From Diplonema papillatum (taxonomy: Eukaryota > Euglenozoa > Diplonemea > Diplonemida > Diplonemidae): DNA of 64,000 nucleotides. Location: NCBI GenBank assembly GCA_030068145.1, contig JAPJBO010000914.1, positions 1 through 64,000 on the forward strand, given 5' to 3'. The notes beneath the pieces were generated by a model, which ran no database searches, had not been told where the DNA came from, and worked only from the letters and a program-made list of their open reading frames with translations. The position numbers and the translations under genes were made by a program. How positions within the stretch are numbered: the first letter of the stretch is position 1; every line of letters begins with the position of its first letter. Shown piece after piece: positions 1-64,000 of the stretch.

Positions 1-365
1 CCCCGGATGGCATCGCCAACCCGCCGCAACCTGCCGCAACCCCCCGGATGGCATCGCCAACCCTGCCGCAACCCCCCCCGATGGCATCGCCAACCCGCCG
101 CAACCCGCCGCAACCCCCCGGATGGCATCGCCAACCCGCCGCAACCTGCCGCAACCTGCCGCAACCCCCCGGATGGCATCGCCAACCCGCCGCAACCCCC
201 CGGAAAGTATCGCCAACCCTGCCGCAACCCCCCGGATGGCATCGCCAACCCGCCGCAACCCCCCGGAAAGTATCGCCAACCCGCCGCAACCCTCCGGAGG
301 ACATCGCCAACACGCCGCAAACCGCCGCACCTCCCCGGAGGGTATCGCCAACCCGCCGCAACTAT
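1..365. repeat. GC-rich tandem repeat (satellite), runs off the left edge
   Basis: Degenerate tandem units of roughly 30-45 bases built from a 'CCCCCGGATGGCATCGCC' block and a repeated 'AACCCGCCGC' block; some units carry GGAAAGTATCGCC instead of GGATGGCATCGCC. All three plus frames stay open here only because the unit lacks stop codons, so the proline-rich translations are artefacts. The array ends near 365. Confidence 0.9.
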
Positions 366-640
366 CGAATTATCGGGGAAATTCCACTAGGTAAAACAAA
401 CAACCCTCAGGACACCTCGGTGCGCACTTGGATCGCGGGAAAAATTCTTGACGAAACCTGGTCGCGGACGTTTTTTCCTGGTGCACATGGCAGAATGAAG
501 CCTTCTCCTCCCCGTCCCTCTAGATTTGCTTCAGCACATGCATTGGAATTGCAGGCGCACGGGATTGCTCAGCGCGGTCGTGGCCTCCTCAATGTCCCGC
601 TCACCGTTGTGGAGGAGAAAGAAGGGGTGCTTCGTCAGCG
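366..640. other. no gene recognised
   Basis: Spacer between the satellite and the retroelement remnant. A short stretch around 490-520 resembles sequence near 29130 and 58280 (a GATGCCAGCATGAAGCC-like string), so part of it is dispersed repeat. Confidence 0.5.
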
Positions 641-1900
641 CTTCATCTCTGGACGTACGACGCCAACGCTGTGGTTGAGGCGGACGGCTACCAGGCCCAT
701 GTCGCGCTTCAGCATGTCTCTCAATACCTCCAGGCGGTCAGCGAGGAGTGTGGCTCGACGCGAGACGGCATCGAGATTCCGGTCGCCTCTCGCGGACTTT
801 TTAGATTCCAATATGATGCAGGAGAGTGGTGGGAGTTGACGAGGCTGCCGATGGGGCATTCCTGTGCGCCGGAGCTGATGCACACGGCGTAGTACGAGAG
901 GAACTCCCGTTTCTAGTCCCTGGTATCTACGGTTGTTCGATCGGACAGTGCCGTGATGCTACCAGGCTTCGACGGCGGCGGGGCACCCGGAATACGTCGA
1001 CGGCCAGTACGCGGTGCCTCGCACGTGGAAACTCACGTGTGGGTGGACAACATGCGGTACGCAGGGCCGCGCGATCTGGTGCTGGCGGCGACGTCGCGGT
1101 TGGACGAGCTCGCTTCGGAAGCTGGCATGACGTGGAAGGCCGCCGATTCGCAGACGGCTGCGCAACGCTATGAGTTCATCGGCGTTGAGTGGAATCACGC
1201 CGAGGAACAGTGGGCGTATCGCGCAAAATGCGGTCGCGGTTGCAACGTGCAGAGGACGCCATCGAAGCGGGTTCAATGTCGGCCTCGGATGTGGAGTCCC
1301 TTGCTGGCCGTCTCCTTCGCGCCTCGGCCATCGTAGTATGCGTGTTTGCGGGCGAGTTTACTTCGTCTTGAAGTTCTTTCGCAGACGCGTTGAACCGGGG
1401 CGAGAAGGCTGTACATGAGAAGGTCGTCCTCTCCGATAGCATCCGGCGGTCGCTTCCCGTTTGGTTGCGACAGGTTGCACGGCGACGTACCGTGCCTGTT
1501 GCCGCACAGACGCCGGAGTTGGCGGTTTTTGTTGACGGCAGCCTGGATGGCTGGGGCGGCGTACTCGTGGATGTCGACACCAACGACATGGTTGTAGTGG
1601 GTGCACGTGGAAGAGAGCCGAAAGGCGTTTCCACATCAACGATTTGGAAGCCATGGCTTTTGAGAGGTCCGTAGCGGCCATCACACCAGCGCACGCGGGC
1701 TCCACGGTGTCCATTGTGGTGGACAATACTTCTGTGCAGGGGTTGCCTGCGCTCGCAGGTTCTCAACGACTCTGTCGTGCGTGCCTTGTTGTGTTTGCAG
1801 CGACTCAATACTGCATTTTCAGTTCGCTGGGTGAAGAGCGCTGGTAATCCTGCTGATCTGCCATCGCGCGGTCCCGGTAACGTCTCTCACCGATAAGAAC
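641..1900 (+). pseudogene. decayed reverse transcriptase/RNase H of a YR (DIRS/VIPER-like) retroelement
   Basis: Pieces of one RT-RNase H gene lie in order but in changing plus frames. The segment near 656-885 reads YDANAVVEADGY and then WELTRLPMGHSCAPE (RT motif B region). Near 1035-1200 it reads VWVDNMRYAG, the catalytic YxDD position with V-D-N, followed by FIGVEWN. Near 1525-1600 it reads VFVDGSLDGWGGVLVD (first RNase H aspartate). Near 1710 it reads IVVDNTSVQG, and near 1825-1885 RWVKSAGNPADLPSRG (RNase H C-terminus). There are in-frame stops near 890 and 914 and frame changes around 1190 and 1640-1700, so the gene is dead. The V-D-N form at the catalytic site and the RNase H layout match the intact element at 58.5-63.2 kb. 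They belong to the same broad class but are clearly divergent. No recombinase or terminal repeat was found beside it. Confidence 0.8.
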
Positions 1901-2179
1901 GTCGCGGACATTTCACTTGCGGTCCGGGATTTTTTAACTGGCGAGATGGGTTTGGTGGTTCCACGGGGTAAGCCCATTCTGCAGCCGATGGATCCAGCCG
2001 CCAGACATGACACCTATGCTCATGTGTTAATCCCGACAAAGAATGGGGCACTACCGGGGCTCGGCTTACGTTACGGTGAAGGACCGGATCTTTGCTCCGA
2101 GCACTGGACTCAGAACCTCAATAGAAATACTTCGGTATATTCGATTGAAAGAGAGTTGAAGTATGGCTAAAGATAAAGT
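1901..2179. other. no gene recognised
   Basis: Non-coding tail between the RT/RNase H remnant and the structured repeat that begins at 2180. I see no ORF, hairpin or tandem repeat in it. Confidence 0.4.
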
Positions 2180-2221
2180 GGTGTCACCTGAGGGGGTCAG
2201 GGCTCGCCCACGTGATAAGCC

Positions 2222-2274
2222 GTTAAGCATTGAGTTCTTTTAAGTACATGAACCACATGGATTAGCATGCACTG
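2222..2274 (-). repeat. 3' tail of non-LTR retroelement (with GTTAAGCA target duplication)
   Basis: About 45 bases starting TTGAGTTCTTTTAAGTACATG and ending CATGCACTG, preceded by the target sequence GTTAAGCA. On the minus strand this is the 3' end of the element whose body lies to the right. The AGT.CATG and CATG.ACT ends can pair into a hairpin. Confidence 0.8.
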
Positions 2275-2919
2275 TGTCGCCGCTTAAGGTTACTTTATGA
2301 CGTCGTCACCTGTCATTGCGTCGTCAAGGTCGAGTACTTGTGGCGCCAGGGGCGCTGGGCTTTCTTGCGGTTCTGGAGATTGCGTGGAGGGGCACAGGTG
2401 CGGACAATCTTGCACGTTTTTCACTCTCGAGGGCACTGGAGTGCTTGGGGACGTCGAACGTTTCTGGTAGCTGTTTGCTTTAAGGGCCATCCTCTTCCTT
2501 CGTTGCACCCCTGACTCGGGTGTGGTCGCCTTCGCCTTCTTCCGCTTGCGGCCGGCGATCGGGCTCTCCTTCGGGGTGCCGAGCACCCTCTTTTTCAACG
2601 CTGGTCGTTCGCCGGTGCCTGGCGTTGGTGGCGGCCTCTTGGCTGCCCGTCCGGTCGTCGCCGTCTTCTGCTTCGCTACGGCGGGCGGCGCCTGCGCCGC
2701 GCGCTTTCCCGCCGGCGTTTCACGTTGTACGCCCCCCTGGGTGGGTGAGAGGGGTCTCTTCTTTTTGCTGTGTCCGGGGGTTGCCGGGGCGTTAGGTTCG
2801 TTTGGTTGGTGGTGGCCGCGGCGGCAGCACGCTGCCGGTCTCCTTTGCGTCAACGTAGGGAGCCTCCTGCATTCTTGGCAGGTTCCTCTGCCATGCGTTA
2901 GCCCTTTCCTCTGCCAGCC
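2275..2919 (-). mobile_element. 5'-truncated non-LTR retroelement, copy 2 (subfamily a)
   Basis: Body of a heavily 5'-truncated element on the minus strand, joined directly to the 3' tail of the next copy (2920-2972). It retains only the last Cys/His module and the basic C-terminal tail of the ORF. The subfamily is marked by the ending LDLDDAMTGDDVIK and a 3' UTR with 'TAAGGTTACTTTATGACG', shared with copy 3 at 34.7-35.3 kb. Confidence 0.85.
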
Positions 2920-2928
2920 GTTAAGCAT
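2290..2928 (-). pseudogene. C-terminal fragment of non-LTR retroelement polyprotein (copy 2)
   Basis: Open frame of 212 codons encoding the C-terminus of the retroelement protein: THGRGTCQECRRLP, CCRRGHH, then a long Lys/Arg/Pro/Thr-rich tail ending DDVIK. The apparent start codon is the ATG in ATGCTTAAC at the junction with the neighbouring element, i.e. target-site sequence rather than an element start. RT and endonuclease are absent, so it cannot function in transposition. Confidence 0.8.
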
Positions 2929-2972
2929 TGAGTTCTTTTAAGTACACGAACCACATGGATTAGCATGCACTG
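2920..2972 (-). repeat. 3' tail of non-LTR retroelement
   Basis: Second copy of the 3' tail with GTTAAGCA, differing by one base (CACG for CATG in the left arm). It is the 3' end of copy 1 and abuts the 5' truncation point of copy 2. Confidence 0.8.
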
Positions 2973-3518
2973 CCTTGAAAGTCAGGTTGTCGGATGACGT
3001 CGTTACCTGCCATTGCGTCGTCAAGGTCGAGCATTTGTGGAGCTAGCGGGGTTTGGCTTTCTTGCGATTCCAGAGACTGAGTCGGCGAGTACGAGGGCGG
3101 GCACGTGTGCCCGTTTTTCACTTTTCTTCGAGGGCATTGGTGTGCCCGTGGTCCCCGGTCGTTTCTGAGAGCTGCTTGCCCTCGGGACCTTCTTCTTCCT
3201 TCGATGCACCCCTGAGTCGGGGGTGGTCGCCTTCGTCTTCTTTCGCTTGCGGCCGGCGATCGGGCCTTCCTTCGGGGTGCCTAGCACCCTCTTCTTCAGC
3301 GCTCGTCGTTCGCTGGTTCCTGGCGTTGGTGGCGGCCTCTTGGTCGCCCGTCCGGTCGTCGCCGTCTCCTTTTTCGTTGCCGCGGGCGGCGCTTGCGCCG
3401 CTCGCTTTCCTACTGGCGTTCCCCGTTGTACGCCCACCTGGGTGGGTGAGGAGCCTCTTCTTCTTGTTGCGTCCGGGGGTTGACGGGACGTTCGGTTCGT
3501 TGGACTGGTGGTGGCCGC
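2973..3518 (-). mobile_element. 5'-truncated non-LTR retroelement, copy 1 (subfamily b)
   Basis: Minus-strand fragment carrying only the basic C-terminal tail and the 3' UTR beginning 'CCTTGAAAGTCAGGTT' on the plus strand, as in copies 4 and 5. It sits head-to-tail with copy 2 inside target copy T1, bounded by the tails at 2920-2972 and 3519-3570. Confidence 0.85.
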
Positions 3519-3527
3519 GTTAAGCAT
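3021..3527 (-). pseudogene. C-terminal fragment of non-LTR retroelement polyprotein (copy 1)
   Basis: 168-codon open frame starting at the junction ATG and reading into GVQRGTPVGKRAAQAPPAA, the basic tail of copies 4 and 5. Relative to copy 4 the last part is frameshifted (SKKSEKRAHVP in place of PSKVKNGHTCPP), so the normal ending is lost. Confidence 0.75.
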
Positions 3528-3570
3528 TGAGTTATTTTAAGTACATGAACCACATGGATTAGCATGCACT
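3519..3570 (-). repeat. 3' tail of non-LTR retroelement, tail-only insertion
   Basis: GTTAAGCA followed by the tail, then GTTAAAGCA and the right half of target T1. No element body lies between this tail and the right target half, so this is an extreme 5' truncation. Confidence 0.8.
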
Positions 3571-3606
3571 GTTAAAGCAGCGGCTGCCGGCTTCTCCCGT
3601 GACACC

Positions 3607-3739
3607 TTTTATATGTACGTTATAGAAAGAGTAGCGTTGGCACTCTTACAGGTTCGTTCCCTCGTAGCTCGCCGGGAACGGGCACTCCAGTGAAACTGCG
3701 TATATTACCGTTTCAGGTTTGGATTTCGGGAGCATTCTC
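3607..3739. other. spacer before the duplicated segment
   Basis: No gene seen. It leads into the block shared with 18.1-19.6 kb. Confidence 0.4.
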
Positions 3740-3831
3740 TTGTGCCGACCGTAACTTCAACTTGAGAGCCTTCAGCGGCGCTGAGAATCGCCAGCGCGAG
3801 ACACAAACGCATCGTGCTGCCCCCCTGAATG
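3740..3831 (-). pseudogene. 5' end of EGF/concanavalin-like secreted protein gene (truncated duplicate)
   Basis: Read on the minus strand, this is the signal-peptide region of the 16.2-18.3 kb gene (MRLCLALAILSAAEGSQVEV). It then leaves homology at about 3740 and runs into unrelated sequence. The second Met of the intact gene's MM pair is changed. This is a truncated gene start. Confidence 0.8.
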
Positions 3832-5165
3832 AATGAAACGGTGGTACTTGCTTTGGTTGTTTACCTGGTTGGGAGAATTCTGATGGATTTGACTACTGGA
3901 AGATTTGAGCGAAGAAGAGGTTTGCTCCTCCCTCTGGTCGGTCTTGAGTTGCTAACACGCTGCGTTTGTGTCCTGTGCCACCTCTCGAAGGGTTGGCATG
4001 GTCGGCATCCTTTGAAAGACAGACGACAGCCGGGGTTTCACTACGCAGTGTCTATTCGCCACCATTCAAAGTGAAGAGGCAGCAATCCAGTCGTCACGCC
4101 TCAGCAGAAAAGCCGAACGGAGAAACAGAGAACACATAAAACAAGTCAAAAACGTGTGGGGTTAGTCACGCCTTAGCAGTCCCAGACCCACCTGTATGTG
4201 TGCTCGTGGTCACCGCTACCGCGCTGACCTTTCCCGAAAGAGAAAGAGAGAGAGAAAGGGAGAGTGCAGGCACCATCTCTCCGACTGCCCCGTGTACTTC
4301 TACGGCGGATCTGAGTTGTTACATCGGAGGCGCGACGCGATGCGCGGCCCTGTCAAGGAGGATGATGTGCCGATGATGGCGCAGACGGGGCGACTGTGCG
4401 CTGACTTGATGTGAGAAACATGCTAAAACCGACCAGGCCACTTGCAGCATGGAAGAGAAAGAGCAGCTTGGCGAACCAGACTAGCGAAAATCAGTCTTAG
4501 GCTATGTTTTGTTGTAAAAGTCTACAGAGAAGAAGTTCAAGTAAACAGCGGACCTGTCATGGTCCTGATCACATCTTTGGCCGATCAGTGCACGACCATA
4601 CACCGTGTGGCTGTGAACTAAGTTGTAATTGTGCAGGACGGAGCAAACGAGCTGCTGGTGTGGGCTGAGGTGGGTCTTCAAAGGCAGAAATTCACGCTCG
4701 TTCTTTGCGGAGTCGAAGTTCGCTTGAACCTTGACTTGAAGCACAATCGACTTTCATTGTTCGCAACGCGAATGTGATACCGATTGTGGGGCGAGGGCGA
4801 CCAGAAATCATCGGGCGAGTACATTTTGTGGTTGTCCTCAACGTACAGGTGGCCGTTTTCAGCTTGGTGCCATGATGACTAGAGTTTCGGAGGCGTGAAT
4901 TACTTGGATCGGAAAGCGGGTGCGGGATCAGGCAAACCTGGTGCGCTAGTTTCACCGATAATCTGATCATCTGGGCGTACCCAGCATTCTCTATTTCACT
5001 TCATCAACCCTGTGGCAACAATCATCAATTTTGCCAACGCGACCTTTTCCGAGCCAGAGAGCCATGACCAGAAAATGGCCACCAGGATGGAGGTTGGGAG
5101 CAAGCCAACCTCTCTACAGGTATTTATTGTTTGAGACCGTACGTTGGAACAGGAAGCTTTAGTCA
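3740..5165. repeat. segmental duplication, copy A (partner 18139-19625)
   Basis: Near-identical to 18139-19625 over its whole length. Both contain the promoter-side flank of the EGF/concanavalin-like gene, a purine-rich run at 4225-4265 followed by GTGCAGGCACCATCTCTCC, and the same non-coding sequence ending GAACAGGAAGCTTTAG. Small indels separate the two. Copy A keeps only the first codons of the gene, so the duplication breakpoint lies just inside the coding region at about 3740. Confidence 0.85.
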
Positions 5166-5264
5166 CCTACCCCCAGAGTTGGGACTAATTCTCGTATGTT
5201 GTCAGGCCTCCCAGACGCCAGACCCCCCCCCCCCACCCTCCCCTACCATATATGGTATTTGCAC
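5166..5264. other. short spacer with a C10 run
   Basis: Contains a poly-C run near 5227 followed by 'CACCCTCCCCTACCATATATGG'-like sequence. No gene. Confidence 0.4.
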
Positions 5265-6475
5265 TGTAGAGCTGGGCGACCCTACCTCACAGCACCATCA
5301 CTCTCTAAGTTGGTTTCCATGAAGGAGCAGTGCTCCCGCTAACGAAAAGTGCGAGGAATTCGTTTGTGCGTGCCGGTTGATCGTTTTCCCACTTGTATTT
5401 ACCCTGTGTGTATTCAGGTAAGGAATTCTGATCAACCACCAAAACACGCTGCCTACGTCTTTTTAGCCTGCACAATACATTGAAGGGCAACCCACAAGAT
5501 TGTTAGTACTAAAAAAAAAGAGGCTGAAAAAAGAGGGTGAGGAATTCCTCATGAGGAATTCCTCACCTTTTTCCCGTTGGTACCGTTCCCCCCCGGACCC
5601 CCCCTATTTGGAAGAGTCGGGTGCCCCCCTGCAACAGAAGCTAATAGCCTGCACCAAACGCGAGAGCCCAGTTGTATTCTTCGCTTTTTCTCACGAACGG
5701 GGGGGGGGGTCGGTCCTGCTTTTGGCTTTGGAGGTTCTCCCGCACTCCCCAATTCGTGGTCAGCACAAACTCAAGAGGTCTAGTCAACTATTCCCTGCAA
5801 TATTGGCATACTTTCAAGAAAAAAATAGCCTCACCCAGGTTTTTGGGTTTCCTCACTAAAAGTGAGGTTAGCGGGAGCACTGTGAAGGAGGTCAAAAAAA
5901 TTTCTACTCCATCTTGATGTTGACGTAGCGTGGTGCATGACTGGTGTGTAGCAGCTACCTGAGCTGCATGGTAGGCGACTGGTGCAGCAAATGTCTGTGT
6001 GTGTGTGTTGCACAGGGTACAACCTACACGGTAACTCCTGAGTTGCAGAGGTTGCGACCAGTGCAGCAACTGTGTGTTGCACAAGGTGCAACCGGCAAAG
6101 CAACTGTCCGAGTGCAGAGAATGTGACCGGTGCAGCCAATGGTTGGGTTGCGTAGGGTGCTGCTGGCACAGTTACTGTCTGAGTTGCAGCGGATGCGACC
6201 AGAGCAGCAACTGTCGGTGTGGGCGGCGGTGGTGACTTTGCAATGAGGCCGGTTTGATAGTCTCTGCAACCTGGTAATGTGTTTGATTTTTGTCGACGTT
6301 TTTGAGGAGTTTTACAGCAAATGCGAGCCATTGAGGTGTTTCCGACGAATTTTGAGTAGCACAACGGCCTCAAAACATGTTTTTGTAGGGGTCCAGTACC
6401 ATCATGGGTGCACTGGGTGTATCACCTTTGCCAGTTTAGTGCATTAGAATGTCCAGGAAATTAATTTTTTTTATT
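5265..6475. repeat. tandem-separated duplication, copy A (partner 8397-9478)
   Basis: Shares almost identical sequence with 8397-9478, from 'CTGTAGAGCTGGGCGACC' through the GAGGAATTCCTC hairpins, the G/C runs and the TGCAGCAACTGTG repeats to 'GTGCATTAGAATGTCCAGG'. Copy A has an extra ~140 bp (about 5368-5509) that is a dispersed repeat also present at 21544-21690 and, in part, at 53400-53490. A long minus-strand open frame (5831-6373) is conserved in the partner, but its translation is a Thr/Cys/Ala-rich rendering of a ~45-bp degenerate tandem repeat. I do not call it a gene. Confidence 0.85.
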
Positions 6476-6479
6476 CTGC

Positions 6480-6700
6480 AAAATAAACGCCCTCGACCCA
6501 AAACGTGTTGGGATGCGGGGCGGTAAATCGGCGTTTATTGTCCCGCATGATTACATCCAAAACGTGTGGGAGCGTGAAATAAACTGGGGTCTGCGGGGCA
6601 ATAAATTCGTTTACTGCCCCGACGCGTTTTTACACTGAGATGCTCTCAGAAAAGTGCGTGTAATAAATTCGTTTATTTTTTACACGTGTTTTGGGTTGGT
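6480..6700. repeat. cluster of short palindromes sharing an ATAAAT-CG-TTTAT core
   Basis: At least three near-perfect palindromes with the same AT-rich core but different flanking arms: 6513-6547 (arms ATGCGGG/CCCGCAT), 6594-6622 (GGGGCA/TGCCCC) and 6657-6686 (CGTGTAA/TTACACG). Each arm pair is self-complementary although the arms differ. Two direct copies of CCAAAACGTGT also occur. Confidence 0.75.
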
Positions 6701-7225
6701 CTAATTCCAAAAAAAAATTCTCGGCAACCCAAAAAATATCACCAAAAAAAAAAATTCAAAGTAAATTGCGCGATTATCACCGGAAATATCGATGACCCGA
6801 TCAACGTCTCGGAAGCGACCGCGTTGTAGCCCTGACACTCAAGTTTACTTTCGGAAACTCCTAACACCAGTAAGGAAACCTACACTCTTTTTCGGATCAA
6901 GAATCTGGCCAAAAATGCTGCCACCAATGTCAGCCAAGCGTAAGAGACGAAGCGGCGGAGATATCCGCCAGTCAAAGGATGAAGAACACAACTGCAGCCT
7001 TCATCCACCAGCACCAAAGCCACAACCGTGCCCGTACCAGCCCCGCCTGGCGCCGAACCTCCCGATGCCAGCAGCATCTATGGCCACCCAAAAATCTACG
7101 TAAACCGTGAACTACAACATCAATCTTTCCGCACTTCCGCAATAGACTGCCTGAGCACCGAGAGTTTTCATCATTTCCGTTATAAATTCCCGGCACGTTT
7201 CTGCAAACCGTTATTTTAATGTAGT
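6701..7225. other. no gene recognised
   Basis: AT-rich start, then a stretch with a 103-codon open frame (6792-7103) that I do not recognise and that may be chance. Sequence near 7020-7110 resembles 9910-10000 (poly-Pro/Ala codons followed by 'GTGAACTACAAC'). Confidence 0.4.
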
Positions 7226-7418
7226 TTTCCCAATAAAATCATTTATTCGGCAACAATTTCCGCCAATTTTGCCTCGATGTCGGTTTTAGTCCCTCGGGAG
7301 GCCCTCAGGGGGGTTTGCAACCCCGAGCCACGAGCGGAGGGCCCCGAGGGACTAAAACCGACACCTCGACAAAATAAACGGAAATTATCTTGCCGAATAA
7401 ATGCTTATTATTGGGAAA
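7226..7418. mobile_element. foldback (MITE-like) element, copy 1
   Basis: About 190 bp of nearly complete inverted repeat. The left arm begins TTTCCCAATAAAATCATTTA and continues through GTCGGTTTTAGTCCCTCGG; the right arm is its reverse complement and ends in TTATTATTGGGAAA. The loop is the GC-rich CCCGAGCCACGAGCGGAGGG region. Related copies are at 8065-8258 and 10281-10503. I could not define a target duplication. Confidence 0.8.
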
Positions 7419-7419
7419 A

Positions 7420-7720
7420 ATAAATTCCCTCTGGTGGAAATGGCTTGCGGAGCGTGACGATAAATTTCGTTTATTTTTGGCAGGATTCCGTTGTGTTTAC
7501 ACAGGCCGGAAAAATAAACGAGTTTATTTTTGGAATTTATTTCGTGTGGCAGCATTTATTTTGTGCCGCCAGCCATTTTCTGGTGAAAGAAATAAACAAA
7601 ATTTATTTTGTACCGCGAAAAAAATAAACGTTTATTTTTGCGTGGGGTTATACAGAGAAATCTGTAGGGGAGACCCCTCGCAAAAAAAGATTTCTCCCTA
7701 TGGTGAGTGAAATCGCGTGT
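7420..7720. repeat. second palindrome cluster with the ATAAACG-TTTAT core
   Basis: Further members of the core-sharing palindromes: around 7461-7478, 7506-7533 (CCGGAAAAATAAAC with a matching right arm) and 7614-7642 (CGC..AAATAAACGTTTATTT..GCG). The block is a diverged duplicate of 9478-9830, including the CTGTAGGGGAGACCCCTCGC string. Confidence 0.75.
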
Positions 7721-8064
7721 TTTGAACTCGTTTTGAGCCGAGTTCATTGGTGTCTCATCCTCGGTGCTGTCAGGTGAAGTTCACCGCCAGTGAACTCACC
7801 CATGCTGAATTCCAGGTCCAAGTGCGTAGAAAACTTGTACCAATTTCAGTGTGCTTGAGTCTCGTTGCAACAACAACTGTGGGTCTGCCTGAAAACACAC
7901 TGATTCCAGCTGTCTGAGTTCATCTGCTGATCACCTGCTGTGCATGTGCAAGCGGTCGAGCACTCGCGTTGCAAACTAACACCACACCAACTCTCTGCGA
8001 CTCATCAAAATTTCACGCCGTCCAGCAGCAACGATGTTTTTGTTTCCACCCTCGGGAATTTAGC
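7721..8064. other. no gene recognised
   Basis: No convincing ORF, tandem repeat or hairpin. It separates the palindrome cluster from the second foldback. Confidence 0.4.
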
Positions 8065-8258
8065 TTTCCCAATAAAATCATTTATTCGGCAATAATTTCC
8101 GCCATGCCTCGGTGTCGGTTTTAGTCCCTCGGGAGGCCGTCGGGGGGGTTTGCAACCCCTCGCCACTCGCTCCGCTGGCTGCCGACACGTCGACAAAATA
8201 AACGGAAATTATCTTGGCAGACTTGCCGAATAAATGCTTATTATTCCTAGGAATAAAA
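8065..8258. mobile_element. foldback (MITE-like) element, copy 2
   Basis: Same family as 7226-7418 with a shortened right inner arm: the second 'CCCTCGGGACTAAAACC' block is missing. It is followed by 'TCCTAGGAATAAAAAAACTTATAGTCCTGGC', a segment also found after copy 3. Confidence 0.75.
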
Positions 8259-8396
8259 AAACTTATAGTCCTGGCAGGAAATAAAGGCTTTTTTATAGAA
8301 CGGATTTTTGCTTGCGAGGCCAGTATGAAAAGTGCCGTCCAGAAATAATAACTATTTATTACTAGGATTAAAAAAAGCCTCACCCAGGTTTTTGTT
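8259..8396. repeat. short dispersed repeat (also 10672-10728)
   Basis: 'TATAGTCCTGGCAGGAAATA' through 'ATTTTTGCTTGCGAG' is duplicated beside foldback copy 3, so the foldback and this flank have moved or been duplicated together. Confidence 0.65.
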
Positions 8397-9478
8397 GACT
8401 GTAGAGCTGGGCGACCCTACCTCACAGCACCATCACTCTCTAAGTTGGTTTCCATGAAGGAGCAGTGCTCCCGCTAACGAAAAGTGCGAGGAATTCCTCA
8501 AAAAAAAAAGAGGCTGAAAAAAGAGGGTGAGGAATTCCTCATGAAGAATTCCTCACCTTTTTCCCGTTGGTCCGTTCCCCCCCGGACCCCCCCTATTTGG
8601 AAGAGTCGGGTGCCCCCCTGCAACAGAAGCTAATAGCCTGCACCAAACGCGAGAGCCCTGTTGTATTCTTCGCTTTTTCTCACGAACGGGGGGAAAAACT
8701 TACGAACGGGGGGGGGGTCGGTCCTGCTTTTGGCTTTGGAGGTTCTCCCGCACTCCCCAATTCGTGGTCAGCACAAACTCAAGAGGTCTAGTCAACTATT
8801 CCCTGCAGTATTGGCATACTTTCAAGAAAAAATAGCCTCACCCAGGTTTTTGGGTATCCTCACTAAAAGTGAGGTTAGCGGGAGCACTGTGAAGGAGGTC
8901 AAAAAAATTTCTACTCCATCTTGATGTTGACGTAGCGTGGTGCATGACTGGTGTGTAGCAGCTGCCTGAGCTGCATGGTAGGCGACTGGTGCAGCAAATG
9001 TCAGTGTGTGTGTGTGTAGCACAGGGTACAACCTACACGGTAACTCCTGAGTTGCAGAGGTTGCGACCAGTGCAGCAACTGTGTGTTGCACAAGGTGCAA
9101 CCGGCAAAGCAACTGTCCGAGTGCAGAGAATGTGACCGGTGCAGCCAATGGTTGGGTTGCGTAGGGTGCTGCTGGCACAGTTACTGTCTGAGTTGCAGCG
9201 GATGCGACCAGAGCAGCAACTGTCGGTGTGGGCGGCGGTGGTGACTTTGCAATGAGGCCGGTTTGATAGTCTCTGCAACCTGGTAATGTGTTTGATTTTT
9301 GTCGACGTTTTTGAGGAGTTTTACAGCAAATGCGAGCCATTGAGGTGTTTCCGGCGAATTTTGTGCAGCGCAACGGCCTCAAAACATGTTTTTGTAGGGG
9401 TCCAGTACCATCATGGGTGCACTGGGTGTATCACCTTTGCCAGTTTAGTGCATTAGAATGTCCAGGAAATAAATTTTT
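8397..9478. repeat. tandem-separated duplication, copy B (partner 5265-6475)
   Basis: Near-identical to copy A but without the ~140-bp dispersed repeat at 5368-5509, which makes it the empty-site allele for that insertion. It carries an extra 'GGGAAAAACTTACGAACGGG' duplication in the G-run. Confidence 0.85.
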
Positions 9479-9830
9479 TTATTGGGAAAAATAAATTCCC
9501 TCTGGTGGAAATGGCTTGAGGAGCGTGACGATAAATTTCGTTTATTTTTTGACAGGATTCCGTTGTGTTTGCACAGGCCGGACAAATAAACGAATTTATT
9601 TTTTCCGATCTCGGAATTTATTTTGCGCCGCCAGCTATTTTCAGTCGAAACAAATAAATGAAATTTATTGTCCCTAGGGAAATAAATTCGTTTATTTTTC
9701 CGACTGAAAATAGCTGGCGGCGCAGAATAAGGTCGTAGGCAGAAATCTGTAGGGGAGACCCCTCGCAAATTTTTTTTTCTCCCTGTGGTGAGTGAAATCG
9801 CGTGTTTTGAGCTCGTTTTGAGTCTAATTC
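9479..9830. repeat. palindrome cluster, second locus, with a nested 23-bp inverted repeat
   Basis: Diverged duplicate of 7420-7750. It carries the core-sharing palindrome near 9588-9606. A perfect 23-bp inverted repeat (9625-9647 with 9701-9723, beginning GCGCCGCCAGC) encloses two further ATAAAT-type cores. At the corresponding place in the first locus only one arm is present. Confidence 0.75.
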
Positions 9831-10280
9831 ATCCTTTCTGATCCATATCAAGACCTCGAGAAAGAAAACCGCAGCACTTGTCAGCAGCGCTCATCCAGCA
9901 GTCCTACCCAGCACGACAGCACCTGTGCAGTCCTTCATGCAAGCGCCCATGCAAGCAGCATCGTATGTTGTGAACTACAACGTCAACCTGCCGGGACTCC
10001 CCCAGTTGCAGCAGAACAACCAGGCACATTGATCTGTGACCTGTCACTTACAACAACTCCACTCCTACACAACGTTCTGCTACGCAATGTCTCAGACACA
10101 CAACGTTCTGCCGCGCACATTTGCTACGCAACGTTCTGCTAAACACCAACGTAACTGCAATGCAATATGCTCAACGTCTTACACAACGTTCTGCCGTGCA
10201 CATTTGCTACGCAACGTTCTGCTAGACACCAACATAACTGCAAAGCAGTATGGTTTTCTTTCCATCCTCGGGAATTTATT
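9831..10280. other. degenerate ACACAACGTTCTGC repeats, no gene
   Basis: From about 10028 to 10250 the string CACAACGTTCTGC and 'CATTTGCTACGCAACGTTCTGCTA' recur. The plus-strand open frames there reflect the repeat. No protein family recognised. Confidence 0.55.
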
Positions 10281-10503
10281 TTTCCCAATAAAATCATTTA
10301 TTCGGCAATAATTTCCGCCAATTTTGCCTCGGTGTCGGTTTTAGTCCCTCGGGAGGCCCTCGGGGGGGTTTGCAACCCCTCGCCACTCGCTCCGCTCGTG
10401 GCTCGGGTTGCAAACCCCCCCTCGGGCCTCCCTCGGGACTAAAACCGACACCTCGGCAAAATAAACGGAAATTATCTTGCCGAATAAATGCTTATTATTC
10501 CTA
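10281..10503. mobile_element. foldback (MITE-like) element, copy 3 (most complete)
   Basis: About 220 bp, the longest member of the family. Arms run from TTTCCCAATAAAATC through TTTAGTCCCTCGGGAGGCC and GGTTTGCAACCC, with the reverse complement following. The loop is the CTCGCCACTCGCTCCGCTCG region. The arms are nearly perfect, suggesting recent formation. Confidence 0.8.
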
Positions 10504-10517
10504 GAAATAAAAAAATT

Positions 10518-10606
<89 letters not shown>
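10518..10606. repeat. (GA)n microsatellite
   Basis: About 88 bases of uninterrupted GA dinucleotides. They are followed by a short segment (GTGCAG, CCATCTCTCCGA, then GCCCCACTACT) that is a variant of sequence at 4265-4300, 18640-18690 and 21815-21880. All of these have purine-rich GA tracts at the same place. Confidence 0.95.
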
Positions 10607-12230
10607 GAGTTAGAGTGCAGGGACCATCTCTCCGAGGAGTATCCGGTCGCCCCACTACTATCCCGTACCCCAAATTTATAGTCCTGGCAGGAAATAAAGG
10701 CTTTTTATAGAACGGATTTTTGCTTGCGAGCTGCCGGTGGGCAGGTCTACAAATTGGTAGTTGAGTGGACAGATGGGTGGATGGGGTCGGTGGATGGATG
10801 AACAGGTGGGTAGTTGAGGCATACCCTGCAGCCTGCGGATTCGGAGGGCCTCAAGGCGAACCAGCAGTTGCTGGAAAACCGGCAGGACCTGCCTTTGAGT
10901 CCTTGGACACAGGGAGGAGTGGAACAGGACGCGTCTTGTGCATGAGCGCAGGTTCAACCATCATCTGACTCTTCTGTTTGCGGTTGCAACCTTCGGTACC
11001 ACGAGTTTGCCATTATTATGTCAAACTCTCCAATTCCCTCTTGGGTTTTGGTTTGGGCACGAAGTATTCGCGCCCGCCATCTGACCACGCTGCAGCAGTC
11101 ACGTGTAGACCGGGCAGACCCAGTCGTCCCCCATCTGGTCCCGAACGACGAGCACCGCTCCTGCACCCGAGTTAAGTCTTCAATGATTGGAAGCCGCATC
11201 GGAGACAGTGGGTCAACCCGTCCCGGGAATTTTGAATTCGGAGTCCACGTTTACTTATGTGGGGAGTTGTAGAGTACGGGAGGAACCGGAAATCTCCGGA
11301 AAGATGGTACCCGCATTCCAACTCGTCTCGGGAAAGGTCAGTCGACGACCGTATGCAGGTGGGTGGAGGCCCTGGGACTGCGAAGGCGTGACCACCCCAT
11401 AAGGAGGACTCTCTATCTTGCGTTATCTCTCTGTCCCAGTCGCCATAGCAACTATCCTTGGCCAAGCATCATCCTGCAACCCTGCTTTCAGGATGGTCAT
11501 CGTGCCTCTCATTTTGGTTATCAACCTTACTCCTCGCCCGAATTGCCGTCTTCGACTGGAACTGCCCCTGGTCCTGGTGGCTAGGGTTAGCATGCAAAGA
11601 GCATGTGGCGATAATCTGCATCTGCTCTCTTTCGTGACCTCTGCTACCTCTCTTCGTCACTGGCACTTTATCTTGCACCTCTGCCCGCCGCGGAGTGCAC
11701 GTCTCTGTCTTCGATGATGGCGAGTCCTTACGCCGCCGCTTCGTTGCCAGCGGCCGTCCTAGTGTCGTCGCCTTCTGCGGCGTTCTCGATGGCGGTGTTG
11801 GCGCCGGCATCCGCCGCTTCCCTTGTGGCGCTTTGGGCCGATGGTCGCAGCTTGCGTCTCGACTTCGGTGTCGCTTCGGGCGTCCGGGGGCGAAGGCCCG
11901 CGCTTCCGTCTCATCGCCGCCGACTCCGCACACAGGCATATCGTGCTGCAGGCATCCGTGCTGGTGGCCTGGGCACGCCTACCTCCATGCGCTGGGTCTC
12001 CGCCGCCCACTAAATTTGCCCTCTTCTGCCCCTTCTTGCCGGAGGTGCCGTCTTCGAAGGCGTCCCACCAACACGTCCAATCCTTTCCTCCCCACGTGGA
12101 AAATACGTCCATCCCCCAGACCTCATCGTTGAAGGTGTGCCTGTTCGTCCCAGCTGCGGCTCGAGAGCATCGTCTCTGTACCCGGGAAACTTTTTAAAGG
12201 GGTTCCCCAAAAATCGTCATGACTGCAAAC
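10607..12230. other. no assignable gene; Arg/Lys/Pro-rich open frames on the minus strand
   Basis: Minus-strand open frames at 11469-11939 (156 codons) and 11759-12112 (117 codons) are rich in Arg, Lys, Pro and Ser. In composition they resemble the basic C-terminal tails of the non-LTR elements, but I see no alignable motif. A frame ending near 10954 finishes RRLQPQTEESDDG. This could be an old retroelement 3' region or chance; I do not assign a gene. Confidence 0.35.
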
Positions 12231-12298
12231 TTTGTTCCCTTATATCCCAATGGGATTACCTAGCCCAAGGTAATCCCCATTGGGATATAAGGGAACAA
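12231..12298. repeat. 31-bp-arm foldback with GGGATATAAGGGAAC motif
   Basis: TTTGTTCCCTTATATCCCAA and its continuation pair with the reverse complement across a loop of a few bases, with one bulge. Two further direct copies of GGATA(T)AAGGGAA follow at 12326-12366. The same arrangement (one foldback, then direct copies) recurs at 15704-15860 with a different base at the same position in both arms (GTTCCC versus GTGCCC). Confidence 0.8.
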
Positions 12299-12550
12299 AA
12301 TTTGTTAAAGTGAAAGTGTTGTCGGATAAAAGGGAACAAAATTCGAAGTGGTGGGATATAAGGGAAATTCACCTATTTTTTAACCATGCAGGATAATCCC
12401 TGATTGTTTTTTCGGGGGTTCGCGCAACCCTTCTTTTCCGGAAGATAACGTTATCTTTTTTTTTCTCTGGCGCTCTTTTTCTCTTTATCTCTCTCTTTGG
12501 CTAGCAAAGCGACTATTGCGACCGACACCACGACCACACCCGTAATGAAT
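12299..12550. other. direct GGGATATAAGGGAA copies, then leader-like sequence
   Basis: Contains the direct motif copies to about 12366. Near 12518 it has TTGCGACCGACACCA, a string shared with putative retroelement leader regions at 23680, 36622 and 56986. No ORF. Confidence 0.45.
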
Positions 12551-12586
12551 GTGATCAAGGGCCCCCCACGTTCTACATGTTGAGCA

Positions 12587-12946
12587 GTGTGAACTTGAAA
12601 TGCAGGTACCACAGGGGTAAGCTTGCATTTGTCATAGGCTAGGGTTATTTGAATACGTCGTCCGAGGACGATCTCAAAGCGGACGAGGACGGTGATAATA
12701 GGCTGGTGATATCCAGCTCCATTCTTCGTTTGTTGCGCTTTCGCGCCGGCTGTCCTGCCGAAGCAGTCGCTCGAGGGGGCGATCCTGACATGGATGAGGA
12801 TGAAGTCGAGGTGGCAGGGCTGGTGATATCCAGCTCCATTCTCGAAATGTTGCGCTTTCGCGCCGCGTGCTTTTTTCCGGGTTTTCCCGCCGGGTCATTC
12901 GGTGGTGTCGGGAGTCGGGCTCTTTTCTGCCCCTTCCTTGGTGGTG
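12587..12946 (-). mobile_element. 5'-truncated retroelement fragment in target T5
   Basis: Flanked by 16-bp direct repeats TTCTACATGTTGAGCA. It contains a minus-strand ORF end (12645-12839) and a 3' UTR beginning, on the plus strand, GTGTGAACTTGAAATGCAGG. This tail type differs from the common TTGAGTTCTTT tail, suggesting a third element family using the same target. Confidence 0.65.
12645..12839 (-). pseudogene. C-terminal fragment of a related non-LTR polyprotein (ends DDVFK)
   Basis: 64-codon open frame with two copies of a MELDIT.S motif, each preceded by an Arg/Lys-rich stretch (RKRNKRRMELDIT), ending SSDDVFK. The ending matches DDVIK/DDVIR of copies 1-5 and of the fragment at 25302-25420. 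A duplicated ~23-bp DNA segment (12697 and 12820) explains the internal repeat. Confidence 0.6.
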
Positions 12947-12962
12947 TTCTACATGTTGAGCA

Positions 12963-13043
12963 TTGAGTTCTTTAAGGTGCAAGTGCCATCAAGGCAGGCG
13001 AGCACTGCTGTTGAGCATTGAGTTCTTTAATTAATGTTGAGCA
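12963..13043 (-). repeat. two nested tail-only insertions
   Basis: The first is TTGAGTTCTTTAAGGTGCAAG to GAGCACTGCTG (about 48 bp). The second is only TTGAGTTCTTTAATTAATG (about 19 bp). Each is bracketed by TTGAGCA. In the first, AGGTGC and GCACT plus TGCC and GGCA can pair, giving the same tail hairpin as the other families with different bases. Confidence 0.6.
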
Positions 13044-13075
13044 GGGGTTGCCATGTAGCCCGTACCGGTCCTTCA

Positions 13076-14063
13076 ATACTTCCATAAGTCCCCCTTTGGG
13101 ACGGGTCCGACGGTCCGTTAGTCATCAGCGACATCGGGCGGGGGAAAATTTTTTTGTTTGAAAAAGAAAGGGGAAAAAGATGGGTGTGTGGGTGGATAAG
13201 CACGTGGTAGGTTATAACGGAAATAAGTACAACCTCAAACTACGCCTAGCACAGGGCCAGGCGGTATATGCGTGCCTTCATCCTCTCGTGTTAGTGTGCG
13301 TTCACCCGTATAGACACTTCGAGTTGTTTCCCGTTCGCCAGGGTAAACGGGTGCGGTGAAACATAGACCAGCCAACAATCAAGAATCCGACGAGGCTCAA
13401 ACGACGTGGATCAGAGAGGTGGCAAGGTCTCTCATGCGCGCGGAGTCCCCTCAGACCCTGAAACCACTGGCCATCCCTCGTGCACTCGATGGAGCAGTGT
13501 TGACGTCGCAGCACCGGGCACCTCGTTAACTGCTGCTCAAACAACTGACCATGCGGTGTCAGACATTGGGAGTCCGGCAAGGGCGGGCAGGGTGGTGAAC
13601 TACCAAAGGGGTAGAGAGTCAGGTGATCCTTCCGACTGCCGGCTCATCAAATTACCGGCTGAATCTGGGGGTGCAGGCAAGTCGGGTAGTCGATCTGTGA
13701 CTTTTGTTTGGGGGGGGTGGGCGCTTTGCCTGCCTCTACTTTGTTCTGCCTTCCGAGGCCTTTGAGCTTACTGCTTGTCTCTGTTTCGCTTCGCGGCGCT
13801 GTTTCGCGGTGCTCTTTGTCCGCTCTCGGCCCGGAGGGTTGGCTTCTTTTGTTTGGTTGCTAATGCACTGGTCTTTTGTTGCAGCTACCTATCTGCTTCA
13901 GTGACCGCACCAGTGCTCACTCCACCCTTTTGAACCTTCCTACGGTCAGGTGGGTGTGCTGTCGGTGCACCGAGTCTACCCTTCATTGGTAGTCGTGTTC
14001 GGACGCGGCTCTGTTGCGCTGCTGCGGTGGTCCGGTCAGTTGTTTTGTTTGCCTTTTTTCCCG
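13076..14063. other. mostly non-coding; possible zinc-finger fragment on the minus strand
   Basis: A 92-codon minus-strand frame (13302-13580) includes CTRDGQWFQGLRGLRAHERP followed by CH. This is a C..GLR.H...CH pattern like the Cys/His fingers of the 36.7-kb ORF and of many non-LTR element N-termini. There is no further support, and it could be a relic of a retroelement 5' ORF. The rest (13600-14060) shows nothing I recognise. Confidence 0.35.
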
Positions 14064-14300
14064 AAAATACTCGAGGGACTGCCTTGTGCTCATTTCGAAG
14101 GAGGCGAGAGGGGGGAGAAAACAATACAACTACAAAGTGGGTCTTTTTTAGAGTTAAAGTTTTTGTTGAACGCTTACGCCGGCCACTAAACCCAGATTTA
14201 CCTGTGTTTCGTGTGGTCTACAGCACATTTACCGCCTTCGATCTATCGCAACTGGCAGTCTCCTCAAGCATTTCCCAAAGTTTTGACCCAAACCAGCCCC
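14064..14300 (-). repeat. solo terminal repeat of the YR retroelement (inverted), with a small internal insertion
   Basis: Matches the reverse complement of the A-B terminal unit of the 58.5-63.2 kb element, from AAATACTCGAGGGACTGCC to CAGTCTCCTCAAGCATTTCC. It has a ~16-bp extra segment, TAGAGTTAAAGTTTTT, between the T-run and GTTGAACG (14144-14164) that is absent from the intact element and from the 50.8-kb copy. No element genes lie beside it, consistent with recombination between terminal repeats or with a fragment. Confidence 0.85.
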
Positions 14301-15286
14301 TTCCATTCGTTTTTGGTGTTTCCTTGTCCGTAGGCATAGAGCTGGCACAATGCCCCACCCGAGACGTCTCAAGACATTCTGGGTGCCTCAGAGCGACTGG
14401 TTGCACCGTTTCACAACTTGCAGCACCGCGGCCACACTCGATCCCCCGATCGGGTGCCTCAAGCAAGAGTACTCTCTCAAGAGAACACCACATCAGAGCA
14501 AGTGGTAGGTCAGGTGCTGGCAGCCCAGGCTGGCTGCACCGTGCCACGATGACGTTCGGGCCCGAATCGGGGCTAATCGCGGTGACAGTACTGTAGTAGC
14601 TGGCCAGATGCTAAGCCAGCCGAGAGGGGATGAAGTCCAAAACAGTACGTTTCCTGAGTTTGTGCCCAAAACAGTACTTTCGCCAAGTTTGTGCCCAAAA
14701 CAGTACCTTTTCCTGAGTTCGGGAGCTTGTCCAGCTATGCTGCGAGTCACAACGCGGGATGAAGTCCATCAGCCGAGCTGACTCAAGGTCAGGTTTGAAC
14801 AAGGCCGCCTGGCAGGGGTGCACAGGCCCGTGACAGGGGCTGTGCACGCGCACGTGGCAGGTGAAGGCAGTCCCTCAACATCCCTTGCGCTAGTGATATC
14901 AGTTACAAAGACGTGTTCTTACTTCTCCCTTTCTTCTAGGCAGTTCTCGTCAGACAATACGAAGAGCAGCAACTCCCGAACAAATCCAACCCGCCTCACA
15001 GATCGATCAAGTGAGAGAGATCTTCGAGCCCAGTTCCGACGCGCCGGCGAAAGCTGAAAAGAAGAGAGTGTGCAACCTTCCTCTAGGTGGTCTTCTTTCC
15101 GTACAGTTTTCCACGTCTGGAAGGTCCTTGCGTTCAGTTCGCGCTTCCTGTGGGCACAAAGACAGTTGATGACTTCAGGAAGGAATCAGCCATTCTTGCG
15201 TGATGTACTGAGGAGAGCTGCCACCTTGTTGTTAGCCGGTTCTGGGTTCGGTTCCGAGTTTGGAAGGTTCGGTTTTGGGTTCAATA
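14301..15286. other. no gene recognised; short CAAAACAGTAC repeats
   Basis: Three imperfect ~30-bp units containing GTGCCCAAAACAGTAC lie at 14640-14720. Open frames elsewhere are short and unfamiliar. Confidence 0.45.
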
Positions 15287-15677
15287 TTTGGCCCAATATT
15301 TGGACCCAATATTTTGGTCCCAAATTTTGGACCCAATTTTTGGACCCAAATTTTGGACCCAATATTTTGGTCCCAAATTTTGGACCCAATTTTTGGACCC
15401 AAATTTTGGACCCACATTTTGGACCCAAATTTTGGACCCAAATTTTGGACCCAAATTTTGGACCCAAATTTTTTACCCAAATTTTGGACCCAAATTTTGG
15501 ACCCAAATTTTGGACCCAATTTTTGGACCCAAATTTTGGACCCAAATTTTGGACCCAAATTTTGGACCCAATTTTTGGACCCAAATTTTGGACCCAATTT
15601 TTGGACCCAATTTTTGGACCCAAATTTCAGACCCAAATTATGGACCCAAATTTCAGACCCAAATTATGGACCCAATT
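15287..15677. repeat. 13-bp minisatellite (AAATTTTGGACCC)n
   Basis: About 390 bp of AAATTTTGGACCC units with the variants AATTTTTGGACCC, AATATTTTGGTCCC and AAATTATGGACCC. Open frames on both strands here (the WTQILDPNFGPK type) come from the unit length and composition and are not proteins. Confidence 0.95.
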
Positions 15678-15703
15678 TGAACCTGCCCTAAAAACCTGGT
15701 TCA

Positions 15704-15860
15704 AAACAAATTTGGTGCCCTTATATCCCGAACCGGGATATAAGGGCACAAATTTGTTTTGACCGGGATATAAGGGCATTACACCTTTATTTAACTATCG
15801 TTTTCATTCCGTGATATAAGGGAACAAAATTTCGAGTTGGGATATAAGGGAATTTAAACG
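15704..15860. repeat. foldback plus direct GGGATATAAGGG copies
   Basis: Arms of about 27 bp (AAACAAATTTGGTGCCC TTATATCCCG and its complement, 15704-15760) with a 2-3 base loop, followed by direct copies of GGGATATAAGGG at about 15764, 15811 and 15840. Same architecture as 12231-12366. The arm bases differ but remain complementary. Confidence 0.75.
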
Positions 15861-15869
15861 AATTACACC

Positions 15870-16020
15870 AATATTTTAAACGAGAAGAGCCTTTTCTTTT
15901 TTTTGTGTTTGTGTTGTGCCGTCGATCCCGAGGAACGATCAGTTTGGTGTCCTGCTTGTTTGCTTGGCATGAATTTTGGTTCTTTGTTCTTTTCTCTCGG
16001 CGATCGAGAGCAGCAGCTGG
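15870..16020. repeat. dispersed repeat (also 22570-22690 and 23182-23225)
   Basis: Carries GTGCCGTCGATCCCGAGGAA, GTTTGGTGTCCTGC and TGCTTGGCATGAATTTTGG. In the 22.6-kb copy an AGAGTGAAAGTTCGCG segment follows the T-run that here goes straight into TCTCTCGG. Confidence 0.75.
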
Positions 16021-16179
16021 AACTGGCCGAGGTTTCTGGAATGAAGGTGATGTTCAAGACAAGCCAATTTGCATACAATAGGTAGCGGGGAAGGTACCAG
16101 AAATATTTCGCTAAGCATTGCTACCGACAAACGCAAATCGCCCAGCCAGCACGGAAGAATCCTGCGTGTTCGTAGGTGC

Positions 16180-18264
16180 CTAGTCCTCGTTCGCAAAGCA
16201 CCGTCGCAGCCGCAGGCTGTCAAGCCAGCCTTTTCTCTCGAATGACATGCTCATACCACCGTAGCACGCCCTCTCTATCATCGCCAAGTTCGCAATCTTA
16301 ACCTCTCCGTCCACACGAACTGTCATCATACCAGTGGAATAGTCGATCAGGTGTTCCACAAAGTAAAAGCGATTCACCTCGAGAGACACGTCGACGACAA
16401 CACCACTACTGAATTGCAGCGCCGATAAATTGGACTGCATCGACCAGCATACCTGGGTCACAACATGGTTGAAATCATAAAAGATTGTCCTGATTCTGGG
16501 GTTGGTGTCTTCCATGGCAACGTAGTAAGAGACGTAGGTGTAGTTGTCGGCTTGAGGCGGCGCGAAAGGGATGAGGCCTCCGGGTCCAGACCCAGTCAAG
16601 TACGCCGAGCCTCTGCCTTCTGCTTTGAACGACGTGTCAACTTTGGAGCCAGGGAATGTAGCGCCTGAATCGTAGTCAAACGTCGTGACTTGGTCCTCAA
16701 GACACAACGTCGCGGGAATGACGAAGATCAAACCACCGCTACCTCTTTTCAGTGTTCCGCTGGAAACCATGCTAGCCTTCAGCCTCAAGGAGACAACTGT
16801 GGAAGTTTCCTCGAAGAAGAAAGGTGGCAGGTTTAAAGGACCAAGCGTCATCTTCGATCCCGAAATGCTAACTAAAGACGTGTCCACCATCGTCGACTTC
16901 AGTGCGTTCCACCCAGTCCCCGCCGTCGACATGTCTGCAAACAGGCCATCAATTAGTGCTTGCTTAGTTGCCTCTGTGTCCACCCACACGTCCGAATCCC
17001 CTTCGATGCTGACGGTTAGCATACCCCCATCCAACCCACCAGGAGACGTCATCGAGCCTGCCAATGTGTACACCGAACAGGGCACCTGCAGCCGCAATTC
17101 GTCGAGCCAGCCTTTGCGCAAAAAGCTGACGCTATCGAAACCATCATTCGTGCACCTGGTACCACTTCCGCTCGCGAAGTTCTCAATCTTGACCTCTCCG
17201 TCCACACGAACTGTCATCATACCAGTGGAATAGTCGATCAGGTGCTCCACAAAGTAAAAGCGATTCAGCTCGATACGCATGGACACGGGATTAAAGGCAT
17301 CTGAATAGAAGATTAGCCTCGTTGTCGTGAGAATCATCCACCAGCATGTTTTCAAGCCATCTTGGCCGATGCCGATGCTGGGAAAAGAGCCAGTTTCGTT
17401 CACGGCAATGTAGTACGAGAGGCTTGTGTACATGTCGCGCGGAGCAGCATAGTAATAAGATGTTGAAGCACTACCAAAGTACGCCGAGCCGAGCCCCTCA
17501 GCGCTGAAAGACGTGTCAACCACAGCGCCAGGGAACGAACTTGCGTCGGTATCAAACGCCAGGTCCTCGCCCGGGCACAGCGTAGACGCGTCAACGAAGA
17601 AGAACAAATCGTCGCTGCCGACACCCAAGGTGCCACTGGTCATCATGCTAGCATCCAAAGTCAACGAAACACGCATCTGATCCGCTGAGTAAAACGAGGC
17701 TGCAGGCATCAAAGGACCCAGGGTCAACGTCGACCCCGAAATGGTCACCAACTTCCAGGAAATCGACGTCGACTTCAACACGTTCCACCTAACAGACGCG
17801 CGAGAGAGAGGGCCAGCTGTCAGACCGTCAATAAAAGCTTGTTTGGTTGCCTCCGAGTCAACCCAGTCATCCCCGCCTGCAATGCTGACTGTCAACATCA
17901 GACCTCCACCAATTAGGTCTTTCATCGTAGCACGAGTCAAGTTGCCGAACATCAAGTACTCGTAGCAGGGAGGTGAAGTGGGGTCGTTTCGAGACGTGCA
18001 AGGATGATTTTCACATTCGTCCCCCGTGTGGTTTCCGGTGCACAAACAATGATCCACGGGGTCGGATACGCACGTTCCACCGCCATCACTGCAGACAGAC
18101 TCGTCATCTGCTGAGATTCCGAAGCATGCGCGGTCTCTTGCGCCGACCGTAACTTCAACTTGAGAGCCTTCAGCGGCGCTGAGAATCGCCAGCGCGAGAC
18201 ACAAACGCATCATGCTGCCCCCCTGAATGAATGAAATGGTGGTACTTGCTTTGGTTGTGTTCAC
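16180..18264 (-). CDS. secreted EGF-like / concanavalin-like repeat protein (no protease domain)
   Basis: Single open frame of 694 codons. The likely start is the second or third Met (codon 18 or 19, about 18211), because MRLCLALAILSAAEG is a good signal peptide and the paralogue at 30.9 kb starts at the same place (MLRFCLALLV). The mature protein has a Cys-rich EGF-like module (ACFGISADDESVC ... GGTCV ... CLCTGNHTGDEC). Two ~270-residue repeats follow. Each has a beta-rich part (WVDSEATKQAFIDGL ... TISGSTLTLGPL) and a LamG/concanavalin-like part (NRFYFVEHLIDYSTGMMTV RVDGEV). The protein is presumably extracellular. It is paralogous to 26242-28863 from the EGF module to the 3' flank (about 16025 versus 26070), but lacks the astacin and linker regions: the signal peptide joins directly to QVEV. 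No obvious introns. Confidence 0.8.
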   Translation of the reverse strand: MNTTKASTTISFIQGGSMMRLCLALAILSAAEGSQVEVTVGARDRACFGISADDESVCSDGGGTCVSDPVDHCLCTGNHTGDECENHPCTSRNDPTSPPCYEYLMFGNLTRATMKDLIGGGLMLTVSIAGGDDWVDSEATKQAFIDGLTAGPLSRASVRWNVLKSTSISWKLVTISGSTLTLGPLMPAASFYSADQMRVSLTLDASMMTSGTLGVGSDDLFFFVDASTLCPGEDLAFDTDASSFPGAVVDTSFSAEGLGSAYFGSASTSYYYAAPRDMYTSLSYYIAVNETGSFPSIGIGQDGLKTCWWMILTTTRLIFYSDAFNPVSMRIELNRFYFVEHLIDYSTGMMTVRVDGEVKIENFASGSGTRCTNDGFDSVSFLRKGWLDELRLQVPCSVYTLAGSMTSPGGLDGGMLTVSIEGDSDVWVDTEATKQALIDGLFADMSTAGTGWNALKSTMVDTSLVSISGSKMTLGPLNLPPFFFEETSTVVSLRLKASMVSSGTLKRGSGGLIFVIPATLCLEDQVTTFDYDSGATFPGSKVDTSFKAEGRGSAYLTGSGPGGLIPFAPPQADNYTYVSYYVAMEDTNPRIRTIFYDFNHVVTQVCWSMQSNLSALQFSSGVVVDVSLEVNRFYFVEHLIDYSTGMMTVRVDGEVKIANLAMIERACYGGMSMSFERKGWLDSLRLRRCFANED

Positions 18265-19625
18265 CTGGTTGGGAGAATTCTGATGGATTTGACTACTGGA
18301 AGATTTGAAGCGAAGAAGAGCTTTGTTGCTCCCTCTGGTCGGTCTTGAGTTGCTAACACGCTGCGTTTGTGTCCTGTGCCACCTCTCGCATGGTCGGCAT
18401 TCTTTGAAAGACAGACGACAGCCGGGGGGCTATCCCACAGTCATTCGTCACCATTCAAAGTGAAGAGGCAGCAATCCAGTCGTCACGCCTCAGCAAAAAA
18501 GCCGAACGGAGAAACAGAGAACACATAAAAAAAGTCAAAAACGTGTGGGGTTAGTCACGCCTTAGCAGTCCCAGACCCACCTGTATGTGTTCTCGTGGTC
18601 ACCGCTACCGCGCTGACGTTTCCCGAAAGAGAAAGAGAGAGAAAGGGAGAGTGCAGGCACCATCTCTCCGACTGCCCCGTGTACTTCTACTTCTACGGCG
18701 GATCTGAGTTGTTACGTCGGAGGCGCGACGCGAGCCGCAGCCCTGTCAAGGAGGATGACTGTGCCGATGATGGCGCAGACGGGGGCCTTCTGGATGGCGG
18801 GCGAGAACGCCTGGCGACTGTGCGCTGACTTGATGTGAGAAACGTGCTAAACCGACCAGGCCACTTGCAGCATGGAAGAGAAAGAGCAGCTTGGCGAACC
18901 AGACTAGCGAAAATCAAGTGCGTAGTCTTAGGTTATGTGTTGTTGTAAAAGTCTACAGAGAAGTAGCTCAAGTACACAGCGGAACTGTCATGGTCCTGAT
19001 CACATCTTTGGCCGATCAGTGCACGACCATATACCGTGTGAGGCTGTGACCTGAGTTGTAATTGTGCAGGACGGAGCAAACGAGCTGCTGGTGGGGGCTG
19101 AGGTGGATCTTCAAGGGCAGAAATTCACGCTCGTTCTTTGCGGAGTCGAAGTTCGCTTGAACCTTGACTTGAAGCACAATCGACTTTCATTGTTTGCAAC
19201 GCGAGTGTGATACCGATTGTGGGGCGAGGGCGACCAGAAATCATCGCGCGAGTACATTTTGTGGTTGTCCTCAACGTACAGGTGGCCGTTTTCAGCCTGG
19301 TGCCATGATGACTAGAGGTTCGGAGGCGTGAATTGCGAGCAGTCGAAGACCCGAGTTTCATCTACTTGGATCGGAAAGCGAGTGCGGGATCAGGCAAACC
19401 TGGTGCGCTAGTTTCACCGATAATCTGATCATCTGGGCGTACCCAGCATTCTCTATTTCACTTCATCAACCCTGTGGCAACAATCATCAATTTTGCCAAC
19501 GCGACCTTTTCCGAGCCAGAGAGCCATGACCAGAAAATGGCCACCAGGATGGAGGTTGGGAGCAAGCCAACCTCTCTACAGGTATTTATTGTTTGAGACC
19601 GTACGTTGAACAGGAAGCTTTAGGT
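18139..19625. repeat. segmental duplication, copy B (partner 3740-5165)
   Basis: The 5' flank of the EGF/concanavalin-like gene plus downstream non-coding sequence, near-identical to 3740-5165. It differs by small indels, for example an extra TTCTAC repeat near 18688. Because this copy is joined to the intact gene, it is probably the source. Confidence 0.85.
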
Positions 19626-19652
19626 ACCTACCCCCCCTCCGTGGAATTGAGA

Positions 19653-19712
19653 CAGCCAAAAAGGTGCCTCAATTACCAGAAGACGTTGGTAATTGAGACA
19701 CCTTTTTGGCTG
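19653..19712. repeat. 26-bp-arm foldback
   Basis: CAGCCAAAAAGGTGCCTCAA and its continuation to TTACCA pair with TGGTAATTGAGACACCTTTT and its continuation, with one mismatch and a loop of about 8 bases. It may be a small MITE or an exported hairpin. No target duplication defined. Confidence 0.8.
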
Positions 19713-20029
19713 AGCGGGGTGTCCCAATTACAAGCGTTGAACTGACTTGGCGTTGAAAACTTGTGTCACCCTATCCTAAAACCATCATCATCCTTCACGT
19801 CTTCGAAAGATCTTGGCCAGAAAATGTTTGAACCGGAAGATACTGGACTGCTTAGAGGTTCTGACGCTTTGTGGTCAGCGCCAGAGGACACTTTCGCTGA
19901 ATCGGCGTTTGCAAGGTGCGGCCATAACCGACTCTTTACTCAGCTTCCTCGCAACGACAGTAGCTTGAACCATCGAGGTGAGGTGAGTGGGCTCGGAAGC
20001 CGTCGGTGTCAGGGACAATTCCCATCACA
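19713..20029. other. no gene recognised
   Basis: A 101-codon open frame (19761-20066) has no features I recognise and runs into the next tandem array. Confidence 0.4.
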
Positions 20030-20395
20030 CTTTTTTAACTTTTTGCCCATTCTTGAACACTTTTAACTTTCTGCCCATTCTCGGTAAGTTTGTGCCCATT
20101 CTCGAACACTTTTAACTTTCTGCCCATTCTCGGTAAGTTTGTGCCCATTCTCGAACACTATTTAACTTTTTGCCCATTCTTGAACACTTTTAACTTTCTG
20201 CCCATTCTCGGTAAGTTTGTGCCCATTCTCGAACACTTTTAACTTTTTGCCCATTCTCGGTAAGTTTGTGCCCATTCTCGAACACTATTTAACTTTTTGC
20301 CCATTCTCGAACACTTTTAACTTTCTGCCCATTCTCGGTAAGTTTGTGCCCATTCTCGAACACTATTTAACTTTTTGCCCATTCTCGAACATCTG
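20030..20395. repeat. tandem repeat built on CCCATTCTCGAACAC / CCCATTCTCGGTAAG
   Basis: Alternating blocks TTTAACTTT(C/T)TGCCCATTC, TCGAACACT and TCGGTAAGTTTGTGCCCATTC in several higher-order combinations, ending near 20395. Confidence 0.9.
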
Positions 20396-21229
20396 GTCTT
20401 TGTTGTGAAAATATCATCATTGGCGTCTTCCCCGAGACATTTGCCTCAAGATTCACCACGAGAACAGCTGCGTTCACTGATTCAAAGACGGTACCCTCAG
20501 GCCGCAGCTTCTTCGGCGGCATCTTCACTCGGTTTCTGGGCTACTCCCACTTCGTGTTTGCTTCAAGCTCCACTACACGGGGCGTCACCAGGCGTGCGAG
20601 CTACCCCGTTGAAAAATCCGGCACAGACTTCAGTGACTTCAGCGAGTTTGCTCGACTTGCTTGCAGGTGCCGCGGCCTGCTGAGGCGGTTCTGTGCGCAT
20701 CTTCAACGCCGCCGGCTATCGGCGTTTTGTTCTCGATGGCCTCCGTGTCTTCCTCGCTCGCGCGCCGTGGTGGCCGGGGTTCTGGGCGTGGAGGCGGCTG
20801 CGGTGTCGAGCCTGAAGGGCTCCCGGCTTCTGCTGTCTTTCTGGCAGCTGCACAAGAAGGCACCGGAAGTGGTGGCGGCAGAAACGGCGCGTCTCAACAT
20901 CGACTATGACACGGACCTGGAGCAGCTGGCGCACCGCGGTCTCCTCCGTGCGTGAGAACCGCGACCTTACGAAGGAGGTCGCCTCGCCCGTCAATAGCTT
21001 CACCCCTCTCAGGGGTTTGCTCCCTGTCACCCGCTCGAAAGCGGCAGCGAGCTCGCTTGGGTACGTGAACTTGCTCTTTCTCGACGGGGTGCCCCACAAC
21101 ATGGTAGACATTTAGGTGTTTTATATATTTTTCGTTGAACGCAGTGCCTGATCGTTTTTACGTAAAGCTGGATTCAGGACGCAAGTGAAATCCAAGATTT
21201 CATGTTTGGTAAAAAGAAAACGAAAAAGG
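20396..21229. other. possible gene fragment, unassigned
   Basis: Two overlapping open frames have protein-like composition. One is on plus, 20554-20955 (133 codons, ending VVAAETARLNIDYDTDLEQL AHRGLLRA). The other is on minus, 20716-21111 (131 codons, starting MSTMLWGTPSRKSKFTYPSEL). Only one can be real and I recognise neither. The rest to 21229 is non-coding. Confidence 0.3.
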
Positions 21230-21500
21230 CCGCTCCGGGTCCAGGAACGTGACGGTCAACCACATCTTGCAAAGCTTGAGTCGGAGGCAGCACGGTGCTA
21301 CACCCCGTCCGCTCTGCCCTGCAGCTGACCGTCTCGACGAGCTTGTGTTCAGCGCGAGCCCCAAGCCCTAAGGTGCGCCACGCCTTGATGCTTTAGTTTG
21401 GGAAATCGGTGGCCACTTGACCCGTAGGCCCGTGGCTCTGCAGTACCGCCGAACACGTGAAGCTTGGCTCCCGTGTAGCAGGCTTTCCCTTGTACCTACC
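21230..21500 (-). repeat. dispersed repeat R1 (inverted copy)
   Basis: Reverse-orientation copy of the ~270-bp repeat at 44815-45075 and 52030-52275, recognisable by GGTCAAGTGGC, AAACTAAAGCATCAAGGC, GAACACAAGCTCGTCGAGACG and GTTGACCGTCACGTTCCTGG. A shorter copy is at 31155-31255. Function unknown. Confidence 0.75.
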
Positions 21501-21543
21501 CCCGTGGCATGGGCTTGAAGAAAAAGACAGGCGCTTCTTTTTG

Positions 21544-21690
21544 TTTGTCAGTGCCGGGTGATCGTTTTCCCACTTGTATTTACCCTGTGTATGTTCAGGC
21601 AAGGAATTCTGATCAACCACCAAAACACGCTGCATACGTCTTTTTAGCCTGCACAATACATAGAGCAACCCGCAGATTGTTAGTACTAAA
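21544..21690 (+). repeat. dispersed ~145-bp repeat R2
   Basis: Contains TGATCGTTTTCCCACTTG, GGAATTCTGATCAACCACC and TTTTTAGCCTGCACAATACA. Also present at 5368-5509 (absent from its duplicate at 8397-9478), 53400-53490 and, diverged, 50350-50460. Confidence 0.75.
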
Positions 21691-21937
21691 AAAGAATAGG
21701 CGCGATGTTTGTACGTGCCGGGCCCCCCATGTTGAACTACGGGGGAACTACGGGGAACTGGCCCACCGACCACACCATTTCACCCTTGCCTACGCGGTCT
21801 CTCCAAAGTACGAGAGAGAGAGAGTGAGTGAACGGACCATCTCCTAAGAGTTTCTGGTCGCCTCACTACTGCCCCGCACGAATAAGGCGGGCGCAAGTCG
21901 CCTCTGCCGGAAGATTAGCCTGTTAGTGAGTGATAGT

Positions 21938-22488
21938 GGGTGAATATGATCGGTAGGCTACTCTTTGGGTGAATATGATCGGTAGGCTACTCTTTGGGTG
22001 AATATGATCGGTAGGCTACTCTTTGGGTGAATATGATCGGTAGGCTACTCTTTGGGTGAATATGATCGGTAGGCTACTCTTTGGGTGAATATGATCGGTA
22101 GGCTACTCTTTGGGTGAATATGATCGGTAGGCTACTCTTTGGGTGAATATGATCGGTAGGCTACTCTTTGGGTGAATATGATCGGTAGGCTACTCTTTGG
22201 GTGAATATGATCGGTAGGCTACTCTTTGGGTGAATATGATCGGTAGGCTACTCTTTGGGTGAATATGATCGGTAGGCTACTCTTTGGGTGAATATGATCG
22301 GTAGGCTACTCTTTGGGTGAATATGATCGGTAGGCTACTCTTTGGGTGAATATGATCGGTAGGCTACTCTTTGGGTGAATATGATCGGTAGGCTACTCTT
22401 TGGGTGAATATGATCGGTAGGCTACTCTTTGGGTGAATATGATCGGTAGGCTACTCTTTGGGTGAATATGATCGGTAGGCTACTCTTC
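21938..22488 (+). repeat. 29-bp tandem array, 19 near-identical copies
   Basis: Unit GGGTGAATATGATCGGTAGG followed by CTACTCTTT, repeated 19 times with essentially no divergence; the last copy runs into CTCCCAAACACACTGCCAGC. Single unexpanded copies with the same flanks (TTAGCCTGTT.GTGAG before, CCAAACACGCTGCCAGCG after) occur at about 45815, 50700 and 51600, so this is a recent local expansion within a dispersed repeat. There are no spacers, so it is not a CRISPR array. Confidence 0.97.
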
Positions 22489-22785
22489 TCCCAAACACAC
22501 TGCCAGCGTTCTCTTTCGTGTTTACAATTGATTGTTGTTGGTACTATGGTAGTATTTATTTATTTTTTACGAGAAGAGCATTTTCCTTTTTGTGTTTTTG
22601 GGTTGTGCCGTCGATCCCGAGGAACGATCAGTTTGGTGTCCTGCGACCTTTGTTTGCTTGGCATGAATTTTGGTTCTTTGTTCTTTTTTAGAGTGAAAGT
22701 TCGCGTTTTCCTCGGTAGTATTATTAATCCGAGAGAACAAAAAATGATAGACTTTTCTTTTCGTGCTTTTGTGTTGTGCCGTCGA

Positions 22786-23181
22786 CATACATCAGCCTAA
22801 CTTGCGGCGGGGCAAAGTTAAAGTGGTGAAAACAAAACCCGAGATACAGTTTTTCCCCCACCAAACGGACATTAGGACGACTACACCGCTGTGCCCGTCT
22901 TTGCGTCTTCGGCACCCTGGCTTCGCCTCAAGGAGCATTGTTGTTGGTGTTCACCAAAAATGGAATGGTGACACATGACGTGGTGAAGTGGTGAGCAGTT
23001 GTTGTAGTACATATGAAGTGGTGAAGCGAGGAATAAGTCCGTATGAAGTGGTGAAGTGGCGAATAACACGCAGTAGTCCCCATGAAGTGGTGAAATGGTG
23101 AGCAACCATGAAGTGGTGAAACAAGAAAATAATAAACGCACAATTCGTGAACTGGTAAAGTGGTGGTTAGGCTGATGTATG
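22786..23181. mobile_element. non-autonomous TIR element with 9-bp target duplication
   Basis: Sixteen-bp terminal inverted repeats CATACATCAGCCTAAC (22786-22801) and GTTAGGCTGATGTATG (23166-23181), flanked on both sides by TGCCGTCGA (22777-22785 and 23182-23190). The interior is partly degenerate repeats of ATGAAGTGGTGAA and has no transposase ORF. A 9-bp duplication is typical of Mutator-like elements, but the short TIR is not diagnostic. It is inserted into the dispersed repeat also found at 15870-16020. Confidence 0.9.
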
Positions 23182-23456
23182 TGCCGTCGATCCCAAGGAA
23201 CGATCAATTTGGTGTCCTGCGACCTTTGTTTGTCATTTTAACCCATGTTTTATGACCGACTCCCATTCTCCCGGGGGTTTCCCGCCAACTGGTTTCACTT
23301 CCTTTAACTGGCTCGCAGAGCATTGGGACGCGAGCCGTCAGGCGAGGCGGCCACGTACGCGGCGTTGTGCGCGCTGCTACGTTTCGCAAACTGCTTGGTG
23401 ATCGGGCACGTGAAGTTTGGCAGTAGGATCCCGGTTTTAGGTTTCCGACGACCCCC

Positions 23457-23700
23457 GTTTTTAGAGTGCAAGTTCACTTCGGGATCCGGGGTTTTATAGT
23501 CTCCGGGTGACCATTGTCGTAAAGGTTCTTTTAAGGTATAGTATGTTAGTGTGCGTATCGTATCTGCTGTAGTGGCAGTACGTGTACTTGTGCGTGTGTC
23601 TTTGTTGCCTACTGCCGACTATTCGACTCATTTTAGCGCGCGCTCTTATTTTCTATGTGTCTTGCCATTTCCATGGCTCTTGCGACCGACACCGAGTTCG
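23457..23700 (+). promoter_or_regulatory. shared leader sequence, probable 5' region of a non-LTR retroelement
   Basis: Begins TTTTTAGAGTGCAAGTTCAC, continues GGGGTTTTATAGTCTCCGGG TGACC, and about 150 bp later has CTTGCGACCGACACC. The same series occurs at 36461-36640 and, more diverged, at 48303-48400 and 56890-57000. Here it precedes an endonuclease-like reading frame, which suggests it is the element's 5' UTR or promoter. That is inference. Confidence 0.5.
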
Positions 23701-23958
23701 AGTTGCAAATTGACCGGTCGGGGGGTGCTTAGCAGCCGAAGAGCAGTATCTGGTCCTTGCCGCGCCAGAGAAGCGAAGAAGCACGAGAGGCAGAGTTTCG
23801 CGGTTTTTACTGCAAACCGAGTGCCGGAGGTGGCCACCTGGAACGCGCGTTCACAGCTGCTGTGTGCGCTCGGATCGGCGCCGCCCAGGCGGCTACCTAA
23901 AGTCACTCATTTGTTTGTAAAGCTTGCTCCGTTCTCTTCCAGACTTGCTCTGGACTAG
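23551..23958 (+). pseudogene. possible N-terminal (AP-endonuclease start) fragment of a non-LTR retroelement
   Basis: 135-codon open frame. Its second half reads VPEVATWNARSQLLCALG, resembling the ATWN.RSL start of the apurinic-like endonuclease domain of many non-LTR elements. It stops at 23958, long before a complete endonuclease. The Cys/His region that follows at about 24060 belongs at the other end of such proteins, so the middle of the element (endonuclease and RT) appears to be deleted. Confidence 0.4.
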
Positions 23959-24029
23959 AACGACAAATGCCTGTTATCATCACAGATTGTTGCTGCATAT
24001 CAAGTTCAAACTACTACTACTACTGACTG

Positions 24030-24810
24030 GCGGGCGCGGAAACGGCGGCTGTCCTGGAGGCCTGTGCCACGCGTGCCTTGCCTGTCCGCGGGCTTACAAG
24101 CCGCGTGGGGTAGGGACGTGTCCGCAGTACGACTCGGCTCTGCGCGCTGAGCGCGCACCGAAGTGGGAGGTGCAGAGGCCGGTGCTGACACGCTCTGCGC
24201 ATCCAGTGCTGGTGCCCGCGTCGTAGGCCATGACGCAAGGGCGTTTTCAGGTCTGCGACAAGTGCGCGAAGAAAGAAAATGTCCGCTGTGCGCTTCGAGC
24301 TCGCAGCGCACGCCGGAGCAGTGTTGCCGGGACCACCACGAGCCCGGTGACGGTGTCCTCACGCAGTGCTGCAGGGCGCACCACCTGACGCGTTGCGGCT
24401 GCGCCTATGCCTCCGTGTGCTGCCGGAGTGGCCACCACCGGGCGGGAGACCGACCAGACGACGCCGACGACGAGAACAAGGCGCCTGCGCCTCCGACAGG
24501 ACCGCAACCGGCACCGACAGCGCCCCGACGTGGGCTCCGACGCAAACGCGGGGAGACGAGCGAGGAATCCTCCGGCTCCGGCCTGGGAGACTCACAGCGA
24601 TCGATCGCGCCGCTGCGGCAGCGTGCTGCGGAGGACCGTTCCGTCCCACGCACCCCCCCCCCAGCACGGCGGCGCCGCGCAACTCCGGGCCAGCAATGCA
24701 ACGCAGTCCGCAAACCGACGCAAACGCACGAGCGCACACAACGATACCCACTCGTAGGCCGCCCCCGCGGCGGCGCAACAAACGCGTTCCATCTGCTGTA
24801 ACGTAGGCAC
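24030..24810 (+). pseudogene. Cys/His-rich C-terminal region of a non-LTR retroelement (frameshifted)
   Basis: Plus-strand frames give HACLACPRAYKPRG, then QVCDKCAKKENVRC, CPLCASSS, CCRDHHEPGDGVLTQCCRAH and CCRSGHHRAGD. The CCRxxHH signature is shared with the three-fold module of the elements at 31.7-35.3 and 54.3-55.8 kb. Reading requires at least one frame change near 24270. After 24480 it becomes Pro/Arg-rich. This is a related family rather than the same element. Confidence 0.6.
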
Positions 24811-25129
24811 GGAGTGTGCACAGTGCGTTGCTCAGGGTAGTCGAAGGCCTGGCAAACGCACCCATGCAACAAATTTGGCGTCAACGCCGGGGACTTGTTC
24901 TTCTACGCCACGAACGCGGACGCTCCTGTGAGTGCAGGGCAACAGAGTGCTACGGAAGACGAGCTTCGACGTTGGGGGGCGATTGTTCAGGACGCGCCGC
25001 CCGCCAGCAAGCGGATTCACACCTGCTTCGAAACTCGCCGATCCCGATGGATCAGAAGGAAGGGTATGTTGCCGGCACACAGCGGAGGCAGGCGAACATC
25101 GCGCAGCGGCAGCCGAAGGTGGCGGACAC

Positions 25130-25975
25130 GCCGGGAGAGGAGACGGCGGCGTTCTTCGACGGCGGCAGTCGGGGGAACGGGACCAACGGCGCGGACGCGG
25201 GAGCCTGGGGCGGTCTTCTACGACAGAGACGTCAAGCATTGAGTTCTTTAAAGTGCAAGTGCCGTCAAGGCAGGCGAGCACTGCTCACGGGCTAGTGTTA
25301 CTTTATGACGTCATCCGTCGGGAGAGTCAACGATGATGAGGATGAGGTCAAACTGGTCATTTCCGAGTCAAGTTCTGTTCCCGCTCGCTTTCGCGGTGCG
25401 GACTTTCCGGGTCGACGAGGGGGAAGTCCATTTCGTGATCGAGCGTAGAGTTGTTCGTGGCCTGCCGCGACCGCTTCGATCTTCGTGGCTTTCCTGTCGG
25501 GGATGCGAGCTTCGAGGACTCCTGCAGGGGTTGTTTCCGCCCTCTGCTGGGAGGCGCGTCTTTGGGCTCGCCGGCTGGCGTGCGAGGAGGGTCGTCAAGC
25601 AGTGGGAAGTTGAGAAGCCTATCGCCGGGAGAGCAACGAACAACGTGGCGGAATACGTCGGGTTCGTCAGCGTGTTGGCGAGATTGATGCGGGTCCCCGT
25701 GCCGCCGACGCCCCGCACCATCGTCGTCAAGGGCGACAGCGAACTGGTCATTGGGTAGATGAAGGGCACGAAGAGGTGCAACGAAACACGTACTACGACC
25801 AGGCGCAGAACCTGTTGGCGAAGCAGCACGACCGACGGACGACGATCGAGCCGGTGCACATTCCTCGCGAGCTCAACAAGGATGCGGACGAACTGTCCAA
25901 CAGCGCCATGGACACCGCACAGCGACAGGCGGCACAGGCCTACAGCGACTCGGCGACCGCGGAAGGGTGGGCTAT
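25130..25975 (+). pseudogene. RNase H domain of the same retroelement, interrupted by another retroelement
   Basis: ETAAFFDGGSRGNGTNGADA (first catalytic Asp region) ends at about 25238 and resumes at 25602 with QWEVEKPIAGRATNNVAEYV (catalytic Glu), VVKGDSELVIG (catalytic Asp) and HIPRELNKDADELSNSAMD (C-terminal Asp). The interrupting segment is 25239-25593, flanked by CGTCAAGCA on both sides. Removing it restores YDRDVKQWEVEK across the junction. A one-base frameshift lies near 25212, and a TAG at 25756-25758 falls where Gln would be expected after SELVIG, so the gene was already or is now dead. RNase H would degrade the RNA strand of the cDNA hybrid. Confidence 0.75.
25239..25593 (-). mobile_element. 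5'-truncated non-LTR element inserted in the RNase H gene
   Basis: Flanked by 9-bp direct repeats CGTCAAGCA (25230-25238, 25593-25601). The 3' tail begins TTGAGTTCTTTAAAGTGCAA and ends GCGAGCACTGCT, with arms AGTGC/GCACT and GTGCC/GGCA able to pair. The minus-strand ORF end reads PRKRAGTELDSEMTSLTS and finishes PTDDVIK at 25302, like the other families. The insertion point (AAGCA|) matches the point used in the structured repeats (TTAAGCA|). Confidence 0.85.
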
Positions 25976-26241
25976 GAGAACCGCGCTGAGCAGGCAAGAT
26001 TGTGCGCGTGGCAGCCGTCCACCCGGACCTCGAGATACGCGTCAACCACCTCACCAGCCTCGGGGGACCAGGTTTCTGGTATGAAGATGATGTTCAAGAG
26101 GAAGCTTTTATGTGCGCAAGCCAATTTGCATAGAATAAGTAGCGGGGAAGGTACCAGAAATATTTTTGCTAAGCAATGCTACCGACATACTGCAAATTGC
26201 CCAGCCAGCACGGAAGAATCCTGGTGCGGGTTCGTTGGTGC

Positions 26242-28863
26242 CTAGTGCCAAAGGCAGTGCTGTTGCAGCCGCAGTCTGTCGAGCCAGCCTTTCCTCCAGA
26301 AGACAATGTGATCGATACCAGTGTTGCAAGAGGAATTCGCTTTCATCGCTAACGGGTACTCGAGCTTGACCGCTCCGTCCACACGAACTGTCATCGCGCG
26401 AGTGTAGGGGTCGATCAGGTTTTCCACAAAGTAAAAGCGATTCAGCTCGAGAGGCATGTCGGCGACAATGTTACCATGGAAAAGCAGCCCCGTTGATGTG
26501 ATCTCCATCACCCAGCACGAATTCAAGCTGGAATCGAGAATGTCGATGCTGGGAAGATAGTCGGTGTCGTTCATGGCAATGTAGTAAGAGATGTAAAGGA
26601 ACCTGCCTCTATTAAGCGGCTCGGAAACGCTGTAGACTGAGGCACCAGACTCACCAAAGTACGCCGAGCCTCTGCCTTCTGCTTTGAACGACGTGTCAAC
26701 CATGGAGTTAGGGAATGTAGCTGAATCGCTATTAAACGTAATGTCTCGGTCGGAAAAACACATAGGCGCGGGAATGACGAAGAACAAACCACCGCTACCT
26801 CTTTTCAGTGTTCCGCTGGCCGCCATGCTCGCCGTCAGCGTCAAGGAAACAACTGTGGCTGAAGTTGCCGAGTAGGCTACCGGGTTCAAAGGCCCAAGCG
26901 TCATCTTCGATCCCGAAATGCTAACTAAGGACGTGTCCATCATCGTCGACTTCAGCGCGTTCCACCCAGTCAGCGCCGTCGAGGAAGTGACTGCAACCAG
27001 GCCATCAATTAGTGCTTGCTTAGTTGCCTCTGTGTCCACCCACACGTCCGGATCCCCTTTGATACTGACGGTTAGCATACCCCCATCCAACCCACGGTGG
27101 TCGGGAGATGTCATCGAGCCTGTCAATTCGTACAGCGAACACGCCACCTGCAGCCGCAATTCGTCGACCCAGCCTTTGCGCCTAAAGGCGAAGCCTCCGA
27201 TACCGTGACTGATGCACGTGGTACCACTTTTGCTCGCAAAGTTCTCGATCTTGACCTCTCCGTCCACACGAACTGTCATCATACCAGTGGAATAGTCGAT
27301 CAGGTGCTCCACAAAGTAAAAGCGATTCAGCTCGATAGGCATGTTCACGAAAATATCGGTGTCCGACGATGACAGCGACGATGCGAATTTTAGCCCCGTT
27401 GCCGCGATGGTCATCCACCAGCATCCTCTGAATCTGGTCTCAGCTTGGCCGATGCCGATGACAGAGGAGTCGTTCGTGGCAATGTAGTACGAGATGCTGG
27501 TGTACTTGTCGCCAGCTGGATAGAAAAAAGCTTGTAATAAGAATGTTGAAACACCGAAGTACGCCGAGCCGAGCCCCTCAGCGCTGAAAGACGTGTCAAC
27601 CACAGCGCCAGAGAATGAACTTGCGTCGGTATCAAACGCCAAGTGTTCGCTCATGCACAGCGTAGGCGACGCGGGAACGACAAAGAACAAATCATCGCTG
27701 CCAACACCCAAGGTGCCACTGGTCATCATGCTAGCATCCAAAGTCAACGAGACAACCGTCGGAACCGCTGTGAAAAACGAGGCTGCAGGCATCAAAGGAC
27801 CCAGAGTCAACGTCGACCCCGAAATGGTGACCAACTCCGTGTTCATCATCGTCGACTGCAACACGCTCCACCCAGTTGACGAAGGAGAGGCAAAGTCAGG
27901 TGTCAGACCGTCAATAAAAGCTTGTTTGGTTGCCTCCGAGTCAACCCAGTCATCCCCGCCTGCAATGCTGACTGTCAACATGAGACCTCCACCAGTTAAG
28001 GCTTCCATCGTCGGACGAGTCAAGTTGCCAAACATCAAGTACTCGTAGCAAGGAGGTGAAGTGGGGTCGTATCGATACATGCAAGGATGTTCTTCACATT
28101 GTTTCCCCGTGTGTTTTCCGGTGCACGAGCAGGGAATCCCGGGGTCGGTTGTGCACCTTCCACGGCCGCCGCCACCGCAGACTGACTCGTCATCGGCCGA
28201 GATTCCGAAGCAAACGTGGTCTCCTGTTGCGACCTTAACTTCAACTTGACACGTGCTCGACTCAGCGCCGGCACCAGTGGAAGTGAACGTGGCCGCCAGC
28301 ATGAAAGTGCTGCCCGCGTCTGCCAACAACGGGTTAAACGTGATGAACGCTGTTGCGCTGTGGCCAACATTTGTTCCCGGCACGGTGTGGAAGGAAGCAC
28401 GCGGGGCGGTGGTGGACCCGTAGCTTATCGTCATCGAAGAATCGGCGTTCCAGTCCGCATTGAACTCCACCACGAATTCTTTCGAATGAGGAATCAAGAG
28501 AACGGCCGACGCGTTCGTAATGCACCTGGGCGCAGCATACGTGTTGGAACACCCGTTGTACATGAAATCAATAGCGGCAACGTCACCTTCGGACAAGGCA
28601 CGACTCGCTCCGATGACCTCCGTCGTCTCAATGAGCAAGCCAGCATCACTCACGGCTCTTTTCTGATGCATGATGCTGGCGTAGTCGTACACCCCGATGT
28701 TGCGGCGGCCTAAACTCGAACTCGGGTCAGCGTTTACGGTCTGACCGTACTCGTTGGTCATGCGTACGTAGTTGTCTCGGTCGCTCCGCATAAACTCGTC
28801 GTCCAGCCCCATGACTCGCCCGATCATGCGGTTCGCGTCACTCCCTGTGAGGTTGGTTTGCAT
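26242..28863 (-). CDS. astacin-like (inactive) / EGF / concanavalin-repeat protein, main exon or fragment
   Basis: 873 open codons. The N-terminus is the second half of an astacin (M12A) metalloprotease: RMIGRVMGLDDEFMRSDRDN YV aligns with the HExxHxxGxxHExxRxDRDxYV signature, and VYDYASIMHQ with the Met-turn (SxMHY). All three zinc His are replaced (Arg, Arg, Asp) and the catalytic Glu is Met, so the domain should not be a protease. Then come a ~120-residue beta-rich linker with CITNASAVLL and STCQVEVKV, an EGF-like module (CFGISADDESVC ... CSCTGKHTGKQC), and two concanavalin-like repeats matching those of the 16.2-18.3 kb gene. An in-frame TAG lies just upstream of the nominal Met. A CAATAG there could be a 3' splice site following the exon at 30491-30955. 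Confidence 0.8.
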   Translation of the reverse strand: MQTNLTGSDANRMIGRVMGLDDEFMRSDRDNYVRMTNEYGQTVNADPSSSLGRRNIGVYDYASIMHQKRAVSDAGLLIETTEVIGASRALSEGDVAAIDFMYNGCSNTYAAPRCITNASAVLLIPHSKEFVVEFNADWNADSSMTISYGSTTAPRASFHTVPGTNVGHSATAFITFNPLLADAGSTFMLAATFTSTGAGAESSTCQVEVKVATGDHVCFGISADDESVCGGGGRGRCTTDPGIPCSCTGKHTGKQCEEHPCMYRYDPTSPPCYEYLMFGNLTRPTMEALTGGGLMLTVSIAGGDDWVDSEATKQAFIDGLTPDFASPSSTGWSVLQSTMMNTELVTISGSTLTLGPLMPAASFFTAVPTVVSLTLDASMMTSGTLGVGSDDLFFVVPASPTLCMSEHLAFDTDASSFSGAVVDTSFSAEGLGSAYFGVSTFLLQAFFYPAGDKYTSISYYIATNDSSVIGIGQAETRFRGCWWMTIAATGLKFASSLSSSDTDIFVNMPIELNRFYFVEHLIDYSTGMMTVRVDGEVKIENFASKSGTTCISHGIGGFAFRRKGWVDELRLQVACSLYELTGSMTSPDHRGLDGGMLTVSIKGDPDVWVDTEATKQALIDGLVAVTSSTALTGWNALKSTMMDTSLVSISGSKMTLGPLNPVAYSATSATVVSLTLTASMAASGTLKRGSGGLFFVIPAPMCFSDRDITFNSDSATFPNSMVDTSFKAEGRGSAYFGESGASVYSVSEPLNRGRFLYISYYIAMNDTDYLPSIDILDSSLNSCWVMEITSTGLLFHGNIVADMPLELNRFYFVENLIDPYTRAMTVRVDGAVKLEYPLAMKANSSCNTGIDHIVFWRKGWLDRLRLQQHCLWH

Positions 28864-30490
28864 AAAGTGCGTCTATTGCAGCATATCTTGAGGTTAAGAA
28901 AGTCGGTGTATGAAAGTCTCTGGTTGACCGGCCGACGGTATCATGTGACGCAGCTTGTTCCAGAACGCTTTCGTCTCGAAGAATAATTATATGCTCAACA
29001 CCGCACCGTGTCGTGTATCGTTCAAGCCACAGATATATTAGGCGGGCCGGAAGACAACGGTGAGAGGAAGTATCTTAGTTTAACGTTCTAGGCAGAACAC
29101 TCCCGGTATGCACGGTTGATGCCAGCATGAAGCCTTCTTCGAAGCAAAAGGCGGTGGTACCCCCGAAAACCCCGTATTGCGTAGTTCCAGCGAAGCTCGT
29201 GCGGGGTTTGTGAAACGGTGAGGGCTACATTCTATAAGTGCTATATAAGTTATATAAGCCCCGTCAGGACCGTTTAGACACTCTGCATGTGGAGTATCAG
29301 GATGTAGGGGCCCCCTTAGGGCCCCCTAGGCATAGTGGTCAAACGATTCGCATTATCGCATATTATCGCATTTGGGGGATTGGCGCCAATTATCGCACTT
29401 TCATTCGCATTATCGCACGATTAAAACCTGGGCAAATACAGTTATGGACTATCGCATATTATCGCATGCCGCGATAATGCGATAATTATTGTCGCATGCG
29501 AATCGTTTGACCACTATGCCTAGGGCAGTGATAAAACGCGTTTGGCACGATTTGCCAAACGTCTGGCATTTGGCTGACATTGCCCTGCAGACAGGAAAGA
29601 AGAATCATCACAAGAGATGGAACCACGAGGATGCGATTTCTGTGAGGCAAGACCTGTACTACTCCGGTTCGTCACTTTAGTATGCTGAAGTTGTCATCGT
29701 CGCAGGTACCGACCGGTCGAACCCCCAGGCCTACACAGTCTGCAGCAAGTGACTGATGCGGGATGACAGACACTTCACCTGCCTGTCCCCGTTCTGAAAC
29801 TGATACACAAGCTTGAAATTTCCGAGATTCCCAAAACTTCTCTTTCGCGACATTTCTTCGTTTGATTTTGCGTTGCTGCCAGAGGACAAATAACCAACGT
29901 GGACCTTTGCGAGCACACTATGCTGCAGACGTTTCTCAAGGCTTAAAAAACGAGTTTGCGGAAAAGTCCCCGCATAGTTCACTGGGGTCTGACCGGTGTA
30001 CAGCCCGATACCCTACCAAAAATGGTTCCGCGTTCAAATACGCCATCAGAAGCCTCTGAAGAGCCTTCTAGCACTACGCAGTATCCGCTACGATGGTATG
30101 TGGTAGCAGCAGCCACCACACTACACAGCATACACAGCATACGTGGATGTATCCACTAGCAGCGTAGTCCTACGGGTACAGTGTACGGTGTATGGTATGC
30201 TACTAGCAGCCACCACCATCCACTAGCACTACGCAGTATCCTCTACGGGCTGTAGGACGGTATGTGGTAGCACCAGCAGCCACTACACATCCTACGTTGG
30301 ATGGTATCCAAGAGCAGCGTAGTCTTCTATGATGTCCCCAATGCAATTTTATGGGTTTTTAGGGGGTCCTCCGGTCTGCTGGTCGTAAACCGCCAAGTAG
30401 ACACATATGCAATCTGATGCAGTGTCGCTCTTCTGAGCACACGTTTTCGGCGTTCTCTAGCACTCCCCAGGTGCAATCGACCCTCGGAGT
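28864..30490. other. 1.6-kb interval inside the astacin-like gene (intron or insertion)
   Basis: Separates the two halves of the astacin-like gene. It holds a TIR element (29324-29525), a repeated CACTACGCAGTATCC and GGTATGTGGTAGCA block (30070-30300), and sequence near 29076-29150 shared with 58215-58285. No coding sequence that would complete the missing centre of the astacin domain was recognised. It may be a repeat-swollen intron or a disruption. Confidence 0.55.
29324..29525. mobile_element. ~200-bp TIR element (MITE)
   Basis: Terminal inverted repeats of about 30 bp, CCCTAGGCATAGTGGTCAAA CGATTCGCAT at the left and the reverse complement at the right end. The interior is rich in ATTATCGCA repeats. 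The outermost CCTAGG is itself palindromic, so TIR and target duplication cannot be separated by eye. No ORF. Confidence 0.85.
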
Positions 30491-30955
30491 TCATAATTTC
30501 TTTCGCTTACAGGTGTTCCGGGGCGTGCAAAGACAAGGCGAATGGCTATTATGCATACCGCAGAGAACCGAAAGGACAATGTGAAGGACGCCTGGCTCTA
30601 CCGCCGTGATCTCGCACTTCCAGGTTATTGAATGTCTGAAGACCAAGTACGGCTTCGGGCAGTCGGCTTCAATGCGGCATCTCGTGAACCGGATGCAGGT
30701 CTTCTTCTCCCACTCCGCGATGGCATCGATGACAGGTTGATAGTCCTCGGGAAGGTGCGGGAACTGGGCGCCTGGGCTCGACTCTTCCGTTTGAACGACG
30801 TAGTTCACCTTCCCCTGGTCCCAGAGTTCCGATCTCGCGGCGCTGTTTCCCAGTGCGTTTGCACGCCTCGCGGACACCTGCGGCTCCCCAATGACAGCCG
30901 CCAACACGTCGCCCGGCTCGTTGAAAACCAGCAGTGCAAGACAAAAACGCAGCAT
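30491..30955 (-). CDS. signal peptide and N-terminal half of the astacin-like protein
   Basis: 154 open codons: MLRFCLALLVF signal peptide, a propeptide-like stretch, then SELWDQGKVNYVVQ and VIDAIAEWEKKTCIRF, the typical start of an astacin catalytic domain (W..G.V.Y ... I...TC..F). Homology fades after about TWKCEITAV. A GTAGAG there could be a 5' splice site, and the last 30 codons would then be intronic. Upstream, the GTGTTCACCTGGTTGG string matches the 5' flank of the 16.2-18.3 kb gene, supporting this as the true gene start. The central zinc-binding part resumes in the 26242-28863 segment. Confidence 0.7.
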   Translation of the reverse strand: MLRFCLALLVFNEPGDVLAAVIGEPQVSARRANALGNSAARSELWDQGKVNYVVQTEESSPGAQFPHLPEDYQPVIDAIAEWEKKTCIRFTRCRIEADCPKPYLVFRHSITWKCEITAVEPGVLHIVLSVLCGMHNSHSPCLCTPRNTCKRKKL

Positions 30956-31154
30956 GTCGCCCGCTTGAGTGGGAATGGAATGTCTTAAGCTTTTTTTCTA
31001 GCGTTGTTTGCGGATTCGATTTCTGTGGTGTTCACCTGGTTGGAAAGAACGTCTGTTGACTCAAGCCTAGAGAAGGATCCTTCTGAACATCCCGATACCC
31101 CTCGGACAGCATCTGGGTACAGCCTGGGTGCAGCAGCGTCACCTCCCCTTAATG
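30956..31154 (-). promoter_or_regulatory. 5' flank of the astacin-like gene, shared with the paralogue
   Basis: TGTGGTGTTCACCTGGTTGG at about 31025-31045 corresponds to the region just upstream of the 18.26-kb gene start (TTGTGTTCACCTGGTTGGG). The conserved position upstream of two paralogues suggests 5' UTR or promoter. No TATA box identified. Confidence 0.45.
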
Positions 31155-31587
31155 TGTGCAGGGTAAAGCCTGCTACAAGGGAACCAAGCTCCACATGTTC
31201 AGCGGTACTGCAGAGCTACGAGCCTACGGATCAAGTGGCTACTGCAGTAGGCTGAGGGAATTGGCACAGCGGAATGTTCAACTAAAACAATGGTGGATGG
31301 TGGATGGAAGGTGATCGTCTTGGTGGGCGTTGATACACCCAAACCATTCCTTTCATCCCAGGTTGAAGTGGCTTCACCCTTTCCCTTTGATGTCATGCGT
31401 GTTGTGTCTCAGCATTTGGTGAAACCTGACCAACCAAGCAAAGGACAAGGAGAGTTCGTGACAATTCCCAACTTTGCCAATTGGGATATCCTACGAGCGC
31501 TGCGTTGGGGTTCGGAAGCGCAAAAGAAATCCTTCGTTTTGTTCTATTATTTTACTTGTTAGTTGTCGACAACTTTTTTTGTACTGA
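31155..31587. other. partial repeat R1, then no gene
   Basis: 31155-31255 is a diverged piece of dispersed repeat R1 (GTAAAGCCTGCTACAAGGGA, GTACTGCAGAGC, TCAAGTGGCTAC). The remainder has a 90-codon unrecognised frame (31290-31562). The last part, ATTATTTTACTTGTTAGTTG TCGAC to the GAGGTGTCA at 31594, is shared with 54140-54205. Confidence 0.5.
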
Positions 31588-31631
31588 GGTGTCATTCAGA
31601 TGTAAATCCAAAGCCGCCCACGTCAAATTCT

Positions 31632-31684
31632 GTTAAGCATTGAGTTCTTTTAAGTACATGAACCACATGGATTAGCATGCACTG
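31632..31684 (-). repeat. 3' tail of non-LTR element copy 4
   Basis: GTTAAGCA plus the tail TTGAGTTCTTTTAAG ... CATGCACTG; 3' end of the long copy. Confidence 0.85.
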
Positions 31685-34618
31685 CCTTGAAAGTCAGGTT
31701 ATCGGATGACGTCGTCACCTGCCATTGCGTCGTCAAGGTCGAGCATTTGTGGAGCTAGCGGGGTTTGGCTTTCTTGCGATTCCAGAGACTGAGTCGGCGA
31801 GTACGAGGGCGGGCACGTGTGTCCGTTTTTCACTTTCGAGGGCGTTGGTGTGCCCGTGGTCCCCGGTCGTTTCTGAGAGCTGCTTGCCCTCGGTACCTTC
31901 TTCTTCCTTCGATGCACCCCTGAGTCGGGGGTGGTCGCCTTCGTCTTCTTCCGCTTGCGGCCGGCGATCGGGCCTTCCTTCGGGGTGCCTAGCACCCTTT
32001 TCTTCAGCGCTGGTCGTTCGCTGGTTCCTGGCGTTGGTGGCGGCCTTTTGGTCGCCCGTCCGGTCGTCGCCGTCTCCTTTTTCGTTGCCGCGGGCGGCGC
32101 TTGCGCCGCTCGCTTTCCAACTGGCGTTCCCCGTTGTACGCCCACCTGGGTGGGTGAGGAGGGCCTCTTCTTCTTGTTGCGTCCGGGGGTTGACGGGACG
32201 TTCGGTTCGTTGGACTGGTGGTGGCCGCGGCGGCAACATGCCGCCGGTCGCCTCTGCGTCAGCGTAGGGAGCCTCTTGCACTCTTGGCAGGTTCCTCTGC
32301 CATGCGTGCGGCAGGCATGATGCCCGCTGCGGCAACACGCCGCCGCCGTCTTGCACTCGCCGCACTTCGTCGTGCTGTGCTCTGCGCACACCGCGATCGG
32401 CTGCCCATCGTTCGCGTGGTGATGGTGCCGGCAGCACATCTCTACCGTGGGCACGTCCCTTCGGACGAGTGCTCTGCACGCCTCACACTTCCCTTTGTGA
32501 TGGGTCGCGCACGTGACGAGTGCCTTCTCTATATCGACACCCGGCATATGCACGGGGTCTGGGTGCAGTTGTGGTGGGGCAGGCAGGGCCCACCTCGCCG
32601 CTCTCCCGATCGTCCAGTCAGGGTACGCCGGGCACTGCGTCCCTACATCGCTTCCTTTCACTTGTTCCTCAAGTATCGTCCCCGTGTGTGCCTCGCGAAA
32701 GCGTGGCCTGGGCCGTACACCCGATATCCCCGAGATGCCCATGAACGACAGCGACGTCGTCGGGCACACCCTCTCCCCTCTCATGCAGCTTCCCAGCCCT
32801 TGCTGTGCCGCCAGCTTGTCCAACGCGCTCATCATGCAGCGCAGGACGTTTCCCCGTTCTCTCACCCCCTTCGGCGCATTCCCGTGCAGCGGCATGCTGA
32901 GGCCCGAGAAGAGTTCAAAGTCGATCGCAAGCTCTAGCATTGACGCCTGCCCGCTCTCGGTCCACTGCATGTCAGACAGCCACGCTACCAACGCATAAAA
33001 CGTCGGTAGTCCCCAGGTCTTGTTTCGCTCCCACGTCCATGCCGGGGCAATCCGCGCAAAGGGGTGGTCAAATTTCTCGGCAGGCATCGCATCCGCTCTC
33101 GACCAGGGGGTCGTGGGGTTCCTGGCTACCCAGCCACGTGCTTCGAGCCCTGCACGTTCCGCAAGGATTTCAGCCATCATCTCCTGGAGCCGCCTCGATA
33201 AGTGGGCGTTCCCCGGTACAACCACACCATGTTCCAGCGTGCATCGGGGCCACTCGGTTCGGTTGGCCGCCATCAGCCCGGCGTGTGCTTCCCGCCGGCG
33301 AATGTGTGAGTATGCGTCGCAGTCCCAGTAGATATGCTGTTCGTTCTCCGTCACGCCGCTCCCACAGTGCTTGCAGCTGGGCGCCTGCGGCTCAGCTCCA
33401 GCCTGCCTCATCCGCGACGTGAACTCCGCCGTGTTCACACCCCCCGCAATCGCAACTCGAATTAGCTTCGCCGTGTGCGCGGAACATTCCCTCGTCTTCC
33501 AGAACGCATTCGTGCGCTCCAAGTCGGCTCTTTCCAGCCCCTGATATCCTGGCCTTCTCGCCATCAGTCGGGCCCACGTCCTCGTTCTCAGGTCCGCCCT
33601 CACTTCGTGCCCCCTCTTCGAGGGCGACGAGGCCAGCGGGTCGAACACTGCACCATTCCGTCGTAGCGTGCGAGATAGGGGCCCAGGCTCCCATATGTGT
33701 CCACACTCCTCCATGCTCCTCATCGCCAGCCCGACTGGGCCGAGGGGTTGGTCCCCCTCGGCGTACCGCCCCCGGATACTCTCCATCAGAGGTAGCAGTC
33801 GCGGCAGCCTCTCGCACGCCGCGTAGAACGCCGTCGTCACCCGGTACGCTAAACACGTACCGGGGTCCGTCAGGTGGCCCTTCTCCTGGAAGTTCAGGAC
33901 CATTTCTCTCGCGCGCTTCGGGTTTGCTCCACCCCAGATCAGACCCATCACCGACGTCGTCAACCGCTTCATCGCCACCTTTGACACCGGCGCGAAGGAG
34001 CAGCCCGATAGCGCTGCCGGCAACACATTCGACTGCACAATACGGACCCGCTTTTCGTACCGGAATGGCGCGTGGCGGAGGCCCTCCGCTAGGGCCGCCG
34101 CCCTCTCTACCCTCTTAGAGTCGGACCTCTCCTTTCTGTTCTTCGCCGTTGAGACTAGGGCCCCCAGACACGTGACGGACTTGCTAAATCGCAGCAGCGC
34201 ATTTCCGCTTCGGAGTCTGAGCGTCGACTGGTGCCTCTGCCTCGTCGAGAATGCGATGGTCTTCTCGAGGTTTAGCTGCATTCCGGTGAGTGTGCAGAAC
34301 TCGTCAACAATGTCGACTCCCTTTTGCAGTGCGGCCTCCGACAGCCTGGACAGTAGTGTGGCATCATCCGCGTACGACTTAGGACTCACACCCTCAGCTT
34401 CTTTTTTGACCGCTTTCATCACTACCGACAGCAGGGCATTGATGAGTATGACGGACACAGGGCACCCTTGAAGGATACCGTTGGTCACACTAAACTCCCT
34501 GCCCACCCCTAGCGGCAACTTGAAGCGTCTTGCGAGCAGACTGTAAATCGCCCTCAGCGGCTTGAGAACCCGACCGTGCAGTCCTAAGTCCTCAGCCAGG
34601 CGTAGCACTACCTCTCTG
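31685..34618 (-). mobile_element. non-LTR retroelement, copy 4 (longest, 5'-truncated)
   Basis: About 2.9 kb on the minus strand, from a truncation in the RT domain to the 3' tail. It joins directly to the 3' tail of copy 3 (34619-34670). The intact frame and near-identity to copy 5 point to recent insertion. The 5' UTR, any endonuclease and the first RT motifs are missing. Confidence 0.9.
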
Positions 34619-34626
34619 TTAAGCAT
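31699..34626 (-). CDS. non-LTR retrotransposon reverse transcriptase, 5'-truncated
   Basis: 975 open codons. The first residues MLN come from target sequence at the junction. Order: RT motif B (GILQGCPVSVILINAL, near residue 60), motif C YADD (SYADDATLL, near 85), RT thumb, a CCHC motif (CKHCGSGVTENEQHIYWDC, near residue 430), then MLELAIDFELFSG. Three tandem Cys/His modules follow (CATHHKGKCEAC ... CCRHHHH; CAEHSTTKCGEC ... CCRSGHH; CRTHGRGTCQEC ... CCRRGHH), and a ~180-residue Lys/Arg/Pro/Thr-rich tail ending LDLDDAMAGDDVIR. RT motif A and the upstream domains are absent, so it cannot be autonomous. The three-fold module is unfamiliar to me in this position and may bind the RNA tail or target. 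Confidence 0.9.
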   Translation of the reverse strand: MLNREVVLRLAEDLGLHGRVLKPLRAIYSLLARRFKLPLGVGREFSVTNGILQGCPVSVILINALLSVVMKAVKKEAEGVSPKSYADDATLLSRLSEAALQKGVDIVDEFCTLTGMQLNLEKTIAFSTRQRHQSTLRLRSGNALLRFSKSVTCLGALVSTAKNRKERSDSKRVERAAALAEGLRHAPFRYEKRVRIVQSNVLPAALSGCSFAPVSKVAMKRLTTSVMGLIWGGANPKRAREMVLNFQEKGHLTDPGTCLAYRVTTAFYAACERLPRLLPLMESIRGRYAEGDQPLGPVGLAMRSMEECGHIWEPGPLSRTLRRNGAVFDPLASSPSKRGHEVRADLRTRTWARLMARRPGYQGLERADLERTNAFWKTRECSAHTAKLIRVAIAGGVNTAEFTSRMRQAGAEPQAPSCKHCGSGVTENEQHIYWDCDAYSHIRRREAHAGLMAANRTEWPRCTLEHGVVVPGNAHLSRRLQEMMAEILAERAGLEARGWVARNPTTPWSRADAMPAEKFDHPFARIAPAWTWERNKTWGLPTFYALVAWLSDMQWTESGQASMLELAIDFELFSGLSMPLHGNAPKGVRERGNVLRCMMSALDKLAAQQGLGSCMRGERVCPTTSLSFMGISGISGVRPRPRFREAHTGTILEEQVKGSDVGTQCPAYPDWTIGRAARWALPAPPQLHPDPVHMPGVDIEKALVTCATHHKGKCEACRALVRRDVPTVEMCCRHHHHANDGQPIAVCAEHSTTKCGECKTAAACCRSGHHACRTHGRGTCQECKRLPTLTQRRPAACCRRGHHQSNEPNVPSTPGRNKKKRPSSPTQVGVQRGTPVGKRAAQAPPAATKKETATTGRATKRPPPTPGTSERPALKKRVLGTPKEGPIAGRKRKKTKATTPDSGVHRRKKKVPRASSSQKRPGTTGTPTPSKVKNGHTCPPSYSPTQSLESQESQTPLAPQMLDLDDAMAGDDVIR

Positions 34627-34670
34627 TGAGTTCTTTTAAGTACATGAACCACACGGATTAACATGCACTG
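34619..34670 (-). repeat. 3' tail of non-LTR element copy 3
   Basis: Tail with GTTAAGCA; carries CACACGG and TTAACATG variants, showing independent drift from the other tails. Confidence 0.8.
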
Positions 34671-35337
34671 TGTCGCCGCTTAAGGTTACTCTATGACGTC
34701 GTCACCTGTCATTGCGTCGTCAAGGTCGAGTACTTGTGGCGCCAGGGGCGCTGGGCTTTCTTGCGGTTCTGGAGATTGCGTGGAGGGGCACAGGTGCGGA
34801 CAGGCTTGCACGTTTTTCACTCTCGAGTGCATTGGAGTGCTTGGGGACGTCGAACGTTTCTGGTAGCTGTTTGCTTTAAGGGCCTTCCTCTTTCTTCGTT
34901 GCACCCCTGACTCGGGTGTGGTCGCCTTCGCCTTCTTCCGCTTGCGGCCGGCGATCGGGCTCTCCTTCGGGGTGCCGAGCACCCTCTTTTTCAACGCTGG
35001 TCGTTCGCCGGTCCCTGGCGTTGGTGGCGGCCTCTTGGCTGCCCGTCCGGTCGTCGCCGTCCTCTGCTTCGCTACGGCGGGCGGCGCCTGCGCCGCGCGC
35101 TTTCCCGCCGGCGTTGTGGGTGAGAGGGGTCTCTTCTTCTTTTTGCTGTGTCCGGGGGTTGCCGGGGCGTTCGGTTCGTTGGGTTGGTGGTGGCCGCGGC
35201 GGCAGCACGCTGCCGATCTCCTCTGCGTCAACGTAGGGAGCCTCCTGCATTCTTGGCAGGTTCCTCTGCCATGCGTGCGGCAGGCATGATGCCCGCTGCG
35301 GCAGCACGCCGCCGCCGTCTTGCACCCGCCGCACTTC
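34671..35337 (-). mobile_element. 5'-truncated non-LTR element, copy 3 (subfamily a)
   Basis: Minus-strand fragment lying between the tails at 34619-34670 and 35338-35389. Same subfamily as copy 2 (3' UTR CGCCGCTTAAGGTTACT). It lacks a ~22-bp stretch in the basic tail that copy 2 has. Confidence 0.85.
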
Positions 35338-35384
35338 GTTAAGCATTGAGTTCTTTTAAGTACATGAACCACATGGATTAGCAT
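34686..35384 (-). pseudogene. C-terminal retroelement fragment fused in frame to the upstream tail
   Basis: 232 open codons. The first 16 (MLIHVVHVLKRTQCLT) are translated from the neighbouring 3' tail and target sequence, then KCGGCKTAAACCRSGHH, CRTHGRGTCQEC, CCRRGHH and the basic tail to DDVIE. A read-through ORF created by head-to-tail insertion, unlikely to be functional. Confidence 0.8.
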
Positions 35385-35389
35385 GCACT
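35338..35389 (-). repeat. tail-only insertion next to the right half of target T2
   Basis: GTTAAGCA-tail-GTTAAGCA with no element body on its right: a maximally truncated first insertion into T2. Confidence 0.8.
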
Positions 35390-35425
35390 GTTAAGCAGCG
35401 GCTGCCAAGACTTGCTGTAGATGAA

Positions 35426-36170
35426 GGCCGAAACATATTTTTTGAGGTGTAAAGATCGGTTTGATTCTCCGTCGGTGCGGTTGCCTTCGGAGAGTAGGCG
35501 CCAACCCTGTTTGCGAATTAAATGGAGGTTTAATTCTCCTTCGGTGCGGTTGCCTTCGGAGCCGTAGGCGCCGCTCCGGTGTGCGAATTAAACTCATATT
35601 TAATGCGCTGTTCTACCAAACGGACCTCGGCTACGTTCCTTGGCCGGACCGCTGACGCTACGGGATCCTCGGTTGTGCTCCTTAGCTGGATTGCTAGCTC
35701 GATGGGATGAGCTGGCCGGCGTGTGGGCACGGGCGAATGTGGCCGCCATATGGCGGCTGCGGTTGCGGGCCGGGCCGGGCCGGCGCGACCGCGAGCAGAC
35801 AGGCTGCGTGCGCGACCACCGTTAGCTGGCTTGCGCTGCCGTGGGCCCGATCGCGCCATTCACGCGGTACCATGGGATTGTCCCAATGGCTCCTATCCCA
35901 ATGGTCCTTTGCCAGCAGAGACGAAGGCTGTGGGAGAAGTACTCCACGACAGAGGGCGATCGCCTTCCAGGACTGTCCATTCCAGGACCGCACCCTCTCT
36001 GGGCTGAACGACAGCGGCATTTCGTGTATTGCACATGCGGATACATACCAGGCCGCGCGCCGGCGCAGGGGGCGTCTACTGCTCTGAGCCACCGGGCTGG
36101 CAATCGTCGCATCTCGGAGCTCGTGGCTCATCCGCGCGGGATGGGGGACGCAAAAGACATAGATGGCCGG
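35426..36170. repeat. GC-rich duplicated segment (partner about 40868-41030), no gene
   Basis: 35440-35600 has two ~75-bp units (TTTGATTCTCCGTCGGTGCG GTTGCC). From 35665 (GGATCCTCGGTTGTGCTCCT) to about 35875 (GCGCCATTCACGCGGTAC) it matches 40868-41022 with indels. Open frames on both strands overlap and none resembles a known family. Confidence 0.6.
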
Positions 36171-36250
36171 TTGATAACGTTATATAACGTTATATAACGT
36201 TATAACGGTGATAACGTTATATAACGTTATATAACGTTATCACGGTCGAA
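36171..36250. repeat. TTATATAACG palindromic repeat block
   Basis: Tandem TAACGTTATA units, each a palindrome. Similar blocks at 39906-39945 and 41744-41970. They border the minisatellites described next. Confidence 0.85.
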
Positions 36251-36284
36251 AACGCAAAATAACGGAAAAAATAACGCAAATAAC

Positions 36285-36458
36285 GGTTTTTAGAATTTTT
36301 CCGATTTTGGCCATGTTTCCAGATTTTTGTCATTTTTTCCTCATTTTGGTCCATTTCGGCCATTTTTTCCGATTTTGGCCATTTTTGCCAGATTTTGGTC
36401 AATCTTAGCCAATTTTTCCAGACTTTTGCCGATTTTTTCAGGTTTTGGCCATTTTGCC
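36285..36458. repeat. TTTTTCCAGATTTTGGCCA minisatellite, copy 1
   Basis: Irregular 17-22-bp units of the type GGCCATTTTTGCCAGATTTT. The same array in direct orientation is at 38478-38620, and inverted at 39600-39905, so it flanks the USP-like ORF on both sides. Confidence 0.85.
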
Positions 36459-36460
36459 GA

Positions 36461-36640
36461 TTTTTAGAGTTAAAGTTCGCTTGAAATACCGGGGTTTTAG
36501 GGTCTCCGTGTGACCGTTCATGAATGGGTTCTCTTAGAGCAAGAAAGGGCTTTATGGTTACGGATTGTATATTTAGTGCATGCTTTCGTTATGGGTTATG
36601 GCTAGCCATATCCGGGACTGTTTGTGACCGACACCAAGTA
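36461..36640 (+). promoter_or_regulatory. shared leader sequence, copy 2
   Basis: TTTTTAGAGTTAAAGTTCGC, CGGGGTTTTAGGGTCTCCG, TGACCGTT and, at 36622, GTGACCGACACCAAG, in the same order as at 23457-23700. On this strand no coding sequence follows. The USP-like ORF starts beyond it on the opposite strand. Confidence 0.45.
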
Positions 36641-36730
36641 CATTCCTTCGTAGATTTGCTGGGTAAAACTGTTCGTTGCTCGCCACAGTTAAGGCACTCT
36701 GGGCACACTGGGTACCCGTGGTTAGTGAGG

Positions 36731-38356
36731 TTATTCGTCTGATGTAGTCGTCGTTGCTGTGCGTCGTTTACAGTGCTTCTTTTTACACCAGGGCTTATGG
36801 TGGCGTAGACTTTTGAAGCGTGGTTTCCCCACGGTTCGTCCGTCGCTGTGGCAGTAGGGACATCTATCTCGTTTCTGGGTGGTGCTTCGCAGCGTTGTTT
36901 CTGTTTGTGACTTAGTTCTGGGTGGCTTCTTCTTGCAGTAACGTAGGTGCGTCCGTAATCCTTGTTTTCCCTTCAGTTTGAGGCCGGTTGTTGTTGTGCG
37001 TGTGTGGCAGTGGGGACATCGTAAGTCGTCTTCACTGCTGGTCTCTGTTTCCGCGGTGGTACTGGAGGTCTGTGACGTGCCTGGTGTTGTGGGTGTTCGT
37101 GTGGGGGGTGTGCTGTCGTGTCGTTGTGTGGGTGTGTCGGTAGATGTCTCGTCTCCGCGCATAGCTCTAAGTATGCTTTGAGTCGAGTCCGGCTCTTGTG
37201 TTGTGGTTCTGGGCGTGGCAGGCTTTGGGGGTTCATAGTGGTTGTGGTATGATGGGTCAATGGGTGGAGGGACACCTGTCTGTGGGTTGGTAGACGCAGA
37301 GGTATACTTCGTTGTCGGTGTGGAGTGCGTCTGTAGTCCGTCGAAGCGAGTCCAACGTTGGTGAGCGTCGATATCGTTGAGGGCGTGGATGACGTAGTGC
37401 CCGGCGTTGTTGTGGCCGGAGTGTACTGCTACGGCTTTGAGTATAAGTGGTGTGTTTTGTCCTGGAAGCGTGATAGAGTGGTCGGCGCGTATAGCGGTAC
37501 GGTTCGTCGCTTGGCGTCTACGGGCTCTTTGAAGCTGGATCAACAGCATTGAATTAATGCGGTGAAATGTTGTTGTTGCGAGGGTGGTATCGGTGATTTT
37601 GCAGACTTCGCATCTGTAGTCGGCGGCGGGGCCAGGTTTGATGTGATTGTTCAGGCACCGTTGGATCGAGTTGTCGATTGGAGGTAGGAAGGTTATGTCG
37701 TGGTCTTCGGGTGGGTTGGTTTTGTTGTGGTTGCAGTTTTTACAAGTAGTTGTCGTCGTCGTCGTATGTCGTAGACCGTTGAAAGCGTCAGGGCGATGTT
37801 GTTGGCAAGCTTGGTGTGCGAGGTTTTCGTCAAGAAGTGCTGTGGTGATGGCTCTTAAAACTTCCCCGAGGTCGCATTGCTGCCCGTTGCCGAACGGTCC
37901 GTCGATGTTGGCGAAAACGTGCAGCAGAGTTGCTTGCGTCCGCTTTCCTGTCACCCAAGCGTGTACGGCTGCCGTGCATTCGCCTTTCGTGTGTGTTGGG
38001 CAGTCGTGGTATGTGACTACTTGTTGTGCCATGTCTGTGGCGGCGATCAAATTAAGGGCCGCTTGCAGAAAACAGGAGTTTGTGGTGGTGTATCTCGTGA
38101 GTTTAGACATGGTCCTCGCTCCGGCGGCTGCGATTGCTGCTGCTAAGGTGATGGTTGCAGCTAGGTTGGCTACTCGGTGCTTCAAGGTGAACTGAGGTTG
38201 TGGTTGTGAAAGGAGGTTTGTTGGTCTTTCCTCGTGTTCATGGATTGTGGTGGAGTGGCTGTCTGTCGTTGAGTCGAGATCCTCCGGTGTTACTGGCAGT
38301 TCGGCTGGTTTGAAGTTAAGGGGTTGGTGTCTTCCGGCGAAATCTGGCTCTTTCAT
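36731..38356 (-). CDS. ubiquitin-specific-protease-like protein with C2H2/C2HC fingers
   Basis: 541 codons from the Met; the frame stays open upstream to about 38455 (WLTEEFRTLPRLHSQLKPFL before the Met), so the true start may be further out or the 5' end truncated by the minisatellite. The USP (C19) fold is recognisable. The Cys box is TNSCFLQAALNLI (near residue 93) and the QQDxxE-like box is QCDLGEVLRAI. A zinc-binding pair is CKNC ... YRCEVC, a strand is MLLIQLQRARR, and the His box is VHSGHNNAGHYVIHALN followed by WTRFDG. Catalytic Cys, His and Asp are therefore present. A Thr/Pro-rich linker and two fingers follow (CPHCHTR ... LRTHLRYC; CPYCHSD ... LRHHKPWC). The protein probably removes ubiquitin-like tags. 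The fingers resemble those at retroelement N-termini, so this may be an element-borne protease rather than a host gene. Confidence 0.75.
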   Translation of the reverse strand: MKEPDFAGRHQPLNFKPAELPVTPEDLDSTTDSHSTTIHEHEERPTNLLSQPQPQFTLKHRVANLAATITLAAAIAAAGARTMSKLTRYTTTNSCFLQAALNLIAATDMAQQVVTYHDCPTHTKGECTAAVHAWVTGKRTQATLLHVFANIDGPFGNGQQCDLGEVLRAITTALLDENLAHQACQQHRPDAFNGLRHTTTTTTTCKNCNHNKTNPPEDHDITFLPPIDNSIQRCLNNHIKPGPAADYRCEVCKITDTTLATTTFHRINSMLLIQLQRARRRQATNRTAIRADHSITLPGQNTPLILKAVAVHSGHNNAGHYVIHALNDIDAHQRWTRFDGLQTHSTPTTKYTSASTNPQTGVPPPIDPSYHNHYEPPKPATPRTTTQEPDSTQSILRAMRGDETSTDTPTQRHDSTPPTRTPTTPGTSQTSSTTAETETSSEDDLRCPHCHTRTTTTGLKLKGKQGLRTHLRYCKKKPPRTKSQTETTLRSTTQKRDRCPYCHSDGRTVGKPRFKSLRHHKPWCKKKHCKRRTATTTTSDE

Positions 38357-38477
38357 GCGCGGTTTGCCGTTCTTGAAACGCGCAATGCTGTACCCTAGGA
38401 ACGGTTTTAACTGGCTGTGTAGTCGTGGTAGGGTTCGGAACTCCTCCGTCAGCCAAGCTTGCCAATTCTATGCAATG

Positions 38478-38620
38478 CCAGCTTTGGCCACTCTGGCCGA
38501 TTTATCCAGATCAGTCAATTTCGGCCATTTTTTCCGATTTTTCCAGATTTCCCGATTTTCCAGATTTTGGTCAATTTCGGCCATTTTTGCCAATTTTTCC
38601 AGACTTTTGCCGATTTTTGG
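38478..38620. repeat. TTTTTCCAGATTTTGGCCA minisatellite, copy 2
   Basis: Same unit and orientation as 36285-36458; it marks the upstream boundary of the USP-like ORF. Confidence 0.85.
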
Positions 38621-39053
38621 ATCCCGGTCACAAAAACTGTTCGGAAACAAACCCTGGTCCGAAAAGAATTCGTAGTAACCGGTCCTCAGGGGTCCGCATA
38701 GCCCCTCCCCAGAGCTTTTTCTCTTTTACTTATTTTCTTGCGGACTTCCACCCAAGCGCGACAAACGCGATCCTTCCGGATTCACATGACTCTTTCACTG
38801 TGCGATGTTGTTCTTGGGATGTGGATGTCTGCAGTTTTGGGTTTCCGGCGCGTGTCCCTCAGTCGGTGGCCCGTAACGGTCGTTTGCAGTGTCCTTCGTG
38901 AGGCAGCAGATGTCACCAGCATGATCCGGCCACTGGAGTCCAACTTGTCCAAGCTTGTCCACTCGGCAGACCGTTGCGTACTATGCCAGTCAGACAAGGT
39001 CCCAGTACCAAATATGGGTGCATGATGAGCACGAGACATGCAAAGTCGAGCAG
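38621..39053. other. no gene recognised
   Basis: Non-coding as far as I can tell, with small overlapping frames. It includes the run-in to the Pro/Lys-rich ORF at 39054. Confidence 0.4.
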
Positions 39054-39404
39054 TCACAGCTGGCGCTTCCCGTAGAACCCAGCCAGCCCGGGGTCGGTTT
39101 TCTTGATCCGGTCGATGAATCGTTGTTCCGGGCTCTTACTTGGTGGTTTCGTGACAGGGAGAACGCTGGGGCCAGTCAATGCCAGGTCGCGGGACAAGGC
39201 CTCGACGCGCAGCGTTTCCGCCACCTTCTTCCTTCCGCGTCGCGCCTTTGCAACCGAGGCGCTGCTGCTGCTGCTGTTGCTATCCGTACTTTCGGCGCGA
39301 GGCCGTTTGCGCTGTGTACCTGGGGTCTTCGGCTGAGCTTTCGGCTGAGCTTTAGGTTGAGCCTTCGGCTTCGGCTGGACCTTCGGGGAGCTTTTCGCAG
39401 GCAT
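39054..39404 (-). CDS. small basic protein of unknown function
   Basis: 116 codons if started at MPAKSSPKVQPKP. A low-complexity Lys/Pro/Ala/Gln N-terminus (QPKAQPKAQPK) is followed by a Ser-rich stretch, ARRGRKKVAETLRVEALSRD and a compact end SPEQRFIDRIKKTDPGLAGF YGKRQL. The frame is open further upstream, but only through minisatellite sequence. It resembles a histone-tail-like or nucleic-acid-binding protein in composition only. It is preceded by an A-rich region and GACTAGTGTGGCTG. It could be a genuine small gene; I do not recognise the family. Confidence 0.4.
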   Translation of the reverse strand: MPAKSSPKVQPKPKAQPKAQPKAQPKTPGTQRKRPRAESTDSNSSSSSASVAKARRGRKKVAETLRVEALSRDLALTGPSVLPVTKPPSKSPEQRFIDRIKKTDPGLAGFYGKRQL

Positions 39405-39599
39405 AGTCGATATTCCCTTTGGAAAGACTAGTGTGGCTGAAATCGAAGCGGGTGGGGCGGTACACGTGTTTTTGTGTTTCCGACGATCCCGAATGGGCGT
39501 ACAGATTGGTGTCTTTCGACCTTTTTTTTTTTCCGCGCACGGACTGCCTGTTCGAGCTTGTGCGGGTTTAAGAAACTCAGACAAGAATAGCTCTGGTGA

Positions 39600-39905
39600 G
39601 GGGCAGGGCATAAATGACCAAAACCCTGGAAAAATCGGCAAACACGGCCAAAATGGGCAAAGTCTGGAAAACATGGCAAAACTGGCCAAAAATGACCAAA
39701 ACCTGGAAAAATCGGCAAAAATAGCCAAATTTTTGAAAAACATGGCAAAAATGGCCAATCCTGGCCAAATCGGTAAAAACGGCCAAAATGGGCCAAAATC
39801 TGGAGAACACGGCAAAACTGGTCAACATTGACCAAAATCTGCAAAAATAACCAAAATTGGCCAAAATCTGGAAAATGTGGCAAAAATGGCCAAAAATGAC
39901 CAAAA
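39600..39905. repeat. TTTTTCCAGATTTTGGCCA minisatellite, copy 3 (inverted)
   Basis: Units of the type GGCCAAAATGGCAAAATCTG on the plus strand, reverse of the 36.3- and 38.5-kb arrays, ending at the ACGTTATATA block. Confidence 0.85.
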
Positions 39906-40060
39906 ACCGTTATATAACGTTACATAACGTTATTATATATGAGCCAATTCACCTACCCCCCCTGAAAGCGACTTGAGCTCGATTACACTCGATTACGCGT
40001 CGATTACACTCGATTACGATCGATTACAATCGATCAGCTTTTGGTGAATTGGGGGGGTAC
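39906..40060. repeat. ACGTTATATA block and CTCGATTACA repeats with AATTCACC/GGTGAATT ends
   Basis: CGTTATATAACGTTAC, then GAGCCAATTCACCTACCCCC, several CTCGATTACA units, and TTTTGGTGAATTGGGGGGG. The ends are inverted repeats, so this may be a small TIR element of about 110 bp (39945-40055). A related end, GGTGAATTGGCTCATTATAACG, occurs at 41726-41745. Confidence 0.65.
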
Positions 40061-41600
40061 TGTAACAATTGATTAAACACACAGCACTCAGCCAATCCTG
40101 ATTAGCCGATGCAACGTGTCTATTATCGAGCCTTCTTCTGGGGCTAAAGATGCTGATAGCACGATCATCGAATATCGAACAAAAAGAAGCATATTCGTCT
40201 GAAAAAAGGATGATAGGGGCTCGGGTACCCGTTTTCCCGTATTAGCAACCTTTGCAATTTAGCGCAGCTAATACTCGAGCCTTTTGGCATTCCCTGCGGG
40301 GCAGTTCCAGGCGATAGGGCAAGCGCTTGGCAGACACCCTGTCCTCGAAGATGTCAAGTTTCTGTTTGTGGGTTCGATCTCCCTGGCGACAACAAGGCGG
40401 TTGAAAACGGAGGCTAATCTCACCTTTAGGCACTGCAATGTCACGCATGCCATTGTCAGACGCTACCGTCTGGCATTGCGCAATTCGTACCATAGTCGTT
40501 GGGGGTATTGACAAGGGGGTTCAGTGGACACTCATCTGTTGGCTCCTCGTTACTGCCCACGTAGGTTCCGGGAGGTCTGCTTGGCTGCACGCGGCTTGTG
40601 GTGTTGCTTCGTTCTTGAACTTTTTCTTCGGCTTCATGCGGTTCATCGTCCCGGCCTGCCCCTGGTACACGACTCGTCTCGTCTCCGTAGCTCGTCTATC
40701 CTGCTTCACTTCGTGCTTCCATCGAGCCTACTTGCGCTGTCACATTCCGATGGGTAGTGCGTCTGCGGGAGGAACCTGCCGTTATTGTGGCTGACACACC
40801 CTGTCCCTGCGGCCTTCATCGCTGTCTGCTCTCGTGCGGCCACTGTGGGGCATGATTCCGCCTCGGATCCTCGGTTGTGCTCCTTAGCTGGATCGCTAGC
40901 TCGATAAGAAGAGCTGGTGTGTGGGCACAAGCGAATGTGGTTGCGGTTGCGGGCCGGCCGGCGTGACTGCGAGCAGACAGGCTGCATGCGCGTGGGCCCA
41001 ATCGCGCCATTCACGCGGTACTCCAAAGGCCTAATCGGGCCGGGCCGGCACATACAGATTGCGACCGGGGCCAGCGTCGCACCTCGGTCTCGTCCCTTAC
41101 AGCCGGAGCACGTGGCTCTCCCCAAGCCTCTGGGAAGGTGGCGGAGCTGGGAAGACGCGAGAGAAACCCAAAGTAGCGGCGGCCGACCTCTGTCTGCAAG
41201 CACGTCTCTGGCAGGGCAGTCGGCACCAAACGGAGCACAGTACCTCTTCCAAAGCAGTCGGCTGAAGCGGAGCACAGTCAATGGGCATTCAGAGAGTGCA
41301 AAGCATGTCTCTTGTAGGGCAGTGGGCAGCGGGCTTTGAGGGAAAGGTCAGCGCGGTAGCGATGACCAGGAGAACACATACAGATGGGTGGGGAGAGGCC
41401 CTGGGACTAAGGCGTGACTACCCCCGTCCCTGTCCCTCCCAGGGCGCCACCCCGAATCTAGCCTGGCTCCACCACGGTGAAGGCCCACACCTGCGGTTTC
41501 CGTCCCTCGTATGCTTGTGCTTGGCACTTCTTGGGCCAGACAGTGGTCAACATGGTCGCTCATGGGCCAGCCAGGGGTCCACCAGTGGTCGAACCCAAAA
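40061..41600. other. no assignable gene; duplicated GC-rich segment at 40868-41030
   Basis: Opposing open frames at 40242-40514 and 40438-40794 have plausible composition but no recognisable motif. 40868-41030 is the partner of 35665-35880. 41220-41330 contains one early, diverged unit of the satellite that starts at 42005. Confidence 0.4.
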
Positions 41601-41980
41601 TACTAGTGTCAATTTCGATCACACTCTACAACGCTCGACTACACTCTACTACACTCTACTACACTCGATTACACTCTACTACACTCGATTACACTATATT
41701 CCACTCGATTACGCTCGATCAGGGGGTGGTGAATTGGCTCATTATAACGCTATATAACGTTATTATAACGTTATATAACGTTATTATACCGTTATTATAA
41801 CGTTATATAACGTTATATAACGTTATAACGGTCAAATAACGTTATTTTTCGACCAAAAATGGCAAATAACGGTTTTATAACGGTCAATAACGGTTTTTCT
41901 GGATTTAGGGGGGGGGTAACAAATAACTCCGGGAATAACGTTATATAACGTTATATAACGTTATATAACGGCCATCTATG
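41600..41980. repeat. ACACTC(T/G)ACT repeats followed by ACGTTATATA block
   Basis: ACTACACTCTACTACACTC units to about 41710, then GGTGAATTGGCTCATTATAA, then many TTATATAACG palindromes to about 41970. Confidence 0.85.
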
Positions 41981-42004
41981 AAAAGAAGAAAAAAAAGCAA
42001 ATAG

Positions 42005-43225
42005 TACTGCGGCGGACTTCTGTCGGCGGTTCGCTAGAGAGTGCCAAGCACGTCTCTAGCAGGGCAGTTAGCACGAAGCTGAGCACAGTCCCTCTTCCAA
42101 AGCAGTCAGCGCCGAAGCGGTTCACTGTCAGTGGGTATATCAGAGAGTGCAAAGCATGTCTCTGAAGGGCAGTTAGCACGAAGCTGAGCACAGTCCCTCT
42201 TCCAAAGCAGTCAGGTTCACATCAATGGGTATATTCAGAGAGTGCAAAGTATGTCTCTCGAAGGGCAGTTAGCACGAAGCTGAGCACAGTCCCTCTTCCA
42301 AAGCAGTCAGGTTCACATCAATGGGTATATTCAGAGAGTGCAAAGCATGTCTCTTGAAGGGCAGTTAGCACGAAGCTGAGCACAGTCCCTCTTCCAAAGC
42401 AGTCAGCGCCGAAGCGGTTCACAGTCAGTGGGTATATCAGAGAGTGCAAAGCATGTCTCTGAAGGGCAGTTAGCACGAAGCTGAGCACAGTCCCTCTTCC
42501 AAAGCAGTCAGGTTCACATCAATGGGTATATTCAGAGAGTGCAAAGCATGTCTCTTGAAGGGCAGTTAGCACGAAGCTGAGCACAGTCCCTCTTCCAAAG
42601 CAGTCAGCGCCGAAGCGGTTCACAGTCAGTGGGTATATCAGAGAGTGCAAAGCATGTCTCTGAAGGGCAGTTAGCACGAAGCTGAGCACAGTCCCTCTTC
42701 CAAAGCAGTCAGCGCCGAAGCGGTTCACAGTCAGTGGGTATATCAGAGAGTGCAAAGCATGTCTCTGAAGGGCAGTTAGCACGAAGCTGAGCACAGTCCC
42801 TCTTCCAAAGCAGTCAGCGCCGAAGCGGTTCACAGTCAGTGGGTATATCAGAGAGTGCAAAGCATGTCTCTGAAGGGCAGTTAGCACGAAGCTGAGCACA
42901 GTCCCTCTTCCAAAGCAGTCAGGTTCACATCAATGGGTATATTCAGAGAGTGCAAAGCATGTCTCTTGAAGGGCAGTTAGCACGAAGCTGAGCACAGTCC
43001 CTCTTCCAAAGCAGTCAGGTTCACATCAGTGGGTATATTCAGAGAGTGCAAAGTATGTCTCTCGAAGGGCAGTTAGCACGAAGCTGAGCACAGTCCCTCC
43101 TCCAAGGCAGTCAGGTTCACATCAATGGGTATATTCAGAGTGCAAAGCATGTCTCTTGAAGGGCAGTTAGCACGAAGCTGAGCACAGTCCCTCTTCCAAA
43201 GCAGTCAGCACCGAAGCGGATCACA
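42005..43225. repeat. ~95/103-bp satellite, 12 copies with two interleaved variants
   Basis: Twelve units, each containing GGGCAGTTAGCACGAAGCTG and CAAAGCAGTCAG. Some carry CGCCGAAGCGGTTCACAGTC (about 103 bp), others GTTCACATCAATGGG (about 95 bp). The variants alternate in blocks, the pattern expected from unequal exchange. Minus-strand frames repeating SFVLTALQRHALHSLIYP are satellite translations, not genes. Confidence 0.95.
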
Positions 43226-43352
43226 ATGGGTTCAGTCAGAGTTAGAACCCTTCGGGTTCCAAGAGAAGCAGCGGAGAACACGCGCCGCACCTGGTACTCT
43301 GCTCCCGGTCTACGTCAGTTCCGAGAAGCGACAGTTGCGAGACACCAAAACA

Positions 43353-43495
43353 AAATCGAAGGATAATGTTAGGTAGGTTTCGCTTCTGCCGACGCTTGCA
43401 CGAAATTAGCTGACATTAAACCTCCATTTTTTTCCTGCTAATTTCGCGCAAGCGTCGGCAGAAGCGAAACCTACCTAACATTATCCTTCGATTTT
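43353..43495. repeat. 58-bp-arm foldback element
   Basis: AAAATCGAAGGATAATGTTA through CGAAATTAGC (43353-43410) pairs almost perfectly with 43437-43495; the loop is about 26 bases. One mismatch was seen. Likely a foldback MITE. Confidence 0.9.
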
Positions 43496-43535
43496 CCTAC
43501 CCACCCACCCCTAGAAAATGGAAGGAAAATGCTTT

Positions 43536-43840
43536 GAATACTCGACGTAGCTGCTTTGAGGAAATATTGAGCCTATAATAGGGGTAGAGGGGAAAATACA
43601 ATGCAAACACAATCTGATTTGTGTTCTTCGCTTACACCACCGTGTGTTGTTTTCTCACTCAGGACTTTGACCTGTTGTGTTTGTGTGATTTGTCGTGTAG
43701 GGGTAGACCCGCATGACCTCACGTCCGTTCAACATGTGGTTCGGTAGTTACAGCACTTGGGATGCCTTCGGTACTTTGTCTGGCAGTTATTGTCGAGCAT
43801 TTCCTTCCAAGCTGGCGCTTTGTGTGTAAAACCGTACACC
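43536..43840 (-). repeat. diverged YR-element-type terminal unit, copy 1
   Basis: Starts ATACTCGACGTAGCTGC and ends near AGCATTTCCTTCCAAGCTGG. Near-identical to 48886-49180 and 52554-52850. Its segments align in order with the terminal unit of the intact YR element: AAATACTCGA, the AATACAA(T) run, TTCGCTTAC, GACCTGT.GTGTTTGTGT, and AGCATTTCCT before the last GC-rich end. I infer a related, older YR element family. Confidence 0.6.
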
Positions 43841-43899
43841 GCGAGAGTAGGAGAAAGTAGAAAGAGAAACTAGAGTTTTCGTTGACCGCACTACCCTGA

Positions 43900-44340
43900 G
43901 CCCCGTTTCAGGTGGCAAATTTGGCAAATACTTGGGCGGTTCAGTTTCCCCACACATTGCATGGGGCTAGATATGTGCGCACAAACATGCATATATTTGC
44001 AAAAAAAACTTAAGTCTTTTTTGCAAATATATGCATGGTTTTTTGCAAATATATGCATATGCATATATTTGCAAAAAAAACTGCATCTTGCGTATGCATG
44101 TCACAAAAAGTCGCAGTTTTCTGCGCATATATCTGCAAGTTTCCCAAAAGAAAAAGGTGGCTTGGGATATCGGGCAGCCCTGATCAGGGATGAGCTTACC
44201 GATGAGAATGGGAAGGTCGCACTGAAGTCTTCCCTACCACTACCCGCCCCCAGGTTTCTGCGTACCGCAGGTCGAGGGGGGCCCTCCCGGGAAGCCGTGG
44301 TCGGGGGGCGGCCGCCCAAGGGGAAAGGCACCGACAAAAT
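43900..44340. other. GCATATATTTGCAAAAAA palindromes, then no gene
   Basis: 43985-44093 has two palindromic arrangements of ATGCATATATTTGCAAAAAA. 44150-44340 contains overlapping open frames on both strands with no recognised family. Confidence 0.6.
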
Positions 44341-44640
44341 TGATCTGGTCCCCCTCTTGCTACCGAGTGCTCCGGAGAACGCCCCAGGCCGGGTCTGCTC
44401 TTGTCTGGAGAGCTCTTTTCCCTGCTGAAGGAAATGGCGTTGGCGAAGGGGTCCGAGCTGCCATGCCCTTTCCCACGTACTCTTCGTACTACGGCGTCCT
44501 CTGCGTACCGGAGCCAGGCGAGGGGGTGCTGCAGGACTTCAACCAGCATGTCCTGGCCGGCCTTGGCACAAGCCATTCGGACTCAGGATGTTACTCGATT
44601 CCTGTAGAGCATGGAGTTGCCATGGGTGCCCACGAGATCA
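44341..44640. other. possible ORF remnants, unassigned
   Basis: A plus frame (44340-44654, 104 codons) and a minus frame (44196-44576, 126 codons; MACAKAGQDMLVEVLQHPLA) overlap. Neither is recognisable. At most one is real. Confidence 0.3.
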
Positions 44641-44644
44641 CCTG

Positions 44645-44725
44645 CCGTGTGTAACACGTGCACATACGGGGTTGCTGCCCTCTCCTGAGGGCAGCAACCC
44701 CGTATGTGCCCCTGTTACACACGGG
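44645..44725. repeat. near-perfect hairpin with 4-base loop
   Basis: GCACATACGGGGTTGCTGCCCTC (44660-44682) pairs perfectly with 44687-44709 across TCCT. Outside it, CCGTGTGTAACA pairs with TGTTACACACGG. In total about 35 bp of arm with one small asymmetric bulge. It is flanked by unrelated sequence and could be a MITE or an exported small-RNA precursor. Confidence 0.9.
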
Positions 44726-44814
44726 CGGGTTGGACCAAGTCGTCACCATGGGCGACGTAGAAGTCACGTTCCTGGACGCGGAGCGGCCTTTTTCTTTCTT
44801 TCTTCTTCTCAGAT

Positions 44815-45075
44815 CTCCTAGGTACCAGGGGAAGCCTGCTACACGGGAGCCAAGCTTCGCGCGGTACTGCAGAGCCACGGGCCTACGGGTCAAGTGGCTA
44901 CCGATTTCCCAAACTAAAGCATCAAGGCTTGGCGCACCTTGGGGCTTGGCGCTCGCGCTGAACACAAGCTCATCGAGACGGTCAGCCGCAGGGCAGAGCA
45001 GACGGGGTTGTGGCACTGTGCTGCCTCCGAATCAAGCTTTGCAAGCTGTGGTTGAGCGTCACGTTCCTGGACCCG
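44815..45075 (+). repeat. dispersed repeat R1, copy in plus orientation
   Basis: Contains GCCTGCTACACGGGAGCCAA, CAGAGCCACGGGCCTACGGG and AGCATCAAGGCTTGGCGCAC; others at 52030-52275 (plus) and 21230-21500 (inverted). Confidence 0.8.
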
Positions 45076-45503
45076 GTAGGGGTCCCTCTCAGAGTAAGCG
45101 CGGTCTATCAGGTCCTCGAAGCTCCATTGACCACCGCCGGCGGCTGTCCTTCGCTGTGAGTCATAATAGAAGAGAAACGCGAAAGCTTGCAGTTGGCCAT
45201 CGGAGGAAGCATCGGTACGTTGCAGTGGAGAAGCTTTTCAGGGACAGAGAAAGGGAAAGGTAAAAAAGGAAGGAAGAAAGGAACGAACCAAAAAAAAAGG
45301 AAGAAAAAGCAGAAAGAATGTTTTGCCTTTGCTGAATTGAAGTCCAAGAAGCAACTTCGATGGTCTCACACGTTCGGTCGTTTTGTGTCTTTGTTTTCTA
45401 TCCCCTTTTCTTTTTGCTCATTTTCAGCATCCAGCACATGGGAGCAGATCTGGAAGAAGTGCGTAGTTTTGTTGTATTCGAAGACCGGAACAACTTTTAC
45501 AAG
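45076..45503. other. no gene recognised
   Basis: Purine-rich A/G stretch near 45240-45320 and unassigned frames. No repeat identified apart from the R1 edge. Confidence 0.4.
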
Positions 45504-45690
45504 AAATACTCAAGGGACTGCCGTGTGCTCATTTCGATGGAGGCTAGAGGGGAGAAAGCAATCCAACTACAAAGTGGGTCTTTTTCGTTGAAAAAGCTTG
45601 CGCCCGCCACTAAGCCCAGGTTTACCCGTGTGGGCGACACAGCACATTTACCTCCTTTGAGGTTGTTGCGATAGAAGGGAGTTGCAACAA
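45504..45690 (-). repeat. solo terminal repeat of the YR element (diverged, inverted)
   Basis: AAATACTCAAGGGACTGCCG, CAACTACAAAGTGGGTCTTT and CACAGCACATTTACCTCCTT match the A-B terminal unit with about one change in ten. It is truncated before the CAGTCTCCTCAAGC end. Confidence 0.8.
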
Positions 45691-46904
45691 CCTTTGAGAG
45701 TTCGCAACTGCAGTGGCCGAGCTTGTGCATGTAAACTCGGTCAGCTGACCGAGCTTGCACTTTAAACCAGAAAAAACTCGGTCAGGCGTGTTTGTACGTG
45801 CCGGGGGAGGATTAGCCTGTTGGTGAGTGATAGTGAGTGAATATGATCGGTAGGCTAAACTTCCCCCAAACACGCTGCCAGCGTTCTCTTTCGTGTTTAC
45901 AATTAATTGTTTTTACGAAAAAAATATGATTTTGAATTTTGGGGGGAGGTATTTTTTGGGGGAGAAACTGGGCAACCTCGGCCTGGGAGCTGGAGGGGCG
46001 ATCCTCTCAGCCACCGTTGGGTCTGGCTGACAACTTAGGCTCCTTTTGCAAATTTATTCGAAAAACTAAAACTGGTATGGATGATATATGGACCGAAGCA
46101 ACTAGTGAAGATGCACACTCTTTGTAGCAAGGAGGCTGCACTAGGAATACTTGGCTTGTCGCAATGCTGTGCAGCACTGGAGATCGATAGCAAGAGCAGC
46201 CCCTCAACAAGCCGTCCCACCGTCGCAGAACTCGCACACGCCTTCACCCGTTCCCCATTTTCTGTACCCCTCGCGAGAGTACACCGCTCCTGCGATGCAT
46301 TTGCGGATTGCAAAGCTGAGCCTGTCCTCCGTCGCGCGGTTCTGCCACAGTCTGTTCAGCAGGCGCACATCCACCCCCCTCTCGATACCCGAGTAGCCTT
46401 GCCAGCAAGACAACACAAGTTGGTGCAGATTTGGTTCCCAATCTGGTGTTTTAGCAGATTTATGTCACATTTGGTGCTTCCTCTTTGTGACCCAGTTTCG
46501 TAACCAGTCAAAACAATCTTGCATGTAACTCTAAATTTCGCTTGCTTGACAAGAAAATTTCAACCTCTTTTTTCGGATCTGGCCAGCCTAGTTCAACAGC
46601 GGCAGGCAGAACCGGCGCTCCGAAGCCACACTTCTGCATGAAGCACTGTGACAGGGCGCCTTGCGGTCTGAGACGGGTTGATGCACCGTGAACAAAGCAG
46701 CGTGCAGCTGGAGTTCCCAGGCTACTGCCAGCTGCTGTGGGAGGCGTTACTGGTGACGTTGCTTGCTAATTTTAGACTACCACTGCTGACCGACTTTGAC
46801 CGAGTTTGGCCAAAACCTCGCCAGGTCAAGCTCGGGCCCAGCGCAACTGGCAGTCTCCTCAAAAAAAAAAAAGAAAGCGACGCAAGACGGCCGTGTGGGC
46901 GGCT
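45691..46904. other. single 29-bp-unit repeat, then no gene
   Basis: 45815-45900 holds an unexpanded copy of the dispersed repeat that carries the 29-bp unit (GTGAATATGATCGGTAGGCT). The rest has unassigned frames on both strands. Near 46840, CGCAACTGGCAGTCTCCTCA is a small piece of the YR terminal repeat ending in an A-run. Confidence 0.45.
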
Positions 46905-47535
46905 TGTTTTGCGGCTGTTTTTAGAGTTATAGTTTTAGAAGGATTTCCCTAGGGAATGACACTGTGGATTCGCGCCATTCTTCAAGCCTAAACGAGCATC
47001 CAACCACTTCAGGTTGCGGCTGTTTTTTGAGTCATAGTTTTAGAAGGACTTCCCCAGGAAATGGCACTGTGGATTCTGCGCGCCATTCTTCAAGCCTAAA
47101 CGAGCACCCAACCACTTCAGGTTGTGGCTGTTTTTAGAGTCATAGTTGTAGAAGGATTTTCCTAGGGAATGGCACTGTGGATTCGCGCCATTCTTCAAGC
47201 CTAAACGAGCATCCAACCACTTCAGGTTGCGGCTGTTTTTTGAGTCATAGTTTTAGAAGGACTTCCCCAGGAAATGGCACTGTGGATTCTGCGCGCCATT
47301 CTTCAAGCCTAAACGAGCACCCAACCACTTCAGGTTGTGGCTGTTTTTAGAGTCATAGTTGTAGAAGGATTTTCCTAGGGAATGGCACTGTGGATTCGCG
47401 CCATTCTTCAAGCCTAAACGAGCATCCAACCACTTCCGGTTGCGGCTGTTTTTGAGTCATAGTTGTAGAAGGATTTCCCTAGGAAATGGCACTGTGGATT
47501 CTGCGTTCATACTTCAAGCCTACTTCAGGTTGCGG
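46905..47535. repeat. ~106-bp tandem repeat, six copies in a two-variant higher-order pattern
   Basis: Six units each with GGCACTGTGGATTC and TTCAAGCCTAAACGAGCA. Odd and even units differ (GGATTTCCCTAGGGAATG versus GGACTTCCCCAGGAAATG), so the higher-order period is about 212 bp. Each unit begins with a TTTTTAGAGT.ATAGTT string. Confidence 0.9.
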
Positions 47536-48302
47536 CTGTCCCCATGTCCACTGTGCTCTGCGGAGTTTACTTTGCAGATTGCCATCGTAAAAAGAAGACA
47601 AGTCAGTGCTGCCTAGCGAGTCGCAGTCACAATCAGGGCAAGTGCCCTGAGTTTTTTAACTGATTGCTCAGACACGGTTGTAGGGGCCTTCCCCCCGTGA
47701 CGGATTCGCCTGTGCTCTGGTAGCACGGGTGGTCCTGGCTGTGACGAGCTACGAACAGCCGCCTGACAAACCAGACTCACACCGCAGTGCTGCCTGCAGA
47801 CACTCAGGTTCCGCGCTGATGATGGTCCGCCGTATGTGTCCGTGGCTTGAAGGACCGAAACACGGCGCAGACGGGACCAGTGCGGTGTTGAGCACATACC
47901 CATTCCAAGCACGTTCTTGCAATCCTCCCTCCCAGAGAATATTGCGGGCACGAAGCCACCCCGCACTGCACAACCATAGAAATGCCCGGAAACGGTCCCT
48001 TCATGTCCACTCGATTCCTACAAGATAAAAACACGTCCTTTCGCTGTTGTGAGTGAGCAGCAAGCAAGGACACACAAGCGGACTTCGTTTTGCTTGAAAC
48101 GTTTTCTTATATTTTTTGCCGAGCTGATGTCCTGATGAGAAGTCGTACGTTTTCCAGGGGGGGGGTGGGAATGTCGCTAGGAACGGCCCTAATTGCGGCC
48201 CCCCGTGGACTTTCAACTGAGTGAAAGTTTGGATTTCCAGGAGTGCCGGCTGGGCAGCAAACTGCATTGGTATTGCGTAGCGGGGAGGTGTTACCTTTTT
48301 TT
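47536..48302. other. no gene recognised
   Basis: Overlapping frames at 47613-48073 on both strands without recognisable domains. Confidence 0.35.
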
Positions 48303-48400
48303 TCTCGAGTGAAAGTTCGCTTGAGAACTAAGGACTTTTTTGCATAGAGAGTCTCCAGATGACTTTCGTCACATCGTCTCTTTTAACCACATTCGGACGG
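48303..48400 (+). promoter_or_regulatory. shared leader sequence, diverged copy 3
   Basis: CGAGTGAAAGTTCGCTTGAG ... GAGAGTCTCCAGATGAC ... TCTCTTTTAACC follow the order seen at 23457 and 36461. Confidence 0.35.
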
Positions 48401-48488
48401 TGGGTGCTAATTTTGGAAAAATGGACTTTTCAAGGCAAACCTTGGGTCCTACTCAGAAGGGGGTTCGTAGGTAAAAAAATGGGAACAG

Positions 48489-48640
48489 AGGGGCGCATTT
48501 GAAAGACTTCGTGGCAGATCTTTCAAATGCGCACCTCGACGCTGAATGAATACACATGGAAGTGCCCCAGGACGGGCACCCGTGGCCTCTTGCAGATACC
48601 CGCAAACTAATGAATTAACTACGCCATATGGCGTAGTTCG
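48489..48640. repeat. small hairpin and 22-bp palindrome
   Basis: GCGCATTTGAAAGA pairs with TCTTTCAAATGCGC (48490-48532, loop about 12). Further on, 48617-48638 is a perfect 22-bp palindrome centred on CATATG (AACTACGCCATATGGCGTAG TT). Confidence 0.8.
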
Positions 48641-48885
48641 TCCGTATGTGGTTCAGAACATTTCCGGAGTTGGGGCTTGCACTGATACACGAAGTAACGG
48701 ACGATCAGCATCAACTGACCAAGAACATGATAAGACACAAGCTTCTTGTTCTTCGCGAATGCAGGGTATAAACCTCTCTGGGGGTGTTTCCTGTATTAGC
48801 ACTTATTCGTAGGCTTCGTTTTCTCTTTCATGTGCAACCGTTGTTCCGGAAATGTTCCCGTCAGTACAGATGTACTATAAATTTC
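48641..48885. repeat. dispersed repeat (also 57540-57800, part at 50460-50700)
   Basis: ACGAAG.AACGGACGATCAGC and AGGGTATA.ACCTCTCTG lead to TGTTCCGGAAATGTTCCCGT CAGTACAGATGTAC. Three diverged copies in the window. Confidence 0.7.
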
Positions 48886-49180
48886 AAAAATACTCGACGT
48901 AGCTGCTTCGACTCCGAATGGAAGGGGGGGAATATAGAGGTAAGGGGCAAATACAATACAATCACAATCTGATTTGTTCTTCGCTTACACCACCGTGTGT
49001 TGTTTTCTCACTCAGGACTTTTGACCTGTTGTGTTTGTGTGCTTTGTCGTGTAGGGGTAGACCCGCATGACCTCACGTCCGTTCAACACGTGGTTCGGTA
49101 GTTACAGCACTTGGGATCCCTTCTGTTCTTTGTCGGGCAGCATCGTCGAGCATTTCCTTTCAAGCTGGCGCCTATGTAAA
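48886..49180 (-). repeat. diverged YR-element-type terminal unit, copy 2
   Basis: Near-identical to 43536-43840 and 52554-52850 from AAATACTCGACGTAGCTGC to CATTTCCTTTCAAGCTGGCG, then a poly-A run. Confidence 0.6.
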
Positions 49181-50345
49181 AAAAAAAACAAAAAAAGAAG
49201 AAAGACGCGCACACTGAAGTAGTACAGGGGAGGGGGGGGCAGTGCGTGTAGGTGCGGGTCTTTGTAGTTGCCATTTAGCTGCCTATTCAATCAGCTTGGT
49301 GGCCCGCTTTTATTACTTGTGTTTGGCCAGCCAAGTTCAGGACCTTCAGGACCGACACAAGCTCACATTCGCAAGGAACGTGGACGTTTCTTTTGTGGGA
49401 AGACTGCGCGAAGCTAAACTACCTAGGCAGTTGCTGGGGGGGTGGTGGGAGCCAATTTTGTCGATGATGTCCATAGGTTCGCCGCAACCCAATGGCGATC
49501 CCGGAAACAGTAAACAAGTGGTGTTGGTGGTGTGTAGGAAAGAGAGAGCAAGGTAGCAAGCAGTGTTTCGAAGGAAGGGAGCCCTTTGTTTGCGGTTCGT
49601 TCGTTCGTAGTCGAGAAGCATGAATCGTCTGCTCAAGGATTTTAATGAATCAGTGAAGGAGCTTCATATAACCGATGCTAACGCAACGTCCAAAAAACAG
49701 CGCAACGTCCACAAGACTGTCTGTGGTGGCAGAGGTGGTTACGACAAGCACGTATGTCACACTGCTCGGGCGTTATTCCGTCCGAGTCTCCGTGCGCTCG
49801 CAACACTGTGTGGGTCTGAGACCCGAAACCGTACTAGGTGCCACAGAGCCTTGGGATATCTGGGCAACATTTAGTAAGTCTTTCCGTTGCTTTCGGAGGT
49901 CAAGCTGCTTCCCTGATCGTATACGACAAAAAGAAAAGACGTCTTTTGGTTGGCTTTGCTGGTGTGCGTGTTGTTGGAAAATGGGTCTGGCACGCAGATA
50001 TTGGAAAAAAGGTCTTCGCCGCAAACCGCCACCCGTCTGGAACTTCCCATGCACAAAAATTGAGGCTTCAAGCGGGGCCGCAAACAAACCTGCACCAAGC
50101 CTCTTTTCTTTTCTTTTGCTTGCAGTGCTCCCGCTAACTTCACTTTAGTGAGGGAACCCGGGTTAGGCTTTTTTTTCTCCCCCGCTAGGCCCTCGCGTTT
50201 GGTGCGGATATTAGCGTCTGTCCGGGGGGGCTCCGGCGCCCCCGGCGAACAGTATCAATGGAAGAAAGAGGGTGAGGAATTCCTCACCTTTTTCCCGGCC
50301 TCTTTTTCTTTGAGGAATTCCTCGCACTTTTTCGTTAGCGGGAGC
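49181..50345. other. no gene recognised; GAGGAATTCCTC hairpin near 50275-50330
   Basis: Unassigned frames (49620-49874, 49675-50148 and others). Near 50275-50330 GAGGAATTCCTC and the AACGAAAAAGTGCGAGG complement recur, as at 5530-5570 and 8520-8560, showing part of that repeat family. Confidence 0.4.
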
Positions 50346-50794
50346 ACTGCTTGCGTGCCGGTTAATCTACTTTCCCCCCTCTTGGTTTGGCCTGTGAGGT
50401 GTGATCAACCACCAAGGCACATCATTTAAGCCTTTCGCACTACATTGTAGAAGCCCTGCAAGCATTGAAAGCACTGGAGAGAAAGGCTTGCACTGAAAGA
50501 CGAAGCACCGGACGATCAGCATCAACCCAAGACATCGCAAGGGCGATGAAAATGATAAGACGAAAACGTTGCTTGTGCTATTAGTATGCGTATCTTATTT
50601 CGTGGTTTCGTCGGCTTATGTTTTCGCATCATTTTCTCATTCATGTGCAACCGTTGTCCCGGTAACGTTCTCTTCAGTACAATGTTGAACGTGCCGAGGG
50701 AGGATTAGCCTGTTCGTGAGTGAATATGATCGGCTAATCTTCTCTCAAACACGCTTGCCAGCGTTCTCTTTCGTGTTTGCAATGCATACGAAAG
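50346..50794. repeat. mixed dispersed repeats
   Basis: A diverged piece of R2 (GATCAACCACCAAGGCAC), then GACGAAGCACCGGACGATCA, then at 50700-50770 an unexpanded 29-bp-unit repeat in which GATTAGCC and GGCTAATC can pair around GTGAATATGATC. Confidence 0.6.
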
Positions 50795-51020
50795 AAATAC
50801 TCGAGGGACTGCCTTGTGCTCATTTCGAAGGAGGCTAGAGGGGGAGAAAACAATACAACTACAAAGTGGGTCTTTTTTGTTGAACGCTTACGCCGCCACT
50901 AAACCCAGCTTTACCTGTGTTTCGTGTGGGCTACAGCACATTTACCTCCTTTGATCTATCGCAACTGGCAGTCTCCTCAAGCATTTCCTACAAAGCAGCC
51001 TTAGCAGGTGCCTGTACAAA
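50795..51020 (-). repeat. solo terminal repeat of the YR element (inverted, well preserved)
   Basis: AAATACTCGAGGGACTGCCT through TTTGTTGAACGCTTACGCC and CAGTCTCCTCAAGCATTTCC TACAAAGCAG. It lacks the 16-bp insert seen at 14144-14164. At its end AGCAGCCTTAGCAGGTGCCT has a small duplication relative to the intact element. Confidence 0.85.
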
Positions 51021-52029
51021 GAAATAGAACGACTTACAAAGAAATAGAAAGAAATTGAGCTCGTCACTCGCACAACCGCGGCTGATACGAAGCTAATGAT
51101 GATGATGGGAAGAGAGAGTTGTTTTCGTTGAGCGCAGTGCCTGATCGGTTTTACGAGACAAGCTGGATTCGGGACACAAGTGAAAACGCCACGGTTTGCG
51201 GCGACGAGCTTCTCATTTCCTCCAACATTTCATGTTTGGTAAAAGATAAGGTGGTGGTGGTCCTGAAAACGTAAAAAAAGGCCAGCGAAAACTCGCTTTG
51301 CGTAGTTCCTGCGTATAAGTCGATCTTTGAGTGCGTGAGCCCCTCCGAAGAAAGGTCCATCACACTCGCGTAGTTTGTGCGGAGTTCTTGCGTACCTCGT
51401 TACTTCGGCTTTCGGGGGTACCATAATGTTTCCTGCTGTCAAGAGATGTGCTACGGAACCGCTCCAAGGAGCACCAGGTTTCCCAATCTGGAGTCGTAAA
51501 ACTCTCGAGTTTGACCCATAAATTCCTCAGAAGGCTTTCTGCGCGCTGGGCTCGTCCGTGGGGAAAAAATAATAGGCGTGTGTTTTGTTTGTACGTGCCG
51601 AGAATGATAGTGAGCGAATCTGATCGTTAGGCTAATCTTCTTCCAAACACGCTGCCAGCGTTCTCTTTCGTTTACAATGCATTGTTACTACAAAAAACAG
51701 CAACTTGGGTGTGACCTCGATCGCCTTCGTCAGAAACATACGGACCTTTCTTTCAGGACCACCACCAGAAATGAGCCCCAGAAGATTTGTTGCACGAATC
51801 GTCGATAGGTTTTTTTTCTTCTTTTTGTTGATAAAGCTACTGCTATTTATCCTGAGCGATGTTTATGATTTCATTTTCCCCCTCGTTTTTTTAGAGTCAA
51901 AGTTCGTTTTGTTTTTCACGTGATTTCCAGTGTTCGTTCGGTCGAAAAAAAGGTGTCGTGCCACAACGAGAAAACGGGGTTGCATCGGATCGTCATTTCT
52001 TGTTGACAATGTTGTGCATACTGACCGGA
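51021..52029. other. no gene; one more unexpanded 29-bp-unit repeat
   Basis: 51595-51680 carries the dispersed repeat (GCGAATCTGATCGTTAGGCT). 51884-51910 has TTTTTTTAGAGTCAAAGTTC. Remaining frames unassigned. Confidence 0.45.
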
Positions 52030-52275
52030 AGTGGTACCAGGCAAAGCCTGCTACACGGAAGACGTGTTCGGCGGTTCTGCAGAGCCACGGGCCTAGGGGT
52101 CAAGTGGCTAGCTACCGATTTCCCAAACTAAAGCATCAAGGCGTGGCGCACCTTGGGGCTTGGCGCTCGCGCTGAACACAAGCTCGTCGAGACGGTCAGT
52201 CACAGAGCAGAGCGGACGGTGCTGCCTCCGACTCGAGCTTTGCAAGCTGTGGTTGACCGTCACGTTCCTGGACCA
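52030..52275 (+). repeat. dispersed repeat R1, second plus copy
   Basis: GTACCAGGCAAAGCCTGCTA, GGTCAAGTGGCTAGC and TGACCGTCACGTTCCTGGAC as in the 44.8-kb copy. Confidence 0.8.
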
Positions 52276-52553
52276 GGAGCGGACTTCTTCTTCTTCTGAC
52301 CGGAAGTGATGACAATATTATGCCGGAAATGACATTCCGAATGTTTTCCGTGTCTCCCAGAAGATTTGGAAGGTGGCAAACAGTGCCATCAGTATGTTTG
52401 TCGTCGGCCGGTTTAACGCGACAAACGGACTGAGAAGTGCAAACTCTGCCTCCGGGGAGCGCGAAGACATTGATCGCGCCCAGAACAACTGTGAGGAGGT
52501 GAGAAACCTTCGGCAACGGTAGCACGGTTTGACCAAACTGACCGGCAGCTGCA
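52276..52553. other. no gene recognised
   Basis: Short unassigned frames only. Confidence 0.35.
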
Positions 52554-52850
52554 GAAATACTCGACGCAGCTCCTTTGACTCCGAATGGAAGGGAGGAAAT
52601 ATAGAGGTAGAGGGGCAAATACAATACAAACTCAATCTGACTAAATCTTCACTTACACCGCCGTGTGTTGTTTTCTCACTCAGGACATTGACCTGTTGTG
52701 TTTGTGTGATTTGTCGTGTAGGGGTAGACCCGCATGGCCTCACGTCCGTTCGACACGGGTTCGGTAGTTACAGCACTTCGGATCCCTTCGGTTCTTTGTC
52801 GGCAGCATCGTCGAGCATTTCCTTTCAGGCTGGCGCTTATGTAAAAGAAA
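52554..52850 (-). repeat. diverged YR-element-type terminal unit, copy 3
   Basis: AAATACTCGACGCAGCTCC, AATACAATACAAACTCAATC and TGACCTGTTGTGTTTGTGTG ... GAGCATTTCCTTTCAGGCTG. Same family as 43536 and 48886. Confidence 0.6.
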
Positions 52851-54198
52851 AAGCGGGGTGTATTTTTCACGCTCGTGCTGCTTCGGAAGCCTCGGCTCCG
52901 GGTTTCGGGCTGAAGTTGCGGCCCACTTCGAGCCAGGATTCTACGTCAGGGTTCGATGAAGTAACCGCAGACTCACGCCCAATTTGAAGTTTGTAGGAGA
53001 ACGTCGAGGAAACGATCTCCTCCCTAATGGCCGCAATGTCTCGAGTTATGCGCTTTGCGTGGCGTAACTGGCAAGAGCAAGTAAGTGCGGGTCTTTGTAG
53101 TCTATTTGCTTTCGATTCGTCTATTTTGGATCGCTCTCATTCCCATTTTTGGCGGGGCCAAGTTAGGGATTCGCCAAGTCCACATTCGTTACGCCGTGAC
53201 TGGTTCAATTCAAGGGGGGGGCGTCGAAAAAGGAGGAAAACGAACAAGAAACAGAAACGCGTGGTTTCGTTTGTGAAGAAGAAATGTGAAAAAAGAAGTT
53301 GGTTGCGGATCTCTCTCTAATCGAAGACCGTTCAAGACGCAAAAAAAAAAAGAAAATGAAAGACAGGCTTTTTGTGTTTGTGTTCGCGCCCCGTTCAAAA
53401 TTCAGGTTAGGAATTGTGATCAACCGCCAAAACACGTCTTTTTAGCTTGCACAATACATTGTAGGGCAACCTGCAAGATTGTGAAAGCTAAAAGAAATTT
53501 GAAACGGAGTTCTGCCTGGAGGCAAAGTGGATGGAAGGAGGCATGGATTTTATTTCCTTTCACTGGGCCCGCTAGCAGTGACGGCCCTCGCTTCGTGGTG
53601 CCAACACGAAGGGAGAACTTGGAGGTACATTTTATTTCCGCACAAGATGTTCAAACCATGTAATCCAGTCAAAGACGGGAACACCAGAAGCATTGCTAAA
53701 AACCCAAGAAGGAAGACATAACGATTTTGTCGAGTAGGGTGCTGGGGAGCCCCGCTTGGGTCGGTCCTTGGCTGCTTGTCAACTCGTCCTTCTCCTTCAG
53801 CTGATTCTGCAACATCGCGACTTTCGGTGGCATGGGACCCCCCTTTGATGTTTTAGCGGAAACCGTACACCGCGAGAGTAGGAGAAAGTAGAAAGGGAAA
53901 CTAGTGTTTTCGTTGACCGCACTACCCTGAGCCCAAATCCTGGACGTGGTTTCAGGTGGCAAATTTGGCAAATGATCAGAAGGTCCTACTCGGCGGTTCA
54001 GTTTCCTCACACATTGCATGTGGCTAAAAAATAAAAGAGAGAGCAAAACCCTTTTTGTTTGGATAATAAAACCCACACACAAAAAGCTCGCTGGCTCGGT
54101 ATTTGCTTCTTCAGAAAAAGAAGTGCGTAGTTTTGTTTTATTCTTTTACTTGTTAGTTGTCGACACACCTTTTTTAGAGTGAAAGTTCTTTGTATTGA
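52851..54198. other. no gene; partial R2 and a shared flank
   Basis: 53400-53490 is a piece of R2. 53850-54010 (ACCGTACACCGCGAGAGTAG and ACCGCACTACCCTGAGCCC) recurs at 43830-43960 and, diverged, 56640-56720. 54140-54200 is shared with 31540-31590 apart from a 16-bp insertion (AGAGTGAAAGTTCTTT). Confidence 0.45.
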
Positions 54199-54242
54199 GG
54201 TGTCATTCAGATGTAAATCTAAAGCCGCCCACGTCAAACTTT

Positions 54243-54295
54243 GTTAAGCATTGAGTTCTTTTAAGTACATGAACCACATGGATTAGCATGCACTG
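54243..54295 (-). repeat. 3' tail of non-LTR element copy 5
   Basis: GTTAAGCA plus the standard tail, identical to that at 31632-31684. Confidence 0.85.
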
Positions 54296-55781
54296 CCTTG
54301 AAAGTCAGGTTATCGGATGACGTCGTCACCTGCCATTGCGTCGTCAAGGTCGAGCATTTGCGGAGCTAGCGGGGTTTGGCTTTCTTGCGATTCCAGAGAC
54401 TGAGTCGGCGAGTACGAGGGCGGGCACGTGTGTCCGTTTTTCACTTTCGAGGGCATTGGTGTGCCCGTGGTCCCCGGTCGTTTCTGAGAGCTGCTTGCCC
54501 TCGGTACCTTCTTCTTCCTTCGTTGCACCCCTGAGTCGGGGGTGGTCGCCTTCGTCTTCTTCCGCTTGCGGCCGGCGATCAGGCCTTCCTTCGGGGTGCC
54601 GAGCACCCTCTTCTTCAGCGCTGGTCGTTCGCTGGTTCCTGGCGTTGGTGGCGGCCTCTTGGTCGCCCGTGCGGTCGTCGCCGTCTCCTTTTTAGTTGCC
54701 GCGAGCGGCGCTCGCGCCGCTCGCTTTCCTACTGGCGTTTCCCGCTGTACACCCACCTGGGTGGGTGAGGAGGGCCTCTTCTTCTTGTTGCGTCCGGGGG
54801 TTGACTCGACGTTCGGCTTGTTGGACTGGTGGTGGCCGCGGCTGCAACATGCCGCCGGTCGCCTCTGCGTCAGCGTAGGGAGCCTTTTGCACTCTTGGCA
54901 GGTTCCTCTGCCATGCGTGCGGCAGGCATGATGCCCGCTGCGGCAACACGCCGCCGCCGTCTTGCACTCGCCGCACTTCGTCGTGCTGTGCTCTGTGCAC
55001 ACCGCGATCGGCTGCCCATCGTTCGCGTGGTGATGGTGCCGGCAGCACATCTCTACCGTGGGAACGTCCCTTCGGACGAGTGCTCTGCACGCCTCACACT
55101 TCCCTTTGTGATGGGTCGCGCACGTGACGAGTGCCTTCTCTATACCGACACCCGGCATATGCACGGGGTCTGGGTGCAGTTGTGGTGGGGCAGGCAGGGC
55201 CCACCTCGCCGCTCTCCCGATCGTCCAGTCAGGGTACGTCGGGCACTGCGTCCCTACATCGCTTCCTTTCACTTGTTCCTCAAGTATCGTCCCCGTGTGT
55301 GCCTCGCGAAAGCGTGGCCTGGGCCGTATACCCGATATCCCCGTGATGCCCATGAACGACAGCGACGTCGTCGGGCACACCCTCTCTCCTCTCATGCAGC
55401 TTCCCAGCCCTTGCTGTGCCGCCAGCTTGTCCAACGCGCTCATCATGCAGCGCAGGACGTTTCCCCGTTCTCTCACCCCCTTCGGCGCATTCCCGTGCAG
55501 CGGCATGCTGAGGCCCGAGAAGAGCTCAAAGTCGATCGCAAGCTCCAGCATTGACGCCTGCCCGTTCTCGGTCCATTGCATGTCCGACAGCCACGCTACC
55601 AACGCATAAAACGTCGGTAGTCCCCAGGTCTTGTTCCGCTCCCACGTCCATGCCGGGGCAATCCGCGCGAAGGGGTGGTCAAATTTCTCGGCAGGCATCG
55701 CATTCGCTCTCGACCAGGGGGTCGTGGGGTTCCTGGCCACCCAGGCACGTGCTTCGAGCCCAGCCCGTTCCGCAAGGACTT
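54296..55781 (-). mobile_element. 5'-truncated non-LTR retroelement, copy 5 (subfamily b)
   Basis: About 1.5 kb on the minus strand, near-identical to the 3' half of copy 4. Truncated in the post-RT region (VLAERAGLEARAWVARN at the junction) and bordered on the right by ACTTGTTAAGCA, which is repeated beyond the tail-only insertion at 55836-55849. Confidence 0.9.
54310..55740 (-). pseudogene. C-terminal half of non-LTR retroelement polyprotein (copy 5)
   Basis: 476 open codons from a GTG, and open to the truncation point at 55781. It contains MLELAIDFELFSG, the three Cys/His modules (CCRHHHH, CCRSGHH, CCSRGHH; the third has Ser for Arg) and the basic tail ending DDAMAGDDVIR. No RT catalytic motifs. 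Frame fully intact, consistent with very recent insertion. Confidence 0.85.
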
Positions 55782-55849
55782 GTTAAGCATTGAGTTCTTT
55801 TAAGTACATGAACCACATGGATTAGCACGCACTACACACTTGTTAAGCA
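55782..55849 (-). repeat. tail-only insertion with 12-bp target duplication
   Basis: ACTTGTTAAGCA lies on both sides (55778-55789 and 55838-55849) of a tail that ends CACGCACTACAC. It is the clearest measure of target-duplication length at a structured repeat. Confidence 0.85.
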
Positions 55850-55876
55850 GCGGCTGCCAAAACTTGCCGTGACACC

Positions 55877-56004
55877 TATGATCAAAGTAAAGGAGGAAAG
55901 GAGAAAATGTTTCGAAAAAAGAAAGGGGGCAGGTTGTATTTTTCGACCCTCGTAGCTCGCTGGGTCAGGCACGCCAGGTAGGCGCGAAGAAAACAGAGGG
56001 TTGG
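55877..56004. other. no gene recognised
   Basis: Short spacer, A/G-rich. Confidence 0.4.
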
Positions 56005-56012
56005 GTGGAGAG

Positions 56013-56286
56013 CAGGGCTTACGCTCCGTTTTCGGTCTCAGAGAAAATCCGTGTGGTCCACGTGTGGGCGCTTAAGTTTCAAGGGGAAAAAAAAACTTTC
56101 CCCTTATGTGCGACGGTAAAAAAAATAGCGTCGCTACTGGACTTGCCGACACCTGTAGGCCTAGGCTCCCCTGCATGTGGACCAATAAATCAAAATCCAC
56201 ATGTGGTACCTGTGGATCCACACGTGGGGGAACAAGATCCAAAAAGAATTAACGTGTGGAAATCCACACGTGGAGCGTAAGCCCTG
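56013..56286. mobile_element. hAT-type MITE
   Basis: Fifteen-bp perfect TIRs CAGGGCTTACGCTCC (56013-56027) and GGAGCGTAAGCCCTG (56272-56286), flanked by the 8-bp duplication GTGGAGAG (56005-56012 and 56287-56294). CAGGG-type ends and 8-bp duplications are hallmarks of the hAT superfamily. The interior has several CCACACGTGG-like palindromes and no transposase. Confidence 0.92.
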
Positions 56287-56294
56287 GTGGAGAG

Positions 56295-57067
56295 GACGCA
56301 GGCGTGCGTCGGGGCCCGTGAGGAAGCACCGGCCACCTTGCAAGATGAGAATACCTGCCCTGGAGAGAAGCATCCTTTTACTCGCGGGGGTAAGCACCCT
56401 TGCGGAGGCGCTCTTCCGTATGCCTCCATGAGGAAGGACACCCGGCCTTTTGAGAAGGCCGCGGAAGTCGGCTGAACCGGGAGCTACCGGAGAAGGTGTG
56501 CATGTGCTTAGGTATTACAACCTGGTTCGATTGCGGGAGAGTAAAATCTCGGGGTTAACAGACTGCGTGTTCTTCCCGTTCAAGGAAAAATGAATCACCG
56601 GCACATTCTTTGGCATATCAATCAAAACCCTTTACACACCGTGAGGGTAGGAGGGAAGAATAGATGTTGTCGTCGACCGCACTACCCTGAACCCGAATCC
56701 TGGAGGGTGCTTTCAGGTGGTAACGTATCATGGTCAGGACCAGCCGCTGGGCGGGAGGTGGCGGGCAGCAAGCCCATAGGGGCTCAGTTCCAGCCCTCCA
56801 GACGACCTTTCGCCAGAAAAGTTCAAAAGCTCTTTTTCCCCGTTGTTCTTGCATTTCTGGGCAGGCAGCTGCATTTCTTAGCGTCTATTGTGATGGTTGG
56901 GGTCTCCGGTTGACCGTTGAAGCTGGGAGTCGGGTTGTGGAAGGGGTGTAGGCATATTAGCACACTTTAGCCAAGTTTGCGACTAATGCGACCGACGCCA
57001 AGAAGAAATTCGCTATGAATTTGGTCTTGCCCCCCACGCTCATGCGTTTCTAAACGGATGGACCAAC
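56295..57067. other. no gene; leader-like sequence at 56890-57000
   Basis: 56640-56720 is a diverged dispersed repeat. 56898-56915 reads GGGTCTCCGGTTGACCGTT and 56986 TGCGACCGACGCCAAG, matching the shared leader. No ORF recognised. Confidence 0.45.
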
Positions 57068-57372
57068 CCGATCCCGATCGTTCTAGGAGTTTTTTGAGGG
57101 GTCCCGTGTTTTAGAGTGAAAGTTCGCTTGCACCTTTTCGAGGAGTCTTTTTTGAGGGGTCCCGTGTCTTAGAGTGAAAGTTCGCTTGCACCTTTTCCAG
57201 GAGTTCTTTTTGAGGGGTCCCGTGTTTTTAGAGTTAAAGTTCGCTTGCACCTTTTCGAGGAGTCTTTTTTGAGGGGTCCCGTGTCTTAGAGTGAAAGTTC
57301 GCTTGCACCTTTTCGAGGAGTTTTTTTTGAGGGGTCCCGTGTTTTAGAGTGAAAGTTCGCTTGCACCTTTCG
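57068..57372. repeat. ~59-bp tandem array containing TTTTAGAGTGAAAGTTCGCT
   Basis: Five copies of GAGGGGTCCCGTGTTTTAGAG plus TGAAAGTTCGCTTGCACCTT, then TTCGAGGAGT and a T-run. It ends CGAGTTTCCGGTTGACG, the leader's next block. This could be a 5' UTR/promoter monomer array of a retroelement. Confidence 0.9.
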
Positions 57373-58525
57373 AGTTTCCGGTTGACGACGAGGCTCGGGT
57401 AGTTCTACATGCAGGCCTATGCACAATGCTCATGGTCGCACGTGCGGTTACAGAAACAAGGACCTGGACCTTCCATGGCGCTCCAGACACGGCTGCTTGT
57501 AAAAAGCATTTCCCAAAGCATGCAGATTAATTCTTATGAGCATGAACATTTCCGGAGTTGGGGCTTCCACTGATAAACGAAGCAACGGACGATCAGCATC
57601 AACTGACCAAAGGTGATGAAAATGATAAGGCAAAAGTTTCTTGTTCTTCGCGTGTACAGGGTATACACCTCTCTGCGGGGGGGTTCCTGTATTAGCACTT
57701 TTTCTAGCATTATTATTGCGTCGGCTTCGTTTTCTCTTTCATGGGCAGCCGTTGTTCCGGAAATGTTCCCGTCAGTACAGATGTACGTTTTGTTTGTGCG
57801 ATTTAACCTACATGTGTTCTGGTTAAACCGCTGCCAACGTTCTTTTTAGCTGTAACAAATACTGTCTCCAGGGAAGCAGAAATTGGTTGTCGCAAAAAAA
57901 AGCAAAGAACAAAAACACCCCCTTTGCTCCATCTGTTCTGTCAAGAGCTGCAACTCAACGACTCCCTTTTGCAGCATCGTTTTTGCTCCCCATTCTCCCC
58001 GACGACGGCAAGTGTCATATTCGCCCCCTCGACAGGCTTTCTCCACCGGTGGAAGACGCTTGGGTTAGCGATATTCTTCCCCGACCTCACGCTGCCCCCT
58101 TGTTTTGTACTGTGGTCCGGGACCGTTTCGCGTTTCAAGGAAGCAGCAGGGAGTTTCTTGAGTCTTCCGGGTTGTTGTGTTTGTTTCTCTTCATTTCGCC
58201 AGGAAGGTTCCTCGGCGAACTCGGGGGGAAAACTTAGTTTAACGTTGAGGCAGGCCGCTGCCTCTCATGTGTTTGATGCTAGCATCAAGTCTTCTTCGCG
58301 GAATGCAGGGGGGGGGGGGGTCAGCGCTCTTGTTAAGGATCAGCCACTTTGGCCGGATGGCCGGATAAACCAGACCCCCCCCCCCCCCCTCTACAGTGCA
58401 GTTGCCTTGGAGGCTGGGTGGTCAAATTCTCTAAGGTGAAATGGTCAAAATTCCCTGCCAAAAGTGGGCCCACAAAAATTTTCCAAAGTGTGGTATTTGG
58501 GGTATTTGGGGCAAAAAAAAATTTT
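57373..58525. other. dispersed repeats and G/C homopolymers; no gene recognised
   Basis: 57540-57800 is a dispersed repeat shared with 48641-48885. 58215-58290 matches 29076-29150. G12-C14 homopolymers lie near 58308 and 58377. A 171-codon plus frame (57924-58439) has no recognised features. Confidence 0.4.
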
Positions 58526-58665
58526 TTTTTTGTATAAGCACCTGCTTTGTAGGAAATGCTTGAGGAGACTGCCAGTTGCGATAGATCAAAGGAGGTAAAT
58601 GTGCTGTAGCCCACACGAAACACAGGTAACCCTGGGTTTAGTGGCGGGCGTAAGCGTTCAACAAA
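58526..58665 (+). repeat. A1 terminal repeat of the YR element
   Basis: TTTTTGTATAAGCACCTGCT to GCGTTCAACAAAAA. It is identical by eye to A2 (62991-63125) and lies immediately before the gag start codon, so it must contain or adjoin the promoter. Confidence 0.92.
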
Positions 58666-58666
58666 A

Positions 58667-60160
58667 ATGCCGAAGCAACTCGACAGGTCGGGCGCGGTGA
58701 GTTGGGTGAAGAGGGTGGTCGGGACTGATGTCCCGTCCCTTTTTTCCTTCACCGCGAACAACCGCCGTCTCTCGACGGTGTTGAAGGTCGCCCGCGAGGT
58801 CGAGGGCACCGCGGAAGCCGGGCTGAGGCGCCTCCTGGGCGCCTTGGGCTACACCGACGAGGAGGCCCCCCCGGAGGGCGTCGCCCAGTGGGTACTGGCG
58901 TGGCTCGCAGTCGCGTCGGCGCCTTCCGCCACCGAGGGCGAGTTCGCAGACCTGTTGCGCTCGTCCCCGAAGGCCGCGCCCCCGCCACAGACGCCGGGGC
59001 ACATGCCGCTCCCCGCCACCCCCACCGACTCTACCGCGGCCCTATCTCCGCCGGCGGCGCGCCGCGTTTCGTTCGCTGAGAGCGACGACCCGGGTGATGG
59101 CGACCTCAGGGACTGCGGCTCCACCGAGGGCAGCCGGGGCGGCGACTCAGACCGCATGGACCGCCTGCAGCGGCAGGTCGAGCGCCTCACCGAATTGGTG
59201 ATGGCGGCTCTCCCGACGCGCGACTCGCCGCGGCCTGAGCCTGTCCCCGCGGCGACGACTCACCCCGCACGCGACGCGCCTCCTGGTTGCCCCGCGCCTC
59301 CGCCGGTAGCGATGCCCGTTGGGTCCTTCCCCGCCGCCGCGGCCACGCCGCTGGACTCCTGTCCCTGCCCAGCGCCCCGTCAGGGGCCGCTCGCAGGCCA
59401 GCTCCCGCCACCTCCGCCTCTTATCGACGTCTCTCGGTTACCCCAGGCTGTCCTGCTGCCGGGCTCCTCCTGCGGCCTCTTGCGGGCCATCGAGGACGCC
59501 GCGCCGCCAGTGTACCGACACCATCCGTACGCTGAGCTCTACCAGCCCCGCGCCGAGCCCCCCCAGCCCTACGCTGGGTCTTCACAACCCCTTCCGGATT
59601 TTCCGGAGGGCCCGCCTTCGCTGGGGGAGGGCGGGTCGGTCCAAGGCTCCCCCACGCTCCTCTCCCCCGGGCCAGAGCTCCTCGACCCCCAGCTCTGGGT
59701 CGGCCTCAGCCCCATCGAGAAGTCGCTGGCCCTGGTGCACATCCGCGACTTTTTCGCCGACATCCTCGATGCCATCCCGAGCGTCGCCAACGACGCCCAA
59801 CATCTCACCAACCACGTCACCACCATCATGCGACTGATGGACGACACCACCGACCCAGACGCCCTCGTCCAGCTGGGAAGGGACACCATCCACCGGATGA
59901 TGGTCCTGAAGACGGCTCTGAAAGCCGGGTGGTCTCTTGCAGGCAGCCTCCAGCACCGGCATCAGCACGAGGCCGGGTTTCCTCCGTTTCTACGGAGCGT
60001 CTTCCAGGCTCTACAGAAAGCCGAGGAGCAGCCCGCCTCGAAGCCGCCCAGGAAGCGCAGCCCGAGGCCCCGCACCCGACACTCGGGCGAAGCTCTTCCC
60101 CCCGACGCTCCCCAGGCCCCTCAGCGGACGAACGCAACCAGGAGCAAGGCCAAGCAGTAG
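58667..60160 (+). CDS. gag-like structural protein of the YR element (ORF1)
   Basis: 497 codons from the ATG directly after A1. An N-terminal globular part (MPKQLDRSGAVSWVKRVVG ... GALGYTDEEAPPEG) is followed by a long Pro/Ala-rich middle. A helical block comes next (LWVGLSPIEKSLALVHIRDF FADILDAIPS ... TIMRLMDDTTDPDALVQLGR), then a basic C-terminus (PPRKRSPRPRTRHSG). No CCHC knuckle. Its role as coat or nucleic-acid-binding protein is inferred from position. The last ~230 bases overlap the YR frame, which lies at -1. Confidence 0.75.
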   Translation: MPKQLDRSGAVSWVKRVVGTDVPSLFSFTANNRRLSTVLKVAREVEGTAEAGLRRLLGALGYTDEEAPPEGVAQWVLAWLAVASAPSATEGEFADLLRSSPKAAPPPQTPGHMPLPATPTDSTAALSPPAARRVSFAESDDPGDGDLRDCGSTEGSRGGDSDRMDRLQRQVERLTELVMAALPTRDSPRPEPVPAATTHPARDAPPGCPAPPPVAMPVGSFPAAAATPLDSCPCPAPRQGPLAGQLPPPPPLIDVSRLPQAVLLPGSSCGLLRAIEDAAPPVYRHHPYAELYQPRAEPPQPYAGSSQPLPDFPEGPPSLGEGGSVQGSPTLLSPGPELLDPQLWVGLSPIEKSLALVHIRDFFADILDAIPSVANDAQHLTNHVTTIMRLMDDTTDPDALVQLGRDTIHRMMVLKTALKAGWSLAGSLQHRHQHEAGFPPFLRSVFQALQKAEEQPASKPPRKRSPRPRTRHSGEALPPDAPQAPQRTNATRSKAKQ

Positions 60161-61101
60161 ACGCCGTGAACCGCTTCCCTCCTCCGGTCTCGGGGCGATG
60201 CGGACGTCCCCTCCTCTCGGAGCCCCCTCTCTCACCCGGCGAACGGAACCGTCTTGTCCGGACTGCGAACGCGTACGTGGCGGATGCACTGGCGCTGTCC
60301 ACACGACGCGGGATCCACTCCGTGTACCGGCGCTTTCTGGAGTTCCGACGTCACTGGGATGCAGAGGCAGATTCGCAGCTCGATGTCCCGACGGCGCTGG
60401 TCTTGTTCGTGACCCGTTTGCTCTCTCGTGGAGACATCTGCGCGGCCTCGGCAGTACAGTACGTCGTCAACGTACAGTCGGCCGAGAAGCGGTTGGGGCG
60501 GCCTGTCGACAGCCAGCTCGTCAGGGACTTTGTCAGGTCTCTGAAACGGGCCGGCGCGATGAAGCCGTCGAAGCAGGCTGTACCGGTGACGAAGGACGAG
60601 CTGCATCTTGCCGTTGCCCTGGAAGCGGACCCCAGGGTGCGTGTTGCGCTGGCTTTGGCCTGGCAGGGTGCCGCCCGCGTGGACGACGTGCTGACGAGAA
60701 AGGCAGAGCACGTCACCGAAAGTGCTGGTTTCTGGGCGGTGAACTGGGTGGGCTCGAAGTCGGATCCTTTCCGTCTCGGCCAGGTGACAGGAGTGATTCT
60801 TCCTCCAGCCCAGGACCAGGAGCTCCGGACGCTGTTGTCGCAAACACCTCCGGGACGCCTCCTGTTCCCGGACCTCCCTTTCCGACGAGTTGTGACCGCG
60901 CTGAAGCGCGCGAACATTTCACTCTCCGGCCATTCTCTCCGGCGGGGCGCCCTGTTTCATCTCCTGAGAAGCGGGATCGACCTGAAGGTGATCCAAAGTG
61001 TGTCGCGCCATACGACGCTGAGTGCGCTAATGCGATACCTTCCGGAGGCCGAGGTTCCGCTCGTCCGGAACACCGCGAGGGCGTCGGCGTCCCTTCTCTA
61101 A
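59929..61101 (+). CDS. tyrosine recombinase of the YR element (ORF2)
   Basis: 390 open codons; the recombinase part starts near NRLVRTANAYVADAL, and no good Met lies just before it, so expression by frameshift from gag or reinitiation is likely. The N-terminal core-binding region (STRRGIHSVYRRFLEF RRHW) is followed by the catalytic domain. Catalytic residues are Arg I in WQGAARVDDVL, the beta-hairpin Lys in VGSKSDPFRLGQ, the HxxR box in SGHSLRRGAL, and the final His and Tyr in SRHTTLSALMRYLPE. All are present, so it should be active. It integrates the circular cDNA without an integrase-type target duplication. Its place between gag and RT, not downstream of RT, is unlike DIRS-1 and Ngaro and like kinetoplastid VIPER. 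Confidence 0.92.
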   Translation: MVSCRQPPAPASARGRVSSVSTERLPGSTESRGAARLEAAQEAQPEAPHPTLGRSSSPRRSPGPSADERNQEQGQAVDAVNRFPPPVSGRCGRPLLSEPPLSPGERNRLVRTANAYVADALALSTRRGIHSVYRRFLEFRRHWDAEADSQLDVPTALVLFVTRLLSRGDICAASAVQYVVNVQSAEKRLGRPVDSQLVRDFVRSLKRAGAMKPSKQAVPVTKDELHLAVALEADPRVRVALALAWQGAARVDDVLTRKAEHVTESAGFWAVNWVGSKSDPFRLGQVTGVILPPAQDQELRTLLSQTPPGRLLFPDLPFRRVVTALKRANISLSGHSLRRGALFHLLRSGIDLKVIQSVSRHTTLSALMRYLPEAEVPLVRNTARASASLL

Positions 61102-62900
61102 CCCTTCGTCTTGAACCCCCTTTCCCGTTTAAGCCGCCCAAGAAGTTCCCCGACCCGTTGGCTACGTTCTACCAGGGGCCGGGAGAGGGTCCCGAAGAAG
61201 ACTTGCCCCCCTCGATGTTCACTCCCTTTGTTGGTGTTGCTTACGGGGGTGAACTCCTCATCAACAACCTCACGGCCGTCCCTACGCAACGCAGAATCGG
61301 CGAGGCTCTCGCGCCCATCTCGTCATCGTTCATGAACCTTGAGAGGTTGACGGCGCTGGACAGCCGGGGGCTGCTGCGCGGTGTGCTGGACGTGGTCCGT
61401 TCGTGGGAATCCTTCCGGTCCGCCCTGCTCCCGGGGGCGGAGGAAGCGCTGATGGCATCGGCGATCACACGAACGACGTCGAGGCGCATGCTACGCCACT
61501 TCCCGGATCTGGTGAGATATGGCGTGGCAGAGGTCGCATCGGGCGGGTTGAGGGTCGTCCTCCCCGCCTTCACTGTCGACAAGAAGAGCGGTGGGCAGAG
61601 GTTCGTGTGTGACGGTCGCAAGCTCAACGCGATCATGGCGCGCCCGCCTCCAATGCTGCTCCCTTCGGTTCACGAGGTGATCGACCGCGTGTTGGCCTCA
61701 TCGGTGGTGTTTCTCGCGGACGCCCGGAGCTATTTTTATCAGTTCCGGCTCGACGCAGACATCCGACCGTATTTTGGCATGCACCTGGCAGGGCCGCGGG
61801 GCCGTTTTGTACAGGCACAACTCGCCGCAATGTGCATGGGGTGGAGCTGGGCTCCGGCGATAGCTCAGAGGGCCTCCCGGGTGCTCCTACCGGAGGCTGA
61901 CGGTCTACCCTGGGTGGACAACTTTGTCGTCGTGGGAAGCTCGTTGCGGGAGGCAACTTCGCGGTTCGACTCTTTCGTGCAACGCTGCAGGGACGTTAAC
62001 TGCGAGCTCAACGAAGACGACGAGCAGTTTGGAGCCCCCCTCAGGGAGTTCGACCTCCTAGGACTCCATTTCGAACTCTCCCGGTTCGACCGCCCCGCCC
62101 GGTATAGGATGGCAGAATCGTGGGTGTCGAAATTGCTTGGTTCCCCCGAGCTCGCCATGGTTCGGCTTGGAGGAGTATCCCCTCGCCAGTTCTACCGGGT
62201 GTTCGGATCTTTGGTCTGGTTCGCGTACACGACACGTTTCCGACTGGCCTACGCCCGATGTTCCTTGTCGTTCCTGCAGAGGCTGGCCTCGACTCTGGCA
62301 TCGGATCCAGCTGCCTGGGATGTGACGAAGGCTGTGCCGCCCTCGACGGTGCGTGAGGTCGAGCATCTTGTTTCCCTTGTGGAAGAGAATCGCTGGGTCA
62401 GTCGGTCAGAATCCTTTCCCTCATCGGTCACTCTCTGGACAGACGCCTCGTCCAAATGGTGGGCTGCGGTCCTCGAAGGGGAATCTGAGCGCGTGTCACA
62501 GGGCCCCTTTGTGGAGTTGAGTCACACCCACATCTTTTTGAAGGAACTCTTTGCAGTCCTTCGGGGCATCGAGATGACCGCCAGTTTCCATTCGAACGTC
62601 CGCGTAAGGCTCATGGTAGACAACCTCCCGGCGGTCCATTGTCTCAACAAGGGACACTCAAAGAATTTTGCGGCCAATGTCCTTTTGACGAGGATATTCG
62701 ACGCCGCACGGGCTGCCGGCCTTGTCATCAGTGCCGAGTGGGTTCCGACCGATGCGCAAAGGGCCGACCCCTACACCCGCGGGGTGCTGGCCCTGGTGAG
62801 CGACACGCCAGAGAGTGTCTGGTCGCCTCATGCAGAGGATCTTGCTCCGCCCTCAGATTTGGTGTGCCACTGCGTGGTCCCTGGGGGTCCTGATGCGTAA
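59937..62900 (+). CDS. reverse transcriptase-RNase H of the YR element (ORF3)
   Basis: The frame is open for 987 codons, but everything before about 61090 overlaps ORF2 and is compositionally noise; the protein proper starts near PPFPFKPPKKFPDPLATFYQ. RT motifs: FTVDKKSGGQRFVCDGRKLN, ADARSYFYQFRLD (motif A), MCMGWSWAPAIAQR (motif B) and LPWVDNFVVVG (motif C, V-D-N instead of Y/F-x-D-D). RNase H: LWTDASSKWWAAVLEG, KELFAVLRGIEM, LMVDNLPAVHCLNKG and EWVPTDAQRADPYTRG, so all four acidic positions are filled. The stop overlaps the start of B1. The same V-D-N variant is in the relic at 641-1900. Confidence 0.9.
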   Translation: MQAASSTGISTRPGFLRFYGASSRLYRKPRSSPPRSRPGSAARGPAPDTRAKLFPPTLPRPLSGRTQPGARPSSRRREPLPSSGLGAMRTSPPLGAPSLTRRTEPSCPDCERVRGGCTGAVHTTRDPLRVPALSGVPTSLGCRGRFAARCPDGAGLVRDPFALSWRHLRGLGSTVRRQRTVGREAVGAACRQPARQGLCQVSETGRRDEAVEAGCTGDEGRAASCRCPGSGPQGACCAGFGLAGCRPRGRRADEKGRARHRKCWFLGGELGGLEVGSFPSRPGDRSDSSSSPGPGAPDAVVANTSGTPPVPGPPFPTSCDRAEAREHFTLRPFSPAGRPVSSPEKRDRPEGDPKCVAPYDAECANAIPSGGRGSARPEHREGVGVPSLTLRLEPPFPFKPPKKFPDPLATFYQGPGEGPEEDLPPSMFTPFVGVAYGGELLINNLTAVPTQRRIGEALAPISSSFMNLERLTALDSRGLLRGVLDVVRSWESFRSALLPGAEEALMASAITRTTSRRMLRHFPDLVRYGVAEVASGGLRVVLPAFTVDKKSGGQRFVCDGRKLNAIMARPPPMLLPSVHEVIDRVLASSVVFLADARSYFYQFRLDADIRPYFGMHLAGPRGRFVQAQLAAMCMGWSWAPAIAQRASRVLLPEADGLPWVDNFVVVGSSLREATSRFDSFVQRCRDVNCELNEDDEQFGAPLREFDLLGLHFELSRFDRPARYRMAESWVSKLLGSPELAMVRLGGVSPRQFYRVFGSLVWFAYTTRFRLAYARCSLSFLQRLASTLASDPAAWDVTKAVPPSTVREVEHLVSLVEENRWVSRSESFPSSVTLWTDASSKWWAAVLEGESERVSQGPFVELSHTHIFLKELFAVLRGIEMTASFHSNVRVRLMVDNLPAVHCLNKGHSKNFAANVLLTRIFDAARAAGLVISAEWVPTDAQRADPYTRGVLALVSDTPESVWSPHAEDLAPPSDLVCHCVVPGGPDA

Positions 62901-63210
62901 GCGTTCAACAAAAAAGACCCACTTTGTAGTTGTATTGTTTTCTCCCCCTCTAGCCTCCTTCGAAATGAGCACAAGGCAGTCCCTCGAGTATTTTTGTATA
63001 AGCACCTGCTTTGTAGGAAATGCTTGAGGAGACTGCCAGTTGCGATAGATCAAAGGAGGTAAATGTGCTGTAGCCCACACGAAACACAGGTAACCCTGGG
63101 TTTAGTGGCGGGCGTAAGCGTTCAACAAAAAAGACCCACTTTGTAGTTGTATTGTTTTCTCCCCCTCTAGCCTCCTTCGAAATGAGCACAAGGCAGTCCC
63201 TCGAGTATTT
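62901..63210 (+). repeat. B1-A2-B2 terminal repeats of the YR element
   Basis: B1 (62901-62990) runs GCGTTCAACAAAAAAGACCC to CAGTCCCTCGAGTA. A2 (62991-63125) repeats A1. B2 (63126-63210) repeats B1 to CTCGAGTATTT. A circular intermediate joined through these repeats would allow a full template to be restored. Confidence 0.92.
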
Positions 63211-63733
63211 TCTGAAGCCCTGCTTGGTGACCACTTAGAGAGGCTTAGCGTTTCCCCCCCTCACAAGTGAAAATAGGGGGAGGGGGGGGGGGGGGTCAGC
63301 CGGCTGATGGATGGATGGATGGTTCTTAACAAGATGCCTGGGGGGGTTTCCCCACGACAACTAGTGTCAGACTAGCCTACCCGAAGGCAGTTGATTTCTT
63401 CAGGCAAGGTTTCTCTACCGGCGGAAGTTGTTTGGGTTAGCGTTCTTTGTTTTTTTTCTCTTCTCCTTCCGTTGGTATTGTTAGTCATTCACTCTCCCTT
63501 TTCCCTACAGCTCTGATCCCTTCTCTTTCCACTTCTTCCTCTTCCGTTACCCCCCACACAAGACGCAGTGTTGATTTACTCGATATTATCCCTTGTTACG
63601 ACGATATATCTCAAAAGAAATGTGAAAACGGGTTTTTGCCTGGAGGCTTTTCGTGTTATTTTGCAAATGCTTTGAGCTATCTTCGTGTCTGTGCTTTCAG
63701 TCGTCTTCTTAACCATGGTTAAAGTGCGCAAAT
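63211..63733. other. G-runs and a possible dispersed repeat; no gene
   Basis: A G-rich run near 63270-63295, a short ATGG tandem at 63308-63322, and TCTACCGGCGGAAG... sequence related to 58035-58060. Open frames unassigned. Confidence 0.4.
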
Positions 63734-63870
63734 GGTGTCAGCCGAAGCTGGTAAAGCTTCAGCGCCGCCCACGTTATGCTTGTTTAGCATTGAGTTCTTT
63801 TAAGTACATGAACCACATGGATTAACATGCACTGCTGTTTAGCAGCGGCTGCCAAACATCCCGTGACACC
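63734..63870. other. structured ~80-nt repeat (target copy T4) with a tail-only insertion
   Basis: GGTGTCA, a 9-bp hairpin (GCCGAAGCT/AAGCTTCAGC), GCCGCCCACG, the second stem (ATG.TTG/CAA.CAT) around TTTAGCAGCGGCTGC, CCCG, TGACACC. The insertion (63790-63836) is bracketed by TGTTTAGCA. The variant T in TTTAGCA appears in both flanks, as expected for a target duplication. Confidence 0.65.
63782..63844 (-). repeat. tail-only insertion of the non-LTR element in T4
   Basis: TGTTTAGCA followed by TTGAGTTCTTTTAAG ... ACATGCACTGC and TGTTTAGCA again. Only about 47 bases of element are present. Confidence 0.8.
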
Positions 63871-64000
63871 GCGGAAGGTGGTAAAACGCTCGTTTGTTTT
63901 CTTTTCGATTGCTTTTGATGGGGCATGCAGGCCTGATATGCAAGAATGGAAAAGAGACGGGGAAAAATTCTTCCTTTCCTTTTCTCCCGGAAAACCGCCA
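63871..64000. other. no gene recognised (right edge)
   Basis: Non-coding to the window edge. Confidence 0.3.

Follow-up and report, generated by a model that had tools for sequence, protein, structure and literature searches.

Our analysis indicates that a family of diplonemid APE-type non-LTR retrotransposons very probably inserts, by the cycle proposed below, at one specific site within an RNA motif of Penelope-like elements (PLEs) and of small tandem derivatives. Judged on a sample of junctions, site-specific insertion is supported across the genome. The starting point was the window, that is, the whole stretch of 64,000 nucleotides of Diplonema papillatum DNA that was analysed (Table 1), for which it had been predicted that copies start directly after GTT(A/T)AGCA and form nested series in one orientation. 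The first statement holds in the window and genome-wide, with few deviant sites. The element junction AGCA-TTGAG occurs on the + strand at 2230, 2928, 3527, 12963, 13018, 25239, 31640, 34626, 35346, 54251, 55790 and 63790, and AGCA-G(C/G)GG(C/T)TGCC closes five arrays on the same strand (3580, 13044, 35398, 55850 and 63845); neither is found on the - strand of the window. GTT(A/T/G)AGCA itself is present 17 times on the + strand and four times on the - strand, the expectation for a single strand being 3.48 on average and 7 at most (100 Markov-1 resamples).

Head-to-tail series nested within target duplications are seen, as originally described, at 2222-3579 and 31632-35397 (three copies each). 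The element plus tail at 54243-55849 was likewise recovered as two copies, including the 12-bp duplication at 55778-55849, and the junction at 63782-63844 proved to be that of a single tail-only copy. Three insertions were also confirmed at 12579-13043, where the first carries a different tail and where the site is GTTGAGCA instead of GTT(A/T)AGCA. Deviant sites are (i) the mutated right-hand site of the first array and (ii) the sequence preceding the copy at 25239, around which no core was seen. A label of RNase-H-like coding sequence, given by eye to the DNA left of 25239, was dropped (no Pfam match at E up to 1).

Table 1. Target-core halves and inserted copies in the window
Position	Strand	Feature	Basis
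2180..2229	+	Target core left half, PLE subfamily B, ending in site GTTAAGCA (2222-2229)	sequence; GGTGTCA at 2180
2230..2919	-	Non-LTR copy, family B, 5'-truncated; 3' tail 2230-2273, then body	
2928..3518	-	Nested copy no. 2, family A, 5'-truncated; site repeat 2920-2927	
3527..3571	-	Tail-only copy; site repeat 3519-3526	sequence
3572..3606	+	Mutated site TTAAAGCA (3572-3579) and target core right half GCGGCTGCC...CGTGACACC	
12520..12586	+	G-type core left half (CCCCC/GGGG class), ending GTTGAGCA	subfamily by comparison
12587..12954	-	Insertion with different 3' tail GTGTGAACTTGAAATGC..., probably other non-LTR lineage, same site	
12963..13009	-	Tail-only copy with tail of type D (TTGAGTTCTTTAAGGTGCAAG...), preceded by site repeat 12955-12962	
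13018..13035	-	Truncated tail TTGAGTTCTTTAATTA... flanked by site repeats (13010-13017, 13036-13043); 13044 onward: core right half GGGGTTGCC	
25239..26093	-	Non-LTR 3' part, tail type D, after CGTCAAGCA; outside recognisable core; right end approximate	
31588..31639	+	Target core left half, subfamily A; site GTTAAGCA 31632-31639	
31640..34617	-	5'-truncated non-LTR copy of family A; its open frame (31699-34635) matches ORF2 residues 1017-1992	
34626..35337	-	Family B copy, nested; site repeat 34618-34625	
35346..35390	-	Tail-only copy flanked by site repeats (35338-35345, and 35390-35397 with one base shared); 35398 onward: core right half	
54199..54250	+	Core left half, subfamily A; site GTTAAGCA 54243-54250	
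54251..55777	-	Family A non-LTR copy, 5'-truncated	
55778..55849	-	Tail-only copy (55790 onward) with 12-bp repeat ACTTGTTAAGCA on both flanks; 55850 onward: core right half, with CGTGACACC at 55868	
63734..63789	+	Core left half, subfamily E; site GTTTAGCA 63782-63789	
63790..63870	-	Tail-only copy (63790-63833), followed by the site repeat up to 63844 and the core right half up to 63870	

Genome-wide, a 26-base core of the tail has 2,014 exact matches, and GTTWAGCA joined to 25 tail bases has 2,017, slightly more because this pattern draws on another part of the tail; 558 tail-only copies run straight into a core. The reversed-pattern control gave 0 in all three cases. We read the junctions of 62 of the 2,014 exact element 3' ends, taken as an ordered sample with a pattern that requires the first 31 tail bases. 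Exact GTTWAGCA lies upstream in 53 of the 62 and a near match in the other nine, yielding the site logo G61 T59 T60 A/T59 A61 G62 C62 A61. The insertion touches the conserved core at 54 junctions, 52 by a mechanical test and two, with damaged cores, by eye (L074 and L109). At the other eight the left flank is an earlier copy (non-LTR interior in 8/8), i.e., the insertions are nested; these are body-bearing copies whose left flanks were read and for which we infer the core through nesting alone. Insertion mostly at unrelated sites, which had been named as the outcome that would refute site specificity, is thus not what the sample shows. Among 34 tail-only copies, 32 target duplications could be measured, 20 of them being 9-11 bp long and six only 0-4 bp, the latter partly because the site is mutated or because the boundary was misplaced by the mechanical reading (as in L065). 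The 3' junction is thus fixed in 62/62 cases and accompanied by variable 5' truncation and target duplication, the hallmark of non-LTR insertion.

If GTTWAGCA were part of the element's own end, the site specificity would be an artefact, and all 62 sampled tails do have AGCA, or a sequence differing from it by one base, at the junction. This explanation has next to no probability: it is refuted by 766 unoccupied cores of a first type in which the same sequence is intact (control 0), the variable base of the site follows the core subfamily of the host repeat (GTTAAGCA in A, B and D, GTTTAGCA in C and E, in 100 listed places), and flanking duplications (e.g., 24 bp in L083 and 26 bp in the C828 copy) extend past the 8-mer into core-specific letters. 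A second type of unoccupied core, characterized by a compensatory base change, has 1,298 members against 16 in the control; all 100 listed places show the C/G compensatory pair. It is also quite improbable that insertions are rare and that copies have spread passively through copying or segmental duplication of PLE cores. Some loci do share identical arrangements (L071 and L072 have the same left flank), but at least five core subfamilies were hit in the sample, where bodies, truncation points and duplication lengths differ, and a PLE would have to carry the insertion inside its own motif.

The origin of the shortest copies and of the most regular arrays is a related matter. Tail-only copies of about 44 nt make up 34 of the 62 sampled 3' ends (the other 28 are body-bearing), and one might regard them as an independent, ultra-short SINE-like element with transcription of its own, which in SINEs usually relies on RNA polymerase III, rather than as aborted long copies. 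Read by eye, 30 of the 34 stop at one and the same tail end, and no body-bearing copy among the 28 visibly ends within the next ~60 nt, which together with the 558 tail-only copies that run straight into a core favours such an element. Yet long elements end in the identical tail, shorter tail fragments exist as well (window position 13018, L120; those below 31 nt were excluded from the sample), and a protein bound at, or RNA cleavage at, the 5' end of the tail would be expected to produce the same length peak, so that we consider the SINE-like alternative rather unlikely. For uniform arrays with a period of 53 bp, such as L044 with ~15 nearly identical units and L046 with more than 20, it is fairly probable that most units arose by tandem duplication, through slippage or unequal exchange between repeats, once one or two insertions were in place, but unlike units and bodies, as at 2222-3579, at 31632-35397 and in L045, L047 and L048, require separate insertions. 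Tandem duplication bears on the arrays alone and does not conflict with site-specific insertion as the main reading. The original prediction is supported, with the qualification that some of the uniform 53-bp arrays were probably made by tandem duplication rather than by serial insertion.

The element whose site-specific insertion we propose is an APE-type non-LTR retrotransposon of ~8 kb comprising ORF1 followed by ORF2, the latter with an AlkB-like domain, a 2A-like peptide, an APE endonuclease and a reverse transcriptase (RT). The RT is of LINE type (RVT_1 1.1e-18; phmmer 1.9e-19 to LINE-1 ORF2 and 1.8e-13 to R2), the endonuclease matches Exo_endo_phos at 1.4e-08 (residues 342-555), and RNase H has no Pfam match in ORF2 at E up to 0.05. 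Protein identity of 98-100% in all 47 scored copies, of 16,486 first-look candidates, suggests that the element was active recently. At its 3' end lies a conserved 44-nt tail consisting of a predicted hairpin plus 13 nt, devoid of poly(A), with unremarkable folding (z -1.52 in element sense). No AlkB-domain non-LTR retrotransposon was evident in the titles and abstract openings of matching papers in the openly licensed literature.

Full-length copies open with the spliced leader, for which 65 + 5 exact copies were found at the element 5' end (control 0); the leader or its remnants are present at 20/20 fetched 5' junctions. The mobilised RNA was therefore trans-spliced, and the leader at the 5' end, read at the level of DNA, directly identifies the mobile intermediate as a trans-spliced mRNA. 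The 5' region is represented by 73 copies, of which 64 are among the 65 with an exact leader; eight of the remaining nine were fetched and have a mutated or shortened leader in every case, while the ninth lies at a contig end. A promoter-bearing, unspliced source copy was not found among the 73. We found no report in the openly licensed literature either of a trans-spliced retrotransposon with a spliced leader in diplonemids or of diplonemid retrotransposon insertion sites.

The target is a conserved, covarying and apparently pseudoknotted RNA motif located in PLE repeats and in 0.6-kb tandem repeats. In line with the original prediction, which recognised none of the known targets here, it is not a recognisable host gene, and Rfam covariance models gave no match to the core at E up to 5 for five loci and at E up to 1 for four PLE-type loci. 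On this Rfam result a known RNA gene was rejected as target, as was a hammerhead in the PLE repeats, for which regular-expression matches were unconvincing and cmscan returned none at E up to 1; the passages on permuted hammerheads in PMC10085705 likewise contain nothing matching the present core. Pseudoknot-free folding of the joined empty site at 63.8 kb gave z -0.48 on one strand (not unusual) and -2.05 on the other (weak), and the covariation measure ‘further pair types’ did not exceed shuffles (287/500 reach the observed value). Overall, the core looks like a conserved RNA that has not been described before. We tentatively entertain, as a reading that is more doubtful than probable, that it constitutes a new functional RNA class (a pseudoknot plus side hairpin) needed for PLE replication, with a second retroelement homing on its DNA. 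The 44-nt tail-only copies, mobilised by that retroelement's enzyme as well, would then rank with the shortest mobile retroelements known, and the core might serve as a self-cleaving ribozyme or as an RT-binding pseudoknot of the telomerase-RNA type.

An N-terminal GIY-YIG domain marks a separate clade of PLEs. One of the PLEs carrying the target has 1,128-bp direct repeats (99.9% identical, period 5,850) with a core in each and an internal ORF encoding GIY-YIG and UCH, and a second one combines GIY-YIG with OTU. GIY-YIG was detected at 7.9e-06 and 5.2e-05, and GIY-YIG and RT occur in one ORF, with RVT_1 being weak and matched in one of the two proteins (0.043, below Pfam's cut-off); PLE-type RT motifs were recognised in P0001. 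A PDB profile search from two PLE proteins yielded no sequence at E up to 1. The tandem organization, with periods of 5,850 and 5,974 and repeats of 1,128, 436 and 247 bp, agrees with the partial tandem repeats (pLTRs) that PLEs form according to PMC11167929. The present elements thus resemble PLEs in their single ORF with GIY-YIG and RT and in their pLTRs, but GIY-YIG lies upstream of RT, a UCH or OTU domain is added at the C-terminus, and the pLTR contains the pseudoknot-like motif, where Rfam hammerhead models have no match at E up to 1.

For the cycle itself, we propose that the element would be transcribed inside directional transcription units and then trans-spliced, so that its RNA starts with the spliced leader; the leader is seen in the copies, and the transcription route is the conjectural part. 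As the junction geometry suggests, the ORF2 protein may nick the PLE-antisense strand directly behind GTTWAGCA, or behind GTTGAGCA in the second target class, immediately before GCGG/GGGG, and the nicked 3' end could then serve as primer for reverse transcription of an RNA that has the 44-nt tail at its 3' end. The geometry of the observed junctions is in this respect consistent with target-primed reverse transcription. Staggered second-strand cleavage, usually by about 9-11 bp and by up to 26 bp in the copies read, would duplicate the site, which would stay usable such that later copies align head to tail, an order of insertion suggested by the observed structure. Tail-only remnants of 44 nt might result from abortive or short-template events.

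Many site-specific non-LTR elements occupy host multicopy genes, and Tx1L inserts in the transposon Tx1D. Kojima and Jurka (PMC4640811) list transposons among known non-LTR targets and Tx1 and R1 as APE clades with target specificity. Elements of these clades share with the present family APE, RT and an exact site in a multicopy target, whereas the present family targets a structured PLE RNA motif, its ORF2 has the AlkB-like domain and 2A-like peptide, and the spliced leader opens full-length copies. Trypanosomatid INGI elements (L1Tc, which carries a 2A peptide, and relatives) are likewise APE- and RT-encoding non-LTR elements of Euglenozoa. They are comparable also in having short non-autonomous relatives (PMC12278014). 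According to that paper, INGI elements are characterized by RNase H, a 5' Pr77 promoter/ribozyme and a poly(A) tail, whereas the present element starts with the spliced leader, ends in the 44-nt tail and has no Pfam RNase H, and hence does not fit the definition of INGI. In the same paper, CRE/SLACS elements are comparable in using an exact site in a multicopy euglenozoan target, but they combine RLE with spliced-leader genes as target, whereas we find APE and the PLE core, and the spliced leader belongs here to the 5' end of the element rather than to its target; membership of the CRE clade is not supported. Hence, while site-specific non-LTR elements as such are known, the target and the architecture look new.

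Taken together, one retroelement appears to exploit a conserved structured part of another, across five or more host subfamilies among the sampled junctions, and the PLE motif offers hundreds to thousands of sites that each insertion would re-create. Site-specific retroelement enzymes attract interest, moreover, as DNA-writing tools. The family provides a parasite-of-a-parasite system whose sequences make target specificity, RNA recognition and tandem growth accessible to study.

The original prediction that non-LTR retroelements insert repeatedly at one exact site of a structured repeat, here called the core, is real and its interpretation sound; the inserting element is an APE-type non-LTR retrotransposon of ~8 kb. 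Across the 271 Mb searched (2,910 contigs, with the window on contig C914), the 26-base core of the element's conserved 3' tail, TTCTTTTAAGTACATGAACCACATGG, occurs 2,014 times and its reversed control not at all; GTTWAGCA joined exactly to the tail is seen at 2,017 genomic positions and GTTGAGCATTGAGTNCT at 1,224 (control 0 in both cases). From the start of the contig order, 62 places were read (stretch L020 and 60 fetched stretches, of which one contains two places); they yield the site logo G61 T59 T60 A/T59 A61 G62 C62 A61, the eight bases preceding the tail being GTTWAGCA in 53/62 and near matches in 9/62. By a mechanical core test (left half with ≤2 mismatches, right half with ≤3; left-half chance rate 75/2,000), 52 of these 62 junctions touch the core. 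Among the ten that fail, two tail-only copies (stretches L074 and L109) have, by eye, a damaged right core half, and the other eight have the interior of another non-LTR copy as left flank (blastn), which is the originally proposed nesting of new elements in older ones. Unoccupied targets, CCGCCCACG-N(4-24)-GTTWAGCAGCGG, occur 766 times genome-wide (control 0). For the second core class, the pattern CCHCCCACG...AGCAGDGG, which changes both members of one predicted pair, gave 1,298 matches (control 16); the C-G compensatory combination is present in all 100 listed of these places, many of which are copies of a few subfamilies. Since empty targets exist, the insertion site is a property of the target and not of the element's own end.

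The targets are carried by elements that we assign to the Penelope-like elements (PLEs). Cores lie in direct repeats with either of two periods and in a tandem unit (see table). Two internal ORFs, 1,513 and 1,547 aa long (34% identity over 925 columns), both contain GIY-YIG (7.9e-06 and 5.2e-05, respectively), with a weak RVT_1 match in the RT region of the first (0.043) and none in that of the second. The C-terminal domain is UCH (3e-15) or OTU (4.2e-08), a deubiquitinase-like end of the Penelope-like proteins that differs between the two families (L039, L041). An N-terminal GIY-YIG is the mark of a separate PLE clade, and the core-bearing elements presumably also possess RT motifs of PLE type. 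A profile search of the PDB with the PLE proteins found nothing, and the assignment therefore rests on architecture, repeat layout and the motifs that we recognise. Canonical PLEs are described, in the relevant passages of PMC11167929, as encoding GIY-YIG and RT and forming partial tandems with pLTRs; the core-bearing elements are alike in combining GIY-YIG with an RT region and in their repeat layout. The PLE surroundings of the core were examined at three loci with long ORFs or repeats and at two tandem loci; for the other cores they are assumed by subfamily.

In PLE sense, the core is apparently laid out as P1 - CGG - P2 - GGCA - P3 - TGCTWAAC - P2' - ACGTGG - P3' - hairpin - P1', where P2 and P3 would interleave to form what is apparently a pseudoknot enclosed by P1; the insertion site GTTWAGCA is the loop joining P2 and P3 of this predicted structure. 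Over six subfamily sequences, 86.2% of cells are paired under this structure (70.5% for P2 by itself), and the structure's covariation score is 0.337 versus 0.177 in shuffles (0/500 as high), slid versions never scoring above 0.167; further pair types in the core are not above shuffles, 287/500 of which reach the observed number. In eleven hand-aligned subfamily sequences, both helices have higher arm scores within than across subfamilies (P2 6.28 versus 4.00, P1 6.24 versus 4.81). Rfam has no match at the core, and pseudoknot-free folding of one empty site gave z-scores of -0.48 (unremarkable) and -2.05 (weak) on the two strands.

A full-length copy of the inserting element on contig C828 (abutting stretches L118 and L057) spans about 8.06 kb from leader to tail and comprises ORF1, a 651-codon frame with a cysteine-rich end, then a stop and ORF2, a 1,992-codon frame. 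ORF2 contains, in this order, 2OG-FeII_Oxy_2 (AlkB-like; 6.7e-12, phmmer to ALKBH8 1.2e-05), the 2A-like motif GDIEQNPGPG, Exo_endo_phos (1.4e-08) and RVT_1 (1.1e-18). The AlkB-like 2-oxoglutarate oxygenase domain is located toward the N-terminal side of ORF2 (residues 159-255, L057). A first look gave 16,486 candidate copies, of which 47 were scored; protein identity is 98-100% in all 47, and 19 keep an open frame of 1,992 aa. Such near-identity suggests recent activity of the element. The pertinent sections of the Diplonema papillatum genome report (PMC10161547) give a genome of about 280 Mb and gene models that are LINE-1, SLACS, R2 and jockey-like, and mention there neither a target site nor Penelope-like elements. 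Target-specific non-LTR elements are known, with transposons among their targets, from the corresponding part of PMC4640811, and the present element shares this target specificity. In the literature searched, mostly superficially, we met no account of a covarying pseudoknot-like PLE motif as insertion target, none of an ORF combining AlkB, 2A, APE and RT, and none of a diplonemid element that starts with a spliced leader.

Full-length elements open with ACCAACGATTTAAAAGCTACAGTTTCTGTACTTTATTG, and AACCAACGATTTAAAAGCTACAGTTTCTGTACTTTATTG is listed in a review table (PMC3795323) as a 39-nt euglenozoan spliced leader. The leader is directly followed by GCTGCTCACGC in 65 occurrences and by GACAAACACCC in 5 (control 0 for each); the GACAAACACCC form starts 42 nt further in, behind CCAG, as would be expected for an alternative acceptor. 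Regardless of the leader, the 5' region occurs 73 times, 9 of them without the exact leader pattern, and all 8 fetched of these 9 retain a mutated or shortened leader (stretch L139 keeps its last 11 bases only). Leader sequence is likewise present in 20/20 5' junctions fetched as one set, and in L118, L119 and L120. In two stretches (L138, L140), two extra bases (TG) separate leader and element. The leader at the 5' junctions shows that the mobilised RNA was a trans-spliced mRNA. The 73 5' regions (64 with the exact leader, 8 of the 9 others fetched) yielded no source copy in unspliced form; the leader itself offers no 3' AG for re-splicing.

The claimed arrays are present in the window: 12 element 3' ends have TTGAG directly after AGCA on the + strand, and none on the - strand, which is the reading direction of the elements; AGCA followed by G(C/G)GG(C/T)TGCC closes five arrays. 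At 12.5-13.0 kb the array occupies a core of the second class, with GTTGAGCA as site; the first element inserted there (12587-12954) carries a different 3' tail, GTGTGAACTTGAAATGC... / GTGTGAACTTGAAATGCAGGTACCAC..., after the same AGCA site. The GTGTGAACTTGAAATGC tail is also found behind the site repeat in stretch L081, the sole match among 153 loci, and hence the target site is probably shared by two non-LTR lineages. The copy at 25239, preceded by CGTCAAGCA and with no core seen there, is the single window junction that looks off-target; Pfam has no match for the frame to its left.

The 62 sampled tails divide into 34 tail-only copies and 28 with body (20, 7 and 1 of families A, B and C), fragments <31 nt being outside the sample by design, though such fragments exist (window 13018; stretch L120). 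By reading, the 5' end of the tail, ...GCACT or a form differing at one point, is present in 30 of the 34 tail-only copies and absent from 4, and none of the 28 body-bearing copies visibly ends within the next ~60 nt; such a one-length peak is still not predicted by random 5' truncation. When nine representatives of the 33 tail variants read were folded, six gave a minimum-energy structure in which AGUGC pairs with G(U/C)ACU further downstream, and three folded in other ways; the stability of a single tail is nothing unusual (z -1.52), so that this hairpin stays a prediction. Target duplications measure 0-24 bp in 32 of the 34 tail-only copies (9-11 bp in 20/32), and 26 bp in the C828 copy. 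Repeated head-to-tail insertion, as originally proposed, holds for mixed arrays, which need separate insertions, whereas in the uniform 53-bp arrays (L044, L046) insertion was probably followed by growth through tandem duplication. In L109, the shortened tail runs into GTCACGGGATG, an inverted copy of the adjoining core, as though template switching had completed the 5' junction.

Features of the core-bearing loci and of the window
Feature	Location	Strand	Description
Direct repeats	L039		1,128 bp, 99.9% identical; period 5,850
Direct repeats	L042		436 bp; period 5,850
Direct repeats	L041		247 bp; period 5,974
Tandem unit with core	L040, L043		624 bp
Astacin-like frame	window 26242-28872	-	cellular-type Pfam match
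UCH frame	window 36731-38467	-	cellular-type Pfam match
RT frame, 992 aa	window 59922-62900	+	weak RVT_1 match
Tandem array	window 42038-43225		period ~96/105 bp
Tandem array	window 21821-22632		period ~29 bp
Tandem array	window 15221-15715		period ~13 bp

The RT frame of the window, which has no tblastn match from the non-LTR ORFs or the two PLE proteins, is another, unrelated retroelement, and the three window tandem arrays apparently have no relation to the insertions. The astacin-like and UCH frames lie, in this one window, on the sense strand of the elements. Among the first 100 tails listed (C1-C18), neighbours on the same contig share a strand in 76 of 82 pairs, whereas 10,000 strand shuffles average 40.6 and never exceed 57; the elements thus follow long directional domains. 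Along these contigs the insertion strand switches rarely and is otherwise unchanged over very long distances. Long directionally transcribed gene clusters are reported for Diplonema in the section concerned of PMC10161547, and the orientation is as expected if PLEs, and hence the elements inserted into them, are kept in the transcription direction of long gene clusters.
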